Shown here: positions 1 through 64,000 of the stretch, in pieces | Numbering within the stretch: position 1 is the stretch's first letter | How the letters are laid out: each line of letters opens with the position of its first letter | Origin: Streptomyces nigrescens | GTDB taxonomy: Bacteria; Actinomycetota; Actinomycetes; Streptomycetales; Streptomycetaceae | Assembly: GCA_024349765.1 (NCBI GenBank) | Contig: AP026073.1 | Location: 1,364,001-1,428,000 of the forward strand | DNA length: 64,000 nt | Reading direction: 5' to 3' | Notes under the pieces: model-generated | Told to the model about the DNA's origin: nothing | What the model saw: only the letters and a program-made list of their open reading frames with translations | Databases searched by the model: none | Position numbers and translations under genes: made by a program

Positions 1-1
1 G

Positions 2-1318
2 GTCGACCTGGCGTCCCGGCGCATGAAGGTGTCCGGCACCGCGGACCGGATGGCCGCCGCGTTCGGGACCCGGCTGACCCGGGTGGCCAGCCCCGATCCC
101 ACCCACGGCGAGCTCGTCGAGCACCGGCACCGCGAGGGCCCGCTGCAGCTGCCCGCCGAGCTGGACGGCGTGGTCGTGGCGGTGCTCGGTCTGGACGACC
201 GCCCGCAGGCGCGCCCTCACATCCGGCACGCGCGGGCCCGGGCCCGCCAGACCTCGTACAAGCCCTCGCAGCTGGCCGGCGTGTACCAGTTCCCGCCGGA
301 CACCGACGGCAGCGGCCAGACGCTGGCGATCATCGAACTCGGCGGCGGGGTCGACCAGCGCGAGCTGGCGGAGTACTTCCGGTCCCTCGGGCTGCCGAAG
401 ATGCCCAAGGTGACGGCGGTCAGCGTCGGCACCGCCCGGAACCAGCCGGGCGGCGACCCGCAGGGCGCCGACGGCGAGGTGCTGCTGGACATCGAGGTCG
501 CCGGTGCGCTGGCGCCCGGTGCCGAGCAGAAGGTGTACTTCGCGCACAACACCGACCAGGGCTTCGTCAACGCGGTGACCCAGGCCGTCCACGACACCCC
601 GACCCCGGCCGCGCTGAGCATCAGCTGGGGCGCCGCGGAGCCGTTCTGGACCGACCAGGCCCGCGCGGTGTTCGACGAGGCGCTGGCGGACGCGGCGGCG
701 CTGGGCGTGACGGTGTGTGCCGCGGCCGGCGACGACGGCAGCCGGGACGGTGTCCCCGACGGCCGCCCGCACGCCGACTTCCCGGCCTCCAGCCCGCACG
801 CCCTGGCCTGCGGCGGCACCCGCCTGGACGCCGACCCGGACTCCGGTCTGGTGCGCAGCGAAGTGGTGTGGGGCGGCGACGGCGGGGGCGCCACCGGTGG
901 CGGCGTCAGCGAGGCGTTCCCGCTGCCGTCCTGGCAGACCACGGCCGGTGTGCCGCACAACGGCAGCGGCCCGGGCCGCGGCCTGCCGGACGTCTCCGCC
1001 GTCGCCGACCCGGCCACCGGCTACGAGGTGCTGGTGGACGGCCACCGCTCGGTGGTCGGCGGCACCAGTGCCGTGGCCCCGCTGTGGGCGGCGCTGACCT
1101 GCCGGCTGGTCGAGGCGCTCGGCCGCCCGCTCGGCATGCTGCACCCGCTGCTGTACGCCGGTGCCACCCCCGGACACACCGCCCGCGGCTTCCGTGACGT
1201 CACCGTCGGCACCAACGGTGACTTCGAGGCCGGCCCCGGCTGGGACGCCTGTACCGGCCTGGGCGTCCCGAACGGCACCGAACTCCTCGCCTCCCTGCGG
1301 GAGATGGTGCCCCGCTGA
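2..1318 (+). CDS. S53 family (sedolisin/kumamolisin-like) serine peptidase, 5' partial
   Basis: Acid-acting serine-carboxyl peptidase, normally secreted as a proenzyme. The frame is open to the left edge, and the first visible residues (GTADRMAAAFG) match the end of the activation prodomain, so the true start lies outside the window. Numbering from the ATG at 23, the catalytic Glu and Asp fall in GEVLLDIEV (E152, D156), the oxyanion Asp in AAGDDGS (D237) and the nucleophile in GGTSAVAP (S349), so the sedolisin Ser-Glu-Asp set is complete. The C-terminus carries the usual GFRDVT...GWDACTGLG calcium-site region. Signal peptide and most of the propeptide are not visible. Family assignment is firm; substrate is unknown. 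Confidence 0.93.
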   Translation, partial: VDLASRRMKVSGTADRMAAAFGTRLTRVASPDPTHGELVEHRHREGPLQLPAELDGVVVAVLGLDDRPQARPHIRHARARARQTSYKPSQLAGVYQFPPDTDGSGQTLAIIELGGGVDQRELAEYFRSLGLPKMPKVTAVSVGTARNQPGGDPQGADGEVLLDIEVAGALAPGAEQKVYFAHNTDQGFVNAVTQAVHDTPTPAALSISWGAAEPFWTDQARAVFDEALADAAALGVTVCAAAGDDGSRDGVPDGRPHADFPASSPHALACGGTRLDADPDSGLVRSEVVWGGDGGGATGGGVSEAFPLPSWQTTAGVPHNGSGPGRGLPDVSAVADPATGYEVLVDGHRSVVGGTSAVAPLWAALTCRLVEALGRPLGMLHPLLYAGATPGHTARGFRDVTVGTNGDFEAGPGWDACTGLGVPNGTELLASLREMVPR

Positions 1319-1441
1319 GCTCCTGGGCAGCCGGCCCGCCGGGTGTGCACGACCGCACCCGGCGGGCCCTCGGCGGATGGCCCGAACGCGCGGGGGAGCG
1401 GTCCCGCGGCCGGTACCCTCGGGGGGAATTTTCTCGAATGG

Positions 1442-1753
1442 GTGTGCGGAACGGGTGTACGGGTGGGGGCTGCGGTGCTCAAGCACTACTACCGGCTGGT
1501 GTATTGGAAGCGGCGGATCAGCCGGTCGCTGGGATGGCGGCGCGGCATGGGCCCGGGCGCCCTGGGGCCGCGCCGGCAGCGGACGCGCACCGGGCGGGCA
1601 CCCGGGCGCAGCCGCCAACGCCTGTACGGGGCCCGCCCGTTCCTGATCTTCGGTGCCCTGGTCGCGCTCGTCGTGGCGGCCTCGGCGCTGGTCGCCGGCG
1701 GCTACGACGACGTCGGCCGGGCGGTGACGACCGGGGTGGCGGACGGGGAGTAG
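1442..1753 (+). CDS. small basic membrane protein, function unknown
   Basis: A short protein of about 100 residues with a very basic N-terminal half (KHYYRLVYWKRRISRSLGWRR) and one hydrophobic C-terminal segment (FLIFGALVALVVAASALVAG), followed by a short polar tail. This suggests a single-pass inner-membrane protein with a cytoplasmic basic domain. The start is uncertain: in-frame GTG codons lie at 1442, 1463 and 1475, and the last is preceded by a G-rich stretch that could serve as ribosome binding site. I do not recognise the family. It follows the S53 peptidase and converges on the secreted protease. Confidence 0.5.
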   Translation: MCGTGVRVGAAVLKHYYRLVYWKRRISRSLGWRRGMGPGALGPRRQRTRTGRAPGRSRQRLYGARPFLIFGALVALVVAASALVAGGYDDVGRAVTTGVADGE

Positions 1754-1781
1754 GCCCCGCCCGCCCGTGGGGGACCGCCGG

Positions 1782-2813
1782 TCAGGACGCCTGTGCCGTG
1801 TTGTACAGGTTCTTGGCGTCGTCGCCGAAGTACGGACCGAACATGGTGTTGGGCAGGAACTGGTAGCCGAAGCTGTTCACCGAGGACTGCAGCCCGGTGC
1901 CGGTCTTCTCGTCGAACGAGGTGAACCACGGGCCGCCGCTGGAACCGCCGGTCATGTTGCAGGACAGACCGTGGTCGTTGGAGAACAGCGGGTCCTTCAT
2001 GGTGGTGCCGCTGCAGTAGATCAGCTTGGTGCCGTCGTACGGTGCCGCCGCCGGATAGCCGAAGGTGTACATCGTCTTGTTGTAGCCGGAGTTGAAGGAC
2101 AGGCCCTGCCCGCCGACGACGTCGGTGAGCTTCTTGCCGTCGAGCGGGGCGACGACCGCCGCGCCGACGTCGTAGTTGATGTCCTCGCTCGCCGTCCACT
2201 GCGGGGTGGAGAGCGTCTTGGCGGCCGACCACTTGCCGTACGGGGCCTGGCCGTCGTGGTAGCCGGGCACGAAGACCCAGTTGGTGTGCCAGGCGCCGTC
2301 CAGCTTCACGCAGTGCCCGGCGGTGAGCACGGTGCTCTTGTTCGCGCTGGTCACCGCGTCACCGGAGCAGGAGGCGGTGCGTCCCTGGTAGGTGAAGAAC
2401 ACCCGGCCGGCGGTCTTGGTGACCGCGCCGCCACCGGTCCACGGCCCGCCCGGCTGGGCCGCGGCGGTGGGCCGCGGCGCGGGGAGGGACGGCAGCCCGG
2501 GGAGCGTCGGCCGTACGGTGAACGGGGCGCTGCGCGGGACCGCGGCGCGGTGCTGCTTCGCCGGTGCGGCGAGGTCGAGCGGGGTGGCGGACCGCATCCG
2601 CGCCGCCGTCCAGAAGGCGCCGGCGGTGCGCTGCGGGGTGGCGGAGCGGTGGGAGTCCTGCGGGGTGGCGGCACCGGCCGAACCGGTGGGGAGCAGCAGG
2701 GCCAGCAGCGTGCCGGCGGCGGTCAGGGTGCCGAGGGCGGCCCGGGACCCGCGCGCCGGACGCCGCGTCGCTATGCCGTCAACTGCCGTGCGGCCACGCT
2801 CGTTTCGTCTCAC
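1782..2813 (-). CDS. secreted trypsin-like (S1 family) serine protease
   Basis: Extracellular chymotrypsin-fold endopeptidase of 343 residues. It has a long basic N-region, a hydrophobic signal core (residues about 26-42) and a probable cut near GSAGA-AT. The catalytic triad is visible as H167 in TAGHC, D215 in DINYD and S292 in GGSSGGPW. A prosegment of about 75 residues rich in Ala, Pro and Arg precedes the protease domain, and paired cysteines surround the active-site regions. The GTG start at 2813 is supported by an AAGGAG six bases upstream. It resembles the V8/Glu-specific-like secreted proteases of Streptomyces; specificity cannot be read from the sequence. Confidence 0.9.
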   Translation of the reverse strand: MRRNERGRTAVDGIATRRPARGSRAALGTLTAAGTLLALLLPTGSAGAATPQDSHRSATPQRTAGAFWTAARMRSATPLDLAAPAKQHRAAVPRSAPFTVRPTLPGLPSLPAPRPTAAAQPGGPWTGGGAVTKTAGRVFFTYQGRTASCSGDAVTSANKSTVLTAGHCVKLDGAWHTNWVFVPGYHDGQAPYGKWSAAKTLSTPQWTASEDINYDVGAAVVAPLDGKKLTDVVGGQGLSFNSGYNKTMYTFGYPAAAPYDGTKLIYCSGTTMKDPLFSNDHGLSCNMTGGSSGGPWFTSFDEKTGTGLQSSVNSFGYQFLPNTMFGPYFGDDAKNLYNTAQAS

Positions 2814-2862
2814 GCGTAACTCCTTCTGCGGGGGCCGCGCACACCGGGCGCGCGGCCGCGAG

Positions 2863-2896
2863 TGGGGTCCCCCTGCTCCTTGAGAGCGCGGGGGAG
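2863..2896. repeat. short G-rich palindromic repeat, copy 1
   Basis: An imperfect hairpin sequence with arms TGGGGTCCCCCTGCTCC and GAGAGCGCGGGGGAG in the gap upstream of the secreted protease. It matches the repeats at 5388-5429 and 25826-25862. This type of short dispersed palindromic repeat is common in Streptomyces genomes. Confidence 0.7.
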
Positions 2897-3033
2897 AGGC
2901 CGCCGCAGGCGGCGGCCCGGCAGACGAGTGGTGCGGTGAGAGGTAAGCGTGCCACCGGAAGCGACCGGAGGGCAGGGGTCGGACGGAAACGGCCGGGACC
3001 GGCGGTGCGGCCGACGCCGCCGCCGACGGTCGG

Positions 3034-3969
3034 TCAGCCCCGGCCGATGTAGGGCATGGTGGTCGCCATCACCGTCGCGAACTGCACATTGGCCTCCAGC
3101 GGCAGCTCCGCCATGTGCACCACCGTCCGGGCGACGTCCGCGGCGTCCATCACCGGTTCCACCGCCGTCTGCCCGTTCGCCTGCAGGGTGCCGGTCTGCA
3201 TCCGGCCGGTCATCTCGGTGGCCGCGTTGCCGATGTCGATCTGGCCGCAGGCGATGCGGTACGGACGGCCGTCCAGGGACAGCGACTTGGTCAGCCCGGT
3301 GATCGCGTGCTTGGTGGCGGTGTAGGCGACGGAGTGCGGCCGCGGCACGTGCGCGGAGATCGAGCCGTTGTTGATGATCCGGCCGCCCTGCGGTTCCTGC
3401 TCCTGCATGGTGCGGAACGCGGCCTGGGCGCAGAGGAACGCACCGGTGAGGTTGACCTCGACCACCGCGCGCCAGTCGTCGTACGAGAGCTCGGTGAGCG
3501 GCACCGCCCGGCCGAAGGTGCCGGCGTTGTTGAAGAGCAGGTCGAGCCGGCCGAACCGGTCGCGGACCGCCGCGAACAGCGCGTCGACCTGTTCGGGGCG
3601 GGTGACGTCGGTCGGCACGGTGACGACCGCGGGGCTGGTCGGCTCGGTCAGGTCGGTCAGGCGGGCGGTCTCGGCCAGCGCCTCGGCGCGCCGTCCGGCC
3701 AGCGCCACCGACCAGTTGGCGCGGATCAGCGCCTGGGCGACCGCCCGCCCGATGCCGGATCCGGCGCCGGTGACCACCGCGACCTTACGGGGCGCCGCGC
3801 CGCCCTCCCGTGCCTCCTGGGCCGCCGCCGCGGTCTGCGGGGTCTGCCCGCCCCGTGTGGCCGGTGCCGGCAGTGTCGGCCGGGGCGCGGTCGCCGTGCC
3901 GCCCACGTGCCCGGCCCGCGCCACCGGCGTCGCCTGTGCTGCCCCTGCCCGCTGTGTGTTCTGTGCCAT
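3034..3969 (-). CDS. SDR family NAD(P)-dependent oxidoreductase
   Basis: Classical short-chain dehydrogenase/reductase. The cofactor loop TGAGSGIG is at residues 67-74, NNAG at 147-150, and the catalytic Tyr and Lys are in YTATK (Y216, K220), with Ser in NGSIS near 203-205. An Asp after the second strand (PTDVT) is present, as in many SDRs. The first 60 residues form an Ala/Pro/Thr-rich low-complexity extension before KVAVVTG. It may be a real tail or the result of annotating the start too far upstream; I see no internal ATG near the fold start. Substrate unknown. Flanking genes give no pathway hint. Confidence 0.88.
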
Positions 3970-4021
3970 GGCGGCAGCGTAAACGGCGGCGGGGAGCGAA
4001 CCGGCCGCCCGCCGCGGCGAC

Positions 4022-4948
4022 TCAGCCGCCGGTGTCGAAGCGCCGCAGCACCGCCGCCTTCGTGGCGGTGAACTCCTCGTCGGTCAGGATGCCCTCGCGG
4101 TGCAGCTCGCCCAGTTCGCGCAGCCGGCGCAGCAGCGCGTCGTGGTCGTCGGCGGGGGCGGCGGCCGGGGGCCCGGCCGCGGGGGGTGCGGACGCCGCCG
4201 CGGGTACGGCCGGAGCGGCCGGGGGAAGGGCCGGGGCCGCGGGCGCCGAGGGGTGCGGCAGCCGTGCGGTGACCGCGGCCGCCAGCAGCGCGGTGGTGCC
4301 GCTCTCCTTCTTGAAGCCCCACAGTTCGATGGAGTTGGGGTCGTGCTCCGGTTTGAGCCGTTCCTTCGCGCCGTGCGGACGGAAGCGCAGGAAGCCGGAC
4401 TCCAGGCCGGCGGACGGGCGCCACTCCACCGCTTCGAGGTCGGTCAGGGCGTAGTCCCGCGGACCCCACTGCCGCTTGGTCTCACTGGTGTTCCAGCGCC
4501 ACTCCACGCGCACCCGCTCCCCGTCGAAGGTGGCGACCCCGTCCACCCCGGCGGCCGTCAGCGGTACCGACGGGCCGGGCAGCAGATAGCGGTCGCAGGG
4601 CCCGTCCGGCACCTGCTCCAGCAGCAGGGCCTGCCGGACCGCGTCCACGAAGTACTCGGCGACGTCCACCCGCGCGGCCTCCACGGCGACCTGATACGGA
4701 TTCGCGTCGTCCGACAGCCCGCCGCCGGTGACCTGGAGCAGCGGATCCGCGCCGTCCCGCAGCCGCAGCCGGAGCCGGCCGACCTTGCGGCCCGGTTCGT
4801 GGGCGATGCCGGCCAGCGCGGTCAGGGGGACCGTGAACTCGCCCAGGTCCTGGCGCAGTTTGTGCACCCCGCGCTCGCGCCCCGGCACGATGCGTATGCC
4901 CTCTCCGTCGAAGCTCCAGGTGCCGTCACGCGCCATCAGTTCAGCCAT
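4022..4948 (-). CDS. DUF4429 domain protein with C-terminal SHOCT motif
   Basis: A cytoplasmic protein of about 308 residues with two copies of a beta-rich module. The first is [14 protein letters not shown]...[13 protein letters not shown] and the second is ...[13 protein letters not shown]...[13 protein letters not shown], which is the DUF4429 arrangement. A Pro/Ala-rich linker leads to a SHOCT-type tail ([30 protein letters not shown]), a short C-terminal domain found in many proteins and thought to mediate oligomerisation. The ATG at 4948 is chosen because homology begins at MAELMARDG and the preceding 25 codons look non-coding. Molecular role unknown. Confidence 0.82.
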
Positions 4949-5123
4949 GTCCCGAATCCTACGGAGAGCCGGCGGTGCGTGCCCCGTGCCGTGATTGTCC
5001 GGCGACGTCCGGTGTCGGACCAACCATCATCGAGCCGTCATGCCTGCGTCGTACACGGGTCAGTGGCCCGCCGTCCCGCGGCCCTCCAATCGTCGGCAGC
5101 AACCGCCGCCAGGGGAGGGCCAG

Positions 5124-6791
5124 ATGACGCACACCGCACTGTACGAGCAGGAGATCAGGGCCGCTGCCGCGAGCGTGGGCCGGCGCCGCTTCCTCACCGC
5201 GACCGGGGCCGCCGCCGCGCTCGCGTTCACGGCCAACCTCCCGGCCGCCGGCGCCGCGCACGCCGCCGAGGCCGACGCCCGGAAGATCACCGAGAACCCC
5301 TTCACCCTCGGCGTCGCCTCCGGCGATCCGCAGCCCGGCTCGGTCGTGCTCTGGACCCGCCTCGCGCCGCGCCCGTACGAGCCGGGATGGGGGTCCTCCC
5401 GCTCGAACGAAGGTGAGAGTGGGGGAGGGATGCCGAACGCCAGAGTTCCGGTGCGCTGGGAGGTCGCGTACGACGAGAAGTTCACCCGGCTCGCGGGGCG
5501 CGGCCGGGCCGACGCCCACCCGGAGTTCAACCACTCCGTGCACATCGAGCCTACCGGCCTGGCCCCGGACCGCGTCTACTACTACCGCTTCCGGGCCGGC
5601 AGCTGGATCAGCCCGGTCGGCCGCACCCGCACCGCGCCGGCCCGCGGCGCCCGGCTCTCCCGGCTGAAGCTCGCCGCGGTCTCCTGCCAGGCCTACCACG
5701 ACGGCTACTTCACCGCCTACCGGCACCTGGCGGAGGAGGACCTCGACATCGTCTTCCACCTCGGCGACTACCTCTACGAGTACCCGGTCGACGCGGCCGG
5801 CGGCGCCCGCAAATACACCGGCCGCACGCTGCCCGCCCACTTCAACCGCGAGACGGTCACGCTGGAGGACTACCGGCTGCGCTACGCGCTGTACAAGTCC
5901 GACCCGGACCTCCAGGCCGCACACGCCGCCCACCCGTTCATCGTCACCTGGGACGACCACGAGGTGGAGAACAACTACGCCTCCGACATCAGCGAGGACG
6001 ACCTCCCGCCCGCCGAGTTCCTGGTCCGCCGGGCCGCCGCCTACCGCGCGTACTGGGAGAACCAGCCGCTGCGCCGCCCGCAGCGGCCGCACGGCCCGGA
6101 CGCCCGGCTCTACCGGCGCCTCCACTACGGTCAGCTCGCCCAGTTCGACATCCTCGACACCCGCCAGTACCGCTCCGACCAGGCCTACGGCGACGGCTGG
6201 CACGCACCGGGCCCGGAGTCCACGGACCCGAAGCGGACCCTGACCGGCGCCACCCAGGAACGCTGGCTGATCGACGGCTGGCGGCAGTCCACCGCCCGCT
6301 GGAACGTGCTGCCGCAGCAGGTCGCGTTCTCCGAGCGGCGCAACGCCACCGGCCCCGGCTACCAGGTCAGCATGGACGCCTGGGACGGCTACCCGGCCTC
6401 CCGCGCGCGGGTGCTGGCGGGCGCCGAGTCGGCCGGCGTGGACAACCTCGTCGTGCTCACCGGCGATGTGCACGTCCACTACGCCTTCGACATCAAGAAG
6501 GACTTCGCGGACCCCCGATCGCGCACCGCGGGCGTGGAGTTCGTCACCACCTCGATCGCCAGCGGCAAGGACGGCGCGGACAAGCCCGCCAACTGGGGCA
6601 CGTACATGGCCGCCAACCCGCACCTGAAGTTCTACAACGGCCGCCGCGGCTATGTGACGGTCACCCTGGACCGGGACACCGCCCGCGGCGACTACCGGAC
6701 GGTGTCCGCCGTCACCACCCCCGGCGCGCCGGTGAGGACGGCCGCGTCCTTCGTCACCGAGGCCGGCAACCCGGGCCTCAAGCCGGCCTGA
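5124..6791 (+). CDS. phoD: PhoD-type alkaline phosphatase, Tat-exported
   Basis: Secreted metallophosphoesterase that releases phosphate from mono- and diesters. The ATG at 5124 follows GGGGAGGG with good spacing. A twin-arginine signal (VGRRRFLTATGAAAALAF) ends near AAHA-AEA. PhoD motifs follow: an N-terminal PhoD domain (FTLGVASGDPQPGSVVLWTRL), then the metal-binding motifs FHLGDYLYEY, TWDDHEVENNY and LTGDVHVHYAF. An anomalous segment (residues about 89-102, GSSRSNEGESGGG) is encoded by a dispersed palindromic repeat at 5388-5429 that has entered the gene without breaking the frame. It lies between the N-terminal and catalytic domains, so activity may survive. PhoD is normally PhoP-controlled; I could not define a clear PHO box. 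Confidence 0.93.
   Translation: MTHTALYEQEIRAAAASVGRRRFLTATGAAAALAFTANLPAAGAAHAAEADARKITENPFTLGVASGDPQPGSVVLWTRLAPRPYEPGWGSSRSNEGESGGGMPNARVPVRWEVAYDEKFTRLAGRGRADAHPEFNHSVHIEPTGLAPDRVYYYRFRAGSWISPVGRTRTAPARGARLSRLKLAAVSCQAYHDGYFTAYRHLAEEDLDIVFHLGDYLYEYPVDAAGGARKYTGRTLPAHFNRETVTLEDYRLRYALYKSDPDLQAAHAAHPFIVTWDDHEVENNYASDISEDDLPPAEFLVRRAAAYRAYWENQPLRRPQRPHGPDARLYRRLHYGQLAQFDILDTRQYRSDQAYGDGWHAPGPESTDPKRTLTGATQERWLIDGWRQSTARWNVLPQQVAFSERRNATGPGYQVSMDAWDGYPASRARVLAGAESAGVDNLVVLTGDVHVHYAFDIKKDFADPRSRTAGVEFVTTSIASGKDGADKPANWGTYMAANPHLKFYNGRRGYVTVTLDRDTARGDYRTVSAVTTPGAPVRTAASFVTEAGNPGLKPA
5388..5429. repeat. short G-rich palindromic repeat, copy 2, inside phoD
   Basis: This copy reads ATGGGGGTCCTCCCGCTC, then a short bridge, then GAGAGTGGGGGAGGGA, the same type of hairpin as copies at 2863 and 25826. 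It lies wholly within the phoD coding sequence and is read through in frame. Confidence 0.75.
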
Positions 6792-6924
6792 TGCCCGGGC
6801 CGCGGCCCCGGCCGGACCGCCGGCCGGGACCACGGTCCTAGGTCCAATGGCGCACCCGGTAAGGGGCCCGAACCCGCCCTGCTCATGACACCATGGATCG
6901 GCCCACCGACCCATGGAGACGCAC

Positions 6925-8241
6925 ATGACGGAGCCCGGCACCAGACCGGCAGACCCCTCGGACACCCCTGCCATAGCCGGGCGGGACGCGGCAGCAGCAT
7001 CTCCCGCCGCGTCCCGCCGCACCGGCCTCCTCGTCACCCTCGTCCTCGGCGGACTCACCGCGGTCCCGCCGCTCTCCATGGACATGTACCTGCCGGCCCT
7101 GCCGCAGGTCACCGCCGCGCTGCACAGCCCGGCCGCCACCGTCCAGCTCACCCTCACCACCTGCCTCGCCGGCATGGCGCTGGGCCAGATGATCGTCGGC
7201 CCGATGAGCGACAAGTGGGGGCGCCGCCGCCCGCTGCTGGCCGGCATGGTCGTCTACGTCCTGGCCACCGCCCTGTGCGCGCTCGCCACCAACGCCGAAC
7301 TCCTCATCGCCTTCCGGCTGTTGCAGGGGCTGGCGGGCGCCGCCGGCATCGTCATCGCCCGCGCCGTGGTGCGCGACCTCTACGACGGGGTGGCGATGGC
7401 GCGGTTCTTCTCCACCCTGATGCTGATCTCCGGGGTGGCGCCGGTCGTCGCCCCGCTCATCGGCGGGCAGATCCTGCAGATCACCGACTGGCGCGGCGTC
7501 TTCGTCGTCCTCACCGCCGTCGGCCTCGCCCTCACCCTCCTGGTCTGGCGCCGCCTGGCGGAGACCCTGCCGCCCGCCCGGCGGCACTCCGGCGGCATCG
7601 GCGAGGCCCTGCGCACCATGCGCGACCTCCTCGCCGACCGGGTCTTCTCCGGCTACCTCCTCGTCGGCGCCTTCGCCTTCGCCGCCCTCTTCGCGTACAT
7701 CTCGGCCTCGCCGTTCGTCGTCCAGGAGATCTACGGCGCCTCCCCGCAGGTCTTCAGCCTGCTGTTCGGCATCAACTCCGTCGGCCTGGTGGCCGTCGGC
7801 CAGATCAACGGCAAGGTGCTGGTCGGCCGGGTCGCCCTGGACAAGGTGCTGGGCGCCGGCCTGGCCGTGATCGCGCTCGCCGCGGCCGCGCTGCTGCTGA
7901 TGTCCGCAGGAGTCTTCGGGCACGTCGGCCTCCTGCCGACGGCCGCCGGACTGTTCGTGCTGATGGCCGCGATGGGTCTGGTCATGCCGAGCACCAACAC
8001 CCTGGCGCTGCTGCGCACCCCGCACGCGGCCGGCTCCGCCTCCGCCCTGCTGGGCACCTCGACCTTCCTCCTCGGCTCGGTGGCCTCGCCGCTGGTGGGC
8101 ATCGCGGGCGAGCGGACGGCCGTACCGATGGCACTCGTCCAGCTCTCCTGCGCCGTATTGGCGCTCGGGAGCTTCCTGGGACTGTGCCGTCCGTGGCAGC
8201 GTAAGGGGGAGAGCAGCCACGGCGGGAGGACCGCACTCTGA
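6925..8241 (+). CDS. Bcr/CflA-type MFS drug-resistance transporter
   Basis: Major facilitator of about 438 residues with 12 predicted membrane segments. The first helix carries the Bcr/CflA signature PPLSMDMYLPALPQV. The helix 2-3 loop is GPMSDKWGRRRPLL (MFS motif A), followed by FRLLQGLAGAAGIVIARAVVRDLYDG and SGVAPVVAPLIGG. The ATG at 6925 is preferred over the one at 6913 because GGAG lies six bases before it. Family members export drugs such as chloramphenicol or sulfonamides and small metabolites; the substrate here is unknown. The following hydrolase overlaps its stop codon. Confidence 0.9.
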   Translation: MTEPGTRPADPSDTPAIAGRDAAAASPAASRRTGLLVTLVLGGLTAVPPLSMDMYLPALPQVTAALHSPAATVQLTLTTCLAGMALGQMIVGPMSDKWGRRRPLLAGMVVYVLATALCALATNAELLIAFRLLQGLAGAAGIVIARAVVRDLYDGVAMARFFSTLMLISGVAPVVAPLIGGQILQITDWRGVFVVLTAVGLALTLLVWRRLAETLPPARRHSGGIGEALRTMRDLLADRVFSGYLLVGAFAFAALFAYISASPFVVQEIYGASPQVFSLLFGINSVGLVAVGQINGKVLVGRVALDKVLGAGLAVIALAAAALLLMSAGVFGHVGLLPTAAGLFVLMAAMGLVMPSTNTLALLRTPHAAGSASALLGTSTFLLGSVASPLVGIAGERTAVPMALVQLSCAVLALGSFLGLCRPWQRKGESSHGGRTAL

Positions 8242-9365
8242 ACGCACCGCGACTCACCTCTGGTACGCCGGCCCGGGCGGGACTGGACCCCGCCTGGGTC
8301 GAGCGGCTGGTGCGCGGGGTGCGGGAGGTGCCCGAGGGCCGGCCGCCGTGGAGCCCGGGGGTCGTGGTGCTGGCCGGCCGCGGCCCGGTCGTGGTCGCCG
8401 AGGAGGCCGCCGGCTGGGCGCAGCGCTACCGGGCGTACGACCCCGAGCGGGACCGCGGGGTGGACCTGCCCCGCGACCTGTGGGAGCCGATGCGGGCCGG
8501 CACCGTCTTCGACCTGGCCTCGCTCACCAAGCTCTTCACCGCCGTCGTCGCCGTCCAGCTGGCCGAACGCGGCCGGCTCTCCCTCGACGACGAGGTCCGG
8601 GCCCATCTGCCGGCCTTCGCCCCCGGCCGCACCGTCCGGCAGTTGCTCACCCACACCTCCGGGCTCGCGCCCGAGCTGCCCTTCTACGACCACCCCGGCC
8701 GGGTCGCCCAACTGGCGCTGCTGTGGCGGGAGGCGGCGGCCCCCAGCGGCGGCGCCGGCGCCGGCTACCGCTACTCCGACCTCAACCTCATCGCCCTGGC
8801 GCTGATCCTGGAGCGCCGCACCGGACGCCGCCTGGACGCCCTGGTCCGCGAGCAGATCACCGGCCCGCTCGGCATGACCTCGACCCGCTACGGACCGCTG
8901 CCGCCGCACGGCGTGGCGGCGACCGAGGACCAGCGGCGGCCCTGGGCCAAGGCGGACCGCGGCATGCTCCGCGGCGAGGTGCACGACGAGAACGCCTGGG
9001 CGCTGGGCGGGGTGGCCGGCCACGCGGGCCTGTTCTCCACCGCCCAGGACCTGGCCGTGCTGTGCCGCACCCTGCTCAACGGCGGCGCGTACGGCACCAC
9101 CCGGATCCTCGGGCCCGCCGCGGTCGACGCCCTGCTCGACCCGCCGGGCCTCGGCTTCGTCGTCGACCAGCCGTACTTCATGGGCGAGCTGGCGGGCCGC
9201 GGCGCGGCCGGGCACACCGGCTTCACCGGCACCAGCCTGGTCCTGGACCGCGCCACCGACACGTTCCTGGTCCTGCTCGCCAACACGGTCCATCCACGCC
9301 GCCGCGACGCCGGCAGCGGCCCGCGGGCCGCTGCCGCGACGTGCTTGGCGCGAGCGGTCGGCTGA
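8238..9365 (+). CDS. serine hydrolase of the beta-lactamase (class C/PBP) fold
   Basis: Serine-dependent hydrolase related to class C beta-lactamases and DD-peptidases. The SxxK motif is SLTK (FDLASLTKLFTA), the second element is YSD (YRYSDLN) and the third is HTG (AGHTGFTG). No signal peptide is visible, so it is probably cytoplasmic. Homology-like sequence (LDPAWVERLVRGVREV) extends upstream of the first canonical start, a GTG at 8310. The only upstream candidate is a CTG at 8238 that overlaps the preceding stop and lies seven bases after GGGAGGA. I therefore place the start at 8238, with GTG 8310 as the conservative alternative. Translational coupling with the exporter is likely. Confidence 0.88.
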   Translation: MNAPRLTSGTPARAGLDPAWVERLVRGVREVPEGRPPWSPGVVVLAGRGPVVVAEEAAGWAQRYRAYDPERDRGVDLPRDLWEPMRAGTVFDLASLTKLFTAVVAVQLAERGRLSLDDEVRAHLPAFAPGRTVRQLLTHTSGLAPELPFYDHPGRVAQLALLWREAAAPSGGAGAGYRYSDLNLIALALILERRTGRRLDALVREQITGPLGMTSTRYGPLPPHGVAATEDQRRPWAKADRGMLRGEVHDENAWALGGVAGHAGLFSTAQDLAVLCRTLLNGGAYGTTRILGPAAVDALLDPPGLGFVVDQPYFMGELAGRGAAGHTGFTGTSLVLDRATDTFLVLLANTVHPRRRDAGSGPRAAAATCLARAVG

Positions 9366-9372
9366 GGCTTGC

Positions 9373-9637
9373 CGTACGTTTTCGGCTGGCCCGCCGTGGG
9401 GGTTGCTGTTTTTTCGCCTTCGGCGGGGTGGGGTTTAGGGCCGGGGGCGCCCACCGGCGCGAGGGGGCGGCCCGGAGGCGCCTGTTGTGTGGACGTAAAG
9501 CGTCAGCAGTCCACACAACAGGCGCCGGAGGGCCGAACCCGCACCCCCCACCACCAGGCGCCCCCGGCCCAACAACCCCACGCCCGCCGAAGGCGGAAGA
9601 ACCCCAGCCCCCACGGCGGGCCAGCCGAAAACGTACG
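9373..9637. repeat. 265-bp near-perfect palindromic element (repeat family copy A)
   Basis: The whole gap between the serine hydrolase and the Rsm22 gene is one long inverted repeat. The outer arms are exact over 30 bp (9373-9402 against 9608-9637, beginning CGTACGTTTTCGGCTGGC). The middle arms pair imperfectly. The centre is the invariant core at 9485-9518, with arms TTGTGTGGAC and GTCCACACAA around a 14-base spacer; around it the pairing extends to GGCGCC on both sides. The same core occurs at 31461, 38386 and 55692. It could work as a strong bidirectional terminator or be a mobile palindromic unit. Confidence 0.85.
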
Positions 9638-9643
9638 TAGAAT
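9638..9643 (+). promoter_or_regulatory. probable -10 box of a leaderless promoter for the Rsm22 gene
   Basis: TAGAAT lies seven bases before the ATG at 9651, and no Shine-Dalgarno sequence is present. This spacing is typical of leaderless Streptomyces transcripts. It directly abuts the end of the palindromic element. Confidence 0.45.
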
Positions 9644-9650
9644 TTCGTCG

Positions 9651-10607
9651 ATGCACGACGAATTGCGCGCCGCACTGGCCGGCCTGCTCGACGGTCTGCC
9701 GCCCAAGCAGGCCGCGCAGGCCGTCGACCGGCTGATCGCCAACTACCGGGGACGCACCCCCACCGACGCCCCGGTCCTGCGCGACCGCGCGGACGTGGCC
9801 GCCTATGCGGCCTACCGGATGCCGGCCACCTTCGAGGCGGTGCGCGCCGCGCTGACCGCCTTCGCCGTCCGCGTCCCGGACTGGTCCCCGGCCACCCACC
9901 TCGACATCGGCGGCGGCACCGGTGCCGCGACCTGGGCCACCGCCGCCCTCTGGCAGGGGCACCACAGCACCGTCCTGGACTGGGCCCAGCCGGCCCTGGA
10001 CCTCGGCGCCGAACTCGCCGCCGGCATCCTTCCGGACACCACCTGGCGCCGCGGCACCATCGGCGAGGGCCTGACCGTCCCCGAGGGCACGGACCTGGTC
10101 ACCGTCTCCTACGTGCTCGGCGAACTCCGCCCCGAGGACCGCCGTGCGGTGGTCGCCGCGGCCGCCACCGCCACCGCCGTCGTCCTGATCGAACCGGGCC
10201 CCCCCGACGGCTACCTCCGCATCCGCGAGGCCCGCGACCAGCTCATCGAGGCCGGCCTGCGGATCGTCGCCCCCTGCCCGCACGCCGGGACCTGCCCGAT
10301 CGTGGTGGGCGAGGACTGGTGCCACTTCTCCGCCCGGGTCAGCCGCTCGTCCCTCCACCGCCAGGTCAAGGGCGGCGCGCTCCCGTACGAGGACGAGAAG
10401 TTCGCCTACGTCGCCGCGACCGCCCTCCCGGCCGAACCCGCCTCCGCCCGGATCGTCCGCAAACCACAGCTCCGCAAGGGCCAGGTCCTCCTCGACCTGT
10501 GCACCACGGACGAGGGGCTGCGGCGCACCACCGTCACCAAGCGGCACGGCGCGCAGTACCGCGAGGCCCGGGACGCCGCCTGGGGCGACAGCTGGCCCGG
10601 CGCCTGA
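9651..10607 (+). CDS. small ribosomal subunit Rsm22 family protein (methyltransferase fold)
   Basis: Member of the Rsm22/METTL17 family, which acts in small-subunit ribosome assembly. The N-terminal helical part (AVDRLIANYRG...VAAYAAYRMPATFEAV) matches the family. The SAM-binding glycine loop is THLDIGGGTGAATWA. A cysteine set, CPHAGTCPIV, then DWCHF and LLDLCTT, resembles the four-cysteine cluster that holds an iron-sulfur cluster in mitochondrial METTL17. The start at 9651 is set by homology and the leaderless promoter. Bacterial members are poorly characterised, and an rRNA methylation role is inferred only from the family. Confidence 0.85.
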   Translation: MHDELRAALAGLLDGLPPKQAAQAVDRLIANYRGRTPTDAPVLRDRADVAAYAAYRMPATFEAVRAALTAFAVRVPDWSPATHLDIGGGTGAATWATAALWQGHHSTVLDWAQPALDLGAELAAGILPDTTWRRGTIGEGLTVPEGTDLVTVSYVLGELRPEDRRAVVAAAATATAVVLIEPGPPDGYLRIREARDQLIEAGLRIVAPCPHAGTCPIVVGEDWCHFSARVSRSSLHRQVKGGALPYEDEKFAYVAATALPAEPASARIVRKPQLRKGQVLLDLCTTDEGLRRTTVTKRHGAQYREARDAAWGDSWPGA

Positions 10608-10628
10608 GCACGCCGGGCCCGGGCGGTC

Positions 10629-10805
10629 TCATCCCTTCCCGGTCGCCCGTTCCTGGAACTTGCGCAACAGCTCCTGCCGTTGGGCCTGCGCCCGGCCGCG
10701 GTCCGTGCCGCCCCGGCCGCCGCCGGCGCCGCCGCGCAGTGCTCCGCGCGACAGCTTGCTGCGGGTGCCGCCGACGCCGAGCATGTCCCCGTTGCCCTTG
10801 CTCAT
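10629..10805 (-). CDS. DUF6243-type small protein
   Basis: A 58-residue, highly charged, glycine-rich protein (SKGNGDMLGVGGTRSKLSRG ... ELLRKFQERATGKG) resembling the small Streptomyces DUF6243 family. The ATG at 10805 is supported by GGAGGA six bases upstream. It is divergent from the TetR gene at 10931 and shares its operator-rich promoter, so TetR control is likely. No transmembrane segment or cysteines. Function unknown. Confidence 0.75.
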   Translation of the reverse strand: MSKGNGDMLGVGGTRSKLSRGALRGGAGGGRGGTDRGRAQAQRQELLRKFQERATGKG

Positions 10806-10833
10806 GGGTTCCTCCTCCGTCGCACCGATAAAG

Positions 10834-10850
10834 CGAGACGATCCGTCTCG
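10834..10850. promoter_or_regulatory. TetR-type operator 1
   Basis: Palindrome CGAGACGATCCGTCTCG (arms CGAGACG/CGTCTCG) about 30 bp upstream of the DUF6243 start. It matches the two further sites at 10872-10906. Confidence 0.75.
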
Positions 10851-10871
10851 CGTAACGGGTTTCAGCATGCC

Positions 10872-10906
10872 CGAGACGTATCGTCTCGTCAAGACGATAC
10901 GTCTCG
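10872..10906. promoter_or_regulatory. tandem TetR-type operators 2 and 3
   Basis: Two 17-bp palindromes one base apart: CGAGACGTATCGTCTCG at 10872-10888 and CAAGACGATACGTCTCG at 10890-10906. They overlap the expected -35 region of the TetR gene, so autorepression is likely. Confidence 0.8.
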
Positions 10907-10918
10907 CCTAGCCCTCGC

Positions 10919-10924
10919 TACACT
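10919..10924 (+). promoter_or_regulatory. -10 box of the TetR gene, probably leaderless
   Basis: TACACT stands six bases before the ATG at 10931 with no ribosome binding site between. The tandem operators lie just upstream. Confidence 0.5.
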
Positions 10925-10930
10925 CGCCCC

Positions 10931-11557
10931 ATGGCCCACACCTCAGCCTCCTCCGCCGGCTCCGGCGCCAAAGCCCCCGACTCCTCCCGCCGCAGCGAGC
11001 GCTCCCGGCAGGCGATCTTCGACGCCGCGCTCGCGCTGGTCGGCGAGGTCGGCTACGACAAGCTCACGATCGAGGGCATCGCCTCCCGGGCCGGGGTCGG
11101 CAAGCAGACCATCTACCGCTGGTGGCCCTCCAAGGCCGCCGTCCTCCTGGACGCCTTCACCGCCGGCATCGACGAGGACTACGAGAAGGGCCTCCCGGAC
11201 ACCGGTGACCTCGCCGCCGACCTGAAGACCGTGCTCCGCGCGACCGCCGACGAATTCAACGACCACGCCTTCCAGGCCCCCTACCGCGCCCTCGCTGCGG
11301 CCGGCGCGAACGACGAGGAGCTCTCCCGCACCTTCGTCGCCCGGCTGATGGAGCCCGGCACCCAGGTCTACGTCAACCGGCTGCGACGGGCCCAGGAGGC
11401 CGGCGAGGTGGCCGCGGACATCGACGTACGGGTGGCTGTCGAGATGCTGCTGAGTCCCTTCTCACAGCGCTGGCTGATGCGCACCGGCGAATTGACCCAC
11501 GCCTTCGTCGACACCCTCGTCGACCAGGCATTGCGTGGTCTGCGGCCGCGGGACTGA
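10931..11557 (+). CDS. TetR/AcrR family transcriptional regulator
   Basis: One-component repressor of 208 residues. The N-terminal DNA-binding domain is complete: SRQAIFDAALALVGEVGYDKLTIEGIASRAGVGKQTIYRWWPSKAAVL, with recognition helix GKQTIYRWW. The ligand-binding C-terminal half (VNRLRRAQEAGEVAADIDVRVAVEMLLSPF) matches the AcrR-type C-terminal domain common in Streptomyces. It is divergent from the DUF6243 gene, and three near-identical palindromes lie between them. It most likely represses itself and that gene. The inducer is unknown. Confidence 0.92.
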   Translation: MAHTSASSAGSGAKAPDSSRRSERSRQAIFDAALALVGEVGYDKLTIEGIASRAGVGKQTIYRWWPSKAAVLLDAFTAGIDEDYEKGLPDTGDLAADLKTVLRATADEFNDHAFQAPYRALAAAGANDEELSRTFVARLMEPGTQVYVNRLRRAQEAGEVAADIDVRVAVEMLLSPFSQRWLMRTGELTHAFVDTLVDQALRGLRPRD

Positions 11558-11720
11558 CCCGGCCGGCCGAGCGCCCGGCACGCGCGGCGACCTGTCGGTG
11601 ATGGCCGGAAATGCCGGTATTCGACATCCTTCCGTTCACCCCGGATCCGCACACCGGTCACCCCGGGCGCAGGATGGTGGCAGCATTGATCCCAGACCAC
11701 CGCTCGAAGTGAGGGGATAG

Positions 11721-12473
11721 ATGGAACGCAAGAGCAGGTTCTCCCAGTGGCTGCGTCGGCCGAAGAGCGGATCGGACGGCGGCGATACGGACACGGGATC
11801 GGTTGCCGCGCGCGGCCGCGAGGACCTGCTGCTGGCCGCGGCCGATGCGGGCTTCCCGATCGCCCCGGCGGCGCACCCCTCCGGCTACGGCTGTTCCTGT
11901 GAGCGCATCGGCTGTCCCACCCCCGGACGCCACCCCATCTCCTTCGGCTGGCAGACCGTCGCCACCACCGACCGCGACAAGGTCGCCGCCTGGGTCCGCA
12001 CCCTCCCGCAGGCCAACTTCATCACCGCCACCGGCATCGCCCACGACGTCCTGGACGTCCCCGTCGAGGCCGGCCGCAGCGCCCTCGGACGACTGGAGGC
12101 GGCCGGCATCGAGGTCGGCCCGATCACCCTCAGCGGCGCCGGCTTCGGCGACGGCCGGATGCTGTTCTTCACCGCCACCCGCGGCACCCCGGACGACGAG
12201 GACGAGTGGTGGCCCTGTGAGCTGGACTGCCACCCCGAGACCATGGACGAGCATCCCGGCCTGCGCTGGCACTGCCGCGGCAGCTACGTCCTCCTGCCGC
12301 CCTCGACCCTCCCCGGCGAACAGCCCGCGGTGACCTGGCTGCGCGGCCCCGAACTCCCGCTGCCCGACCCGCTGACGCTGCTGGAGTCGCTCACCGACGC
12401 CTGCGCGGAGTTCAACGAGCGCGCCGACCGCGAGCACTACCACGAGAGCGCGGCCTGGCCGATCGGCCGCTGA
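11721..12473 (+). CDS. stand-alone bifunctional DNA primase/polymerase (prim-pol) N-terminal-type protein
   Basis: A 250-residue protein resembling the archaeo-eukaryotic prim-pol domain of actinobacterial elements. It has an N-terminal AADAGFPIAPAAHP strand-helix, a Cys-rich CSCERIGCPTPGRHPISFGW loop, the NFITATG segment, and a WHCRGSYVLLPPS block. At the place where active primases have a D-x-D/E metal motif it reads VLDVPVEAG, so at least one acidic ligand is shifted or lost. There is no helicase domain and no phage genes nearby. It may therefore be a conserved Streptomyces descendant with a regulatory or inactive role. Confidence 0.75.
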   Translation: MERKSRFSQWLRRPKSGSDGGDTDTGSVAARGREDLLLAAADAGFPIAPAAHPSGYGCSCERIGCPTPGRHPISFGWQTVATTDRDKVAAWVRTLPQANFITATGIAHDVLDVPVEAGRSALGRLEAAGIEVGPITLSGAGFGDGRMLFFTATRGTPDDEDEWWPCELDCHPETMDEHPGLRWHCRGSYVLLPPSTLPGEQPAVTWLRGPELPLPDPLTLLESLTDACAEFNERADREHYHESAAWPIGR

Positions 12474-12512
12474 CCGCCGCGCCCCGCGCACCGTTCTTCA
12501 CGTCCCCCGCCG

Positions 12513-12559
12513 TACGGACAAGGGGCCGCCGGAAACCTCCCGGCGGCCCCTTGTCCGTA
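12513..12559. terminator. bidirectional intrinsic terminator
   Basis: A perfect 20-bp stem (TACGGACAAGGGGCCGCCGG and its complement) with a seven-base AC-rich loop. It lies between the convergent prim-pol gene and the lipoprotein gene. Confidence 0.85.
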
Positions 12560-12609
12560 TCGCGTTGTCGGTATCGCGCGGTACGTCGCCCGCCCGTCTC
12601 CCGGCCGGC

Positions 12610-13599
12610 CTACAGCGGCTTGACCGACGTCTTGGCCTCGCGTCGGTTCAGCACCGTGATCTTGCCCCCGGAGCCCTTCGCCGGCACCGTCACCGCCTGC
12701 GCGGAGACCGTGGTGAAGGCCATCCGGCTGGTCTTCTTCACCGGCCCGTCCATCAGGCCCTGCAACTGGGCCGGGACCGTGATCACCGAACCCGCGGAGA
12801 CCGTCTTCTGCTGGTGGTAGAAGGTCGAGAAGAACACCAGCGCGCCGCCGTCCGTGGTCCGCAGCGCCACCGGCGGGAAGCCGGCCGCGGTGTCCTCCCA
12901 CAGGATGCGGGCGCCCGGCTGGTTGGTGTCCCGCGCGCGCCGGGCCCGCCAGCCGTCGGTGTTCGGCCCGGACGCGAAGATGCTGCCCTTGCCGGTGTTG
13001 AGGTAGTCGGCGTACGTACGGCTCAGCTTGCCCGGATCGACCGCCAGCCCGGACTTGCCGCCGGCCGGCACCGCCTCGGCGAAGCCGTCCTGGTCCGTCT
13101 TCAGCTCCGGCGCCTTGTTGCCGGCGAACTCCGCCAGGTAGACCGCCCGCCACTTCTCCTTGATGCCGTTGCGGCTGAACACCAGGAACCAGCGGCTGTA
13201 CGAACCGTCGGCCGCCTTGCGGTTGCTGGCCGCGTCGGCGATGAAGTACTTCGGCCAGCCCGCCTGCTTGGGGATCGTGAAGTGCGCGTCCTTGAACGCC
13301 AGGGCGGGGTAGGCCGGGTCGCCCTGCGGCTTCAGCGCGTGCGCCGCCTTTATCCCCGCCTGGTCGAGGGCGAGCAGTGCGCCGCCCTCGAACGAGGGAT
13401 TGAGCTCCGGATCGAGCTGCCGCTTGGCCTTGTTGAAGCCGGCGGCGAAGCGCTGCAGCGCCTTGGCGCCGTCAGCCTTCGTCACCGCCGGCAGCATCTC
13501 CCGCTCGCCGTGCACCGTCATGCACCCGCTCAGTATCACCAGCGCCGTCGCTGCCGACGTCACTGTTGCGGGCACCCGGAACGGCGACCTGCGTGTCAT
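12610..13599 (-). CDS. putative lipoprotein at the end of the efe operon
   Basis: A 329-residue exported protein with a basic N-region, a hydrophobic core and the lipobox LSGC (TSAATALVILSGCMTV). The mature part has no motif I can assign to an enzyme. It contains WFLVFSRNG and LVFFSTFYHQQ segments typical of a conserved Streptomyces lipoprotein of unknown role. The ATG at 13599 is chosen from the signal peptide. Its 5' end overlaps the 3' end of efeU by 128 nt on the same strand, implying co-transcription, although the overlap is unusually long. A link to iron is inferred only from position. Confidence 0.75.
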   Translation of the reverse strand: MTRRSPFRVPATVTSAATALVILSGCMTVHGEREMLPAVTKADGAKALQRFAAGFNKAKRQLDPELNPSFEGGALLALDQAGIKAAHALKPQGDPAYPALAFKDAHFTIPKQAGWPKYFIADAASNRKAADGSYSRWFLVFSRNGIKEKWRAVYLAEFAGNKAPELKTDQDGFAEAVPAGGKSGLAVDPGKLSRTYADYLNTGKGSIFASGPNTDGWRARRARDTNQPGARILWEDTAAGFPPVALRTTDGGALVFFSTFYHQQKTVSAGSVITVPAQLQGLMDGPVKKTSRMAFTTVSAQAVTVPAKGSGGKITVLNRREAKTSVKPL

Positions 13600-14464
13600 G
13601 GGGCTCGGGCTCCTTCGGGGCGACCGGGGCGGACTGGGTGGCCGCCGGGGTGGCACGATTCGGCGCCACCCTACCGGGGGCGAGGAAGAAGCCGAGCGTG
13701 GGGATCAGATACAGAGCCCACACCGTGACCTGGAGGACGGTCGGGTCCGGCTGGAAGTTGAAGATGCCCTTCAGCAGGGTGCCGTACCAGCTGTCGGCCG
13801 GGATCTGCGCGCTGATGTCGAACGCCTGCGCGCTCAGCCCGGGCAGCACGGCCGCCTCCTGCAGGTCGTGGAAGCCGTACGCCAGCACGCCCGCCGCGAC
13901 CACGACCAGCATCCCGCCGGTCCAGGTGAAGAACTTCGCGAGGTTGATCCGCACCGCACCGCGGTAGAACAGCCAGCCCAGCAGCACGGCGGTCGCCAGC
14001 CCCAGCAGCGCCCCGACCAGCGGCCGTACGCCGTCGTTGGCGGACTGCGCGGCGGTCCAGATGAACAGCGCGGTCTCCAGGCCCTCCCGGCCCACCGACA
14101 GGAACGCGGTGACCACCAGGGCCACGGTGCCCATCTGCAGCGCCGCGTCCAGCTTGCCGTGCAGCTCCTTCTTCAGGTGCCGCGCGGTGCGCCGCATCCA
14201 GAAGACCATCCACGTCACCAGGCCCACGGCGATGATCGACAGCGAACCGCCGAGCGCCTCCTGCGCCTTGAACGTCAGGGTCTCCGAGCCGAACTGCAGC
14301 GCCGCCCCGAACGCGAACGACAGCACCACGGCGAGCGCGATGCCGAGCCAGACCGGGCGCAGCGCCTCCCGCCGGCCGGTCTTGACCAGATAGGCGATGA
14401 GGATGCAGACGACGAGGCTGGCCTCCAGCCCCTCGCGCAGTCCGATCAGGTAATTGCCGAACAC
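13472..14464 (-). CDS. efeU: EfeU/FTR1-type iron permease
   Basis: Membrane permease of the oxidase-dependent iron transporter family, about 330 residues with seven hydrophobic segments. Both iron-binding REGLE motifs are present: LREGLEASLVV near the N-terminus and GREGLETALFI in the fourth helix. The C-terminal tail after the last helix (APGRVAPNRATPAATQSAPV...) is long, polar and Pro/Ala-rich. It is this tail that overlaps the downstream lipoprotein gene. It is third in the order efeO-efeB-efeU. With EfeO and EfeB it should import iron after periplasmic oxidation of ferrous iron. Confidence 0.92.
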   Translation of the reverse strand: MFGNYLIGLREGLEASLVVCILIAYLVKTGRREALRPVWLGIALAVVLSFAFGAALQFGSETLTFKAQEALGGSLSIIAVGLVTWMVFWMRRTARHLKKELHGKLDAALQMGTVALVVTAFLSVGREGLETALFIWTAAQSANDGVRPLVGALLGLATAVLLGWLFYRGAVRINLAKFFTWTGGMLVVVAAGVLAYGFHDLQEAAVLPGLSAQAFDISAQIPADSWYGTLLKGIFNFQPDPTVLQVTVWALYLIPTLGFFLAPGRVAPNRATPAATQSAPVAPKEPEPHDTQVAVPGARNSDVGSDGAGDTERVHDGARRAGDAAGGDEG

Positions 14465-14531
14465 GCCGGTCCCTTCCCTTCTTTGCTACGGCCGCCCGTT
14501 CCGGACGGCGATCTCGCCGGTGGCGGCGGTG

Positions 14532-15866
14532 TCAGGCGAACAGCTCCCGGCCCCACCAGTCGTCCGCCTTCCGGACGCCCGGCGGCACCGCGAAGACCGC
14601 GGAACCCACGTGCTGGATGTACTCGTTGAGCGCGTCGTTCTGCGACAGCTTCTGCTGCAGCGGCACGAAGCCGTGCCGCACGTCGCGCTGGTAGGCGAGG
14701 AAGAACAGTCCGGCGTCCAGCCGGCCCAGTCCGTCCGTCCCGTCGGTGAAGGAGTAGCCGCGGCGCAGGATGCGGACCCCGCCGTTGGAGTCGGGGTGCG
14801 CGAGCCGGACGTGCGCGGTCGGCAGCATCGACTTCAGGTGCGGGGCGTCCCGCTCGTGCTTCCGGCCGGCCGGTGCGCCTTCGCCCTTGGTGCGGCCGAA
14901 GACGTCCTCCTGCTCCTTGAGCGAGGTGCGGTCCCAGGTCTCGATGTGCATCCGTATCCGGCGCGCGACGAGGTACGAACCGCCCGCCATCCAGCCGGCC
15001 TTGCCCTTCTCGTCGCCGTCGCCGACCCAGACGTGCTTGTCGAGCGCCGCGGTGTCGGTGCCGGCGAGGTTGTGGGTGCCGTCCTTGAAACCGAACATGT
15101 TGCGCGGGGTCTGCGCCTCCGGCGTCGTCGAGGACGTCTTGCCGAAGCCCAGCTGCGACCAGCGGATGGCGACCTTGCCGAAGCCGATCCGGGCGAGGTT
15201 GCGGATGGCGTGCACCGCCACCTGCGGGTCGTCCGCGCACGCCTGGACGCACAGGTCGCCGCCGCTGCGGGACTTGTCGAGGTTGTCGCCGGGGAACTGC
15301 GGCAGGTCGATCAGCGCCGCGGGCCGCCGGTCCTTGATGCCGAACCGGTCCTTGCCGTCCTTCTCGAACAGCGACGGGCCGATGCCGAAGGTCAGGGTGA
15401 GCCGGGACGGCGGCAGACCGAGCGCCTCACCGGTGTCGTCCGGCGGCGCCTCCGCCAGCCCGCCGACCGCGCCGTCACCGACCGCGTCACCGGCCGTCAT
15501 CCGCGCGGCGGCCTTGGTCCACTCCTTGAGCAGGGCGATCAGCTCGTCGCGGTCGTCGGTGGTGACGTCGAACGCGGCGAAGTGCAGCCGGTCCTGGACG
15601 GCGGTGGCGATACCCGCCTGGTGCGCGCCGTGGAAGGCCACCGCGGCGCCCGCGGTGGCGTCCGCGCCGGCCGGCTGGACGTCGTTGCCGGTCCGCAGCG
15701 CCGCGGCCGTACCGCCGGCCGCCACCGCGCCGAGCGCCAGCCCCGCACCGCCCCAGCCGAGCAGTGAACGCCGGGACGGCGCCCGCCCGTCGGTGCCCTG
15801 CGAGGCCTCGGGGGCCTTCGTCACGTCGTCCGTCTTGTCTGCCATACCGTCCTCGTCCTGCGTCAT
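14532..15866 (-). CDS. efeB: EfeB deferrochelatase/DyP-type heme peroxidase, Tat-exported
   Basis: Dye-decolorising-type heme peroxidase of 444 residues. The twin-arginine signal is PSRRSLLGWGGAGLALGAVAAGG. The DyP signature GFKDGTHN is present (MFGFKDGTHNLAGTD), as is the conserved distal Arg region (LVARRIRMHIETWDR). EfeB oxidises Fe(II) or removes iron from heme outside the membrane in partnership with EfeO and EfeU. It lies 24 bases after efeO and 67 bases before efeU, consistent with one operon under iron control. Confidence 0.93.
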   Translation of the reverse strand: MTQDEDGMADKTDDVTKAPEASQGTDGRAPSRRSLLGWGGAGLALGAVAAGGTAAALRTGNDVQPAGADATAGAAVAFHGAHQAGIATAVQDRLHFAAFDVTTDDRDELIALLKEWTKAAARMTAGDAVGDGAVGGLAEAPPDDTGEALGLPPSRLTLTFGIGPSLFEKDGKDRFGIKDRRPAALIDLPQFPGDNLDKSRSGGDLCVQACADDPQVAVHAIRNLARIGFGKVAIRWSQLGFGKTSSTTPEAQTPRNMFGFKDGTHNLAGTDTAALDKHVWVGDGDEKGKAGWMAGGSYLVARRIRMHIETWDRTSLKEQEDVFGRTKGEGAPAGRKHERDAPHLKSMLPTAHVRLAHPDSNGGVRILRRGYSFTDGTDGLGRLDAGLFFLAYQRDVRHGFVPLQQKLSQNDALNEYIQHVGSAVFAVPPGVRKADDWWGRELFA

Positions 15867-15890
15867 CCTGATCCCCTGCCCGGCGGCGGA

Positions 15891-17042
15891 CTACTTGGCG
15901 GTGGCCACGGCTGCGGCCAGCTTCGACAGCGGCTCGGCCAGCGCGTTGACGCCGTCCGAGAGCTTCTTGCGGTCGCCCTTGCCGACCGTGTCGTACGAGA
16001 CGAACCCGTCGGCGGCCTTGTCGTCGCGGTGGTCGTCGAGCAGCGCGCGGATCGCCGCGAACTGCTTGTCCAGCTCCTTGGCCAGCGCCGGCTCGTTCTT
16101 GGCGACGACCGGCTTGAGCAGCTCGTACGCCTTCTCGGCGCCCTCGACGTTGCCCTGGAAGTCGACCAGGTCGGTGTGGCTGTAGCGCTCTTCCTCACCG
16201 GTGACCTTGCCGGTGGCGACCTCGTCGAGCAGTTCCTTGGCGCCGTTGGCCATGCTGGTCGGGGTGATCTCGGCCTTGCCGACCCGCTTCTGCCAGTCCT
16301 TGAGGTCGGTGATCAGCTGGTCGGCGAGCTTCTTGTCGTCCCCGGAGATCTTCTTCTCCTCCCACAGGGACTTCTCCAGCTTGTGCCAGCCGGTCCACTT
16401 CTGGCCGCCGGTGAGGCCGTCGGCCCGCACGTCGACCTTGGGGTCGATGTCGCCGAACGACTCGGCGACCGGCTCGGTGCGCTCCCAGCCGATCCGGGAC
16501 AGCGCATAGGCCTTCTTCGCGGCCTCCAGATCGCCGGCCTTGACGGCGTCGGCGAACTTCTGGGCCTTCGGCAGGGTCTCGTCGGCCTGCTCCTGGACGT
16601 AACGGCGGTACGCGGCGACCGCGGCGTCCAGCTTGGGGTCGCGCTTGGCGGCCGCGCTCTTCCCGCTGACCGTCACCTTCTGCCGGATGCCGTCGCCCTT
16701 CATGCCCGGCTTGCAGGCTATTTCGTACGAACCGGCCTTGATCTCCGCGGTGATCTCGGCGTTGGTGCCGGGGCCGATGTTCTCCCGCTCGGTCACGATC
16801 CGGTCGCCCGGGGCGTAGACGTACACCTCGGTGACCTTGGAGCCCTTGTTCTCCACCGAGAACTGCACGTGCCCGGCCGGGAACTCCTTGGTGGACAGCT
16901 CGCAGCTGGAGTCGGTCGCGGTCACCTTGACCGCGCCCTTCCCGCCTCCCTTGCCGTCGTTCTTCGCGGCGCAGCCGGCGACGGCGGTGACGGCCGTGGC
17001 CGCGGCGAGGGCGGCGACGGCGGAGGAGCGAAGGGCTCGCAT
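15891..17042 (-). CDS. efeO: EfeO iron uptake lipoprotein (cupredoxin plus M75 domain)
   Basis: Periplasmic-side component of the EfeUOB ferrous iron system, about 383 residues. The ATG at 17042 follows GGAG by seven bases and opens a lipoprotein signal (RALRSSAVAALAAATAVTAVAGCAAK). The first half is a cupredoxin-like domain (VKVTATDSSCELSTKEFPAG...SYEIACKPGMKGDGI). The second is the helical M75 imelysin domain with GWHKLEKSLW, a variant of the HxxE metal-binding region. It is first in the operon and directly downstream of an iron box at 17128-17146. Confidence 0.93.
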   Translation of the reverse strand: MRALRSSAVAALAAATAVTAVAGCAAKNDGKGGGKGAVKVTATDSSCELSTKEFPAGHVQFSVENKGSKVTEVYVYAPGDRIVTERENIGPGTNAEITAEIKAGSYEIACKPGMKGDGIRQKVTVSGKSAAAKRDPKLDAAVAAYRRYVQEQADETLPKAQKFADAVKAGDLEAAKKAYALSRIGWERTEPVAESFGDIDPKVDVRADGLTGGQKWTGWHKLEKSLWEEKKISGDDKKLADQLITDLKDWQKRVGKAEITPTSMANGAKELLDEVATGKVTGEEERYSHTDLVDFQGNVEGAEKAYELLKPVVAKNEPALAKELDKQFAAIRALLDDHRDDKAADGFVSYDTVGKGDRKKLSDGVNALAEPLSKLAAAVATAK

Positions 17043-17127
17043 ACGGGGCTCCAAGCGGGCTAGGACGAAGAAACGGTGCAGTGGAACGGTAATCAATGGC
17101 CGGAGCCACCACTAAGGCGGCCCTAAC

Positions 17128-17146
17128 TTATCTGAGGCTTACCTAT
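17128..17146. promoter_or_regulatory. iron box upstream of efeO
   Basis: On the minus strand ATAGGTAAGCCTCAGATAA matches the DmdR/IdeR consensus TWAGGTWAGSCTWACCTWA at 15 of 19 positions. It lies about 86 bp upstream of the efeO start. Confidence 0.65.
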
Positions 17147-17327
17147 TTCTGCCCGCCCTGTCCAGTGATCCCGCTCTCATGCGCAACGGCCCCATCACGG
17201 ATTGGCCCGCCGCACATCACGGAACGGTCATGCGCCGGTCAAGGTAAGGGCCCACCCTCGATCCCGCCCGTGACCGGCACTTTTCGCCCTTCGTCGCCCG
17301 CGCGGCGCAGGCCATCGCGCGCACTGG

Positions 17328-17346
17328 TTAGGTTAACCTTACCTAA
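17328..17346. promoter_or_regulatory. second iron box (DmdR/IdeR type)
   Basis: TTAGGTTAACCTTACCTAA is a strong match to the actinobacterial iron-box palindrome. It sits 25 bp before a small open frame at 17371 and 131 bp before the PhzF-like gene, so it probably controls rightward transcription. Confidence 0.75.
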
Positions 17347-17370
17347 GTCACTGTCTCCTGGGGGTGCTCC

Positions 17371-17535
17371 ATGACATCGTTCCCGCCGACCGCGACCCGC
17401 GCCCGCGTGCTCTGCGCCGGCCTGCGCCGGGCCCTGGTCCGCGCGGTCTCGCCCGGCCCCGCGGTTCAATGTGCCGATGACCGCATACGACGTACTCCGG
17501 GTGTTCTGCGGGCCGGACGGCGCCGGGGGCAATGA
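17371..17535 (+). CDS. possible iron-controlled small ORF (54 codons)
   Basis: ATG at 17371, 25 bp after the strong iron box, opens a basic 54-residue frame (TSFPPTATRARVLCAGLRRA...) that runs into the PhzF-like gene in another frame. Codon use in the first half looks coding-like, but the tail is the out-of-frame copy of the next gene. It could be a leader peptide, a small iron-stress protein or chance. Confidence 0.3.
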   Translation: MTSFPPTATRARVLCAGLRRALVRAVSPGPAVQCADDRIRRTPGVLRAGRRRGQ

Positions 17536-18139
17536 ACTGGCGGTGGTGCGGGACGGGGCGGCGCTCCCCGGCGCCGCCGAACGCGCCGCCCTCGCCGCCC
17601 GGCTCGGCTTCAGCGAAACCGTGTTCCTCGACGACCCCGACCGGGGCACCGTCGACATCCACACCCCGAGCGTCCGGCTCCCGTTCGCCGGGTATCCGCT
17701 CGTCGGCCTGGCCTGGCTCCTGCGCGAACAGGGCCGGCCGCCGCGCATCCTCCGCCCGCCGGCCGGTGAGGTCGAGGTGTGCTTCGAGGACGACCTCACC
17801 TGGGTCCGAGGCCGCCCGGAATGGGTGCCTCCGCGCCGCACCGAACGCCTCGCCTCGGTCGCCGAGGTCGACGCCCTGCCCGCCCCACCGCCGGGGGAGG
17901 GCTGGCTCTACGCCTGGGCCTGGCAGGACGAACCCGCCGGCGTGGTCCGCGCCCGCGGCTTCCCGCGTCGCGGCGACGGCATCGCCGAGGACGAGGCCAC
18001 CGGAGCCGCCGCCATGCTCCTCACCCACCAACTGGCCCGCCCCTTGACGATCCATCAGGGCGCGGCGTCCCAGCTCTTCACCCGCGCCCACCCGGACGGC
18101 ACCATCGCCGTCGGCGGCCGGGTGCGGCGCGTGGCCTGA
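17477..18139 (+). CDS. PhzF-family isomerase-like protein, short form
   Basis: About 220 residues, shorter than the usual 260-300 of PhzF proteins. The N-terminal half has the family pattern YDVLRVFCGPDGAGGNELAVV and the conserved Glu in GFSETVF. The substrate-loop motif normally read as GHPTVG is AGYPLVG here, with His replaced by Tyr. The C-terminal half has GIAEDEATGAAAML in place of the usual EDPATGSAA. Those changes make the canonical PhzF reaction doubtful. ATG 17477 is chosen over GTG 17471. The upstream iron box suggests iron-dependent expression. Confidence 0.78.
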   Translation: MTAYDVLRVFCGPDGAGGNELAVVRDGAALPGAAERAALAARLGFSETVFLDDPDRGTVDIHTPSVRLPFAGYPLVGLAWLLREQGRPPRILRPPAGEVEVCFEDDLTWVRGRPEWVPPRRTERLASVAEVDALPAPPPGEGWLYAWAWQDEPAGVVRARGFPRRGDGIAEDEATGAAAMLLTHQLARPLTIHQGAASQLFTRAHPDGTIAVGGRVRRVA

Positions 18140-18154
18140 CACCAATCCCTCGAT

Positions 18155-18925
18155 TTATCGGTGGATTTCCTCGGCGATCCGCAGGAATTCGTCCCGGGCC
18201 ATAAGGGGATCGCCCGCCTCAACGGTGACCGCATATCCCTTGTCGGCCCAGGTGGCGGATCGGCTGCCACCGGGACGCTCCTGCAGGTGGGCCGGGCGCC
18301 CGTTGAGGGATATCGCGGTTCCGTGCGTCTGCGGAATCCCGCCGGGCTCTTCCGTGATGCTGACGTATCCCGCCTGCCCTCCCTTGTCGCGGTTCCGCTG
18401 GTACGTCGTCGTCCAACTGGGCGTCCGGGCCCGGGTGTAGGGCGGGTCGGAACGGTTTCCCGGGGCAATGACATTGTCTGCCGGGGCGTAGCCGGGTGGC
18501 AGGTACCGAGGGCGTTCGAGGTGCGAGGCGTCAAAGGGAATGACGACGGACCCGGTGACCGCATCGGTCATTTTCCTGTTGCCGACCGGTTCCGAGAGGG
18601 TGGTGGTGACCAGTCCGTCGTGCCGGTCGTCGCACACGGTGTCCCGGGAAAGGAAGGAATGCCGTTTCCTCGTGAGCGTCAGCTTGACGGTGTGCGCGGT
18701 TTCCTCCGCCGCCAGTTGAGGCTTGTCCTCGCAGTCCGTCCAGTCGACGGGCGTGGTGAGCGTGCGGCCGTCCCCACTCATGAGGACATCGCCGGGCACG
18801 GTCGTCTCATGGAGGCGAGAGTTGCCCCATACGACCCAGCCGACGGCGGCCGCGACGAGGCAGGCCGCCACGGACAGGAGCCATACCGTGCGGCGACGTC
18901 GCGCATCAATTCGGGGCACCGTCAC
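18155..18925 (-). CDS. membrane-anchored extracytoplasmic protein, function unknown
   Basis: A 256-residue protein with a basic N-terminus, one hydrophobic segment (TVWLLSVAACLVAAAVGWVVWG) and a soluble domain expected outside the membrane. No lipobox. Two cysteines (DCEDK and VCDDR) could form a disulfide. The start is a GTG immediately after the TGA of the protease gene upstream, giving a TGAGTG junction and probable translational coupling. The pairing suggests a partner or accessory factor of the protease, but I recognise no family. Confidence 0.7.
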   Translation of the reverse strand: MTVPRIDARRRRTVWLLSVAACLVAAAVGWVVWGNSRLHETTVPGDVLMSGDGRTLTTPVDWTDCEDKPQLAAEETAHTVKLTLTRKRHSFLSRDTVCDDRHDGLVTTTLSEPVGNRKMTDAVTGSVVIPFDASHLERPRYLPPGYAPADNVIAPGNRSDPPYTRARTPSWTTTYQRNRDKGGQAGYVSITEEPGGIPQTHGTAISLNGRPAHLQERPGGSRSATWADKGYAVTVEAGDPLMARDEFLRIAEEIHR

Positions 18926-20314
18926 TCACTTCATGGAGAGGGTCACGAGAGTCCATCCGGTGTCGTGCAGGGTTTGGTAGACCGGTACGTAATACACGCC
19001 TTGGAGGCACCAGGGGGTTCTGATGTGGCCGTCGAGGACGGTGTCCTTGTTCAGCGACGCGGGACAGGTGACCGTTCTGTCGAGAGCGGTGATCATGCCG
19101 CGCGCTTCATCCGCCGTGTAGTTGTTCACGCCGGCGAAGACGGGTCCGCCGCTGTCGCCGTTGACCGCCGCGACTCCGCCGGGGGTCAGGCCGGTGGCGT
19201 AGGCGAGGTCGGTGAGGGGCCGGTAGGACCCGTCTCCGCCCACGATTCCCACGTCGGTCTTGGCGACCCGGACGTTGCAGTGGATGCCCGAGTTCGCGCC
19301 GTCGGCGCACACGTAATCCCCGACGTTGTTGTGCCCCCACCCGACGACCGGCTTGGCGTACCCGTCCCGCCGGGTCGCCGGTCCGTCATACAGATACGGT
19401 CCGGCCTGTCCGGACGGCAGTCGGATTCCCTGCGCGTCGTCCGGGATCGAGACCTCGGCGGCGTCGTTGCCGCCCACGACGTCTCCGCCTTCCCAGGTGC
19501 GCCAGATGCCGTTGCCGCCTCGGGAACAGTGCCGGGCCGCCATGAGCAGGTGGTCCCCGTCCCTGTTCCGGACGCTGAACGACCCCGAGCAGATGCCGCC
19601 CCCCGGATTGCGCAGCGCCGATGCTCCGAACCACGGGGAGGAGTCGTGCTGGCGGTTTCCTGTCGTGGCGGACAGGTCCTCGCTGAGCGGCTGGTACGTG
19701 GCGACGGTCTTGATTCCCGTCATACGGTCCGTGAGCCTCTTGACGGCAGCGGACCTCTCCCGGCGGTCCCCCCGGGACAGCGGGTCGGTGGCATCACGCC
19801 GGCCGCGCCCCCGGTCCTCGTCGTAGCCGACCTCCAGGCTGCTGCCGTCAGGGCTGGGCCCGATGCTGGTGACGCGGACCGGTGCGCTCCGCGAGTCGAC
19901 GCGCAGCGCGACGGGCTTGCCGTTCCGGAGCATTTTGTTCCGGGCCTGGTGGAGCTCTTGTTTGGAGTAGCGGGCCGGAACGACCTCTGCCGTGACGCCG
20001 CTCGGCAGGTGGGCGAGGATGTGTCGGACACGCTGTGACGGGGCGCCCTTCCAGAAAAGGCGCAGATGGTTCCGTTCGGGGTCGACGTGAATGTCGGTGA
20101 AGCCCGGAATCTTGGCCCGCTCGGATTCGGATAATCCCCGGGTGATGTCACCGGCCAACTTGTCGAGTGTTTCCTGATTCTTCATGGTGTCGCCGGCCGA
20201 CCGGCCCGCCGCACCGGCAGGTGAGGTCACCGCGAGCGGGACCGATGCGACCAATGCCGCGACGGGCAGCGCGATTGCCGACCACTTCTTTGCTCTTCCC
20301 CTACCGGCCTTCAC
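18926..20314 (-). CDS. secreted S1-family serine protease with long propeptide
   Basis: Extracellular trypsin-like peptidase of 462 residues from GTG 20314, which lies four bases after AGGGGGA; an ATG at 20353 lacks such support. Signal peptide: KAGRGRAKKWSAIALPVAALVASVPLAV, cut near SPAGA. A propeptide of over 200 residues (IHVDPERNHLRLFWKG...) precedes the protease domain. His is in MAARHC, and the nucleophile in NGDSGGPVF. Cys pairs at GICSG/AARHC and VTCP/TPWCL resemble secreted Streptomyces proteases. It forms a two-gene unit with the downstream anchored protein. Confidence 0.86.
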   Translation of the reverse strand: MKAGRGRAKKWSAIALPVAALVASVPLAVTSPAGAAGRSAGDTMKNQETLDKLAGDITRGLSESERAKIPGFTDIHVDPERNHLRLFWKGAPSQRVRHILAHLPSGVTAEVVPARYSKQELHQARNKMLRNGKPVALRVDSRSAPVRVTSIGPSPDGSSLEVGYDEDRGRGRRDATDPLSRGDRRERSAAVKRLTDRMTGIKTVATYQPLSEDLSATTGNRQHDSSPWFGASALRNPGGGICSGSFSVRNRDGDHLLMAARHCSRGGNGIWRTWEGGDVVGGNDAAEVSIPDDAQGIRLPSGQAGPYLYDGPATRRDGYAKPVVGWGHNNVGDYVCADGANSGIHCNVRVAKTDVGIVGGDGSYRPLTDLAYATGLTPGGVAAVNGDSGGPVFAGVNNYTADEARGMITALDRTVTCPASLNKDTVLDGHIRTPWCLQGVYYVPVYQTLHDTGWTLVTLSMK

Positions 20315-20467
20315 GGATTCCCCCTGATTTCCGCCATGCTGATTTCGGCCCATGCCGATTCCCCCCCATGATTGGCATGATCATGATGTTGCCTGAAGGG
20401 GTGGGTGAACAATGAGGGAATCAGCCCCTCCGCGAGGGGAAGTCGGCCAGCCGGCCGGCGGCGCGGC

Positions 20468-21175
20468 TCACGCGCTGAGCGGGAACTCCTCGCCCAGTGC
20501 GTGGAAGACCGCGCTGTTCAGGCGGAAGGCGCGGCGGCATTCCTCGATCACGCGCTGCTTTTCGACCTCGTCCACCGGCAGGGCGTCCAGCAGGGCGCGG
20601 TAACTGCGCTTGAAGGCGGCGGGGTTGGCGATGTCCTCGAAGACGTAGAAGCGGACGCCGTCGCCCTTGCGCGCGAAGCCCCAGGTCTTCTCGGCGGTGC
20701 CGCGGATGATCTGGCCGCCGGAGAGGTCGCCGAGGTAGCGGGTGTAGTGGTGCGCCACATAGCCGGCCGGCCAGTTGTGGGCGCATTCCGTGACGCGGGC
20801 GGCGTAGGCGGCGGTGGCCGGCAGCGGTTGCAGGCCCTCGTGCCAGGACGGGCCGCCGAGGTGGGCGAGATCGCGTTCCAGCTCGGGGGTGCGGGCGAGT
20901 TCGGGGTGGAGGAACGGGCCCGCCACCGGGTCGCCGGCGAGCGCCTCGGTCGCGTCCTCCAGGGCGCGGTAGACGAACCACAGCTGCTCGGTGTAGCGCC
21001 GGTACGCCGTGACGCCGAGCCTGCCGCCGAGGAGGTCGCTCATGAACGAGGAGTTCTCGGCCTCGGTGTGCTGCGCGTGGGACGCGGTCCGGATCACCGT
21101 CGAGAACGGGGTGGACGGTGCGGCCGGGGCGGGCGCGACGGTCGAGGGGTGCGGGGCCGGGCTGGACGGTTCCAC
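20468..21175 (-). CDS. biliverdin-producing heme oxygenase
   Basis: HmuO-type heme oxygenase of 235 residues that opens heme to biliverdin, CO and Fe(II). The proximal heme ligand is H36 in ASHAQHTEAE. The distal-helix motif YLGDLSGGQ is intact, and RFYVFEDI and LNSAVFHALGEEF complete the family pattern. The GTG start is supported by GGAGGT seven bases upstream. Two palindromic operators at 21218-21276 lie just before the gene. No heme transporter is adjacent, so its heme source is not evident from this window. Confidence 0.93.
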   Translation of the reverse strand: MEPSSPAPHPSTVAPAPAAPSTPFSTVIRTASHAQHTEAENSSFMSDLLGGRLGVTAYRRYTEQLWFVYRALEDATEALAGDPVAGPFLHPELARTPELERDLAHLGGPSWHEGLQPLPATAAYAARVTECAHNWPAGYVAHHYTRYLGDLSGGQIIRGTAEKTWGFARKGDGVRFYVFEDIANPAAFKRSYRALLDALPVDEVEKQRVIEECRRAFRLNSAVFHALGEEFPLSA

Positions 21176-21217
21176 GACGGACCTCCGGGGCCGAGGGGCG
21201 CGAACGGGCGGGCAGGA

Positions 21218-21240
21218 TTTACCGACTCGCTGTCGGTAAA
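21218..21240. promoter_or_regulatory. palindromic operator A upstream of heme oxygenase
   Basis: Perfect inverted repeat TTTACCGAC-N5-GTCGGTAAA, of the form bound by TetR-family repressors. It lies 43 bp upstream of the start. Confidence 0.7.
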
Positions 21241-21254
21241 TCAGTGTAGGGGTG

Positions 21255-21276
21255 TTTCCGACGCGCTGTCGGTAAA
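21255..21276. promoter_or_regulatory. palindromic operator B upstream of heme oxygenase
   Basis: Second copy, TTTCCGAC-N5-GTCGGTAAA, 14 bp beyond operator A. It shares its GTCGGTAAA half-site exactly. Confidence 0.65.
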
Positions 21277-21349
21277 AATTCTGCCAGGCCCGTACCCCGG
21301 GCGCGAGGCGGCCACCAGGCCGGGGCCGCCCCGCCCGCGGTCCCCGCGG

Positions 21350-22207
21350 TCAGGGAAGGGTGAGGATCTCCGCGCCGGTGTCCGTGACCACCAGGGTGTG
21401 CTCGAACTGCGCGGTCCGCTTGCGGTCCTTGGTGACCACGGTCCAGCCGTCCGCCCACATGTCGTACTCGTACGTGCCCAGCGTCAGCATCGGCTCGATG
21501 GTGAACGTCATGCCGGGCTTGATGTCGGTGGTGTGGTGCGGGCTGTCGTAGTGCGGAACGATCAGGCCGGAGTGGAACGACGAGTTGATGCCGTGACCGG
21601 TGAAGTCACGGACCACGCCGTAGCCGAAGCGCTTGGCGTAGGACTCGATGACCCGGCCGATGATGTTGATCTGCCGGCCCGGCTTGACCGCCTTGATCGC
21701 GCGGTTGAGCGCCTCCTGCGTGCGCTCGACCAGCAGCCGCGACTCCTCGTCCACCTCACCGCACAGGTACGTGGCGTTGTTGTCGCCGTGCACGCCGTGG
21801 ATGTACGCGGTCACGTCCAGGTTCACGATGTCGCCGTCCTTGAGGACGGTGGAGTCCGGGATGCCGTGGCAGATGACCTCGTTGAGCGAGGAGCACAGCG
21901 ACTTGGGGAAGCCGCGGTAGCCGAGCGTGGACGGGTAGGCGCCGTGGTCGCACATGAACTCATGGGCCACCCGGTCCAGTTCGTCGGTCGTCACGCCGGG
22001 CTGGATGTGCTTGGCGGCCTCCGCCATCGCCTGGGCGGCGATCCGGCCGGCGATCCGCATCTTCTCGATCGTTTCGGCGTCCTGCACCTCGGGCCCCGAG
22101 TAGGGCGTGGGCGCGTCCTTCCCGACGTACTCGGGGCGCGCGATCGAGGCGGGGACGGGGCGGGTGGGGGAGATCTTCCCCGGGACAAGAAGCGACTGGC
22201 CAGACAT
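21350..22207 (-). CDS. map: methionine aminopeptidase, type I
   Basis: Removes the initiator methionine from nascent proteins; dinuclear metal enzyme of 285 residues. All five metal ligands are visible: Asp in VNLDVTAY, Asp in GDNNATY, His in FTGHGIN, Glu in TIEPMLT and Glu in AQFEHTL. The substrate His is in EVICHGIP. The N-terminal extension ending in [24 protein letters not shown] matches the longer actinobacterial form. The ATG at 22207 opens [10 protein letters not shown]. It is probably monocistronic, and cells often have a second map copy. Confidence 0.95.
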
Positions 22208-22273
22208 GCCAGCGAGTGTATCCGCGGCCCGTCGGGCAGGATGGTGGCACGGAGCACCCCATAGGAGGCGGCG

Positions 22274-22507
22274 ATGGCGCTCTTCAAGAGGCGGACGGTC
22301 GGAAAGCCGGGCGAGTGGTTCTACTGCCTCAAGCACGGCACGGTCGAGGAGGGCCCACAGTGCCGCGCCGCCGACCGCTTCGGCCCCTACGACACCCGCG
22401 AGGAGGCCGCGCACGCCATGGAGACCGCCCGCGAGCGGAACCTGGAGTGGGAGAACGACCCCAAGTGGCACGACATGGGGAAGGGCGGGGACCGCGAGGA
22501 GGACTAG
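22274..22507 (+). CDS. conserved small actinobacterial protein
   Basis: A 77-residue soluble protein with AGGAGG nine bases before the ATG. It contains a compact conserved stretch [37 protein letters not shown], then a charged tail. The two cysteines flank a turn that could bind metal, but the pattern is not a known finger. It is divergent from map and shares a 66-bp promoter gap. I recognise it only as a conserved Streptomyces hypothetical protein. Confidence 0.82.
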
Positions 22508-22561
22508 GGCCCGTCCTCCAGGCGGTGGCCTGCGGGCGGTGAACCTCCGGGCGAGGGGCCG

Positions 22562-23908
22562 CTAGGCGGTGAGGGCGCCGCCGGTCTCGGGGGCGGCCGG
22601 GGCGGCGGCCCGGCGCTCCCGCATCCGGCGGGCGTGCTCGTCGGTCCGCGCGTCGTACGCCATCAGCTTCGGCAGGCCCAGCACGAGCAGCCCGACCCCG
22701 GCGAAGCACAGCAGCCCGCCCAGGGACACCGAGGCCCGTACGCCGGTCAGGGCCGCCATCCCGCCGACCCGGACCTGGCCCAGCTGGGGGCCCGCCGAAT
22801 ACGACAGCAGCTCGATGCCGGCCAGCCGGCCGCGCAGCTCGTCGGGGATGGTCTGGTTCCACAGCGCCGAGCGGAAGATGCCGCTGATCATGTCGCAGGA
22901 GCCGGCCAGCGTGAGGCAGAGCAGCACCAGCCAGATGTTGCGCATCTGCCCGGCCGCCGCGACGGCCAGCGCCCAGCCGGCCGCCGCCAGCGCGATCGCC
23001 CGCCCCTGCCGGTGGATCCGGGAGGTCCAGCCGCTGGTCAGGCTCACCAGGCAGGAGCCGGCCGGCAGCGCCGCGTACATCAGGCCCAGCGCCCAGGGGG
23101 CGTGCAGCTCGTCGGCGAGGAACGGGAAGATCGCCAGCGGGAAGGCGAAGAGCATCGCGGTGAGGTCGATCGCGTAGGTGCCCAGCAGCTCCTTGCGGGA
23201 CCAGGCGTAGCGCGCGCCCTCGGCGATCGCGCGCAGGGACGGCTTCTCGGCGTCGTGCGCGGCGGGCGACGGGGCCAGCCGTACGGAGAGCAGCAGCGAG
23301 CCGACGTAGGTGGCCGCGTCCACGCCGTACGCCCAGGACGGGCCGGCCCAGGCGAGCAGCCCGCCGGCCAGCGCCGGGCCGGCGATCGCGCCGACCTGCC
23401 AGCGCAGCGCGTTCAGCGCGGCGGCCGCGGCGAGCTGGTCGTGCCCGACGATCCGCGGCACGATCGCGTCCAGCGCGGGACGCTGCAGACCCGTGAGCGC
23501 GCTGGACACCGCCGCGCTCACATAGAGCGGCCAGACCGCCGGATCCGGCAGCAGGCTGTTGACCAGCAGCCCTACCGCGATCAGGCCCAGCGCGGCCTCG
23601 GTCCACACGATCAGCCGACGGCGGTCCACGGAGTCGGCGAGCGCACCGCCGTAGAGCCCGAAGACGATCAGCGGGACCAGCTCCACCGCGCCCAGCGCCC
23701 CGACCGCGACGGTGGAACCGGTCAGTTGCTTGAGCTGGAGCGGCAGCGCCACGAACGTCAGGAAGCTGCCGAAGACCGTGATCGCGCCGGCGCACCACAT
23801 CAGCCGGAAGTCGCGTGAGGACCGCCAGGGGGCCAGGTCCGGCAGGAGGGAGGCGAGCCGCCGCCGGGGTGCCGGCGCGGGTGGGAGTGGGGGATCCTCG
23901 GTGGTCAC
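22562..23908 (-). CDS. MFS transporter, EntS/enterobactin-exporter-like
   Basis: Twelve-helix major facilitator of 448 residues of the EntS/TMEM branch: FRLMWCAGAITVFGSFLTFVALPLQLKQLTGS at the first helix, then VELVPLIVFGLYGGALADSVDRRRLI (motif A variant). The C-terminal half begins LRAIAEGARYAWSRKELLGTY. Members export siderophores or drugs; no siderophore synthase is in the window, so the substrate is open. GTG start with weak ribosome binding signals. Confidence 0.87.
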   Translation of the reverse strand: MTTEDPPLPPAPAPRRRLASLLPDLAPWRSSRDFRLMWCAGAITVFGSFLTFVALPLQLKQLTGSTVAVGALGAVELVPLIVFGLYGGALADSVDRRRLIVWTEAALGLIAVGLLVNSLLPDPAVWPLYVSAAVSSALTGLQRPALDAIVPRIVGHDQLAAAAALNALRWQVGAIAGPALAGGLLAWAGPSWAYGVDAATYVGSLLLSVRLAPSPAAHDAEKPSLRAIAEGARYAWSRKELLGTYAIDLTAMLFAFPLAIFPFLADELHAPWALGLMYAALPAGSCLVSLTSGWTSRIHRQGRAIALAAAGWALAVAAAGQMRNIWLVLLCLTLAGSCDMISGIFRSALWNQTIPDELRGRLAGIELLSYSAGPQLGQVRVGGMAALTGVRASVSLGGLLCFAGVGLLVLGLPKLMAYDARTDEHARRMRERRAAAPAAPETGGALTA

Positions 23909-24011
23909 GAGGGTCCATCGTGCGGCGCGGGGACCCGGGCCCGCAAAGGGTTTTCGGCGGCGGGGGCCGGCCCAACGGAGGGCGGAGGGACGTCCCCTCG
24001 CCGAGCGTCGG

Positions 24012-24677
24012 CTACCAGCGTGGTGGCGGGGGCGCGGTCAGCTCGTCGGCGAGGCGGGCCAGGCGGTCGCGGAAGCGGCGGCGGCCGCGCGGCGCGGGCA
24101 GGCTGTTCTCGCCGGCGGCCGCGCTCACCAGGTGCTGGACCGTATCGAGGTCGAGGCCCTGGGCGGCGACGTCCTCGGGATCGGGGCCGGGGGCGGGACC
24201 GGGACCGGGGGTGCCGTCGGGCGGGGGTGGCGACGCGGTCAGGGCGTCGTGCGCGAGCGCGTGCAGATCGCGGTCGCCGCCGTCCAGGGCGAGCACCGTG
24301 GCGCCGTTGCGGCGGGCGTCGTGCACCCGCTCCAGCAGTTCGGCGCCCGGCTGCCCCGGCGCGACGACCAGCAGCGTCTCGCCCCGTCCGGCCGCGGCCA
24401 GCCGGCCCGGCCCGACGGCCAGATGGGCCGGGGCGCCGGCCGGGACGCGCTGCCGCACCAGAGTCGGCGACAGCTCCGGCAGCCCCGACCAGGCGGCCTC
24501 GTCGTCCAGATGGGCGGCCAGGTGCCAGGGCTCGTAATCGGTGCCGCCGACCAGCAGCAGTCCGCCGCCGTGCGGGGCGACGGCGGTGCGCAGCGACCCG
24601 GCGAACCGCCGGGTGGACTGGATCCACTCGGTCCCGGCGAGCACCTCACGCAGCAGGGCGACCCGTACGGCATCCAT
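24012..24677 (-). CDS. hypothetical cytoplasmic protein with SIS-like segment
   Basis: A 221-residue Ala/Gly-rich protein without membrane segments. The N-terminal third (EPWHLAAHLDDEAAWSGLPEL) and a central block (GRGETLLVVAPGQPGAELLERVHDARRNGATVLALDGGD) resemble the alternating strand-helix pattern of sugar-isomerase (SIS) folds. The similarity is only by eye. A Pro/Gly linker leads to a basic C-terminal helix. I recognise it as conserved in Streptomyces but without known function. Confidence 0.68.
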   Translation of the reverse strand: MDAVRVALLREVLAGTEWIQSTRRFAGSLRTAVAPHGGGLLLVGGTDYEPWHLAAHLDDEAAWSGLPELSPTLVRQRVPAGAPAHLAVGPGRLAAAGRGETLLVVAPGQPGAELLERVHDARRNGATVLALDGGDRDLHALAHDALTASPPPPDGTPGPGPAPGPDPEDVAAQGLDLDTVQHLVSAAAGENSLPAPRGRRRFRDRLARLADELTAPPPPRW

Positions 24678-24719
24678 GGCCCGGATCCTGCCGCAGCGCC
24701 CCGGCGCCTGGTTGCCGTT

Positions 24720-25709
24720 TCAACCGGTGTCACCCGTACGGGCCACCGACTCCAGACCGGCGGCCGTCAGCCGACGTCCTACCTCCCGGACCGACTCCTC
24801 GCTCAGCGGCAACTGCGGGAAGGCGGTGGCTCCGTGCTCGATGACGCCGAGGAGCCACAGCGCCGCCTTGAAGGCGCCGAGCGCCGAGGAGCTGCGCCCC
24901 ATCTCCGCCTCCGGCCCGGCGTCGACCATCCCGAACAGTGCGGCCAGCCGCTCCTGTTCGGCCGCCGCGCGCGCCCAGTCGCCGGCCCGCGCCGCCTCGT
25001 AGAGGCGTACGTAGCCGGCCGGATCGACGTTGCCCAGCCCCGGGACCACGCCGTCCGCGCCCGCCAACAGGGCGCCGTCCACGGTCAGTTCGGAGCCGGT
25101 GAGGATCGTGAAGCCGGGAGCCGGTCCGGTGCGGCGGCCGGTGCGGCCGCCGAGTGCGACGAGCAGTCGGCGCAGTGCGCCCTCGTCGCCGCTGCTGTCC
25201 TTCAGCCCGGCCAGCGTGCCGTCCTCGGCCAGCTCGCGCACCACGGTGGGGGTGAGCCTGCTGGGCACGGCCATCGGGATGTCGTAGGCGAACAGCGGGC
25301 GGTCCACGGCCGCGCGCAGATGGCGGAAGTGGGCGGCGATCTCCCGGGGGTGGGTGCGGGTGTAGAAGGGCGCGGTGGCGACCAGGGCGTCGGCGCCGAG
25401 CGCGGCGGCGGCGCGGGCGTGGTCCAGGACGCGCGGGGTGGTGGTGTCGATGACGCCGGCGAGGACCGGGACCCGGCCGTCCGCGGCCTTGATGACGGTC
25501 TCCAGGGCGGTGGCCCGCCGGTCGTCGGTGAGGTAGGCGACCTCGCCGGTGGAGCCGAGGGCGAAGAGTCCGTGCACCCCGCCGGCGACGAGGTGGTGCA
25601 CCAGGCGCGTCAGGGAGGCGGTGTCGACCTCGCCCCGCGGGTCGAGCGGGGTGCAGACCGGGGGGATGACTCCGTGGAGAGGGCCGTGGAGGGGGGTGGG
25701 CAGGGCCAT
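24720..25709 (-). CDS. DapA/NanA superfamily aldolase (dihydrodipicolinate synthase family)
   Basis: Class I pyruvate-dependent lyase of about 329 residues. The pyruvate-binding motif is ALGSTGE, the Schiff-base lysine is in LAGLKDSSGD, and the Tyr is in FAYDIPM. The genome's real DapA is expected elsewhere. Next to a GntR regulator, a sialidase relic and a sugar ABC transporter, this copy is better read as an N-acetylneuraminate lyase or 2-keto-3-deoxy sugar acid aldolase. The ATG at 25709 follows CGGAG. A strong palindrome lies 26 bp upstream, so the divergent GntR protein probably represses it. Confidence 0.87.
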   Translation of the reverse strand: MALPTPLHGPLHGVIPPVCTPLDPRGEVDTASLTRLVHHLVAGGVHGLFALGSTGEVAYLTDDRRATALETVIKAADGRVPVLAGVIDTTTPRVLDHARAAAALGADALVATAPFYTRTHPREIAAHFRHLRAAVDRPLFAYDIPMAVPSRLTPTVVRELAEDGTLAGLKDSSGDEGALRRLLVALGGRTGRRTGPAPGFTILTGSELTVDGALLAGADGVVPGLGNVDPAGYVRLYEAARAGDWARAAAEQERLAALFGMVDAGPEAEMGRSSSALGAFKAALWLLGVIEHGATAFPQLPLSEESVREVGRRLTAAGLESVARTGDTG

Positions 25710-25734
25710 GGCGGGCTCCGGGTGGTCGTGAAAC

Positions 25735-25759
25735 ACATAGGACATGGGATGTCCTATGT
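25735..25759. promoter_or_regulatory. perfect GntR-type operator
   Basis: Inverted repeat with 11-bp arms ACATAGGACAT and ATGTCCTATGT around GGG, between the aldolase and the GntR gene. A related site lies at 26761-26780 before the transporter operon. Confidence 0.8.
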
Positions 25760-25825
25760 CAGAGCACAATAGACCTGTTCACAGGCGGTCGGAAGGATCC
25801 GCGGCCCCGGCGGGGCCGGGTCGGA

Positions 25826-25862
25826 TGGGGGTCCCCCCTGCTCCTCAAGAGCTTGGGGGAGG
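25826..25862. repeat. short G-rich palindromic repeat, copy 3
   Basis: TGGGGGTCCCCCCTGCTCC followed by TCAAGAGCTTGGGGGAGG: the same hairpin repeat as at 2863 and 5388. It lies in the leader of the GntR gene. Confidence 0.75.
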
Positions 25863-25904
25863 GTCGGCGGCGCGGCAGCGGTGCGTGCGGGAGAGGGAGA
25901 ACCC

Positions 25905-26588
25905 ATGGCGCGAGGGACGATGTCCGAGGAAGTGCAGGCGCGGATCAAGCAGTTGATCCTGCGGCGCAGACTGGTCCCGGGCGATCCGCTGCCCACCGAG
26001 GCCGAACTGGTCGACCTGCTGGACGTCAGCCGCAACTCGGTGCGCGAGGCGCTCAAGGCGCTGCAGGCCATGCGCATCGTCGAGATCCGGCACGGCTTCG
26101 GCACCTACGTCGGCCCGCTCACCCTGGAGCCGTTCGTCGAGGGCGTCGCCTTCCGCGCCGCGGTCCGCCACCACCAGGGCGAGCCGAGCCTGTACGAGCT
26201 GATGGAGGTCCGCGAGGCGCTGGAGGCCGGCCTGATCGCCGCCGTCGCGCGCCGGCTGCCCGCCGAGGACCTCGCCGTCCTCAAGGGCCTGGTGCAGCGG
26301 ATGGCGGAGGAGGCGCGCGGCGGCATGGTGCAGAGCGCCACCGACCGGGCCTTCCACCTCGCCCTGTACCGCTCGATGGGCAACCATCTGCTGAGCGAGG
26401 TGCTGGACGCCTTCTGGGCGGCGCTGCGCCGGGTGCGCGAGGACCTCTCCGACGACCACCCGGACCCGGAGCTGACCTACCGTCAGCACAAGGAGATCGT
26501 CGAGGCGCTGGAGGCCGGCGACGGCGACCGTGCCGTGGAGGCCATGCACCGGCACTTCGACGGCATCCGACGCCGGCTGGCCGAGTAG
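25905..26588 (+). CDS. GntR-family (FadR subfamily) regulator
   Basis: Transcription factor of about 227 residues. The winged helix has LVDLLDVSRNSVREALKALQAMRIVEIRHGFGTYV as recognition region and wing. The C-terminal FCD ligand domain has metal-binding-type residues in LMEVREALEAG, RAFHLALYRSMGN and YRQHKEIVEALEAGD. The ATG at 25905 follows GGGAG; an ATG-like start at 25881 is less supported. It lies between a lyase and a sugar transporter operon, with matching palindromes before both, so it is the likely local repressor (NanR-like role, inferred). Confidence 0.92.
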   Translation: MARGTMSEEVQARIKQLILRRRLVPGDPLPTEAELVDLLDVSRNSVREALKALQAMRIVEIRHGFGTYVGPLTLEPFVEGVAFRAAVRHHQGEPSLYELMEVREALEAGLIAAVARRLPAEDLAVLKGLVQRMAEEARGGMVQSATDRAFHLALYRSMGNHLLSEVLDAFWAALRRVREDLSDDHPDPELTYRQHKEIVEALEAGDGDRAVEAMHRHFDGIRRRLAE

Positions 26589-26727
26589 CCAAGGGCGTGG
26601 GCCCGGCCCGGCCCCGGTGGTGCGGGCGGGTGGCGCCGGACCCCGTCCCGCGTCCGCCCGTTCACCGCGATGTCACGCCCCGTCAGCCGTTCCGTTGCCG
26701 ACACGGAAAAGCGTCATGTGCGTTGCC

Positions 26728-26756
26728 TTGACGGTCAGTTGGGCGCTCCCTATGGT
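26728..26756 (+). promoter_or_regulatory. vegetative-type promoter of the sugar transporter operon
   Basis: TTGACG (26728) and TATGGT (26751) with a 17-bp spacer, an SigHrdB-like arrangement. The predicted start of transcription near 26763 falls inside the operator at 26761. Confidence 0.6.
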
Positions 26757-26760
26757 CCCC

Positions 26761-26780
26761 AGGACAGGGGACATCCTACG
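26761..26780. promoter_or_regulatory. GntR operator before the sialidase relic
   Basis: AGGACAGGGGACATCCTACG matches the operator at 25739-25758 at 16 of 20 positions, keeping the AGGAC and TCCTA ends. Placed over the transcription start, it would block initiation. Confidence 0.6.
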
Positions 26781-26803
26781 TCCTTGCCCTCTGGGGGTGA
26801 CCC

Positions 26804-27181
26804 ATGGCGTACGAGAGCTCGGTGCCGTACCGGGCCGGGACCGAGGGGTACACGAGCTTCCGGATCCCTGCCGTGGCCCGCGCGCGCTCCGGGGCGGTGC
26901 AGGCCTTTTCCGCCCGCGCCCTGATGACCCCGCGCGCCGGCCGCGACGCCGGCTTCACCTGGCGGACCGCGCGTCCCACCGGCGGACTCCCGGCCGGCTA
27001 CTCCGGCTGTGCCTGTGGTCGCGCTGAACTTCGCTTCCGCTTCGCTGCAGCTCAGCTCAGCTCGGCCGCTCGGTCCGTCCGCCTCGACCGCGACACCGTC
27101 GGACTGCGCTACGAGACCGGCGACTTCAGCGCGTACTCGACGATCACCTTCCGCCGCATCCCCGTGGAGGAGCCGGCATGA
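26804..27181 (+). pseudogene. exo-alpha-sialidase relic with large internal deletion
   Basis: The first 35 or so residues (SSVPYRAGTEGYTSFRIPAV) are the N-terminus of a bacterial sialidase including the FRIP motif. The last 27 (DTVGLRYETGDFSAYSTITFRRIP) are its C-terminal propeller blade. The whole centre, including Asp-box repeats and most catalytic residues, is missing. In its place are about 60 residues of scrambled sequence (e.g. CGRAELRFRFAAAQLSSAARS). Total length is 125 residues against some 370 or more in the family. The frame stays open and its stop overlaps the next ATG (ATGA), so it still acts as a leader for translation of the binding-protein gene. Confidence 0.78.
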
Positions 27182-28526
27182 CCCGCAACCCCGTGCCCCA
27201 CCTGCCCCGTATGCCCCGCAGAACGGTCCTCGGCGGGGCGGCCGCGCTCGCCGCCGGCTTCGCGCTCGCCGGCTGCAGCGACGGCGGGGACGGCGACGCC
27301 GACGCGCCCCGGGAGCGCAAGAAGGGCCAGAAGATCACGCTGACCTTCTGGTCCTGGGTGCCGGGCATCGACAAACCCGTCGACCTGTGGAACCGCAAGA
27401 ACCCCGACGTCCAGGTCAAGGTCGAGAAGGTGTCGGCCGTCAACGGCGAGCAGTACGCCAAGATGCACGCCGCCATCAAGGCCGGCAACCCGCCCGACCT
27501 CGGCCAGATCGAGTTCCCGATCATCCCCAGCTTCCTGCTCGACAACGGGCTGCTCGACCTCGCCCCGCTCGGCGCCGCCCGCCACAAGGGCAAGTTCTTC
27601 GGCTGGCAGTGGCAGCAGTCCGTCTTCGGCAAGGGCATCTACGCCATCCCGCAGGCCTCCGGCCCGATGGGCCTGTTCGTCCGCCAGGACCTCTTCGACA
27701 AGTGGGGCCTGAAGGCTCCCGGGACGTGGGACGAGTACGAGGCCGCCGCCAAGGTGATCCGCAAGAAGGGCGCCTGGATCGAGACCTTCGCCCCCACCAA
27801 CGGCAACCGCTTCTCCGGCCTCGCCTGGCAGGCCGGCGCCAAGTGGTACGCGAGCCACGGCGACACCTGGCTCGTGCACATCGACGACGAACCCACCCGC
27901 CGGGTCGCCGACTACTGGGAGTCCCTGGTCAAGCAGAAGCTCGTCAAGACCATCCCGGACCGCCAGAACGCCTGGTACAAGGACCTCCAGACCGGCGACA
28001 TCACCGCCTGGGTGGGCGCCAGTTGGGGCGACGCCCTGCTGGTCGGCAACGCGCCGGGCACCAAGGGGAAATGGCGGGCCGCGCCGCTGCCCCAGTGGAA
28101 GGCCGGCGGCCAGGTCTTCGCCAACTGGGGCGGCTCCACCACCGCCGTCTTCGCCAAGGCGAGCTACCCCAAGGACGCCCTGGACTTCGCGGTCTGGCTC
28201 AACACCGACCCCGCGTCGATCGCCCTGCTGATCGACGGCGGCTACGGCTTCCCCAGCGCCAAGAAGGGCTACGCCACCGACGCCCTCGACGTCGACAAGC
28301 CCTTCTTCGGCGGCCAGTCGTACAGCAAGGTCTTCGCCGACGCCAGTGCGCACGTCGACACCAGCTGGCGGTGGGGACCCGGCGTGGACACCCTCTACCA
28401 GCGGCTCGGCGACGCCTTCACCGACGCCCTCGCCGACGGCAGCTCGTTCCGCTCCGCCCTCGCCAAGGTGCAGCGCCAGACGCTGTCCGACCTCCAGGGC
28501 AAGGGCCTGAAGGTGGAGAGCGGCGG

Positions 28527-28530
<4 letters not shown>
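27178..28530 (+). CDS. ABC transporter sugar-binding lipoprotein
   Basis: Extracellular solute-binding protein of family 1, 450 residues. The signal contains both an Arg pair (PRRTVLGG) and a lipobox (FALAGC), so export may be Tat-dependent. The mature part begins KITLTFWSWVPG and keeps the family pattern LWNRKNPDVQVKVEKV, IYAIPQASGPMGLFVRQDLFDKWG and FAVWLNTDP. It overlaps the sialidase relic by ATGA and the first permease by GTGA. By locus context a sialic acid or related amino-sugar ligand is likely but unproven. No ATPase is encoded here; a shared MsiK-type ATPase is usual in Streptomyces. Confidence 0.9.
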
Positions 28531-29506
<976 letters not shown>

Positions 29507-29510
<4 letters not shown>

Positions 29511-30382
29511 CCCGGCCCACCGCCCGAGCCCGCACGACCCTGCCACCGGTCCGCTACCGGATCATCACCGCCTCGCTGCTGACCGTCGCCGCGCTGTACT
29601 TCCTGGTGCCCGTCTACTGGCTGGTCGTCTCCACCACCAAGAACAGCGCCGAACTCTTCGGCACCTTCGGCTTCTGGTTCGCCGGCCACCCCGACCCCCT
29701 CGGCCACCTCGCCGACGTCCTCACCTACGACCACGGCATCTACGCCCGCTGGTTCGCCAACTCCCTGCTCTACGCCGGGATCGGCGCGGTCTGCGCCACC
29801 CTGCTGTCCGCCGCGGCCGGCTACGCGCTGGCCAAATTCCCGTTCCCCGGCCGGGAGGCGGTCTTCAACCTCGTCCTCGCCGGCGTCCTCATCCCGGGCA
29901 CCGCGCTCGCCCTCCCGCTCTACTTCCTCTTCAGCGCGATGGGCCTGGCCGACACCTACTGGGCGGTGCTGATCCCGAGCGTGGTCAGCCCGTTCGGCGT
30001 CTACCTCTGCCGGATCTACGCGGCCGCCGCGGTCCCCGACTCGCTGCTGGAGGCGGCCCGGATCGACGGCGCGGGCGAGGCGCGGATCTTCGCCGGGCTG
30101 GGGCTGCGGCTGATGACCCCCGCGCTGGTCACCGTCTTCCTGTTCCAGTTCGTGCACATCTGGAACAACTACTTCCTGCCGCTGGTCATGCTCTCCGACT
30201 CCGACCTCTATCCGATCCAACTGGGCCTGACCAGCTGGACCGGCTACGCGGACCGGCAGCCGGTGCTCTACCAGTACACGGTGGGCGGCGCGTTCCTCTC
30301 CGTGGTGCCGCTGATGGTGCTGATGACCGTCCTGCAGCGGTACTGGCGCGCGGGGTTGACGGAGGGCAGCGTCAAGGCGTGA
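29507..30382 (+). CDS. ABC sugar transporter permease 2
   Basis: MalG-like permease of 291 residues. The EAA coupling loop reads LEAARIDGAGEARIFAGLGLRLMTPAL. Helices begin at YRIITASLLTVAALYFLVPVYWLVV. It overlaps the first permease by ATGA, so binding protein and permeases are translated as a coupled set. The operon ends here, followed by a GC-rich tandem repeat. Confidence 0.9.
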
Positions 30383-30386
30383 CGGT

Positions 30387-30466
30387 GCGGTGCTGCGGTG
30401 CTGCGGTGCTGCGGTGCTGCGGTGCGGCGTGACGGTGCGGTGCGGCGGTGCGGCGGTGCGGCGTGG
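30387..30466. repeat. tandem GGTGCTGC/GGTGCGGC octamer repeat
   Basis: About five head-to-tail copies of an 8-bp unit GGTGCTGC followed by GGTGCGGC variants, between the permease stop and the F420 reductase gene. Simple-sequence repeat, no coding potential seen. Confidence 0.7.
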
Positions 30467-30567
30467 TGGGGGTGACGGTGCCTTGTCGCGGGCAGCCGTC
30501 GTGGGGGTGACGGTGGCTTGCCGCGGGCGGCCGAAGTGGCGTGACAGGACGTGACAGGATCGGTGTC

Positions 30568-31299
30568 ATGACTACTCCTGACGATGCGCAGTCCCCGAAC
30601 GCCGCGACCCGCGCGAAGGCCGCCCTCCAGCGCGACCCCTGGGACCTGCCGGACGTCTCCGGCCTCGTGGTCGGCGTCCTCGGCGGCACCGGCGACCAGG
30701 GCCGCGGCCTGGCCTACCGGCTCGGCCGGGCCGGCCAGAAGGTGATCATCGGGTCCCGGGCCGAGGAGCGCGCCCGGACCGCCGCCGAGGAACTCGGCCT
30801 CGGCATCGAGGGCGCGGAGAACGCGGAGTGCGCGCGGCGCAGCGACATCGTGATCGTCGCCGTGCCGTGGGAGGGCCACGCCAAGACGCTCCAGGCCCTG
30901 CGCGAGCCGCTGGCCGGCAAGCTCGTGATCGACTGCGTCAACCCGCTGGGCTTCGACAAGAAGGGCGCCTACGCGCTGAAGCCGGAGGAAGGCAGCGCGG
31001 CCGAGCAGGCCGCCGCGCTGCTGCCGGAGTCCCGGGTCACCGCGGCCTTCCACCACCTGTCCGCGGTGCTGCTCCAGGACCCCGAGGTCGAGCAGATCGA
31101 CACCGACGTGATGGTGCTGGGGGAGTCCCGCGCCGACACGGACCTGGTCCAGGCGCTGGCCGCGCGCATCCCCGGGATGCGCGGCGTCTTCTCGGGGCGG
31201 CTGCGCAATGCGCACCAGGTGGAGTCGCTGGTGGCGAATCTGATCTCGGTGAACCGGCGGTACAAGGCGCATGCGGGGGTCCGTATTACGGACATTTAG
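30568..31299 (+). CDS. F420H2:NADP+ oxidoreductase (NADPH-dependent F420 reductase)
   Basis: Transfers hydride between coenzyme F420 and NADP(H), supplying reduced F420 to secondary metabolism. About 243 residues. The dinucleotide-binding start is VVGVLGGTGDQGRGLAYRLGRAGQKVIIGSR. Then come IVIVAVPWEGHAKTL, VIDCVNPLGFD and VTAAFHHLSAVLL, all typical of the Fno/NpdG family. The ATG at 30568 is preferred over an upstream frame start at 30541. Its 3' end runs into a copy of the palindromic repeat family. Confidence 0.93.
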   Translation: MTTPDDAQSPNAATRAKAALQRDPWDLPDVSGLVVGVLGGTGDQGRGLAYRLGRAGQKVIIGSRAEERARTAAEELGLGIEGAENAECARRSDIVIVAVPWEGHAKTLQALREPLAGKLVIDCVNPLGFDKKGAYALKPEEGSAAEQAAALLPESRVTAAFHHLSAVLLQDPEVEQIDTDVMVLGESRADTDLVQALAARIPGMRGVFSGRLRNAHQVESLVANLISVNRRYKAHAGVRITDI

Positions 31300-31302
31300 C
31301 CC

Positions 31303-31535
31303 CACGCAGCTGACTGCCGCCCACGTAGCTGGCTGTCCCGCCGTTGCGCGCTTTGCGGCGCCTCCCACGTACCTGTCTGCGGCGCCGCGGGTGTTGTTCG
31401 CCGTTGCGCCTGCGGCGGGCTGGGTGGTTTGTGGGTGCGGTGACGGGCCTCCGGGGCCGGTTGTGTGGACTGCTGACGCTTTACGTCCACACAACCGGCC
31501 CCTCCGGCCCGTCCCCTCCCGTGAGGGGGAAGGAA
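31303..31535. repeat. mosaic palindromic repeat family, copy B (half-length)
   Basis: Begins just after the F420 reductase stop. It holds two tandem modules containing CACGTAGCTGGCTGTCCCGC and CACGTACCTGTCTGC, each followed by a GCCGTTGCGC run. A CGGGCTGGGTGGTTTGTGGG stretch and the invariant core at 31461-31494 (TTGTGTGGAC-N14-GTCCACACAA) follow. It matches the left half of copy D in the same orientation. The rest of this 366-bp gap up to 31665 has no recognisable gene. Confidence 0.8.
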
Positions 31536-31665
31536 ACGGTGGGTGGGGGTGGGCGTGATCCCAGGTGTAAGGGGCGCCGTGGCCGAGAGCGAGGGGCAGC
31601 TGAGGGCGGGGTCGGGGATGGGGGACACTGGGAGGGACCGCCTACTCCCGACAGGAGCTCATCCC

Positions 31666-31857
31666 ATGCCCCGCCTCGCTCTCATGGCCCTTGCCGTGTG
31701 TGTTCTTGCCGTTGCCGCTGCCGTCGTGTCCTTCGTGGAGGGCAGCTTCGTGGGGATCGTGTGGGTGTTGCTGGCCGGTATTTCCAGCAACATGGCGTGG
31801 TTCTACGTGCGCAAGGCGAAGATCGAGCGGGAGCAGCAGGCCGCGACCTCCGGCTGA
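31666..31857 (+). CDS. small two-helix membrane protein
   Basis: A 63-residue protein with two hydrophobic segments (LALMALAVCVLAVAAAVVSF and GSFVGIVWVLLAGISSNMAWF), then a charged tail (YVRKAKIEREQQAATSG). The ATG at 31666 follows AGGAG at suitable distance. It ends one base from the convergent site-2 protease gene. Conserved type of small Streptomyces membrane protein; function unknown. Confidence 0.75.
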   Translation: MPRLALMALAVCVLAVAAAVVSFVEGSFVGIVWVLLAGISSNMAWFYVRKAKIEREQQAATSG

Positions 31858-31858
31858 G

Positions 31859-32629
31859 TCACTGCCAGAAGCGGAAGAGCTCCTGGCCGAAGTAGGTGTC
31901 GAGGCGGGAGACGCCCAGCGCGCGCAGGAGCGTGTCCACCAGGCCGAAGAAGGCCTGGTTGACCTCGGGGAGCCACAGCAGGGCGAAGACCGCCAGCAGG
32001 CCGATGACCGCGTAGGGCTCTATCTTGCGGCGCAGTGCCGGGGACAGCCAGGGCTCGATCACGCCGTAGCCGTCCAGGCCGGGGACCGGCAGGAAGTTCA
32101 GGATCGTCGCGGTCACCTGGAGCAGCGCGAGGAAGGCCAGGGCGAAGCGGAAGGTCGGCGGGACGCCCGTGAGGCCGAGCAGCCAGAACGGGGCGGTGCA
32201 GATCACCGCGAACACGGCGTTGGTCAGGGGGCCGGCCGCCGAGACCAGACTGTCCTGCCAGCGGCTGCGGATGCGGGCGCGCTCGATGTAGACCGCGCCG
32301 CCCGGCAGGCCGATGCCGTTCACGATCAGGAAGATCAGCGGCAGGATGATGCTGAGCAGGGCGTGGGTGTATTTGAGCGGGTTCAGGGTGAGATAGCCCC
32401 TGGCCTCCACCGAGATGTCGCCGCTGTGCAGCGCGGTGCGGGCGTGTGCGTACTCGTGCAGGCAGAGGGACACCACCCAGCCGGACGTGACGAACGCGAA
32501 GACCGCGACGCCGGTGTGCGTGCCGAGCGTTCCCTTCCAGACGGCCCAGCCGGACACCGCGAGGACGGCGACGAGCGCGAGGAAGACCGGGCTGATGCGC
32601 CGGTCGGCGCGCCGGATGGCGGTGGTCAT
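31859..32629 (-). CDS. site-2 protease family (M50) intramembrane metalloprotease
   Basis: Polytopic membrane protein of 256 residues. The zinc motif HExxH is HEYAH in the second helix (VSLCLHEYAHARTALHSGD). The third ligand region is NFLPVPGLDGYGV, matching the NxxPxxxLDG motif. A central hydrophobic stretch (LLSIILPLIFLIVNGIGLPGGAVYI) separates them. There is no PDZ or CBS domain, so it is the minimal, Zn-dependent rhomboid-sized form. Target unknown. It diverges from the AfsR-like regulator gene. Confidence 0.9.
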   Translation of the reverse strand: MTTAIRRADRRISPVFLALVAVLAVSGWAVWKGTLGTHTGVAVFAFVTSGWVVSLCLHEYAHARTALHSGDISVEARGYLTLNPLKYTHALLSIILPLIFLIVNGIGLPGGAVYIERARIRSRWQDSLVSAAGPLTNAVFAVICTAPFWLLGLTGVPPTFRFALAFLALLQVTATILNFLPVPGLDGYGVIEPWLSPALRRKIEPYAVIGLLAVFALLWLPEVNQAFFGLVDTLLRALGVSRLDTYFGQELFRFWQ

Positions 32630-32778
32630 GGTGCGGGCTCCCGGGGACGGTCTCGGCAGGGGCAGCCCCGACCGTAACCGTGCGGAGGCGGACCGCGCAC
32701 GGGTGCCGCCGTGGCCGGTCGTCGTCCGGGACGGAAACTCGGTGCAAAGCGGCCGCGGCCCTGCACGACAATGGGCCG

Positions 32779-35700
32779 GTGCGCTATGGAATTCTCGGCA
32801 CCGCCCAGGCCGACCGACCCGACGGCACCCCCGTGTCCCTCGGCGGCGCCCGCCTGCGCGCGCTGCTCACCGCCCTCGCCCTGCGCCCGGGCCGTGCGCT
32901 GCCGGCCGAGGCACTGATCGCCGACGTCTGGGGCATGGAGCCGCCGGCCGACGCGCCCGGGGCGCTGCAGGCGCTGGTCGGCCGGCTGCGGCGGGCCCTC
33001 GGGCACGCCGCCATCGCCTCGGTCGACGGCGGCTACCGGCTGTCCGCCGAGCCCGACGCCGTCGACCTGCACCGTTTCGAGCGGCTCACCACGGACGGTG
33101 GCCGGGCGCTCGCCGACGCCGATCCGGCCCGGGCCGCGGACCTGCTGGACGAGGCGCTGGCGCTGTGGCGCGGCCCGGCACTCGCCGACCTGCCGGACGC
33201 CGGTGCCGAGGCGGCCCGCGCCGAGAGCCGCCGGCTGGACGCCCAGCGCACCCGCCTCGCCGCCGACCTCGCCCTCGGCCGGGCCGAGCGGACGCTGCCC
33301 ACCCTGCTCGCGCTGTGCCGGGAGCACCCCCTCGACGAGCCCCTCCAGGCCCTGCGGCTGCGGGCGTTGCGCGCCGCGGGCCGTACCGCGGAGGCGCTGG
33401 CCGCCTACGAGGAGATACGCGCCGGCCTCGCCGACCGCCTCGGCGCCGACCCGGGCCCGGAGCTGCGGGCCCTGCACGCGGAGCTGCTGCGGCTCGGTGC
33501 GGACGAGCCGGTGGCGGCCGTGGCGGAGCCCCCGGTGCCGCCGTCCCGGCCCGCCGGGCGCGGGCCCGGCAACCTCCGGGCCCGGCTCACCTCGTTCGTC
33601 GGCCGGGACGCCGATCTCGCGGCGATCCGGTCCGACCTGGGCGAACACCGGCTGGTGACGTTGCTGGGGCCGGGCGGGGCGGGCAAGACCCGGCTGTCGC
33701 AGGAGGGTGCGGAGAGCGCCGCCGCGGCCCGGCCGGGGGCCTGGCCGCACGGTGTGTGGCTGGCGGAGCTGGCGCCGGTGGACGATCCGCAGACCGTGCC
33801 GGAGGCGGTGCTGACCGCGCTGGGCGCCCGCGAGACCGTCGTCCGCGGCACCACCGCCGAGGGCCTGCGGGCCGCCGCCGACCCGACCGCGCTGGACCCG
33901 CTCGGCCGGCTCGCCGAGCACTGCGCCGGACGCCGGATGCTGCTGGTCCTGGACAACTGCGAGCATGTGATCGGTGCCGCCGCCGCGCTCGCCGAGCGGC
34001 TGCTGGCCGACTGCCCGGGCGTCACGGTCCTGGCCACCAGCCGGGAGCCGCTGGCCGTACCGGGCGAGGTGCTGCGGCCGGTCGAGCCGCTGCCGGACCC
34101 GGTCGCGCTGCGGCTGCTGGCCGACCGGGGCTCCGCCGCCCGCCCCGGCTTCCGGATCGACGACGACCCGGCGGCCTGCACCGAGATCTGCCGCCGGCTG
34201 GACGGTCTGCCGCTCGCCATCGAACTCGCCGCCGCCCGGCTGCGGCTGCTCACCCCCCGCCAGCTGGCCGACCGGCTCGACGACCGCTTCCGGCTGCTGA
34301 CCAGCGGCAGCCGGACCCTGCTGCCCCGGCAGCAGACCCTGCGCGCGGTGGTCGACTGGTCCTGGGACCTCACCGACGAGCCCGAACGGGCGGTACTGCG
34401 CCGGCTGTCCGTCTTCGCCGGCGGCTGCGACCTGGCCGCCGCTGAGGAGGTGTGCGCGGGCGACGGCGTCGAGGAGTACGAGGTCGCCGGGCTGCTGGGG
34501 TCGCTGATCGACAAGTCGCTGGTGGTGGCGGCGCCGGCCCCCGATGGCCAGATGCGCTACCGGCTGCTGGAGACCGTGGGGGAGTACGCCGGGGAGCGGC
34601 TGGACGAGGCGGGGGAGCGGGCCGGTGCCGAGCGCCGGCACCTCGTCGCCTACCGCGAACTGGCCCGTACCGCGGACCCGTTGCTGCGCGGCCCCGGCCA
34701 GCGCGCGGCGATGGAGCGGCTGGAGCTGGAGCACGACAACCTGCGCACCGCACTGCGCCGGGCCGTCGCGGCCGGGGACGAGCACGAGGCGCTGTGCCTG
34801 GTGCTGTCCCTGCAGTGGTTCTGGTCGCTGCGCGACCACCGCAGCGATGCCCGCCACTGGGCCACGGCGGCCGGCGAGCTCGGCCCCAACCCCTTCCTGA
34901 CGCCCGTCGAACCGGCCCCCGCACTGCACCGGCGGCCGATCGACGCCCCGCCGCCGATGTCCGACGAGCAGCTGGCCGAGGCCCGCCGCGAGGTCCGCCT
35001 GGTCGCGCTGTCCAGCAGGGACAGCGACATCGAGGCGATGCGCGACCCGCAGATGCAGCGGGAGCTCGCCGGGATGCTCGCCGCCTACCGCCCCGGACTG
35101 CCGCAGACCTGCAAGGTGCCCGGTGTGATGTGGTACTTCGCGGTGCTGCTCACCGGGCGCTTCGACGAACTGGCCGAGCTGATCGACGGCGCGGTGGCGG
35201 CCTGCCGCGACCACGGCTACGACTGGGAGCTGGCCTACGTCCTGCAGATGCGCTCCAAGATCTTCAACGACCGGCCCGGCGGGCTGTCCCAGGCGTCCCG
35301 CGACGCCGACGAGGCGCTGCGGATATTCCGCACGGTGGGCGACGCCTGGGGCGCGGCCGAGGCGCTGTCCGGGCGCGGCGAGTCCCACGAGAAGCGGGGG
35401 GCGTACGAGCTCGCGGCGCGCGACTACCGGGCGGCGATGGTGCACGCCGAGGAGGTGGGCGCGCACGGCCAGACCCTGCTGCTGCGCTGCCGGCTGGGCG
35501 CCGTGCTGATCGAGGACGGCCAGTCCGAGACCGGTGAGCGGATGCTCCGCGAGGTGCTGGCCGAGGCCGCGGGGGGCAACTCCGGCCGGGACACCGAGCC
35601 GTTCGCCCGGCTGACCCTCGCCATGTGGCTGTCGGTGAGCGGGCGGCCGCGGGAGGCGCGGGCCGAACTCCACATCGTGCAGGAGCTGTTCGTCCCGCGC

Positions 35701-36102
35701 GCCCCGGACCTCTTCGCCGGCATCCTGGAGTCCGCGCTGGTCTCGCTGGACATCGAAGAGGGCCACACCGAGGGCGTGCTGCCGCGCTTCCGGGCGGCCC
35801 TGACCCTGATGCAGGACGAGCTGACCCAGATGGTCGCCCCCGACATGCCGGTGATCCAGCTCCTCACCGGCGCCCGGGTGCTGATGGCCGTACGGGGCGA
35901 GGCGGCGGGCCGGGACGCGGCGCGGCTGGTCGGGGCGTACGACGCGCTGCGGGCCACCGGCCACGTGCCGACCCTGGTCATCCGCGACGAACGGGCGCGC
36001 ACCGAGGAGGCGGCGCGGAAGCTGCTGAGCGACGACGCCTACGCGCGTGCCCACGCCGAAGGCGGTGACCTCTCGCTGGAAGAGGCCACCGCCCTCATCT
36101 GA
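32779..36102 (+). CDS. AfsR/SARP-type BTAD regulator with NB-ARC ATPase and TPR-like domain
   Basis: Large regulator of 1107 residues. Order: OmpR-like winged helix (residues about 1-90), bacterial transcriptional activation domain (about 95-240), then a STAND-type ATPase with the Walker A loop GPGGAGKTR (297-305), Walker B-like LLVLDNCEH and the winged-helix segment DWSWDLTDEPERAVLRRLSVF. A long helical, TPR-like C-terminus follows. Such proteins activate secondary metabolism in Streptomyces. GTG 32779 starts the first strand of the DNA-binding domain, and GACAAT seven bases before it suggests a leaderless message. The downstream DrrAB-like exporter is convergent, so no target is evident. 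Confidence 0.9.
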   Translation: MRYGILGTAQADRPDGTPVSLGGARLRALLTALALRPGRALPAEALIADVWGMEPPADAPGALQALVGRLRRALGHAAIASVDGGYRLSAEPDAVDLHRFERLTTDGGRALADADPARAADLLDEALALWRGPALADLPDAGAEAARAESRRLDAQRTRLAADLALGRAERTLPTLLALCREHPLDEPLQALRLRALRAAGRTAEALAAYEEIRAGLADRLGADPGPELRALHAELLRLGADEPVAAVAEPPVPPSRPAGRGPGNLRARLTSFVGRDADLAAIRSDLGEHRLVTLLGPGGAGKTRLSQEGAESAAAARPGAWPHGVWLAELAPVDDPQTVPEAVLTALGARETVVRGTTAEGLRAAADPTALDPLGRLAEHCAGRRMLLVLDNCEHVIGAAAALAERLLADCPGVTVLATSREPLAVPGEVLRPVEPLPDPVALRLLADRGSAARPGFRIDDDPAACTEICRRLDGLPLAIELAAARLRLLTPRQLADRLDDRFRLLTSGSRTLLPRQQTLRAVVDWSWDLTDEPERAVLRRLSVFAGGCDLAAAEEVCAGDGVEEYEVAGLLGSLIDKSLVVAAPAPDGQMRYRLLETVGEYAGERLDEAGERAGAERRHLVAYRELARTADPLLRGPGQRAAMERLELEHDNLRTALRRAVAAGDEHEALCLVLSLQWFWSLRDHRSDARHWATAAGELGPNPFLTPVEPAPALHRRPIDAPPPMSDEQLAEARREVRLVALSSRDSDIEAMRDPQMQRELAGMLAAYRPGLPQTCKVPGVMWYFAVLLTGRFDELAELIDGAVAACRDHGYDWELAYVLQMRSKIFNDRPGGLSQASRDADEALRIFRTVGDAWGAAEALSGRGESHEKRGAYELAARDYRAAMVHAEEVGAHGQTLLLRCRLGAVLIEDGQSETGERMLREVLAEAAGGNSGRDTEPFARLTLAMWLSVSGRPREARAELHIVQELFVPRAPDLFAGILESALVSLDIEEGHTEGVLPRFRAALTLMQDELTQMVAPDMPVIQLLTGARVLMAVRGEAAGRDAARLVGAYDALRATGHVPTLVIRDERARTEEAARKLLSDDAYARAHAEGGDLSLEEATALI

Positions 36103-36124
36103 CGCGAGCCGGGCGGAGGCTGTT

Positions 36125-36151
36125 GCCCCGCGGGGAGGCCCCCTGCGGGGC
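36125..36151. terminator. convergent terminator hairpin
   Basis: GCCCCGC and GCGGGGC arms enclose a 13-base loop between the AfsR-like gene and the ABC permease gene. No T-run is seen, as is usual in Streptomyces. Confidence 0.5.
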
Positions 36152-36156
36152 GTGCG

Positions 36157-36987
36157 TCAGGTCTTCTTGCGGAACTTCGCGACCGCGAGCGGCATGACGA
36201 CCGCCGTGATGGCGACCGTCCAGCCGAGGGTGATCAGCGCCGGGTGCGCCACCGCGCCCCGGCCGTTGAGCAGGGCCCGGGCCGCGTCCGCCAGCGTGGA
36301 GAGCGGGTTGACCTTGGTGAAGCCCTCCAGCCAGCCGGGCATCGACGTCGGCGGGGCGAAGATCGACGAGCCGAACTGCAGCGGCATCAGCACGATCATC
36401 GCCATGCCCTGCACCGCCTGCGGTGTCTTCACCGAGAGCCCCAGCAGGATGAAGATCCACATCAGCGCCGCGCCGAAGGCCGTGGACAGCACGACCGCGG
36501 CCAGGAACTCCAGGGCACTGCCGCGGATTTCGAAGCCGAGCAGGAAGCCCATGCCGAGCAGGATCGCGGTGGCGATCAGCATCCGGCCGATCTCGACCAC
36601 GATCTTGGCTATCAGGACCGAGGACCGGGCGATGGGCATCGTCCGGAAGCGGTCCATCACGCCCTTGCGGAAGTCCTCGTTGACGCCGGAGCCGACCGCC
36701 ATGGCGATGTTCATGCCCATCATCGCCATCATGCCGGGCACCAGACGCTGGATGTACTCCTGCTGGTTGCCCTTGCCGGCGATCGCGCCGCCGAAGACGT
36801 AGGTGAACAGCAGGATGAAGATGACCGGCATCAGCAGGACGTCGAACATCGACTCCGGATCGTGCTTGATCTGCAGGGCGTTGCGCCGTACCAGGGCACC
36901 GATGTGCCGCAGATTGCCGCGCAGCCCGATCCGGCCCTCGTCCGCGCCGGTCTTGACCGACGGCGCAGTCATCGTCACGGCAGTCAT
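36157..36987 (-). CDS. DrrB-like ABC-2 type permease
   Basis: Membrane subunit of 276 residues with six predicted helices, beginning at FDVLLMPVIFILLFTYVFGGAIAG after a cytoplasmic N-terminus. ABC-2 features include FRKGVMDRFRTMPIARSSVL and the last-third segment VNPLSTLADAARALLNG. It overlaps the ATPase gene by ATGA (36984-36987). Together they resemble the DrrA-DrrB daunorubicin exporter class. Substrate unknown. Confidence 0.92.
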   Translation of the reverse strand: MTAVTMTAPSVKTGADEGRIGLRGNLRHIGALVRRNALQIKHDPESMFDVLLMPVIFILLFTYVFGGAIAGKGNQQEYIQRLVPGMMAMMGMNIAMAVGSGVNEDFRKGVMDRFRTMPIARSSVLIAKIVVEIGRMLIATAILLGMGFLLGFEIRGSALEFLAAVVLSTAFGAALMWIFILLGLSVKTPQAVQGMAMIVLMPLQFGSSIFAPPTSMPGWLEGFTKVNPLSTLADAARALLNGRGAVAHPALITLGWTVAITAVVMPLAVAKFRKKT

Positions 36988-38012
36988 GCCGACACCCCCG
37001 CGTACTGCTGTTCCGTCAGGTCGTCCGACTCCGGGGCGACGGAGGTCTTCTGGCCCGTGATGGCCAGGAACACCTCGTCCAGGCTGGGCAGATGGGTCGA
37101 TATCCCGGCGAGCGCGAAGCCGCGGCCGCCGAGCACCCCGACCACCGCGGTCAGCTGCTCGTCGCTGATGATCGGTACGTTGACCACACCCCCGTCGTGG
37201 TCAGCGGTCGCGCCCACGATGCCGTCCAGCCCCGCCTGGGCGATCGCGCCGACCATCCGGTCCAGTTCACCGGGGTCGGTCGGCCGGATCTGCAGGGTCC
37301 GCCCGCCGACCTTGGCCTTGAGCTCGTCGACCCGGCCCTCGGCGATCACCCGGCCGCGGTCGATGACCGTCAGCTCGTCCGCCAACTGCTCGGCCTCTTC
37401 CATGTATTGCGTGGTCAGCAGGACCGTGGCGCCCTCGCGGACCATCCGCTGGACCTCCTCCCACACCTCGTTGCGGGTACGGGGATCCAGGCCGGTGGTC
37501 GGCTCGTCCAGATAGAGCACGGCCGGGCGGCCGATCATCGAGGCGGCGAGGTCGAGCCGGCGGCGCATACCGCCGGAGTACTTGGCGGCGGGCCGCTTGG
37601 CGGCCTCGGTCAGCGAGAACCGCTCCAGCATCTCGTCCGCGCGGGCGCGGGCGTCCTTGCGGGAGAGGTCGAGCAGCCGCCCGATCATGTAGAGGTTCTC
37701 CCAGCCGGAGAGCTTCTCGTCGACCGAGGCGTACTGCCCGGTCAGGCCGATCGTGCGGCGCAGCGCGCGGGGCTGGCGCACCACGTCGTAGCCCGCCACC
37801 ACGGCACGGCCGGCGTCCGGCACCAGGAGGGTGGACAGGCAGCGCACGAGCGTGGTCTTCCCGGCACCATTGGGGCCGAGCACGCCGAGTACGGTGCCTT
37901 CCTTCACGTCCAGGTCCACCCCGTCGACGGCCTTGACGTCGCCGAAGTGCTTGACCAGACCGCGCACCTCCACGGCGTTGCCGCCCTTGGTGGTCATCGT
38001 CTGTCGCGTCAT
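36984..38012 (-). CDS. DrrA-like ABC transporter ATPase
   Basis: ATP-binding subunit of 342 residues. Walker A GPNGAGKTT, Q-loop TIGLTGQYASVDEKL, signature YSGGMRRRLDLA and Walker B AVLYLDEPTTGLDPRTR are complete. The C-terminal domain (GRTLQIRPTDPGEL...) is the DrrA-type extension. ATG 38012 is chosen (ATG 37997 is an alternative). Its promoter region carries one full copy of the mosaic palindromic repeat, so readthrough from panB is probably blocked. Confidence 0.93.
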   Translation of the reverse strand: MTRQTMTTKGGNAVEVRGLVKHFGDVKAVDGVDLDVKEGTVLGVLGPNGAGKTTLVRCLSTLLVPDAGRAVVAGYDVVRQPRALRRTIGLTGQYASVDEKLSGWENLYMIGRLLDLSRKDARARADEMLERFSLTEAAKRPAAKYSGGMRRRLDLAASMIGRPAVLYLDEPTTGLDPRTRNEVWEEVQRMVREGATVLLTTQYMEEAEQLADELTVIDRGRVIAEGRVDELKAKVGGRTLQIRPTDPGELDRMVGAIAQAGLDGIVGATADHDGGVVNVPIISDEQLTAVVGVLGGRGFALAGISTHLPSLDEVFLAITGQKTSVAPESDDLTEQQYAGVSA

Positions 38013-38081
38013 GTCCCCAACGGTGCCAGGGCCCACCGACACGGCACCGACATTCCACCGACAGCTGCGCTTGGCTGCCCC

Positions 38082-38519
38082 CCCACGTACCTGGCTGTCC
38101 CGCCGCGGGGCTTGCTCGCCGTTGCGCTTTGCGGCGCCTCGCACGTACCTGTCTGCGGCGTCGCGGGTCGTCTCGCCGTTGCGCCTGGCGGCGGGCGTTT
38201 GTGTTTTGGGTGCGGTGCCGGCCCTCCAGACTTCGTCCTCCGGTCCAGCCCCTCCCGTGGGTGGGGAGTTTCCAAGCTGGTTGGGGGCGTGCGTTGTCTG
38301 TTGACCGCACGCGTGTGGGCATTACGTGCACCCCCGCCGTCCTTAATTTTCCCTCTCACGGGAGGGGACGGGCCGGAGGGGCCGGTTGTGTGGACGTAAA
38401 GCGTCAGCAGTCCACACAACCGGCCCCGGAGGCCCGTCACCGCACCCAACAACCACCCAGCCCGCCGCAGGCGCAACGGCGAGCGAGCCCCGCGGCGGGA
38501 AAGCCAGGTACGTGGGAGG
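38082..38519. repeat. mosaic palindromic repeat family, copy C (full length)
   Basis: Fills the gap between panB and the DrrA-like gene. The left part has CACGTACCTGGCTGTCCCGC and CACGTACCTGTCTGC modules. The middle part reads CCAGACTTCGTCCTCCGGTC, followed by CCCTCCCGTGGGTGGGGAG. The right part has the invariant core at 38386-38419 and ends in GGAAAGCCAGGTACGTGGGA just before the panB stop. Its reverse complement is colinear with copy D (55588-56030) over about 440 bp. No gene is visible within it. Confidence 0.85.
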
Positions 38520-39380
38520 TCAGCGGAACGTGTGCTCCGGCGTGGGGAACGTGCCCCCCACGACCTCCTCGGCAAAGGCCTTGGCCGCGCCGCCCAGCAG
38601 CTCACGCATTTCCAGGTACTTCTTGACGAACTTCGGTACCCGGCCGGCGTTCATTCCGGCCATGTCGGTCCACACCAGGACCTGCGCGTCGCACTCCAGG
38701 CCGGCGCCGATGCCGACGGTCGGGATGTGCAGCGAGCGGGTGACCTCGGCGGCCAGTTCGGCGGGTACCGCCTCCAGGACCACCGCGAACGCGCCCGCGT
38801 CCTGGACCGACTTGGCGTCCCGCAGCAGCTGCTGGGCGGCCTCCTCGCCGCGGCCCTGGACCGGGTAGCCGCCGAAGGCGTGCACCGACTGCGGGGTCAG
38901 CCCGACGTGCGCCATGACCGGGATGCCGGAGGAGACCAGCAGCTCCACCTGGTCCGCGGAGCGCTCACCGCCCTCCAGCTTGACCGCGCCGACCCCGGCC
39001 TCCTTCACCAGCCGGGTGGCGTTGCGCAGGGCCTGGACCGGCCCTTCCTGGTACGAGCCGAACGGCAGGTCCGCGACGACGAGGGACCGCTTGGTCCCCC
39101 GGACGACCGCCGCTGACAGGAACGTGATCTCGTCCATCGTGACCGGCACGGTGGACTCGTAACCGAGGTGACAGTTGCCCATCGAGTCGCCGACGAGCAG
39201 GACCGGGATCCCGGCCTCGTCGAAGACGGAGGCGGTCATCGCGTCGTAGGCGGTGAGCATCGGCCACTTCTCGCCGCGCTCCTTGGCGGCGGCGATGTCG
39301 CGCACGGTGACCCGGCGCGAGCTCGTACCCCCGTACAGGGACTTGGGCACCGGCTTCTGGGCAGGCGAAGGCTGCGTCAT
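38520..39380 (-). CDS. panB: 3-methyl-2-oxobutanoate hydroxymethyltransferase
   Basis: Ketopantoate hydroxymethyltransferase, first committed step of pantothenate and coenzyme A synthesis. 286 residues with an actinobacterial N-terminal extension (SSRRVTVRDIAAAKERGEKWPMLTAYDAMTA). The metal-binding motif VGDSMGN is followed by YESTVPVTMDEI. Further conserved blocks are AVKLEGG, VMAHVGLTPQSVH and TVGIGAGLECDAQVLVWTDMAG. Its stop codon directly adjoins repeat copy C. No other pan genes are nearby. Confidence 0.95.
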   Translation of the reverse strand: MTQPSPAQKPVPKSLYGGTSSRRVTVRDIAAAKERGEKWPMLTAYDAMTASVFDEAGIPVLLVGDSMGNCHLGYESTVPVTMDEITFLSAAVVRGTKRSLVVADLPFGSYQEGPVQALRNATRLVKEAGVGAVKLEGGERSADQVELLVSSGIPVMAHVGLTPQSVHAFGGYPVQGRGEEAAQQLLRDAKSVQDAGAFAVVLEAVPAELAAEVTRSLHIPTVGIGAGLECDAQVLVWTDMAGMNAGRVPKFVKKYLEMRELLGGAAKAFAEEVVGGTFPTPEHTFR

Positions 39381-39559
39381 GGTGACGGCTCCTGTTCGTC
39401 ATCTCGAGGCACCCTGACGGTGTCCCCGGACTCCCCACCATGCTGGCACGACCTCGAGGCAAAGGAAAAGGGAGGGCACAACGGGAGCCGGAACGCCGCA
39501 ACCGCGGGAGAGTGGGACGTACGGCCGCCCCGCCCGGGGGATCCGGCCGCGGCTCATCA

Positions 39560-39578
39560 ATACGGAACGGACCCGTAT
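39560..39578. promoter_or_regulatory. putative TetR operator before the MFS-TetR operon
   Basis: Inverted repeat ATACGG-N7-CCGTAT 21 bp before the MFS start, just upstream of a TAGGGT that may serve as -10. The TetR gene at 41224 is the obvious candidate regulator. Confidence 0.55.
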
Positions 39579-39598
39579 CGCAAACGTAGGGTGTCGGC

Positions 39599-41227
39599 AT
39601 GGCCACCTCATCGACCGCACCGACCGCGCCGGGCGGCCCGCCCGCCCGGCAGGTCCCCGAGCGCGTGCACCGGCGCCGCTGGGCGATCCTGTCCGCCCTC
39701 ATGCTCAGCCTGCTGATCGTGGTGCTGGACAACTCCATCCTGAACGTCGCCATGAAGACGATCGCCACGCCGGCCCCGCACGGTCTCGGCGCCACCCAGA
39801 GCGAACTGGAGTGGGCGATCAACGCCTACACGCTGGTCTTCGCGGGGCTGCTGTTCACCGCCGGCCTGCTCGGTGACCGGCTCGGCCGCAAGAAGACGCT
39901 GCTCTTCGGCCTGGCGGTGTTCGGCACCGGCTCGGTGCTCGCCGCGTTCGCCGGCTCGCCGACCCAGCTGATCGCCTTCCGCGCGCTCATGGGCCTGGGC
40001 GGCGCCTTCGTCATGCCGGCCACCCTGGCGATCCTGATGAACGTCTTCGAGCGCGACGAGCAGCCCAAGGCGATCGGCATCTGGGCCGGCGGGGTGGGTC
40101 TGGCCATCGCGATCGGCCCGATCGCCGGCGGGCTGCTGCTGAACCAGTTCTGGTGGGGTTCGGTGTTCCTGGTCAACGTGCCCATCGTGCTGATCGCGCT
40201 GACCGCGATGCTGACCCTGGTGCCCGACTCCAAGGACCCCAGCCCCGGCCGGCTGGACCCGGTCGGCGTGCTGTTCTCCGTCGTCGGGCTGGTCCTGCTG
40301 GTCTACGGGATCATCAAGGGCGGCCAGCTCGCCGACTTCACCGAACCGCGGGTGATCGGCACGGTCGTGGCCGGCCTGGTGGTGCTCGCCGGGTTCGTCG
40401 TGCACCAGAAGCGCAGCGACCACCCGTCGATCGACATCAACTACTTCCGCAAGCCCGCGTTCTCCGCCGCGATCGCCGCCATCGCCCTGGTCTTCTTCTC
40501 CCTGATGGGCGTCACGTTCTTCATCGTCTTCTACGTGCAGAGCGTGCGCGGCTACACCCCGCTCCAGGCCGGCCTGCTGCTCCTGCCGCTGGCCGCCGCC
40601 CAGATGATCTTCGCGCCGCGGGCCCGGCTGGCCGTGGACCGCTACGGCGCCCGCGCGGTGTGCACGTTCAGCATGTTCGTGGTGGCCGACACCATGCTGG
40701 GCCTGCTGCTGCTGGACGCCGACACCCCGATCTGGGTCATGGAGGCGCTGTTCTTCCTCCAGGGCGCCGGCATGGCGCACATCATGCCGCCGGTCACCGT
40801 CTCGATCATGCAGTCGCTGCCCCGCGAGAAGGCCGGATCCGGCTCGGCGCTCAACAACGTCTTCCGGCAGGTCGGCGGCACCCTCGGCGTCGCCGTGCTG
40901 GGCTCGCTGCTGTCCACGAGCTACCGGGACCGCATCCAGGGCGTCCTCGACGCCGTGCCCGGACTGTCGGCCGGGGCCCGGCACGCGGCCGGTGAGTCGA
41001 TCGAGGCCACCCTCGGCCTCGCGGACCGGATGGGCGCTCCGGGCCGGCCGCTGGTCACCGCCGCGAACGCCGCCTTCGTCCACGCCATGCACGTCACCGC
41101 CCTCGGTTCGGCCACCGTCTCGGCCGTCGGCGCCCTGATCGTGCTGGCCTTCCTGCCGGGCAAGACGGGACCGGCGCCGCAGTCCGCGGAGCCGCGGGAC
41201 GAGCGGAAGGCGGGGGCGGCGCGATGA
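39599..41227 (+). CDS. DHA2-type MFS exporter (EmrB/QacA family)
   Basis: Fourteen-helix drug:proton antiporter of 542 residues. Family signatures include [15 protein letters not shown] in helix 1 (motif D1), [13 protein letters not shown] (motif A) and [17 protein letters not shown] (motif C). The later half carries the DHA2-specific helices and [20 protein letters not shown]. The start lacks a clear ribosome site; TAGGGT 10 bases upstream suggests a leaderless message. It overlaps the TetR gene by ATGA, so pump and regulator are one operon. Confidence 0.92.
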
Positions 41228-41883
41228 GCCGGCCCGCACGGGGCGCCGGGGCGGTGGCCGGGGCGGGGCCGGGCCCGGTGGCACCGGAGCGCCGCGGCCG
41301 GCCGCGCAGCGCCGCGGCCGACTCCGCCATCATCGAGGCCGTGCTCCGCCTGATCGAGAACGGGGCGTCCATAGGCGAGCTGTCCATGGAGGGGATCGCC
41401 CGCGAGGCCGGCGTCGGCAAGGCCACGGTCTACCGCCGCTGGTCCGGCAAGGACGCCCTGATGCTGGACGTCATGCGGTCCCTGGACGCCCCGCTCCCGC
41501 CGCTCGACGGCGCCTCGGTCCGCGACGACCTGGTCTCCCTGCTGGAATTCCTCCGCCGCCGCGGCCTGGCCAAACGGGACTCCGCGCTGCTGCGCACCGT
41601 CGTCAGCCACGTCCACGCGCACCCGGAGCTGTGGGACGCGTACCACCGCACGGTCGTCCGGGCCCGCAACGAGGCGCTGCTCGCCGTGCTCCGCCGCGGG
41701 ATGGCCAACGGCGAGATCCGCACCGACCGCCCGGTCGACGCCCTCGCCGACCTGTTCGTCGGCCCGCTGCTGGCCCGGGCCGTGCTGCACCAGTGGAAGG
41801 ACCTCCCCGAGGGGCTGGCCGAGGACATCGTCGACACGGTCCTCGACGGCGTACGGCCCCGCCCCCAGGCCGCGGCGGGCTGA
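41224..41883 (+). CDS. TetR/AcrR regulator of the DHA2 pump
   Basis: 219-residue repressor. The DNA-binding domain is [52 protein letters not shown], with the recognition helix GKATVYRRW. The C-terminal half has [36 protein letters not shown], the TetR_C type common in Streptomyces. Start overlaps the pump stop (ATGA). Likely binds the palindrome at 39560-39578 and is induced by a pump substrate. Confidence 0.93.
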
Positions 41884-42120
41884 GCGCATGCCTGGCCGCC
41901 CGGGTCCGGGAACCCCGCGCCGTATGACCGGACCATGCCCGTTCTGTCACAGCCGTTGTCACGAACCCCGTGACCGGAACCCCACCCCGCGACACCGCCG
42001 TCCTCACCACCGAAGAGCGCGGCACGGCCGGGCGCGAATCTAAGAAACCGCATTACGGCCATCACCTAGGGTCGGTGATCACGGGTGACAGCACCGGAGC
42101 AAGGCAGTGAGGACGGCGGA

Positions 42121-43140
42121 ATGACGCAGGCATACATGACGGAGCCGGAGCAGGGGCGGGGGCCCGCGGGGGCCGGTTCCCGGGCCGGACGCCTGCGGAA
42201 CTGGTGGCGTCCCGACGGGATGTGGCGACGCGGCATCGTGCTCGCGGTGCTGGCCGTCGTGCTCGGGCTGCTGATGATCCTGCACGCCCGGGTGCCCAAC
42301 GACGTGGGGAATCTGGGCAGCCTGCTGGAGACCTTCCTGCCGTGGCTCGGCCTGGCCATCCCGCTGCTGCTGCTCGCCGCGGTCCTGCGCCGCTCCGCGA
42401 CCGCCCTGATTGCGCTGGTCCTGCCGGTCTTCGCGTGGGTCAACCTGTTCGCCGGGCAGGTCACGGACAAGGCCGGCACCGGCGGCAACGTCACCGTGGT
42501 CACCCACAACGTCGACGCCGACAACCCCGACCCGGCGGCCACCGCCCGGGACATCGTGCACTCCGGGGCGGACGTCGTCGCCCTGGAGGAGCTGACCGGC
42601 GACGCCCTGCCCACGTACCGGAAGGGGCTGGCGAAGGCGTACCCGTACCACACCGTGCAGGGCACGGTCGGTCTGTGGAGCAAGCTGCCGCTGAGCGACG
42701 CCCGGCCGGTGGACATCAAGATGGGCTGGACCCGCGCGCTGCGCGCCACCGTCACCGCCACCGACGGCCGGCAGTTCGGCGTCTACGTCGCCCACCTGCC
42801 GTCGGTCCGGGTCAAGGTCGAGGCCGGTTTCACCGCCAACCAGCGCGACGGCAGTGCCGAGGCGCTGGGCGAGGCGATCGCCGCCGACCCGGTCAAGAAG
42901 GTCATGCTGCTCGGCGACCTGAACGGCACCATGAACGACCGCTCGCTGGCCCCGGTCACCTCGCAGATGCGCTCCGCCCAGGGCGCCGCGGGCGACGGCT
43001 TCGGCTTCAGCTGGCCGGCCGGCTTCCCGATGGCCCGGATCGACCAGATCATGATGAAGGGCATGGACCCGGTCAAGGCGTGGGTGATGCCCTCGACCGG
43101 CAGTGACCACCTCCCGGTCGCGGCCTCGATCAAGGTCTGA
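42121..43140 (+). CDS. membrane-anchored endonuclease/exonuclease/phosphatase (EEP) family protein
   Basis: About 339 residues. Three hydrophobic segments at the N-terminus (GIVLAVLAVVLGLLMILHA, LPWLGLAIPLLLLAAVL, ATALIALVLPVFAWVNLFAG) anchor an external EEP catalytic domain. EEP residues are visible: VVTHNVDADN (Asn), VVALEELTGD (Glu), LLGDLNGTMND (Asp, Asn) and STGSDHLPVAA (Asp-His). Could hydrolyse nucleic acid, phospholipid or a polyphosphate. ATG 42121 follows a GAGGACGGCGGA stretch; a GTG at 42085 is an alternative. Confidence 0.85.
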   Translation: MTQAYMTEPEQGRGPAGAGSRAGRLRNWWRPDGMWRRGIVLAVLAVVLGLLMILHARVPNDVGNLGSLLETFLPWLGLAIPLLLLAAVLRRSATALIALVLPVFAWVNLFAGQVTDKAGTGGNVTVVTHNVDADNPDPAATARDIVHSGADVVALEELTGDALPTYRKGLAKAYPYHTVQGTVGLWSKLPLSDARPVDIKMGWTRALRATVTATDGRQFGVYVAHLPSVRVKVEAGFTANQRDGSAEALGEAIAADPVKKVMLLGDLNGTMNDRSLAPVTSQMRSAQGAAGDGFGFSWPAGFPMARIDQIMMKGMDPVKAWVMPSTGSDHLPVAASIKV

Positions 43141-43229
43141 CGCGGCCCCGTAACGTTCCGTTCCCCCGCTGGAATACTGGACCTGGGAGACTTTGTTCCG
43201 TAAGAGAACTTAAGAGACCGTGGGAGTCC

Positions 43230-43260
43230 CGTGCGTCCTGCCGGCCCGGCAGGACGCACG
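43230..43260. terminator. perfect 15-bp hairpin in the MFS leader
   Basis: CGTGCGTCCTGCCGG and its exact complement around one base, 49 bp before the MFS start. It may terminate the EEP gene transcript or attenuate the MFS gene. Confidence 0.6.
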
Positions 43261-43308
43261 TCCACGTCTCCGCTCGCACGTACGGAACGCGTCCCCGAAA
43301 GGTTTTCC

Positions 43309-44535
43309 ATGCCCTTGGCTCTGCTCGCACTCGCGATCTCGGCCTTCGGTATCGGCACCACGGAATTCGTGATGATGGGCCTGCTGCCCAACGTCGCGGA
43401 CGACCTGGGCACCTCGGTGCCCACCGCCGGCTACCTCGTCTCCGCCTACGCCCTCGGCGTCGTCATCGGCGCCCCGCTGCTGACCGCCCTCGGGTCCCGC
43501 ATCCCCCGCAAGCGGATGCTCGTCCTGCTCATGGCGGTCTTCACGGTCGGCAACCTGGCCTCCGCCCTCGCCCCGAACTTCGGGCTGCTGATCGCCGGGC
43601 GGCTGCTGGCCGGCCTCCCGCACGGCGCCTTCTTCGGCGTCGGCGCGGTGGTCGCCGCCCGGCTCGTCCGCGAGGGCCGCCAGGCCCGCGCGGTCGCCAC
43701 CATGTTCCTCGGCCTGACCATCGCCAACATCGTCGGCGTGCCCGCCGCCACCCTGCTCGGCCAGCGGCTCGGCTGGCGCGCCACCTTCCTCATCGTGGCC
43801 GCCATCGGACTGGTCGCCATGGCCTCGCTGGCCCGGCTGATCCCGCCGCTGCCCGTCGAGGAACGCGCCGGCCTGGGTCGCGAACTGCGCGCCCTCGGCA
43901 ACCGCCAGGTGCTCCTCGGCCTGCTGACCACGGTCTTCGGCTTCGCCGGCATCTTCGCCGTCTACAGCTACCTCGCATCGATGATGACCGAGGTCACCGG
44001 CCTCGCCGAGGGCTCGGTCCCGCTCGTGCTCGCGCTCTTCGGCATCGGCATGACCCTCGGCGCGCTCGCCGCCGGCCCGCTCACCGACCGCGCGCTGCGC
44101 CCCACCCTCTACGGCTCGCTGGCGGCGCTGGCCCTGGTCCTGGCGGCCCTGCACTTCACCGCCCCGGTGGCGTGGGCCGCGATGGTCACCGTCGTCCTCG
44201 TCGGCGCGATCGGCTTCCTGACCACCACGCCCCTGCAGATGCTGGTCATGAACAAGGCCCACCAGGCCCCCACCCTGGCCGCCGCCTCCAACCAGTCCGC
44301 CTTCAACCTCGCCAACGCGGGCGGCGCCTGGGTCGGCGGGCTGGCCCTCTCGGCCGGCTGGGGCTGGACCTCCCCGGCCCTGGTCGGCGCCGTCCTGGCC
44401 GCCCTCGGCCTGGCCGTCGCGGTGACCGCCGGCCTGCTGGACCGGGCCCCGCACGACCCCTCGCGCATCGTGGCCCGCAGCGACGACGCCCCGGCACCGG
44501 CCGAGGCAGGCGCCCGGACCGGCGGCGGGTCGTAA
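43309..44535 (+). CDS. MFS transporter, DHA1 (Cmx/PbuE/AraJ-like)
   Basis: Twelve-helix exporter of about 408 residues. It opens LALLALAISAFGIGTTEFVMMGLLPNVADDL, the pattern of the arabinose/chloramphenicol efflux group. Motif A is APLLTALGSRIPRKRML and the fifth helix has GLTIANIVGVPAATLLG (motif C type). ATG 43309 is set by AAAGG in the leader and the first helix. Streptomyces Cmx-type proteins export chloramphenicol; specificity here is unproven. Confidence 0.9.
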   Translation: MPLALLALAISAFGIGTTEFVMMGLLPNVADDLGTSVPTAGYLVSAYALGVVIGAPLLTALGSRIPRKRMLVLLMAVFTVGNLASALAPNFGLLIAGRLLAGLPHGAFFGVGAVVAARLVREGRQARAVATMFLGLTIANIVGVPAATLLGQRLGWRATFLIVAAIGLVAMASLARLIPPLPVEERAGLGRELRALGNRQVLLGLLTTVFGFAGIFAVYSYLASMMTEVTGLAEGSVPLVLALFGIGMTLGALAAGPLTDRALRPTLYGSLAALALVLAALHFTAPVAWAAMVTVVLVGAIGFLTTTPLQMLVMNKAHQAPTLAAASNQSAFNLANAGGAWVGGLALSAGWGWTSPALVGAVLAALGLAVAVTAGLLDRAPHDPSRIVARSDDAPAPAEAGARTGGGS

Positions 44536-44586
44536 CCGGCCGGCACCTCGTATCCGGTCGGCGCGGACCGGCCGCCGCGAGGGCCC

Positions 44587-46341
44587 TCAGCGGCCCTCGC
44601 GCCAGTGGTTGGTGATCGGCAGCCGGCGGTCCTTGCCGAAGCCCTTCGCGGAGATCTTGGGGCCCGGCGGGTACTGCCGGCGCTTGTACTCGGCGTGGTC
44701 GACCATCCGCAGCACGCGGGTGACCAGCGCGGCGTCGTAGCCCTGGGCGACGATGTCGGCGTGGCCGCGGTCCCGGTCGACGTAGAGCTCCAGGATCCCG
44801 TCCAGGACGTCGTAGTCGGGCAGCGAATCGGTGTCGACCTGACCGGGGCGGAGCTCCGCGCTCGGCGGCTTGGTGAGGGTGTGCTCCGGGATCGGCGGGG
44901 TCTGGCCGCGGTCCGCGGCGGCCTGGTTGCGCCAGCGGGCCAGCTCGTAGACCACGGACTTGTAGACGTCCTTGATGGGACCGTAGCCGCCCACCGAGTC
45001 GCCGTAGAGCGTCGAATAGCCGCATGCCAGCTCGGACTTGTTGCCGGGGGCGAGGACCAGGTGGCCCTCCTGGTTGGAGATCCCCATCAGGGTCGTCCCG
45101 CGCAGCCGCGACTGGAGGTTCTCCTCCGCGAGACCGGTGAGACCGAGCGAGTCCATGTAGGCGTCGAACATCGGCCCGATCGGAACGGTACGGAACGCCA
45201 GGCCGGTCCGCCGGGCGAGTTCGGCCGCGTCGGTGAGCGAGTGCTCGGAGGAGTAGCGCGAGGGCATCGCCACCGCGTGGACGTGCGCGGCACCCAGCGC
45301 GTCACAGGCGATCGTGGCGACGAGCGCCGAGTCGATGCCCCCGGAGAGACCGACCACGACACTGCGGAAGCCGTTCTTGGCGACGTACGCGCGCAGGCCG
45401 ACGACCAGCGCGGTGTAGATCTCCTCCAGGTCGACGAGGCGTTCGGCCTGCCCGCCGGGGCTTTCCGGTGGGTACGCCGGCAGCGGGTCGGCGGAGAGCA
45501 CGAGGTGGTCGACGCGCAGCCCGTCGTCCAGGACGCCCGCCGGCGGCTCCGGCGCCGCCGCGGGCAGGTCCAGGTCGACCAGCACACAGCCCTCCGCGAA
45601 CTGCGGCGCCCGCGCGATCACCCCGCCGTCCTTGTCCACCACGATCGAGTCGCCGTCGAAGACCAGCTCGTCCTGGGCGCCGATCATGGCGAGGTAGGCC
45701 GTGGCGCAGCCGGCCTCCTGCGCCCGCTTGCTGACCAGTTCCAGACGGGTGTCGTCCTTGTCCCGCTCGTACGGCGAGGCGTTGATGGACAGCAGCAGCC
45801 CGGCCCCCGCGCTGCGGGTCGCCGGCACCCGGCCGCCGTCCTGCCACAGGTCCTCGCAGATGGCCAGCGCGATGTCGATGCCGTGCAGCCGGACGACGGG
45901 CAGCGTGTCGCCGGGCACGAAGTAGCGGAACTCGTCGAAGACGCCGTAGTTCGGTAGGTGGTGCTTGGCGAAGGAGAGCGCGACCGTGCCGCGGTGCAGC
46001 ACCGCGGCGGCGTTCTGCGGGGCGCCGGCCGGGCGTCCGTAGCGCGGCCGGTCCTGCTCGCAGCGGTCGAGGTAGCCGACCACGACAGGGAGTTCGCCCA
46101 GGCCCTCGTCGGCCAGCCGGCCGGCCAGTGTCCGCAGCGCGGCCCGGCTCGCCTCGACGAACGACGGGCGCAGCGCGAGGTCCTCGACGGGATAGCCGGT
46201 GAGCGCCATCTCGGGGAACGCGACGAGATGGGCGCCCTGGTCGGCGGAGTGCCGGGTCCAGCGCAGGATCGTCTCGGCGTTCTGCGCGAGGTCGCCGACG
46301 CAGGAATCGATCTGATTGAGGGCGAGGCGGAGTTGAGGCAC
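44587..46341 (-). CDS. nadE: glutamine-dependent NAD+ synthetase
   Basis: Amidates nicotinic acid adenine dinucleotide to NAD+, using ammonia released from glutamine. 584 residues in two domains. The N-terminal nitrilase-type glutaminase has Glu in AFPEMALTGYP, Lys in AKHHLPNYGVF and Cys in ALAICEDLWQDGG. The synthetase domain has the P-loop VVGLSGGIDSALVA, then AVAMPSRYSSEHS and GNKSELACGYSTLYGDSVGGYGPIKDV. GTG 46341 opens the nitrilase strand PQLRLALNQIDSCVGD. TACACT six bases before it suggests a leaderless transcript. Confidence 0.95.
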   Translation of the reverse strand: MPQLRLALNQIDSCVGDLAQNAETILRWTRHSADQGAHLVAFPEMALTGYPVEDLALRPSFVEASRAALRTLAGRLADEGLGELPVVVGYLDRCEQDRPRYGRPAGAPQNAAAVLHRGTVALSFAKHHLPNYGVFDEFRYFVPGDTLPVVRLHGIDIALAICEDLWQDGGRVPATRSAGAGLLLSINASPYERDKDDTRLELVSKRAQEAGCATAYLAMIGAQDELVFDGDSIVVDKDGGVIARAPQFAEGCVLVDLDLPAAAPEPPAGVLDDGLRVDHLVLSADPLPAYPPESPGGQAERLVDLEEIYTALVVGLRAYVAKNGFRSVVVGLSGGIDSALVATIACDALGAAHVHAVAMPSRYSSEHSLTDAAELARRTGLAFRTVPIGPMFDAYMDSLGLTGLAEENLQSRLRGTTLMGISNQEGHLVLAPGNKSELACGYSTLYGDSVGGYGPIKDVYKSVVYELARWRNQAAADRGQTPPIPEHTLTKPPSAELRPGQVDTDSLPDYDVLDGILELYVDRDRGHADIVAQGYDAALVTRVLRMVDHAEYKRRQYPPGPKISAKGFGKDRRLPITNHWREGR

Positions 46342-46375
46342 TCCGCCAGTGTAATCGTCTTTCTGACGCGATGTG

Positions 46376-46470
46376 GGGCGGGAGGGCGGGAGAAGGCAGC
46401 GTGGGAGGGCGGGAGAAGGCGGCGCGGGGGCGGGAGAAGGCGGTGTGGGAGGCGCGGGAGAGGCGGAAGG
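46376..46470. repeat. degenerate tandem GGGCGGGAGAAGGCGGCG repeat
   Basis: About four imperfect copies of a 20-24 bp purine-rich unit between nadE and the multicopper oxidase gene. No coding potential; possibly slippage-derived. Confidence 0.55.
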
Positions 46471-46520
46471 GGAGAGCCGGGCCGGCGTCCGGGGGAGGGC
46501 GCCGGCCGCCCGTCCGATCC

Positions 46521-48533
46521 CTACGAGCGGTAGCCCAGGATCGTCATCATCCCCGACTCCGAGTGGTAGATGTTGTGGCAGTGGACCATCCACAGCCCCG
46601 GGTTGTCGGCGTCGAAATCGACCGCGTGCTGCCGCCCCGGCAGCACGATCGTGGTGTCCTTCCGGGGCCCGCCGTGCGGCAGCGCGAAGGTGTGCCCGTG
46701 CAGATGCATCGGGTGCCACATCCGGGTGTGGTTGCGGAAGACGATCCGCACCCGCTCACCGGACCGCACGGGATAGCGCTGGTACGGGGAGTAAGGCCGG
46801 CCGTTGATCGCCCAGTTGTACCGGGCCATGTTGCCGGTGAGGGTCATGTCGATGACCCGGTCGGGGCGGCGCGCGGAGAGCAGTACGGACTCGGCCGCCT
46901 TGAGGCGGTCCGCGGTCATCAGCTTGCCGCGCAGCTCCCCGGGCCGGTCGGACGGACCGGGCGCGGCGCCGCTCGCGGTCCGCAGCACCGCCAGCGCGGA
47001 ACGGTTCCGCTTGCCCTCGGCGAGCGCGGTCAGCGGGAAGGCGCCGTCCTTGGCGGTCACCAGGACGTCGTAGCGCTCGCCCACGCCGAGCAGCAGCGTG
47101 TCCGTCTTGGCGTGCCGTACGGGGTAGCCGTCGGTGTGGGTCACGGTCATCCGGTGGCCGCCGAGCGCGACCCGGTACGACGTGTCCCCGCCCGCGTTGA
47201 TGATCCGGATCCGGATCCGGTCGCCCGGCCGGGCGCGGAAGGTGTGCGGATGCCCGGCGGTACGGCCGTTGATGAGGTGGAGCGGATGGTCCACCGAGCC
47301 CGGGTTGCCCCAGAGCCGCCGCCGGCCGAACGGCCGCCGCGGCGAGCCGTGACCGTGGCCGTGGTCGCCCTTGCCGTGCCCGTGCCGGTGTCCATGTCCG
47401 CCGTGCTCGTCGTGCTCGTCGTGACCGTGCCCGTGCCGGGTCGCGGTCCCGCCGCCGCCCTTCCCGTCGTCGCCCATGTCCATGTTCATGCCCATGCCGC
47501 CCATGTGGCCCATGCCCCCGCCGTGCCGGCCCGCGCGCTTCAGGAATCCGGCCAGGAGCGCGTCCGGGGTGTGGCCGTCGATCCCGTCGAGCCAGTCGTC
47601 GATCAGGACGACCCACTCCCGGTCGTACGAGAGCGGCTCCCGGGGGTCCTCGACGATCAGCGGCGCGTACAGCCCGCGGTCCAGCTGCACGCCGACGTGC
47701 GGGTGCAGCCAGTGCGTGCCGGGGTCGGTGACGGTGAAGCGGTAGTCGAAGGAGCCGCCGGGCCGGACGGCCCGCTGGGTGAGGTCCGGGACGCCGTCCA
47801 TGTCGTTGCGCACGTGCAGGCCGTGCCAGTGGACGGTGGTGGACTGCGGCAGGTGGTTGTGGAGGGTCAGTGCGATCCGCTCGCCCGCGGTGACCCGGAT
47901 CTCCTTGCCCGGCAGCTCGTCGCCGTACGCCCAGGTCCTGACGGTCCGGCCGCCGCCCAGTTCGAGCCGGGTCGGGGCGGCGGTCAGGGTGAAGTGCCGG
48001 ACGGGTCCCGAGCCGCGCTTGCGCTTGCGCTCGCACTCGGCCACCTCGGGGCCGTCCGGGGCGACATAGCCCCGCGGGGGTCTCCCCTCGGAACCACCGC
48101 CGCCGTGGGAGCCGTGCCTGCCATGGGAATCGTGGGAACCGTGCCCGTCATGGTCCCTGTGGGTGCCATGGGGCGCCGGGCTGCCGGCCGCTCCGTGTGA
48201 GCCGTGTGAGCCGTGGGAGGTACGCGGGCCGGGGGACTCGTGGGGGCGGCGGGAGGGGTGGGAGCCGTACAGACCTGCCTTGACGTCCGGTCCGGAGCCG
48301 GTGTCCGACGTGCCGCAGGCGGCGAGCAGCCCGCTGCCGGCGACCGCGGCCCCGGCACCGAGCAGGGCACGCCGCGAGGGCGTCCGCGGGCCGGCCGGAG
48401 GGACGTCACCCGGCGCATCGGACCGGCCTTCCGGCCGGTCTTCCGGCCGTACGTCCGAGGGGCCTTCCGACGGGCGTTCCGACGGGTCACCGGACGGGTC
48501 ATCGTGCAGGGCAGGGCGCTGCGAATCGCGCAT
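46521..48533 (-). CDS. His-rich multicopper oxidase, Tat-exported lipoprotein
   Basis: Copper oxidase of about 670 residues. The signal TPSRRALLGAGAAVAGSGLLAACG has twin Arg and a lipobox Cys, and is preceded by a long acidic, Asp/Pro/Ser-rich cytoplasmic tail. Copper ligands are complete: HWHGLHV, THWLHPHVG, HPMHLHGH and the type 1 site MVHCHNIYHSESGMM. Two histidine-rich stretches are unusual: a His-Gly-Ser run after the signal (SHGSHGAAGSPAPHG...) and a His-Gly-Asp run before the middle domain (HGHGHDEHDEHGGHGHRHGH). Oxidation of Cu(I) or phenols on the cell surface is likely. A CsoR-like site lies about 316 bp upstream. Confidence 0.92.
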   Translation of the reverse strand: MRDSQRPALHDDPSGDPSERPSEGPSDVRPEDRPEGRSDAPGDVPPAGPRTPSRRALLGAGAAVAGSGLLAACGTSDTGSGPDVKAGLYGSHPSRRPHESPGPRTSHGSHGSHGAAGSPAPHGTHRDHDGHGSHDSHGRHGSHGGGGSEGRPPRGYVAPDGPEVAECERKRKRGSGPVRHFTLTAAPTRLELGGGRTVRTWAYGDELPGKEIRVTAGERIALTLHNHLPQSTTVHWHGLHVRNDMDGVPDLTQRAVRPGGSFDYRFTVTDPGTHWLHPHVGVQLDRGLYAPLIVEDPREPLSYDREWVVLIDDWLDGIDGHTPDALLAGFLKRAGRHGGGMGHMGGMGMNMDMGDDGKGGGGTATRHGHGHDEHDEHGGHGHRHGHGKGDHGHGHGSPRRPFGRRRLWGNPGSVDHPLHLINGRTAGHPHTFRARPGDRIRIRIINAGGDTSYRVALGGHRMTVTHTDGYPVRHAKTDTLLLGVGERYDVLVTAKDGAFPLTALAEGKRNRSALAVLRTASGAAPGPSDRPGELRGKLMTADRLKAAESVLLSARRPDRVIDMTLTGNMARYNWAINGRPYSPYQRYPVRSGERVRIVFRNHTRMWHPMHLHGHTFALPHGGPRKDTTIVLPGRQHAVDFDADNPGLWMVHCHNIYHSESGMMTILGYRS

Positions 48534-48848
48534 GGAAGAGAGCACCTCGAAACGGTGTCGGTGTGAGCAAGGTCGGCTGCAAGTCGGCTGACGGAGCTTC
48601 CGTCGCGGACTCCCGGGGACGTCGGTGGCGGGGCGCGCTACCGGGCGCGCGGCACCGACGTGAGGGCGAGGAGTATGGGGCGCGGTGGCGCGGATATCGG
48701 CCACCGGCCGGGCAGCAGACCCGCGCGTATCGTCCCCGTGCACCGCGGCAGCCGGGCGCACCACGCGGCGGCGGCCGTGCCCTGTGCACGCATCGCGGAC
48801 CTCCCGACGAGGACGGCGGACACCGGAGGGAGCCGCCGGTTGGCACCC

Positions 48849-48863
48849 TACCCCCGAGGGGTA
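48849..48863. promoter_or_regulatory. putative CsoR copper-sensing operator
   Basis: TACCCC-CGA-GGGGTA palindrome between the multicopper oxidase and DUF998 genes, of the form bound by CsoR repressors of actinobacteria. The rest of this 467-bp gap (48534-49000) shows no gene I can support. Confidence 0.5.
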
Positions 48864-49000
48864 TGACCCTCCACCGGAGCGCCGCCGAACGGGGCGTCGC
48901 CCGCCTATCCTTGGCCTTCCCGCCCCACCGGCGGGCCCCGGGCACCTCCGGCGCGGCCGGGGACCCCCGTACGGCCGGCCGGGTCCGCCCGAGCACCTGG

Positions 49001-49876
49001 ATGTCCGTGACCGGTACCCGTCGTCCCGCCGCAGCCGCCGTGCGCCGCCGCCGGGTGGCCGCCGCCGTGCTGCTGCTCGGCGCCGCGGCCTACACCGCGT
49101 GGGTCCTGGAGCTGGTGCTCGCCACCGGCCTCGATCCGGTGCGCGCCTACGTCAGCGAACTCGCCGCCGCCGACCAGCCGCTGGGCGGCCTCTTCCGCGC
49201 CACGGACCTGACCGCCGGCCTGCTGGTACTGGCCGGCGCACTGACCGCGATGACGGCGACGGCGATGACGACGGCGGCGGGGAGGGCGTCCGTAGTGACG
49301 ACGTCCGCGGTGACGACGACGGAGGTGACGACGTCCGGGGCGACAGCGCCCCGGGTGACAGCGCCCCGGGTGACGGCGCCCGCGCCGGCGGCCGGCCGGA
49401 CCGCCAAGGCCGGCTGGGTGGCGCTCGCCGTCTTCGGGGCCGCCACCGCCGTCGACTCCCGGCTCCCGCTGAGCTGCGCCCCCACCAGCGATCCGGTCTG
49501 CGCGGCCCGGGAGACCGCGGGCCTGGTGCCGGCCACCCACACCGCGCACGCGGTCAGCAGCACCTGCGCGATGCTCGGCGCCCTCGCCGCGCTGCTCCTG
49601 CTGACCGCGGCCGCCCGGCGCCACGACCGCCGGTCGCCGCTCGCCCGTTACGGGCCCTGGCTGGTGCTGGCCGAACTGGCCGCCACGTGCTGGACGCTGG
49701 CCTCCGTCGCGGCCTTCTCCGCGGGCCGGGGCACCTGGGCCCTCGGTGCCGGCCAGCGGCTCCAGGTCCTGCTGGTCGCCCTCTACCTGGCGCTGCTCGC
49801 ACTCCACCTGGCCCGGCCGGACCGGGCGGCCCGCACCGAACCCGTCACCGAGGCGAAGGAGATCCCCCACCGATGA
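49001..49876 (+). CDS. DUF998 membrane protein
   Basis: About 291 residues with six predicted membrane helices. It begins VAAAVLLLGAAAYTAWVLELVLATGL, followed by the family motif VRAYVSELAAADQPLGGLFRATDL. An extra loop after the third helix (TAMTATAMTTAAG...TAPRVTAPRVTAP) is made of Thr/Ala/Val repeats and has no counterpart I know of in the family. Later conserved block: FGAATAVDSRLPLSCAPTSDPVC. Start is tentative: ATG 49001 or GTG 49007, with another in-frame ATG at 48863. It overlaps the downstream hydrolase by ATGA. Confidence 0.8.
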   Translation: MSVTGTRRPAAAAVRRRRVAAAVLLLGAAAYTAWVLELVLATGLDPVRAYVSELAAADQPLGGLFRATDLTAGLLVLAGALTAMTATAMTTAAGRASVVTTSAVTTTEVTTSGATAPRVTAPRVTAPAPAAGRTAKAGWVALAVFGAATAVDSRLPLSCAPTSDPVCAARETAGLVPATHTAHAVSSTCAMLGALAALLLLTAAARRHDRRSPLARYGPWLVLAELAATCWTLASVAAFSAGRGTWALGAGQRLQVLLVALYLALLALHLARPDRAARTEPVTEAKEIPHR

Positions 49877-50760
49877 GCAGCCACCGCCTCCCCACCCCCG
49901 GCCGGTTCGTGCGCGTCGACGGGGTGCCGCTGCACGTCGTGACGGAGGGCGCAGGACCGCTCTGTGTGCTCAGCGGCGGCCTCGGCATGGCGTGGTTCGA
50001 CTGGGACGCGGTCGCCGCGCTGCTCGCCCCCTACCGCACCGTCGTCCGCTTCGACCGCCCCGGCCTCGGGCTCAGCGCCCGGGCGCCCGCGCCGCCCACC
50101 CTGGCCGCCGAGGCGGACCGGATCGCCCGGCTCCTCGACGCGCTCGGCCACGGCGGCCCGGCCACGATCGTCGGCCACTCCCTCGCCGGGTTCCACGCCG
50201 AGGCGTTCGCCCGGCTGCACCCGGACCGCTGCGCCGGAGTCGTCCTCGTCGACGGCAGCATCGAGGAGGACCCGCGGCCCCTGCTGCCGCGGGCGGTGCG
50301 GACTGCCTGGGCGGGCGGGGTGGCCGGGGCGCTGTCCGCGGCCGGTCTGCCGCGTGCCCTGGGCCCGGCCGCCCGCCGCCTGGTGGGCCGCGCCTCGACG
50401 GTCGGCAGCCACCCGCCGCACCCCTGGGAGCGGGCCGGCTACCGCACCAGCCGGGTCGCCCGGGCCTGCGTCCTGGAGAACGCCACCTACCCCTACCAGG
50501 CCGCCGAACTCGCCGCGCTGCGCCGGGCCCGCCCGCTGCCACCCGTCCCGGTGACGGTCCTGGCGGCCTACGACGGCAGCGAGACCGCCGGCCGGCTGCG
50601 CTGGCTGGAGCGGCAGCGGGCGCTCGCCGCGGAGCTCGGTGGACGGTTCGCGGTCGCCGCGCCCGCGGGCCACCTGGTGATGGCCGACGTCCCGGAATCC
50701 GTGGCCCGCGCGGTCCTGGACCTCACCGACACCGGCCGGGACGCCACCCCGCTCCGGTAG
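49873..50760 (+). CDS. alpha/beta hydrolase
   Basis: 295-residue alpha/beta-fold hydrolase. The oxyanion-side motif is SGGLGMAWFDW, the nucleophile elbow is VGHSLAG (S103), the acid is probably Asp in LAAYDGSE and the base is His in PAGHLVMADVPE. No signal peptide. It overlaps the DUF998 gene by four bases (ATGA), implying joint function, perhaps in membrane lipid or ester metabolism. Substrate is not indicated. Confidence 0.88.
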   Translation: MSSHRLPTPGRFVRVDGVPLHVVTEGAGPLCVLSGGLGMAWFDWDAVAALLAPYRTVVRFDRPGLGLSARAPAPPTLAAEADRIARLLDALGHGGPATIVGHSLAGFHAEAFARLHPDRCAGVVLVDGSIEEDPRPLLPRAVRTAWAGGVAGALSAAGLPRALGPAARRLVGRASTVGSHPPHPWERAGYRTSRVARACVLENATYPYQAAELAALRRARPLPPVPVTVLAAYDGSETAGRLRWLERQRALAAELGGRFAVAAPAGHLVMADVPESVARAVLDLTDTGRDATPLR

Positions 50761-51116
50761 CGGGTGCGCCGGCCCGCCCCGCCCCAGCGCTCCCGTCCCC
50801 GCCCGGTCACCACCCGATCACCACCCGAAACCGTCGGCGACCGGCGGGGAACGCCCCGCTCAACGGCTGGTCAACGGCCCCTCAGGGCGGCTTCAAGACT
50901 GGACCAAGCGGCCCGATTGCCGCCGCCGGCTGCGCTGAGCTTGCTCGCTGCGGGAAAGGATGCGGGAAGGAAGCGGAGCGGGGGTTACGGGTCGGCGGTT
51001 CTGGTTCAGGCCAAGGGTGCGTAATGTGACGGTAACCCCCTCACGTGATACTGGTTGCCACGCGCGTCGTTCGACGTACGTGGACAGGCCGATTGACCTG
51101 CAAGGATTGGTGACCC
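50761..51116 (+). promoter_or_regulatory. 356-bp gap upstream of glnA2
   Basis: No supported gene. The right end contains AAGGATTGG as ribosome site before ATG 51117. A TTGCCA-N16-TACGTG pair at 51055-51082 could be a promoter. A GTAATGTGACGGTAAC stretch near 51020 resembles half of a GlnR box but not a complete one. The region before 51000 is low in features apart from GC-rich runs. Confidence 0.3.
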
Positions 51117-52478
51117 ATGGACAAGCAGCAGGAGTTTGTGCTCCGGACGCTGGAAGAGCGCGACATCCGCTTCGTCCGGCTGTGGTTCACCGATGTGCTC
51201 GGATTCCTGAAGTCGGTGGCGGTGGCGCCCGCCGAGCTGGAGCAGGCCTTTGACGAGGGCATCGGTTTCGACGGGTCGGCCATCGAGGGGTTCGCCCGGG
51301 TGTACGAATCCGACATGATCGCCAAGCCGGACCCCGGCACCTTCCAGATCCTGCCCTGGCGCGCCGAGGCCCCCGGCACCGCCCGGATGTTCTGCGACAT
51401 CCTGATGCCGGACGGCTCGCCCTCGTACGCCGACCCCCGGTACGTCCTCAAGCGGATCCTGGCCAAGACCTCCGACCTCGGCTTCACCTTCTACACCCAC
51501 CCCGAGATCGAGTTCTTCCTGCTCAAGGACAAGCCCGTGGACGGCTCCCGGCCGATCCCCGGCGACTCCTCCGGCTACTTCGACCACACCCCGCAGAACG
51601 TCGGCATGGACTTCCGCCGCCAGGCGATCACGATGCTGGAGTCGATGGGCATCTCGGTGGAGTTCAGCCACCACGAGGGCGCCCCCGGCCAGCAGGAGAT
51701 CGACCTGCGGTACGCCGACGCGCTCTCCACCGCCGACAACATCATGACCTTCCGGCTGGTCATGAAGCAGGTCGCGCTGGAGCAGGGTGTCCAGGCGACG
51801 TTCATGCCCAAGCCGTTCTCGGAGTACCCCGGCTCCGGCATGCACACCCACCTCTCCCTCTTCGAGGGCGACCGCAACGCCTTCCACGAATCCGGCGCGG
51901 AGTACCAACTCTCCAAGGTGGGCCGCTCGTTCATCGCCGGACTGCTCCAGCACGCCGGCGAGATCTCTGCCGTCACCAACCAGTGGGTGAACTCCTACAA
52001 GCGCATCTGGGGCGGCGCCAACCGCACCGCGGGCGCCGGCGGCGAGGCCCCCTCGTACATCTGCTGGGGCCACAACAACCGCTCCGCGCTGATCCGCGTC
52101 CCGATGTACAAGCCCGGCAAGATGGGCTCGACCCGGGTCGAGGTCCGCTCGATCGACTCCGGCGCCAACCCCTACCTCACCTACGCCGTCCTGCTCGCCG
52201 CCGGCCTCAAGGGCATCGAGGAGGGCTACGAGCTCCCGGCCGGCGCCGACGACGACGTCTGGGCGCTCACCGACTCCGAGCGCCGGGCGATGGGCATCGA
52301 GCCGCTGCCGCAGAACCTCGGCGAGGCCATCGAGCTCATGGAGCGCAGCGAACTCGTCGCCGAAACCCTCGGCGAGCACGTCTTCGACTTCTTCCTCCGC
52401 AACAAGAAGCAGGAGTGGGAGGAGTACCGCTCGGAGGTCACGGCCTTCGAGCTGCGCAAGATGCTGCCCGTGCTCTGA
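51117..52478 (+). CDS. glnA2: glutamine synthetase-like enzyme GlnA2 (probable gamma-glutamylpolyamine synthetase)
   Basis: Type I glutamine synthetase fold, 453 residues. The N-terminal beta-Grasp part is RFVRLWFTDVLGFLKSVAV. The catalytic domain has FDGSAIEGF, THPEIEFFLL, GSGMHTHLSLF and NSYKRIWGGANR. The adenylylation Tyr of true GlnA (DLYELPPE region) is replaced: here the sequence is DDDVWALTDSE, with W382 at that place. In S. coelicolor the GlnA2 homologue has been reported to glutamylate polyamines rather than ammonia. I transfer that role by overall similarity and its place before glnE. Confidence 0.88.
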   Translation: MDKQQEFVLRTLEERDIRFVRLWFTDVLGFLKSVAVAPAELEQAFDEGIGFDGSAIEGFARVYESDMIAKPDPGTFQILPWRAEAPGTARMFCDILMPDGSPSYADPRYVLKRILAKTSDLGFTFYTHPEIEFFLLKDKPVDGSRPIPGDSSGYFDHTPQNVGMDFRRQAITMLESMGISVEFSHHEGAPGQQEIDLRYADALSTADNIMTFRLVMKQVALEQGVQATFMPKPFSEYPGSGMHTHLSLFEGDRNAFHESGAEYQLSKVGRSFIAGLLQHAGEISAVTNQWVNSYKRIWGGANRTAGAGGEAPSYICWGHNNRSALIRVPMYKPGKMGSTRVEVRSIDSGANPYLTYAVLLAAGLKGIEEGYELPAGADDDVWALTDSERRAMGIEPLPQNLGEAIELMERSELVAETLGEHVFDFFLRNKKQEWEEYRSEVTAFELRKMLPVL

Positions 52479-52505
52479 GCCACCGCGCCCCCGAGAGGCT
52501 GGACC

Positions 52506-55500
52506 ATGGCACTACCCGCTCCGCAGGGACGGCGGAGCAGCACGTTCGGCCGGCTGCTGAGACACGGGTTCACCGACCCCTCGGCGGCCGGGGAACTGCT
52601 CGACGCCCCCGAACTGGCAGCCGTCCGTGACGACTCGGTCCTCCTGGAGGCGTTCGGCGGCACCGCCGACCCGGACCTGGCCCTGCGGGGTCTGGTCCGG
52701 CTGGTGGAGGCGCTGCCGGAGGACGAGCAGCAGGCGCTGCTGAGCACCCTCGTCGCCGCGAAACCGCTGCGCGACCGGCTGCTGGGCGTGCTGGGCGCCT
52801 CCGAGGCGCTCGCCGACCACCTCGTTCGCCACCCCGGCGACTGGCGGTCGCTGGTCACCTACGAGTCCGCCGATCTGCACCCGACCACCCCCGAGTTCGA
52901 GCAGGCGCTCGCCGAGGGCATCTGGGGCGAGCAGGGCGCCGACCGGCCCCGCGCCGACGCGCTGCGCGCCGCCTACCGCCGGGCCCTCCTCGGCATCGCC
53001 GCCCGCGACGTGTGCGGCACGACCGACGTCGCCGAGGCCGCGGCGGAACTCGCCGACCTGGCCACCGCCACCGTCCGCGCCGCCCTGCAGATCTCCTACG
53101 AAGAGGCGCCCGGCGACGCCGCGGTGTGCCGGCTGGCCGTCATCGGCATGGGCAAGTGCGGCGGCCGGGAGCTGAACTACGTCTCCGACGTCGACGTCAT
53201 CTTCGTCGCCGAGGCCAAGGACGGCGTCGACGAGGCCAAGGCACTGCAGGCCGCGACCCGGATCGCCGCCCGGATGATGCGGCTGTGCTCGGACAACACC
53301 GTCGAGGGCACGATCTGGCCGGTCGACGCCAACCTGCGCCCCGAGGGCCGCAACGGCCCGCTGGTGCGCACCCTCAGCAGCCACCTCGCCTACTACCAGC
53401 GCTGGGCCAAGACCTGGGAGTTCCAGGCCCTGCTCAAGGCCCGCCCGATGGCCGGCGACCTCGGCCTGGGCCAGGAGTACGTCGACGCGCTCGCCCCGAT
53501 GGTGTGGGAGGTGGCCGAGCGGGACAACTTCGTCTCCGACGTCCGCCAGATGCGCCGCCGGGTCGTCGAGAACATCCCCGCGGCGCAGGTCGAACGCGAA
53601 CTCAAGCTCGGCCCCGGCGGTCTGCGCGACGTCGAATTCGCCGTCCAGCTCCTGCAGTTGGTGCACGGCCGCAGCGACGCCACCCTCCGCAGCGCCACCA
53701 CCCTGGACGCCCTGGCCGCGCTCGCGGCCGGCGGCTACGTGGGACGTCAGGACGCCGCCGCCCTGGACGCCGCCTACCGCTTCCTGCGCACCCTCGAACA
53801 CCGCATCCAGCTGATCCGCCTGCGCCGCACCCACCTGATGCCCGAGGACGAGGCCGAACTGCGCCGCCTGGCACGGTCGTTGGGACTGCGGACCGAGCCG
53901 GTTGACACCCTCCGCAGGGAGTGGAGGTGGCACGCCAGGGAAGTGCGCCGACTGCATGAGAAGCTCTTCTACCGCCCCCTGCTCGATGCCGTCGCCCATC
54001 TGGAGCCCGGCGAGGCCCGGCTGTCGGCCAAGGCCGCCGGTCACCGCCTCGAAGCGCTCGGCTACGCCGACCCGGTGGCCGCGCTGCGCCACCTGGAGGC
54101 GCTGGCGTCCGGCGTGACCCGCAAGGCCGCCATCCAGCGGACCCTGCTCCCGGTGCTGCTCGCCTGGTTCGCGGACTCCGCCGACCCGGACGCCGGACTG
54201 CTCAACTTCCGCAAGGTCTCCGACGCGCTCGGCAAGACCCCCTGGTACCTCCGGCTGCTGCGCGACGAGGGCGCGGCCGCCGAGAACCTCGCCCGGGTGC
54301 TGTCGGCCGGCCGGCTCGCCCCCGACCTGCTCCTGCGCGCCCCCGAGGCGGTCGCCCTGCTCGGCGCCCCCGACGGCCTGCAGTCACGGAGCCGCGCCGC
54401 CCTGGAACAGGAGGTGCTGGCCGCGGTCGGCCGCGCGGACGGTGCGGAGGCGGCGGTCGCGGCGGCCCGCGGGGTGCGCCGCCGGGAGATGTTCCGCACC
54501 GCCGCGTCCGACGTGATCGGCGCGTACGGCACGGAGTTCAGCCCCGCCGACACCGACCACGGCCACTCCGTCGACGCGGTCGGCTCCGCGCTCTCCGACC
54601 TCAACGCCGCCACCCTCGCCGGTGCGCTGCGCGCCGCGGTCCGCGCGCAGTGGGGCGACACCCTGCCCACCCGTTTCGCGGTGATCGGCATGGGCCGCTT
54701 CGGCGGCCACGAGCTGAGCTACGGCTCGGACGCCGACGTCCTCTTCGTCCACGAACCCCGCGAGGGCGCCGACGAACAGGAGGCCGCCAAGGCCGCCCAC
54801 GCGGTCGCCAACGAAATGCGCCGGCTGCTCCAACTCCCGTCCTCCGACCCGCCGTTGCTCATCGACGCGGACCTCCGCCCGGAGGGCCGCAGCGGCCCGC
54901 TGGTGCGCACCCTCGCCTCGTACGCGGCGTACTACCGGCGCTGGTCGCTGGTGTGGGAGGCCCAGGCACTGCTGCGCGCCGAACCGGTCGCCGGCGACGC
55001 CGACCTCGGGGAGCGGTTCATCGAGCTGGTCGACCCGCTGCGCTACCCGGCCGAGGGCCTGGGCGACGAGGCGGTGCGCGAGATCCGCAAGCTCAAGGCC
55101 CGGATGGAGTCCGAACGGCTGCCCCGCGGCGCGGACCCGACCACCCACGCCAAGCTGGGCCGCGGCGGCCTGAGCGACGTCGAGTGGACCGTCCAGCTGC
55201 TCCAGATGCAGCACGGCTGGGAGATCCCCGGCCTGCGCACCACCCGCACCCGCGAGGCGCTGTCCGCCGCACACGCGGCCGGGCTGATCGCCACCGAGGA
55301 CGCCCAGATACTGGACGAGGCGTGGGTGCTGGCGGCGCGGGTCCGCAACGCGGTGATGCTCGTCCGCGGCCGTCCCGGCGACACGTTCCCGGTCGACGGC
55401 CGGGAACTGGCCGCGGTCGGCCGCTACCTCGGCTACGAGGACGGCCTCAGCCGCCGCCCCTCCGAAAACAGCCGCGGCAACGAGGCCTCCGGCCGCAGCG

Positions 55501-55577
55501 GCGAGATGATCGACGACTACCGCCGGATCACACGACGGGCGCGCAGCGTCGTCGAGCGCGTGTTTTATGGCGCCTGA
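52506..55577 (+). CDS. glnE: glutamine synthetase adenylyltransferase/adenylyl-removing enzyme
   Basis: Bifunctional regulator of glutamine synthetase, 1023 residues. Two nucleotidyltransferase domains are evident: the N-terminal removing domain with ELNYVSDVDVIF (E222-D230) and the C-terminal adenylylating domain with HELSYGSDADVLF (E736-D744). Each is followed by a LRPEGR(N/S)GPLVRTL block and a helical domain (LGPGGLRDVEFAVQLLQL; LGRGGLSDVEWTVQLLQM). Near the C-terminus an insert of about 15 residues (LSRRPSENSRGNEASG) interrupts the usual Y-x(2)-G-x-SGEM stretch. It follows glnA2 by 27 bases, likely one operon. The target is the main GlnA encoded elsewhere. Confidence 0.95.
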   Translation: MALPAPQGRRSSTFGRLLRHGFTDPSAAGELLDAPELAAVRDDSVLLEAFGGTADPDLALRGLVRLVEALPEDEQQALLSTLVAAKPLRDRLLGVLGASEALADHLVRHPGDWRSLVTYESADLHPTTPEFEQALAEGIWGEQGADRPRADALRAAYRRALLGIAARDVCGTTDVAEAAAELADLATATVRAALQISYEEAPGDAAVCRLAVIGMGKCGGRELNYVSDVDVIFVAEAKDGVDEAKALQAATRIAARMMRLCSDNTVEGTIWPVDANLRPEGRNGPLVRTLSSHLAYYQRWAKTWEFQALLKARPMAGDLGLGQEYVDALAPMVWEVAERDNFVSDVRQMRRRVVENIPAAQVERELKLGPGGLRDVEFAVQLLQLVHGRSDATLRSATTLDALAALAAGGYVGRQDAAALDAAYRFLRTLEHRIQLIRLRRTHLMPEDEAELRRLARSLGLRTEPVDTLRREWRWHAREVRRLHEKLFYRPLLDAVAHLEPGEARLSAKAAGHRLEALGYADPVAALRHLEALASGVTRKAAIQRTLLPVLLAWFADSADPDAGLLNFRKVSDALGKTPWYLRLLRDEGAAAENLARVLSAGRLAPDLLLRAPEAVALLGAPDGLQSRSRAALEQEVLAAVGRADGAEAAVAAARGVRRREMFRTAASDVIGAYGTEFSPADTDHGHSVDAVGSALSDLNAATLAGALRAAVRAQWGDTLPTRFAVIGMGRFGGHELSYGSDADVLFVHEPREGADEQEAAKAAHAVANEMRRLLQLPSSDPPLLIDADLRPEGRSGPLVRTLASYAAYYRRWSLVWEAQALLRAEPVAGDADLGERFIELVDPLRYPAEGLGDEAVREIRKLKARMESERLPRGADPTTHAKLGRGGLSDVEWTVQLLQMQHGWEIPGLRTTRTREALSAAHAAGLIATEDAQILDEAWVLAARVRNAVMLVRGRPGDTFPVDGRELAAVGRYLGYEDGLSRRPSENSRGNEASGRSGEMIDDYRRITRRARSVVERVFYGA

Positions 55578-55587
55578 CCACGCTTTA

Positions 55588-56030
55588 CGGTGCCTCCCAC
55601 GTACCCGTCTGTCCCGCCGCGGTTGTTCTCGCCGTTGCGCCTGCGGCGGGCTGGGTGGTTTGTGGGTGCGGTGACGGGCCTCCGGGGCCGGTTGTGTGGA
55701 CTGCTGACGCTTTACGTCCACACAACCGGCCCCTCCGGCCCGTCCCCTCCCGTGAGAGGGAAAGTTAAAGCCGGTGGGGGTGCAGGTAATGCCCACGAGC
55801 GTGCGGGCAACGGATGACGCCCGCCCCCAACCAGCTTCGAAACTCCCACTCACGGGAGGGGCTGGACCGGAGGACGAAGTCTGGAGGGCCGGCACCGCAC
55901 CCGACAACACCACGCCCGCCGCCAGGCGCAACGGCGACCAAGCCCCGCGGCGGGAGAGACGGGTACGTGCGGGGCGCCGCAAAGCGCGCAACGGCGAGCA
56001 AGACCCGCGGCGGGTCAGACGGCCACGTGG
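55588..56030. repeat. mosaic palindromic repeat family, copy D (full length)
   Basis: Fills the gap between the convergent glnE and PAP2 genes and supplies the last codons of the latter. Begins TGCCTCCCACGTACCCGTC and carries the invariant core at 55692-55725. A GCCCGTCCCCTCCCGTGAGA hairpin and a GGGGCTGGACCGGAGGACG block follow. It ends with two modules containing GGGTACGTGCGGGGC and CGGCCACGTGGGG. It is the inverse of copy C at 38082. No gene is visible inside. Confidence 0.85.
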
Positions 56031-56848
56031 GGGGTCAGCCGATGCGGCAACGTGCCGAACCACACGCAAGCCAGGCCGAAGCCGAAGGCCAGGCAGAGGA
56101 CGCCGCCCAGGGCGTCCAGCCAGAAGTGGTTGGCCGTGGAGACGATGACCAGCAGCGTCGTGCTGGGGTAGAGAAGCCCCAGCGCCTTGGCCCACACCGG
56201 CTTCGCCAGCATGGCGATCGTGATGCCGCACCACAGCGACCAGCCGATGTGCATCGACGGCATCGCCGCGTACTGGTTGGACATCGAGGCGAGGTTGCCG
56301 GACGCCATCGAGCCCCAGGTGCCGTGGTCGATGAGGGTGTCGATGAAGCCGCCGTCCGGCATCAGCCGGGGCGGCGCCAGCGGATAGAAGTAGTAGCCGA
56401 CCAGTGCGACGCCGGTGGTGGCGAACAGGGCCAGCCGGGCGGCGGCGTACCGGCCCGGGTGCCAGCGGTACAGCCAGATCAGCACCCCGATCGTCACGAT
56501 GAAGTGCAGCGTCGCGTAGTAGTAGTTCATCGACACGATCAGCCAGGTCACCGAGTTCACCGCATGGTTGACGGTGTGCTCGACGGCGATGCCGAGGGAG
56601 TGCTCGGCCTGCCAGATCCAGTCCGCGTTCCGCAGCGCCTTCGCCTTCTGTTCCGGCACCGCGTTGCGGATCATCGAGTAGATCCAGTAGCTGACCGCGA
56701 TCAGCAGGATCTCGAACCAGAGCCGGGGTGCGCGGGGGGTACGCAAACGGGCCAGTCGGCCCTCTTCCACGGGCGGGTCCGCTCGGTCCCCCTTGGGTGG
56801 CGGGGTGGTCGGCAGGCCGTCCAGAGTCCTCGTCAGCGCATCACCCAT
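56015..56848 (-). CDS. PAP2-family phosphatase (inositol phosphorylceramide synthase-like)
   Basis: Polytopic membrane phosphatase of 277 residues. Phosphatase motifs: YFYPLAPPRLMPD (first), MPSMHIGWSLW (second, His) and STANHFWLDALGG (third, His-Asp). Six helices surround them, the first at FEILLIAVSYWIYSMI. Similar Streptomyces proteins are grouped with AUR1/IPC synthases and lipid phosphate phosphatases. The final residues (PHVAV) are encoded by the edge of repeat copy D. Confidence 0.9.
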   Translation of the reverse strand: MGDALTRTLDGLPTTPPPKGDRADPPVEEGRLARLRTPRAPRLWFEILLIAVSYWIYSMIRNAVPEQKAKALRNADWIWQAEHSLGIAVEHTVNHAVNSVTWLIVSMNYYYATLHFIVTIGVLIWLYRWHPGRYAAARLALFATTGVALVGYYFYPLAPPRLMPDGGFIDTLIDHGTWGSMASGNLASMSNQYAAMPSMHIGWSLWCGITIAMLAKPVWAKALGLLYPSTTLLVIVSTANHFWLDALGGVLCLAFGFGLACVWFGTLPHRLTPHVAV

Positions 56849-57002
56849 AGGCAGACAGTCTGCCAGAAAGGGGCGTGTCGCCGATCATCCTTCGGTCGGG
56901 TATTCGACCCGTCGTATGGCACTTGAGACGGACGCGCGGCCCCGGCGGTTCTCAGGGGCGGACCCTGAGAAGGTCCCTCGGGGAGGGCCCGGAGACGGTC
57001 CG

Positions 57003-58052
57003 TCAGGTGGCCCGGAGCGGCTTGGGGATCCGGGCCGTCTTCGGGACCGAGGCGGTCGAGCCGCGGACCACCAGCTCGGGGTGGAAGACGAACTCGCTGT
57101 GCGGCGCCGGGGTGCCGCCGACCTCCTCCAGCAGTGCCCGCACCGCCGCCTGCCCCATGGCCGTCACCGGCTGCCGGATCGTGGTCAGCGGCGGATCGGT
57201 GAAGGCGATCAGCGGGGAGTCGTCGAAACCGACCACCGAGATGTCGCGCGGCACGTCCAGCCCGCGCTGCCGGGCCGCCCGGATCGCACCGAGCGCCATC
57301 ATGTCGCTGGCGCAGACGATGGCGGTCGCGCCCCGCTCGATCAGCGCGCTCGCCGCGGCCTGCCCGCCCTCCAGGGTGTAGAGGGAGTGCTGGATGTACG
57401 GCGCCGCCTCGGCCGGGCCGATGTCCAGCCGCTCCTGCATGGCCCGGACGAAGCCCTCGATCTTCCGCTGGACGGGCACGAAGCGCTTGGGACCGAGCGC
57501 CAGCCCGATCCGCCGGTGGCCCAGCGCGGCGAGGTGGGTGACGGCCAGGTCCACCGCGGCCCGGTCGTCGGGGGAGACGAACGGCGCCTGCACCTGGTCC
57601 GAGAAGCCGTTGATCAGGACGAACGGCACGCCCTGGCCGCGCAGCTGCTCGTAGCGCTGCATGTCGGCGGAGGTGTCGGCGTGCAGCCCGGAGACGAAGA
57701 TGATGCCGGCCACCCCGCGGTCGACCAGCATCTCGGTCAGCTCGTCCTCCGTCGAGCCGCCCGGGGTCTGTGTCGCGAGCACCGGGGTGTAGCCCTGGCG
57801 GGTCAGCGCCTGCCCGATGACCTGGGCGAACGCCGGGAAGATCGGGTTCTCCAGCTCGGGGGTGATCAGCCCGACCAGGCCCGCGCTGCGCTGCCGCAGC
57901 CGCACCGGGCGTTCGTAGCCCAGCACGTCGAGGGCGGCCAGCACGGACTGGCGGGTGGTGGCGGAGACGCCGGGCTTCCCGTTGAGAACCCGGCTGACGG
58001 TGGCCTCGCTGACACCCGCCTGCGCTGCGATGTCTGCCAGCCGGGCGGTCAT
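57003..58052 (-). CDS. malR: LacI-family maltose regulator
   Basis: Repressor of 349 residues. The helix-turn-helix is RLADIAAQAGVSEATVSRVLNGKPGVS. The periplasmic-binding-protein-like domain includes GLVGLITPELENPIFPAFAQVIG, ASDMMALGAIRAARQRGLDVPRDISVVGFDD and LTTIRQPVTAMGQAAV. Divergent from malEFG via the alpha-glucosidase gene, as in S. coelicolor, where MalR represses malEFG and is released by maltose or maltotriose. The probable operator is at 59853-59873. Confidence 0.93.
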   Translation of the reverse strand: MTARLADIAAQAGVSEATVSRVLNGKPGVSATTRQSVLAALDVLGYERPVRLRQRSAGLVGLITPELENPIFPAFAQVIGQALTRQGYTPVLATQTPGGSTEDELTEMLVDRGVAGIIFVSGLHADTSADMQRYEQLRGQGVPFVLINGFSDQVQAPFVSPDDRAAVDLAVTHLAALGHRRIGLALGPKRFVPVQRKIEGFVRAMQERLDIGPAEAAPYIQHSLYTLEGGQAAASALIERGATAIVCASDMMALGAIRAARQRGLDVPRDISVVGFDDSPLIAFTDPPLTTIRQPVTAMGQAAVRALLEEVGGTPAPHSEFVFHPELVVRGSTASVPKTARIPKPLRAT

Positions 58053-58076
58053 GGGTGGGACCTTACCGTCCGGCTG

Positions 58077-59696
58077 TCAGATTGCCCACCAGGTGCAGCT
58101 GTCACCGGGCAGTGCGGCCGTCGTGCCGTTGACGGCCACCGGGGCGCTGGACAGCAGCGGATCGCCCGGCAGCGGGACGTCGACCTCGTGACCGAGGGTG
58201 TTCACGGTGCACACCATGCCGGGGCGGGCGATCGCGAGCACCCCGTCGGGGGCGGGCTGCCAGCTCATCCGCCCGTCGCCCAGGCCCGGCAGCTCCCGCC
58301 GCAGGGCGAGCGCGGTGCGGTAGAGCTCCAGGGTGGAGGACGGGTCGCCGGTCTGGGCGGCGACGGTCAGGGCGTGCCAGTCGGCGGGCTGCGGCAGCCA
58401 GCTGCCGCCCGGCCCGAAGCCGTACGGCGGGGCCTCGCCGGACCAGGGGAGCGGGACCCGGCAGCCGTCCCGGAAGCCGTCCTGGCCGCTGGTCCCGGAG
58501 GCGCGGCCGCGGAAGAACGCCGGGTCCTGCCGTGCCTCGTCGGGCAGGTCGGTGACCTCGGGCAGGCCCAGTTCCTCGCCCTGGTAGAGGTACGCGGAGC
58601 CGGGCAGGGCCAGCATCAGCAGGGTGGCGGCGCGGGCCCGCGGGAGGCCGCCGCCGAGCCGGGTGGTGTGCCGGACCACGTCGTGGTTGGAGAGCACCCA
58701 GGTCGTGGGGGCACCGACCGACGTGGTGGCGGCGAGCGAGGCGTCGATGACCCGGCGCAGCGCGTCGGCCCGCCAAGGGGTGTTCAGGAACTGGAAGTTG
58801 AACGCCTGGTGCAGTTCGTCGGGGCGGACGTAGAGTGCCAGCCGCTCGGGGGTGGGGGCCCAGGCCTCGGCGACGCCGATCACCTGCTTGCCGTGGTCCG
58901 CGCCGTATCCGTCCAGCAGCCGGCGCCAGGTGCGGTGGATGGTGTGCACGCCGTCCTGGTCGAAGAACGGCAGGACCTGGTTGCCGATCAGCTTGGCCTG
59001 CTGGCCGTGGCCGATGTCGGGCAGGCCGGGTGCCTTGACCATGCCGTGCGCGACGTCGACCCGGAAGCCGTCCACGCCGAGGTCGAGCCAGAAGCGCAGG
59101 ATGGCCTCGAATTCGGCGTGCACGTCCGGGTTGTCCCAGTCCAGATCGGGCTGTTCCGGGGCGAAGAGGTGCAGGTACCAGTCGCCGCGGTCGGTGCGGG
59201 TCCAGGCCGGGCCGCCGAAGACCGACTCCCAGTCGTTGGGCGGGAGTTCGCCGTGCTCGCCGCGGCCGGCGCGGAAGACGTACCGCTGCCGGGCGAGCCC
59301 GGGGTCGCGGAACCAGGGGTGCCGGTCGGAGGTGTGGTTGGGGACGACGTCGACGATCACCCGCAGGCCGAGGTCGTGGGCGGTGCGGATCAGGTCGTCG
59401 GCGTCCTGGAGGGTGCCGAAGAGCGGGTCGACGGCGCGGTAGTCGGCGACGTCGTAGCCCCCGTCGGCCTGCGGCGAGGCGTAGAACGGCGTGAGCCAGA
59501 CGGCGTCCACGCCGAGGTCCTTGAGGTACGGCAGCCGCGCGCGGGCCCCGCGCAGATCGCCGATGCCGTCGCCGTCGCTGTCGGCGAAGGAGCGCACGTA
59601 GATCTGGTAGATGACGGCGTCGCGCCACCACCCCGGACCTCGGCCCGGTCCGGGCACCTGGGGGGCGGGGCTGGGGGAAGTGAGCTCCTGGGTCAT
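58077..59696 (-). CDS. aglA: GH13 alpha-glucosidase
   Basis: Exo-alpha-1,4-glucosidase of glycoside hydrolase family 13, 539 residues. Region I is DVVPNHTSD; the nucleophile is D214 in GFRVDVAHG, the acid/base E277 in GVAEAW and the transition-state stabiliser D339 in VLSNHDVVRH. There is no signal peptide, so it is cytoplasmic and acts on imported maltose or malto-oligosaccharides. ATG 59696 opens TQELTSPSPAPQ. It is divergent from malE across a 247-bp control region. Gene name taken from the syntenic S. coelicolor aglA. Confidence 0.92.
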   Translation of the reverse strand: MTQELTSPSPAPQVPGPGRGPGWWRDAVIYQIYVRSFADSDGDGIGDLRGARARLPYLKDLGVDAVWLTPFYASPQADGGYDVADYRAVDPLFGTLQDADDLIRTAHDLGLRVIVDVVPNHTSDRHPWFRDPGLARQRYVFRAGRGEHGELPPNDWESVFGGPAWTRTDRGDWYLHLFAPEQPDLDWDNPDVHAEFEAILRFWLDLGVDGFRVDVAHGMVKAPGLPDIGHGQQAKLIGNQVLPFFDQDGVHTIHRTWRRLLDGYGADHGKQVIGVAEAWAPTPERLALYVRPDELHQAFNFQFLNTPWRADALRRVIDASLAATTSVGAPTTWVLSNHDVVRHTTRLGGGLPRARAATLLMLALPGSAYLYQGEELGLPEVTDLPDEARQDPAFFRGRASGTSGQDGFRDGCRVPLPWSGEAPPYGFGPGGSWLPQPADWHALTVAAQTGDPSSTLELYRTALALRRELPGLGDGRMSWQPAPDGVLAIARPGMVCTVNTLGHEVDVPLPGDPLLSSAPVAVNGTTAALPGDSCTWWAI

Positions 59697-59852
59697 CTGC
59701 CGTCCCTGTCGAGGTGAAGAGTCATGAGAGGCGGGGCCGCGAGGCATGGTGTGCCTTCACGGAGTCAACGCTCGGGCGGTCGCCGGGTGACGGTGCCGCA
59801 GGCCCCTCCAGGGTCTCTTTCCGGACATCCCGTTGCAATACCTTCCAGCAGT

Positions 59853-59873
59853 CTTGCAGCAATTTGCCGCAAG
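59853..59873. promoter_or_regulatory. MalR operator in the mal control region
   Basis: CTTGCaGCAA and TTGCcGCAAG halves meet in a 21-bp near palindrome (CTTGC-N11-GCAAG), matching the LacI-type MalR site of Streptomyces. It lies 71 bp before malE and 157 bp before the divergent alpha-glucosidase start. Confidence 0.75.
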
Positions 59874-59943
59874 GTCTTTCGGTTTGTTTGCAGCGCTGTT
59901 ACGTTCCTGACCGCCATCTGAGGCATTTCCCTAAGGAGTTCAC

Positions 59944-61221
59944 ATGCGGCGTGGCATACGGGGCGCGATCGCCACCGCGCTGGTAGCGGGCCTGGCACTG
60001 GCGGCGACGGCGTGCGGCGGGGGTGACGACGGAGGAAACACGGACAGCAGCGGCGAACTGTCGGGAACCGTTACCTACTGGGACACCTCCAACGACACCG
60101 AGAAGGCGACCTACCGCAAGCTTGCCGAGGGCTTCCAGAAGGAACACCCCAAGGTCCACGTCAACTATGTGAACGTCCCCTTCGGCGACGCCAACGCCAA
60201 GTTCAAGAACGCGGCCGGCGGCAACTCCGGCGCCCCCGACGTGATGCGCACCGAGGTCGCCTGGACCGCGGACTTCGCCAACCTCGGCTACCTCGCCCCG
60301 CTCGACGGCACCCCCGCCCTCGACAAGACCGACGACTACCTCCCCCAGGCCGTCGGCTCCACCAAGTTCAAGGGCAAGACCTACGCCGCACCCCAGGTCA
60401 TCGACACCCTGGGCCTCTTCTACAACAAGAAGCTCCTCAAGGACGCCGGCGTAGAGGTCCCCAAGTCCTTCGCCGACCTGGCCGCCGCCGCCAAGAAGAT
60501 CAAGGCCAAGACCGGCGCCACCGCCCTCTACCTGCGCGGTGACGACCCCTACTGGTTCCTGCCCTACCTCTACGGCGAGGGCGGCAACATGGTCGACGCC
60601 CGCGACAAGATCGTCCAGATCGACGACGGCGCCGGCGTCAAGGCGTTCAAGACCCTCAAGGACCTGGTCGACTCCAAGGCCGCCGTCACCGACGCAACCG
60701 ACGGCCAGGAGAACCAGCTCAAGGCCCTCAAGGACGGCACCGTCGCGATGGCGATCGACGGCCCCTGGGACATCGAGGCCGCCCGCGCCGGCAAGGCCTT
60801 CAAGGACAAGGAGAACCTCGGCGTCGCCCCCGTCCCGGCCGGCAGCGCCGCCCAGGGCTCCCCGCAGGGCGGCTGGAACCTCTCCGTCTACGCCGGCAGC
60901 AAGAACCTCCGCGCCGCCTACGCCTTCGTCAAGTACATGAGCTCCGCCAAGGTCCAGCAGCAGACCACCGAGCAGCTCAGCCTGCTGCCCACCCGCAGGT
61001 CCGTATACGACGTCCCGGCCGTCAAGAAGAACGAGATGGTGAAGTTCTTCAAGCCCGCCGTCGACGGCGCCGTCCAGCGCCCCTGGATCGCCGAGGGCAA
61101 CTCCCTCTTCGAGCCGATCAAGGTCCAGATGAACAAGGTGCTCACCGGCTCCGCCACGCCCGAGCAGGCCGCCAAGGCGACCGGCGACGCCTACCGGAAG
61201 CTGCTCAAGGACTACAAGTGA
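59944..61221 (+). CDS. malE: maltose/maltodextrin-binding lipoprotein
   Basis: Substrate-binding lipoprotein of 425 residues with lipobox LAATAC (ATALVAGLALAATACGGG). Mature part begins GTVTYWDTSNDTEKATYRKLAEGFQKEHPKV. Family blocks include YAAPQVIDTLGLFYNKKLL, YWFLPYLYGEGGNMVD and AIDGPWDIEAA. The C-terminus has SSAKVQQQTTEQLSLLPTRRSVYD. It is first in malEFG and is coupled to malF by a GTGA overlap. The operon lacks its own ATPase; MsiK normally serves. Confidence 0.94.
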   Translation: MRRGIRGAIATALVAGLALAATACGGGDDGGNTDSSGELSGTVTYWDTSNDTEKATYRKLAEGFQKEHPKVHVNYVNVPFGDANAKFKNAAGGNSGAPDVMRTEVAWTADFANLGYLAPLDGTPALDKTDDYLPQAVGSTKFKGKTYAAPQVIDTLGLFYNKKLLKDAGVEVPKSFADLAAAAKKIKAKTGATALYLRGDDPYWFLPYLYGEGGNMVDARDKIVQIDDGAGVKAFKTLKDLVDSKAAVTDATDGQENQLKALKDGTVAMAIDGPWDIEAARAGKAFKDKENLGVAPVPAGSAAQGSPQGGWNLSVYAGSKNLRAAYAFVKYMSSAKVQQQTTEQLSLLPTRRSVYDVPAVKKNEMVKFFKPAVDGAVQRPWIAEGNSLFEPIKVQMNKVLTGSATPEQAAKATGDAYRKLLKDYK

Positions 61222-62153
61222 CCGTTGCTGTACGGGTGCGCCGGGCCTTCGGCACCCACTGGTACGCATGGACGATGGTCGCCCCGGTCGTGCTCGTCAT
61301 CGGGGTGATCATCGGCTATCCGCTGGCCCGCGGCGTCTTCCTCTCGCTCACCGACGCCAACGAGGCCAACGTCGAGCGGAACATCGGCGTCAACCACATC
61401 CCCGCCACCTACAAGTTCACCGGCCTGGACAACTACAAGGCGGTGCTCTCCGACGGCGTCTTCTGGGACCGCCTCGGCTGGACCGTCGTGTGGACCGTCG
61501 CCTGCGTCGGCCTCACCTTCCTCCTCGGCCTCACGCTGGCCACCATGCTCAACCGGAAACTGCGCGGCCGCACCTTCTACCGCCTCGCGCTGATCCTGCC
61601 CTGGGCCATCCCCGCGTTCATCTCCGTCTTCACCTGGCGGATGCTCTACAACGAGAAGAGCGGCATCCTCAACAAGCTGCTGGCCGGCGGCGGTATCGAC
61701 GCCGTGCCCTGGCTCAACGACCCCACCTGGGCCAAGCTCTCGGTCGTCGCCGTCAACGTCTGGCTCGGCGTGCCCTTCATGCTCGTCGCGCTGCTCGGCG
61801 GCCTGACCTCCATCCCCGCCGAGCTCTACGAGGCCGCGGAGATGGACGGCGCGAACGCCTGGCAGCGGTTCCGCAACATCACCGTTCCCGGACTGCGCGC
61901 CGTCAGCAGCACCGTGATCCTGCTCTCCACCATCTGGACCTTCAACATGTTCCCGGTGATCTTCCTGCTGACCCGGGGCGGCCCCGGCGACGCCACCGAG
62001 ATCCTGGTGACCTACGCCTACCGGCTCTCCTTCGCCGACAGCCCGCGCAACTTCTCCGAGTCCGCGGCCTGGGGCGTCCTGATCCTGCTCATGCTCTCCG
62101 TCGTCGCGGTCGTCTACCGCCGGGCGCTGCGCAAGCAGGGAGAGGTGTGGTGA
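61218..62153 (+). CDS. malF: maltose ABC permease MalF
   Basis: Membrane permease of 311 residues. First helix YAWTMVAPVVLVIGVIIGYPLA; a large periplasmic loop has ATYKFTGLDNYKAVL. The EAA loop is YEAAEMDGANAWQRFRNITVPGLRAV. Start is a GTG overlapping the malE stop (GTGA). It should pair with MalG. Confidence 0.94.
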   Translation: MTVAVRVRRAFGTHWYAWTMVAPVVLVIGVIIGYPLARGVFLSLTDANEANVERNIGVNHIPATYKFTGLDNYKAVLSDGVFWDRLGWTVVWTVACVGLTFLLGLTLATMLNRKLRGRTFYRLALILPWAIPAFISVFTWRMLYNEKSGILNKLLAGGGIDAVPWLNDPTWAKLSVVAVNVWLGVPFMLVALLGGLTSIPAELYEAAEMDGANAWQRFRNITVPGLRAVSSTVILLSTIWTFNMFPVIFLLTRGGPGDATEILVTYAYRLSFADSPRNFSESAAWGVLILLMLSVVAVVYRRALRKQGEVW

Positions 62154-63040
62154 CCACCGCAATGACCCGCAAGCGAGACGAGCGCACTCGGCCGGCCTCC
62201 GTCGGGGCCCGGAAGCGCAACCAGCGATCCCGCCCGGCCTCGATCGGCCTGCACACGGGCCTGCTCATCGCCGCCGTGGTGGCGGTCTTCCCGCCCCTCT
62301 GGCTGCTGGTGACGTCCTTCAAACCCAAGAACGACGCCTTCTCCACCAGCCTCGTCACCCACTTCACCCTCGCCAACTACACCCATGTGCTGGCCGACAC
62401 CGAGTTCCTGACCTGGTTCAAGAACTCCGTGGTGATCGTCGGGCTGACCACCGTCCTCGGCGTCTTCATCGCCGCCACCACCGGCTACGCCGTCAGCCGC
62501 TTCCGCTTCCCCGGCATGCGCCCGCTGATGTGGCTGCTGCTGATCACCCAGATGTTCCCGGTCGCGGTGCTCATCGTGCCGCTCTACAACCTCATGGCGA
62601 CCCTGGGCCTGCTGAACCAGCCCGCGGGCCTGGTCATCACCTACCTGACCATCGCCGTCCCGTTCTGCGCCTGGATGATGAAGGGCTACTTCGACACCAT
62701 CCCGGTGGAGATCGACGAATCCGGCCGGGTCGACGGCCTCAACCCGTTCGGCACCTTCTGGCGGCTCGTCCTGCCGCTGGCCCGCCCCGGCCTCGCCGTC
62801 ACCGGCTTCTACACCTTCGTCACCGCCTGGGCCGAGGTCGCCTACGCCTCCGCCTTCATGACCGGTGAGGAGAACCTCACCCTCGCCGGCGGGCTGCAGA
62901 CCTTCGTCAACCAGTACACCAACGACTGGGGTTCGATGACCGCCGCCGCCGTGATCATCGCCGTGCCGGCCGCCCTCGTCTTCGCCTTCGCCCAACGCCA
63001 CCTCGTCGCCGGCCTCACGGCCGGCACCACCAAGGGTTGA
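62150..63040 (+). CDS. malG: maltose ABC permease MalG
   Basis: Permease of 296 residues; GTG start overlaps the malF stop. EAA loop: IDESGRVDGLNPFGTFWRLVLPLARPGL. Helices begin HTGLLIAAVVAVFPPLWLLVTSF. The hydrophilic N-terminus is a near-perfect tandem duplication (KRDERTRPASVGA, then KRNQRSRPASIGL). The stop TGA directly adjoins an IS200/IS605-type right end, so no downstream operon member is present. Confidence 0.94.
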   Translation: MTTAMTRKRDERTRPASVGARKRNQRSRPASIGLHTGLLIAAVVAVFPPLWLLVTSFKPKNDAFSTSLVTHFTLANYTHVLADTEFLTWFKNSVVIVGLTTVLGVFIAATTGYAVSRFRFPGMRPLMWLLLITQMFPVAVLIVPLYNLMATLGLLNQPAGLVITYLTIAVPFCAWMMKGYFDTIPVEIDESGRVDGLNPFGTFWRLVLPLARPGLAVTGFYTFVTAWAEVAYASAFMTGEENLTLAGGLQTFVNQYTNDWGSMTAAAVIIAVPAALVFAFAQRHLVAGLTAGTTKG

Positions 63041-64000
63041 CCTCTTCCCCGCTCCGAGGAGCGGGGATTCCTTCCCTCGCGGGTCGGATTTTCTGCTTCG
63101 CTGACCGCTGCCTCTCAGGAGTGTTCCGTTGAGGTCTCACACCGTCTCCACAGACTGTCACCGCCAGCCCGGCGGCCAGAATGTTCTTCGCCGCGTTCAC
63201 GTCCCGGTCGTGGGTCGCTCCGCAAGCGCACGTCCAGGTACGGACGTTGAGCGGCAGCCTCGCCGCGATGGTGCCGCACGCCGAACACAGTTGGGAGCTG
63301 GGAAACCATCGGTCGATGACGATCAGCTCGCGCCCGTACCAGGCGCACTTGTATTCCAGCATGCTGCGCAGCTCGGCCCACGACGCATCGGAGACGGCGC
63401 GGGCGAGCTTGCGGTTCTTGACCATGTTGCGGACAGCCAGGTCCTCGATCACGAACGTTTGGTTTTCGCGCACGAGTCGACTGGTCAGCTTCTGAAGGAA
63501 GTCCCGGCGCCGGTCGCCGATGCGGGCATGCACCCTGGCCACCTTGCGTCGGGCTTTCTGCCGGTTTCTGCTTCCCTCGGCCTTGCGGGAAAGCGCCCGC
63601 TGCGCCCGGGCCAGGCGGGGGCGGTCACCGCGTTCGTGGCGGGGGTTGGCGACCTTCTCCCCGGTGGACAGGGCCACCAGGCTCGTGATCCCGACGTCGA
63701 TGCCGACCGCGTCCGCGGCGGCGGGCATCGTGGCCGGTGTGTCCTCGCACAGAAGGGACACGAACCAGCGCCCGGCAGCGTCCCGGGAGACGGTCACCGT
63801 CGTCGGCTCCGCCCCTTCGGGCAGGGCGCGGGACCACACGATGTCCAGTGGGTCCGTCATCTTCGCCAAGGTCAGCTCCCCGTTCCGGTAGCGAAACGCG
63901 GACCGGGTGTACTCCGCACTGGCGCGGGACCTCTTACGCGACTTGAAGCGGGGGTACCGAGTCCGCTTGCCCCAGAACGACACGAACGCGGCCTGCAGGT
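63015..64000 (-). CDS. IS200/IS605-family OrfB (TnpB), RNA-guided nuclease, 5' partial
   Basis: TnpB protein, 5' end cut by the window edge (frame open to 64000). RuvC active-site residues are intact: Asp in AVGIDVGIT, Glu in FVIEDLAV and Asp in HDRDVNAAKN. Zinc ribbon CSACG/CACG lies between the last two. TnpB uses an RNA from the element's end to cut DNA next to a target motif, which retains the element after excision. Its C-terminal residues (NPWWCRP) are read from malG DNA, so the frame crosses the element end. No tnpA is visible. Confidence 0.93.
   Translation of the reverse strand, partial: LQAAFVSFWGKRTRYPRFKSRKRSRASAEYTRSAFRYRNGELTLAKMTDPLDIVWSRALPEGAEPTTVTVSRDAAGRWFVSLLCEDTPATMPAAADAVGIDVGITSLVALSTGEKVANPRHERGDRPRLARAQRALSRKAEGSRNRQKARRKVARVHARIGDRRRDFLQKLTSRLVRENQTFVIEDLAVRNMVKNRKLARAVSDASWAELRSMLEYKCAWYGRELIVIDRWFPSSQLCSACGTIAARLPLNVRTWTCACGATHDRDVNAAKNILAAGLAVTVCGDGVRPQRNTPERQRSAKQKIRPAREGIPAPRSGEEVNPWWCRP
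63041..64000 (-). mobile_element. IS200/IS605-type element right end with tnpB, incomplete
   Basis: The element begins within a few bases of the malG stop. Its right end carries a short hairpin, and tnpB occupies the rest up to the edge. The omega RNA expected for such elements would cover the tnpB 3' end and this hairpin (about 63041-63250, minus strand). The left end and any tnpA lie outside the window. Confidence 0.8.
63047..63066. repeat. right-end hairpin of the IS200/IS605 element
   Basis: CCCCGCTC-CGAG-GAGCGGGG: an 8-bp perfect stem with a four-base loop, followed by GATTCC. It is the subterminal palindrome usual in IS200/IS605 ends and part of the presumed guide RNA scaffold. Confidence 0.75.

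What the first reader, a model, noticed from the sequence alone, without database searches (positions are those of the whole stretch)
9485..55725. Dispersed palindromic repeat family with an invariant 34-bp core
The core TTGTGTGGAC-N14-GTCCACACAA occurs at 9485-9518, 31461-31494, 38386-38419 and 55692-55725. All 34 bases are identical between copies apart from orientation, including the 14-base spacer (TGCTGACGCTTTAC). A hairpin that needed only its arms would not preserve its loop, so the spacer is probably recognised by a protein or RNA, or the copies spread recently. Each core sits in a larger module (0.2-0.45 kb) with shared blocks such as CACGTACCTG and GCCGTTGCGC. All copies lie in gaps that follow gene 3' ends. 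I do not know this family under any name.
Basis: seen in the sequence. Interest (0 to 1): 0.78.

Follow-up and report, generated by a model that had tools for sequence, protein, structure and literature searches.

The report
Dispersed Streptomyces hairpins with fixed apex
A bacterial chromosome carries dozens of DNA palindromes just behind genes whose stems differ but stay self-complementary while their tip stays almost fixed, which suggests that an unidentified factor reads the folded tip.

Summary
In detail: four identical 34-bp cores. The genome has 64 exact copies of the 22-bp inner core (56 with the full 34 bp) and five with a shorter loop. All listed places are in contig C1, none in the 1.07-Mb C2. 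Copies favour convergent gene pairs (32 of 62, against 17.5% of background junctions; home-made gene caller).

54 of 64 copies have an inverted partner hairpin. Across Streptomyces the arms diverge but stay complementary, while the apex follows a rule: GGAC-T-GC-(TTC/TGC/TGNC)-GC-TTTAC-GTCC. On the other strand it reads GC-GNA-GC or GC-GNNA-GC, the formula of extra-stable DNA mini-hairpins (PMC4686876, passages). Sister species carry different loop letters and arms at the same sites: concerted evolution.

Best reading: REPIN-like non-coding palindromic elements whose folded apex is bound by an unidentified factor, homogenised in place. I found no mobilising enzyme, target duplication or binding protein; the RAYT-type transposase family is absent from this genome. 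A role of the RNA at gene ends is the main rival.

The parts
9374..9639 (-). minor-subfamily element (ends CGTTTTCGG 9377-9385 and CCGAAAACGTACG 9625-9637); core reads TGCTGACGCTTTAC on the minus strand; boundaries approximate
   Evidence: S. endophytica keeps a shortened version of this element without the core
9485..9518 (-). 34-bp hairpin core of the 9485 element
31320..31560 (+). half element without partner hairpin: two CACGTA-type end units plus hairpin; boundaries approximate
   Evidence: the element is missing at this site in S. endophytica
31461..31494 (+). 34-bp hairpin core
38084..38514 (-). full element: end units, core hairpin, spacer, partner hairpin, end units
   Evidence: present in S. 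endophytica, absent in NRRL F-4489, reduced to outer units in NRRL S-337
38386..38419 (-). 34-bp hairpin core
38229..38238 (+). tip of the shortened partner hairpin (GACTTCGTCC on plus, GGACGAAGTC on minus)
55598..56030 (+). full element behind the glnE-type gene; right boundary approximate (the PAP2-domain ORF 56015-56848 runs into the last end unit)
55692..55725 (+). 34-bp hairpin core
55872..55881 (-). tip of the shortened partner hairpin (GGACGAAGTC on plus)

Best explanation
These are non-coding dispersed palindromic elements that work like REPINs: usually two inverted hairpins about 175 bp (own main family) or 200-260 bp (other genomes) apart, set between outer inverted units, in gaps behind genes. 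Shown by sequence: the arms diverge but stay Watson-Crick complementary, while the apex GGRC-T-GC-(3-4 nt)-GC-TTTAC-GYCC is kept; copies persist at the same sites in sister species while hairpin letters change in many copies together. Inferred: the complementary strand folds into a GNA/GNNA mini-hairpin flanked by an asymmetric GTAAA/A bulge when the DNA is single-stranded; an unidentified trans-acting factor binds it; and copies are overwritten in place by a donor copy (gene conversion or transposase-made single strands annealing to the site). Original dispersal by a single-strand transposase is plausible but the enzyme is not found here.
For: 64 exact 22-mers plus 5 short-loop copies in this genome. 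Partner hairpin in 54 of 64 copies, including 14 of 14 tandem ++ and 5 of 5 divergent gaps, so the pair is one unit and not one hairpin per gene. Covariation on 47 distinct hairpins: 188 double-change cells against 72.5 in shuffles, score 0.574 against 0.143 shuffled and 0.054-0.140 when slid. Loop conservation not produced by the query: loop left open gives only TTC or TGC in 150 listed of 152 hits; flank-anchored, loop-agnostic scan gives the same loops in 137 of 138 hairpins, one of them with CCCTAC for TTTAC (its loci were fetched by loop, partners were not). Of 206 stem-filtered hairpins, 204 have TTC, TGC or TGNC with intact T and TTTAC. GNA or GNNA loops on two G-C pairs are the stated formula of extra-stable mini-hairpin DNA (PMC4686876, passages). 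Concerted change: S-337 has 59 TGTC among 82 hits and this genome none among 65; 15 S-337 TGTC hairpins sit at sites where this genome has TGAC or TTC, 14 of them with different arms. DNA rather than RNA level: in 62 distinct arm pairs top-strand G.T mismatches (5) are not commoner than A.C (8).
Against: No Y1 transposase (PF01797) in this genome, S. endophytica or F-4489; one in S-337, without element similarity around it. No clean empty site with target duplication: absent copies either left remnants or aligned too poorly. The DNA energy model does not predict the mini-hairpin for the isolated 21-22-mers. One loop (TGCGTC) breaks the GNA rule. The loci compared include 20 that I chose because they carried TGTC or TGGC, so its fraction is biased. 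Orthologous A halves (92%) are only a little more alike than paralogs (87-89%), and I had no neutral intergenic yardstick. Covariation could arise from quasi-palindrome template switching without selection. No binding protein was identified.
Confidence: 0.48

Rival explanations
1. An RNA-level 3' element: a bidirectional terminator or mRNA 3'-end stabiliser whose hairpin loop is bound by a protein or small RNA.
For: Convergent gaps 32 of 62 against 17.5% of junctions. In other genomes 0 of 96 listed hairpins lie inside a called ORF and 68 of 96 follow a same-strand gene end within 350 nt (two list rows are overlapping matches of hairpins already counted). RNA fold of the 76-nt hairpin -57.9 kcal/mol, z -9.16. 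Single copies behind the IF-2 gene (L389) and behind the ribosomal L1 gene inside a terminator-like palindrome with a T run (L390) read sense.
Against: No excess of G.U-type pairs on the sense strand (5 G.T, 8 A.C, 21 other mismatches). Full inverted pairs occur in tandem and divergent gaps. Several lone hairpins read antisense to the nearest gene end (L309, L418, L428, L430). No Rfam match at gathering; at E up to 1 only four microRNA families, far below their gathering scores.
Confidence: 0.25
2. Passive palindromic repeats: spread long ago, arms kept complementary by template-switch correction, copies homogenised by ordinary RecA gene conversion, with no binding factor.
For: Concerted change between sister species and nearly perfect Watson-Crick arms (586 of 620 positions) are what these mutational processes give.
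Against: They do not explain why the apex is kept across subfamilies and species whose arms and outer flanks have diverged.
Confidence: 0.15
3. A MITE moved by a DDE-type transposase through its outer CACGTA-type inverted ends; the hairpins are passengers.
For: Outer units are inverted and often in tandem; copies are dispersed and extragenic.
Against: Outer units differ between subfamilies and are absent in some single hairpins while the apex is kept; no target duplication seen.
Confidence: 0.09
4. Integron attC-like recombination sites (folded bottom strand with unpaired bases and a variable tip).
For: Recalled parallel: conserved unpaired bases, free stem sequence, variable terminal insert.
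Against: Inverted pairs rather than direct arrays; no integrase search was made; recalled attC box letters are not evident.
Confidence: 0.03

Closest known systems
REP / REPIN elements with RAYT transposases (PMC3116915: abstract and passages)
   Same: Palindromic, extragenic, lineage-specific families in tens of copies; doublets organised as inverted repeats
   Different: Larger unit (about 430 bp in the main family); folded apex kept while arms diverge; no Y1 transposase in this genome, S. endophytica or F-4489
Streptomyces telomere palindromes II and III bound by Tap (PMC4513846: passages)
   Same: GCA loops closed by sheared G:A pairing in single-stranded hairpins, bound by a host protein, in the same genus
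   Different: Internal and dispersed. The genome's C1 ends are contiguous in S. endophytica (positions), so copies near the C1 record ends are not telomeric
Stem-loop repeat families at gene 3' ends such as Bor, Ype, Efa, NEMIS, ERIC (PMC1590033: passages)
   Same: Repeated palindromes enriched at the 3' side of genes
   Different: The three new families that paper reports are in Yersiniae, Bordetellae and Enterococci; its passages name no Streptomyces family
IS200/IS605 ends, e.g. IS608 (PMC5934647: passages)
   Same: Hairpin recognition and a TTAC tetranucleotide; every apex judged homologous here ends in TTAC
   Different: TTAC is a four-base coincidence until tested; IS608 ends carry a transposase gene between them, none seen here

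Membership tests
REPIN (REP doublet) | Extragenic palindromes arranged as inverted doublets | tested here: met
   54 of 64 copies have an inverted partner; inverted pairs in other genomes. In the main family the partner is a shortened hairpin
REPIN (REP doublet) | RAYT (Y1 tyrosine transposase, PF01797) in the genome | tested here: not met
   0 in G000, G392, G393 and record W01; 1 in G194
REPIN (REP doublet) | Mobility: excision or insertion footprints | tested here: inconclusive
   31461 absent in S. endophytica, 38386 absent in F-4489, but no clean footprint; other absences left remnants
MITE of a DDE transposon | Target-site duplication at clean empty sites | tested here: inconclusive
   none seen at the sites inspected
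Streptomyces telomere (Tap-bound palindromes) | Location at replicon ends | tested here: not met
   copies throughout C1; S. endophytica positions 2,540,352 and 2,566,899 match own copies near the two C1 ends
Curated structured RNA families (Rfam 15) | Match at gathering score | tested here: not met
   0 in the window; 4 sub-threshold microRNA-type hits at E up to 1 in six loci
Integron attC | Integrase and directly repeated sites | not tested
   no integrase search; pairs seen here are inverted

The most novel reading that the evidence does not exclude
A host-wide single-stranded-DNA hairpin system: dispersed chromosomal sites display a GNA/GNNA mini-hairpin with a TTAC-containing bulge that a dedicated factor (a Tap-like hairpin binder or a HUH-type nickase not covered by PF01797) recognises, and this factor copies the hairpin from site to site, so that the set of sites is fixed but its letters sweep together through the genome.
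Probability: 0.25. Interest if true: 0.85.

Novelty: new variant of a known kind. Interest (0 to 1): 0.62.

Why it matters
It gives Streptomyces a palindromic repeat family that I found in none of my literature searches (open-licence full text only), and one with an unusually clear signature: free but complementary arms, a fixed apex that fits a known DNA mini-hairpin formula, and copies that evolve in concert at fixed sites. Because the apex is defined to the base, the factor that reads it can be fished with one oligonucleotide, which would test what keeps REP-like repeats alive in genomes without a RAYT gene.

Tried and rejected
One hairpin per convergent gene (terminator-like half elements): rejected, because tandem and divergent gaps also carry the full inverted pair. 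Strict sense orientation, suggested by L389, L390 and L314: weakened by lone hairpins reading antisense. Telomere location: rejected. A Y1 transposase as present mobiliser: not found in this genome. Viral carriage: 18 viral-contig hits of a 16-mer show no palindromic arms, 0 hits of the TTC 17-mer; no phage match; one plasmid record, Streptomyces sp. BHT-5-2 p1, has related ends and a TGC-loop hairpin. A conserved TCC/TCC internal loop in the lower stem: dropped, since F-4489 and G175 hairpins pair there. Calling the gene before the L314 hairpin pstB: dropped; Pfam found nothing in the frame I gave. Single 2-3-mismatch hits in other Streptomyces genomes were not followed except L127, L129 and L135, which showed no palindromic element. 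Weak model hits L410 and L412 lack the T/TTTAC apex and were not counted as members.

Full report
OBSERVATION. The core TTGTGTGGAC-N14-GTCCACACAA occurs exactly four times in the window, with an identical spacer in both orientations, and never in 100 shuffles. In the whole genome (9.33 Mb, contigs C1 of 8.25 Mb and C2) the 34-mer has 56 exact copies and 5 with two mismatches; in those five the two changes pair with each other. The 22-mer GGACTGCTGACGCTTTACGTCC has 64 exact copies and one three-mismatch copy, all on C1. Five further copies have the loop TGCTTCGCTTTAC.

ANATOMY. The commonest form is about 430 bp: one or more outer units beginning CACGTA, the core hairpin, a spacer, a partner hairpin in inverted orientation whose tip is shortened to GGAC-GAA-GTC, and outer units again. 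A partner lies 172-175 bp from the core in most copies, and at 203 or 249 bp where both hairpins are intact; in all 54 of 64 copies have one. A minor subfamily, to which the 9485 copy belongs, has different outer sequence but the same apex.

CONTEXT. With a home-made codon-composition gene caller, the 62 copies with a called gene on both sides are 32 convergent, 25 tandem and 5 divergent; junctions with a gap over 20 bp in sampled own and S. endophytica DNA are 37, 135 and 39. Convergent enrichment has p about 1e-9; divergent depletion p about 0.02, or 0.005 by gap length. Between C1 3,042,553 and 4,316,171 no copy is listed.

DISTRIBUTION. Among 392 Streptomyces genomes (own included) the pattern ACTGCT-N1-3-CGCTTTACGT matches 16; one, G243, is not palindromic. 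Rich genomes are own 69, S-337 (G194) 76, G064 50, G311 49, G175 29, G390 25, G191 24, G348 17, G294 14 and G265 10. The exact 20-mer in GTDB r220 genomes appears only in S. endophytica HNM0140, NRRL S-337 and NRRL F-4489; the tool may leave out the window's own genome and near kin. In 268 genomes of other genera of the class there are two hits, both with the TTC loop: L389 is a clean hairpin behind an IF-2 gene, L390 lies behind a ribosomal L1 gene inside a terminator-like palindrome whose arms are imperfect. A sample of 396 genomes of the phylum gives only the own genome. A covariance model over 394 genomes of the class adds G1085 with ten matches, whose closing pairs are GGGC/GCCC instead of GGAC/GTCC, and three Streptomyces matches (L407, L409, L411) with a longer or altered apex.

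THE APEX RULE. In an alignment of 47 hairpins with distinct arms, 11 of 16 pairs have changes on both sides, 94.5% of cells are paired against 69.1% in shuffles, and the covariation score is 0.574 against 0.143 shuffled and at most 0.140 slid. The hairpins were gathered by the loop, so its constancy there is partly by construction. Two checks do not use it: with N1-6 in the loop, four genomes give 152 hits, of which all 150 listed are TTC or TGC; and a scan anchored on the 3' flank returns TGAC 97, TTC 23, TGTC 9, TGC 5, TGGC 2, one TTC with CCCTAC and one unrelated palindrome. On the complementary strand these loops are GTCA, GAA, GACA, GCA and GCCA, each on two G-C pairs: the GNA or GNNA formula given for extra-stable mini-hairpin DNA (PMC4686876, passages). 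Against this, the DNA energy model does not fold the isolated 21-22-mers that way, and one loop, TGCGTC, breaks the rule. In L407 the two G-C pairs are extended to GCGTC/GACGC around an insert, and in L411 a long insert lies between GC and GC-CTTAC, which is what a real mini-stem with a free tip would allow.

DNA OR RNA. In 62 distinct arm pairs, 586 of 620 positions are Watson-Crick; G.T on the core strand occurs 5 times, A.C 8 times, other mismatches 21 times (hairpins with fewer than 10 of 14 Watson-Crick pairs were dropped first, 9 of 215). A selected RNA helix should show wobble in excess. This leans to DNA but is a small count.

PERSISTENCE AND CONCERTED EVOLUTION. 49 of 64 own copies have at least one flank matching a core-bearing stretch of S. 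endophytica, one matches only an S-337 stretch, and 14 match none. For 26 well-flanked pairs the flanks are 98% identical, the A half 92%, the middle and partner 88%, against 87% and 82% for own paralogs. Among the 14, the 31461 site lacks the element in S. endophytica, the 9485 site keeps a version without the core, and L021 and L084 keep remnants. S-337 has 59 TGTC, 12 TGAC, 4 TGGC and 7 other forms among 82 hits; S. endophytica has 46 TGAC of 51; F-4489 has 8 TGTC of 10. In one search, 21 of 32 S-337 hairpins had a same-strand own counterpart: 16 differ in the loop (15 of them also in the arms), 2 in the arms only, 3 in neither; 20 of the S-337 regions had been chosen for TGTC or TGGC, so only the existence of the pattern, not its fraction, is informative. 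At one site this genome has TTC, S. endophytica TGAC and S-337 TGTC with other arms. Alignments show block-like replacement of stem and loop between like flanks.

MECHANISM. Shown: dispersed units, divergent complementary arms, kept apex, fixed sites, concerted letters. Inferred: recognition of the folded apex, and in-place overwriting. A parallel in the same genus is Tap, which binds single-stranded telomere hairpins with GCA loops closed by sheared G:A pairs (PMC4513846, passages). A second is the TTAC tetranucleotide used by IS608 (PMC5934647, passages); every apex I count as a member ends in TTAC. Neither is a test. PF01797 is absent from this genome, S. endophytica and F-4489 and present once in S-337.

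LITERATURE. Searches for Streptomyces REP, REPIN/RAYT, MITE, stem-loop families, convergent-gene repeats and the loop letters found no description of this family; only open-licence full text was searched.

Noticed in passing
own genome contig C2 and C1 3,042,553-4,316,171: No copy of the hairpin is listed in the 1.07-Mb second contig or in a 1.27-Mb stretch of C1.
   Followed up: no
L253 1000-2800: The S-337 site matching window 38386 keeps only outer units, and an IS5-like insertion (naming recalled) flanked by CTAG sits beside them.
   Followed up: partly
L331 1250-2500: In G064 a VOC-like gene (read by eye) lies between two half elements, while G348 has an ordinary element behind the corresponding gene.
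   Followed up: no
L167 4420-4480; L003 1590-1650; L004: Centres of minor-subfamily elements hold different terminator-like palindromes.
   Followed up: no
L220: A lone Y1 transposase gene in NRRL S-337 without element similarity around it.
   Followed up: partly
L407, L409, L411: Related hairpins in other Streptomyces genomes have a longer or altered apex, as if the tip were a free insertion point.
   Followed up: partly
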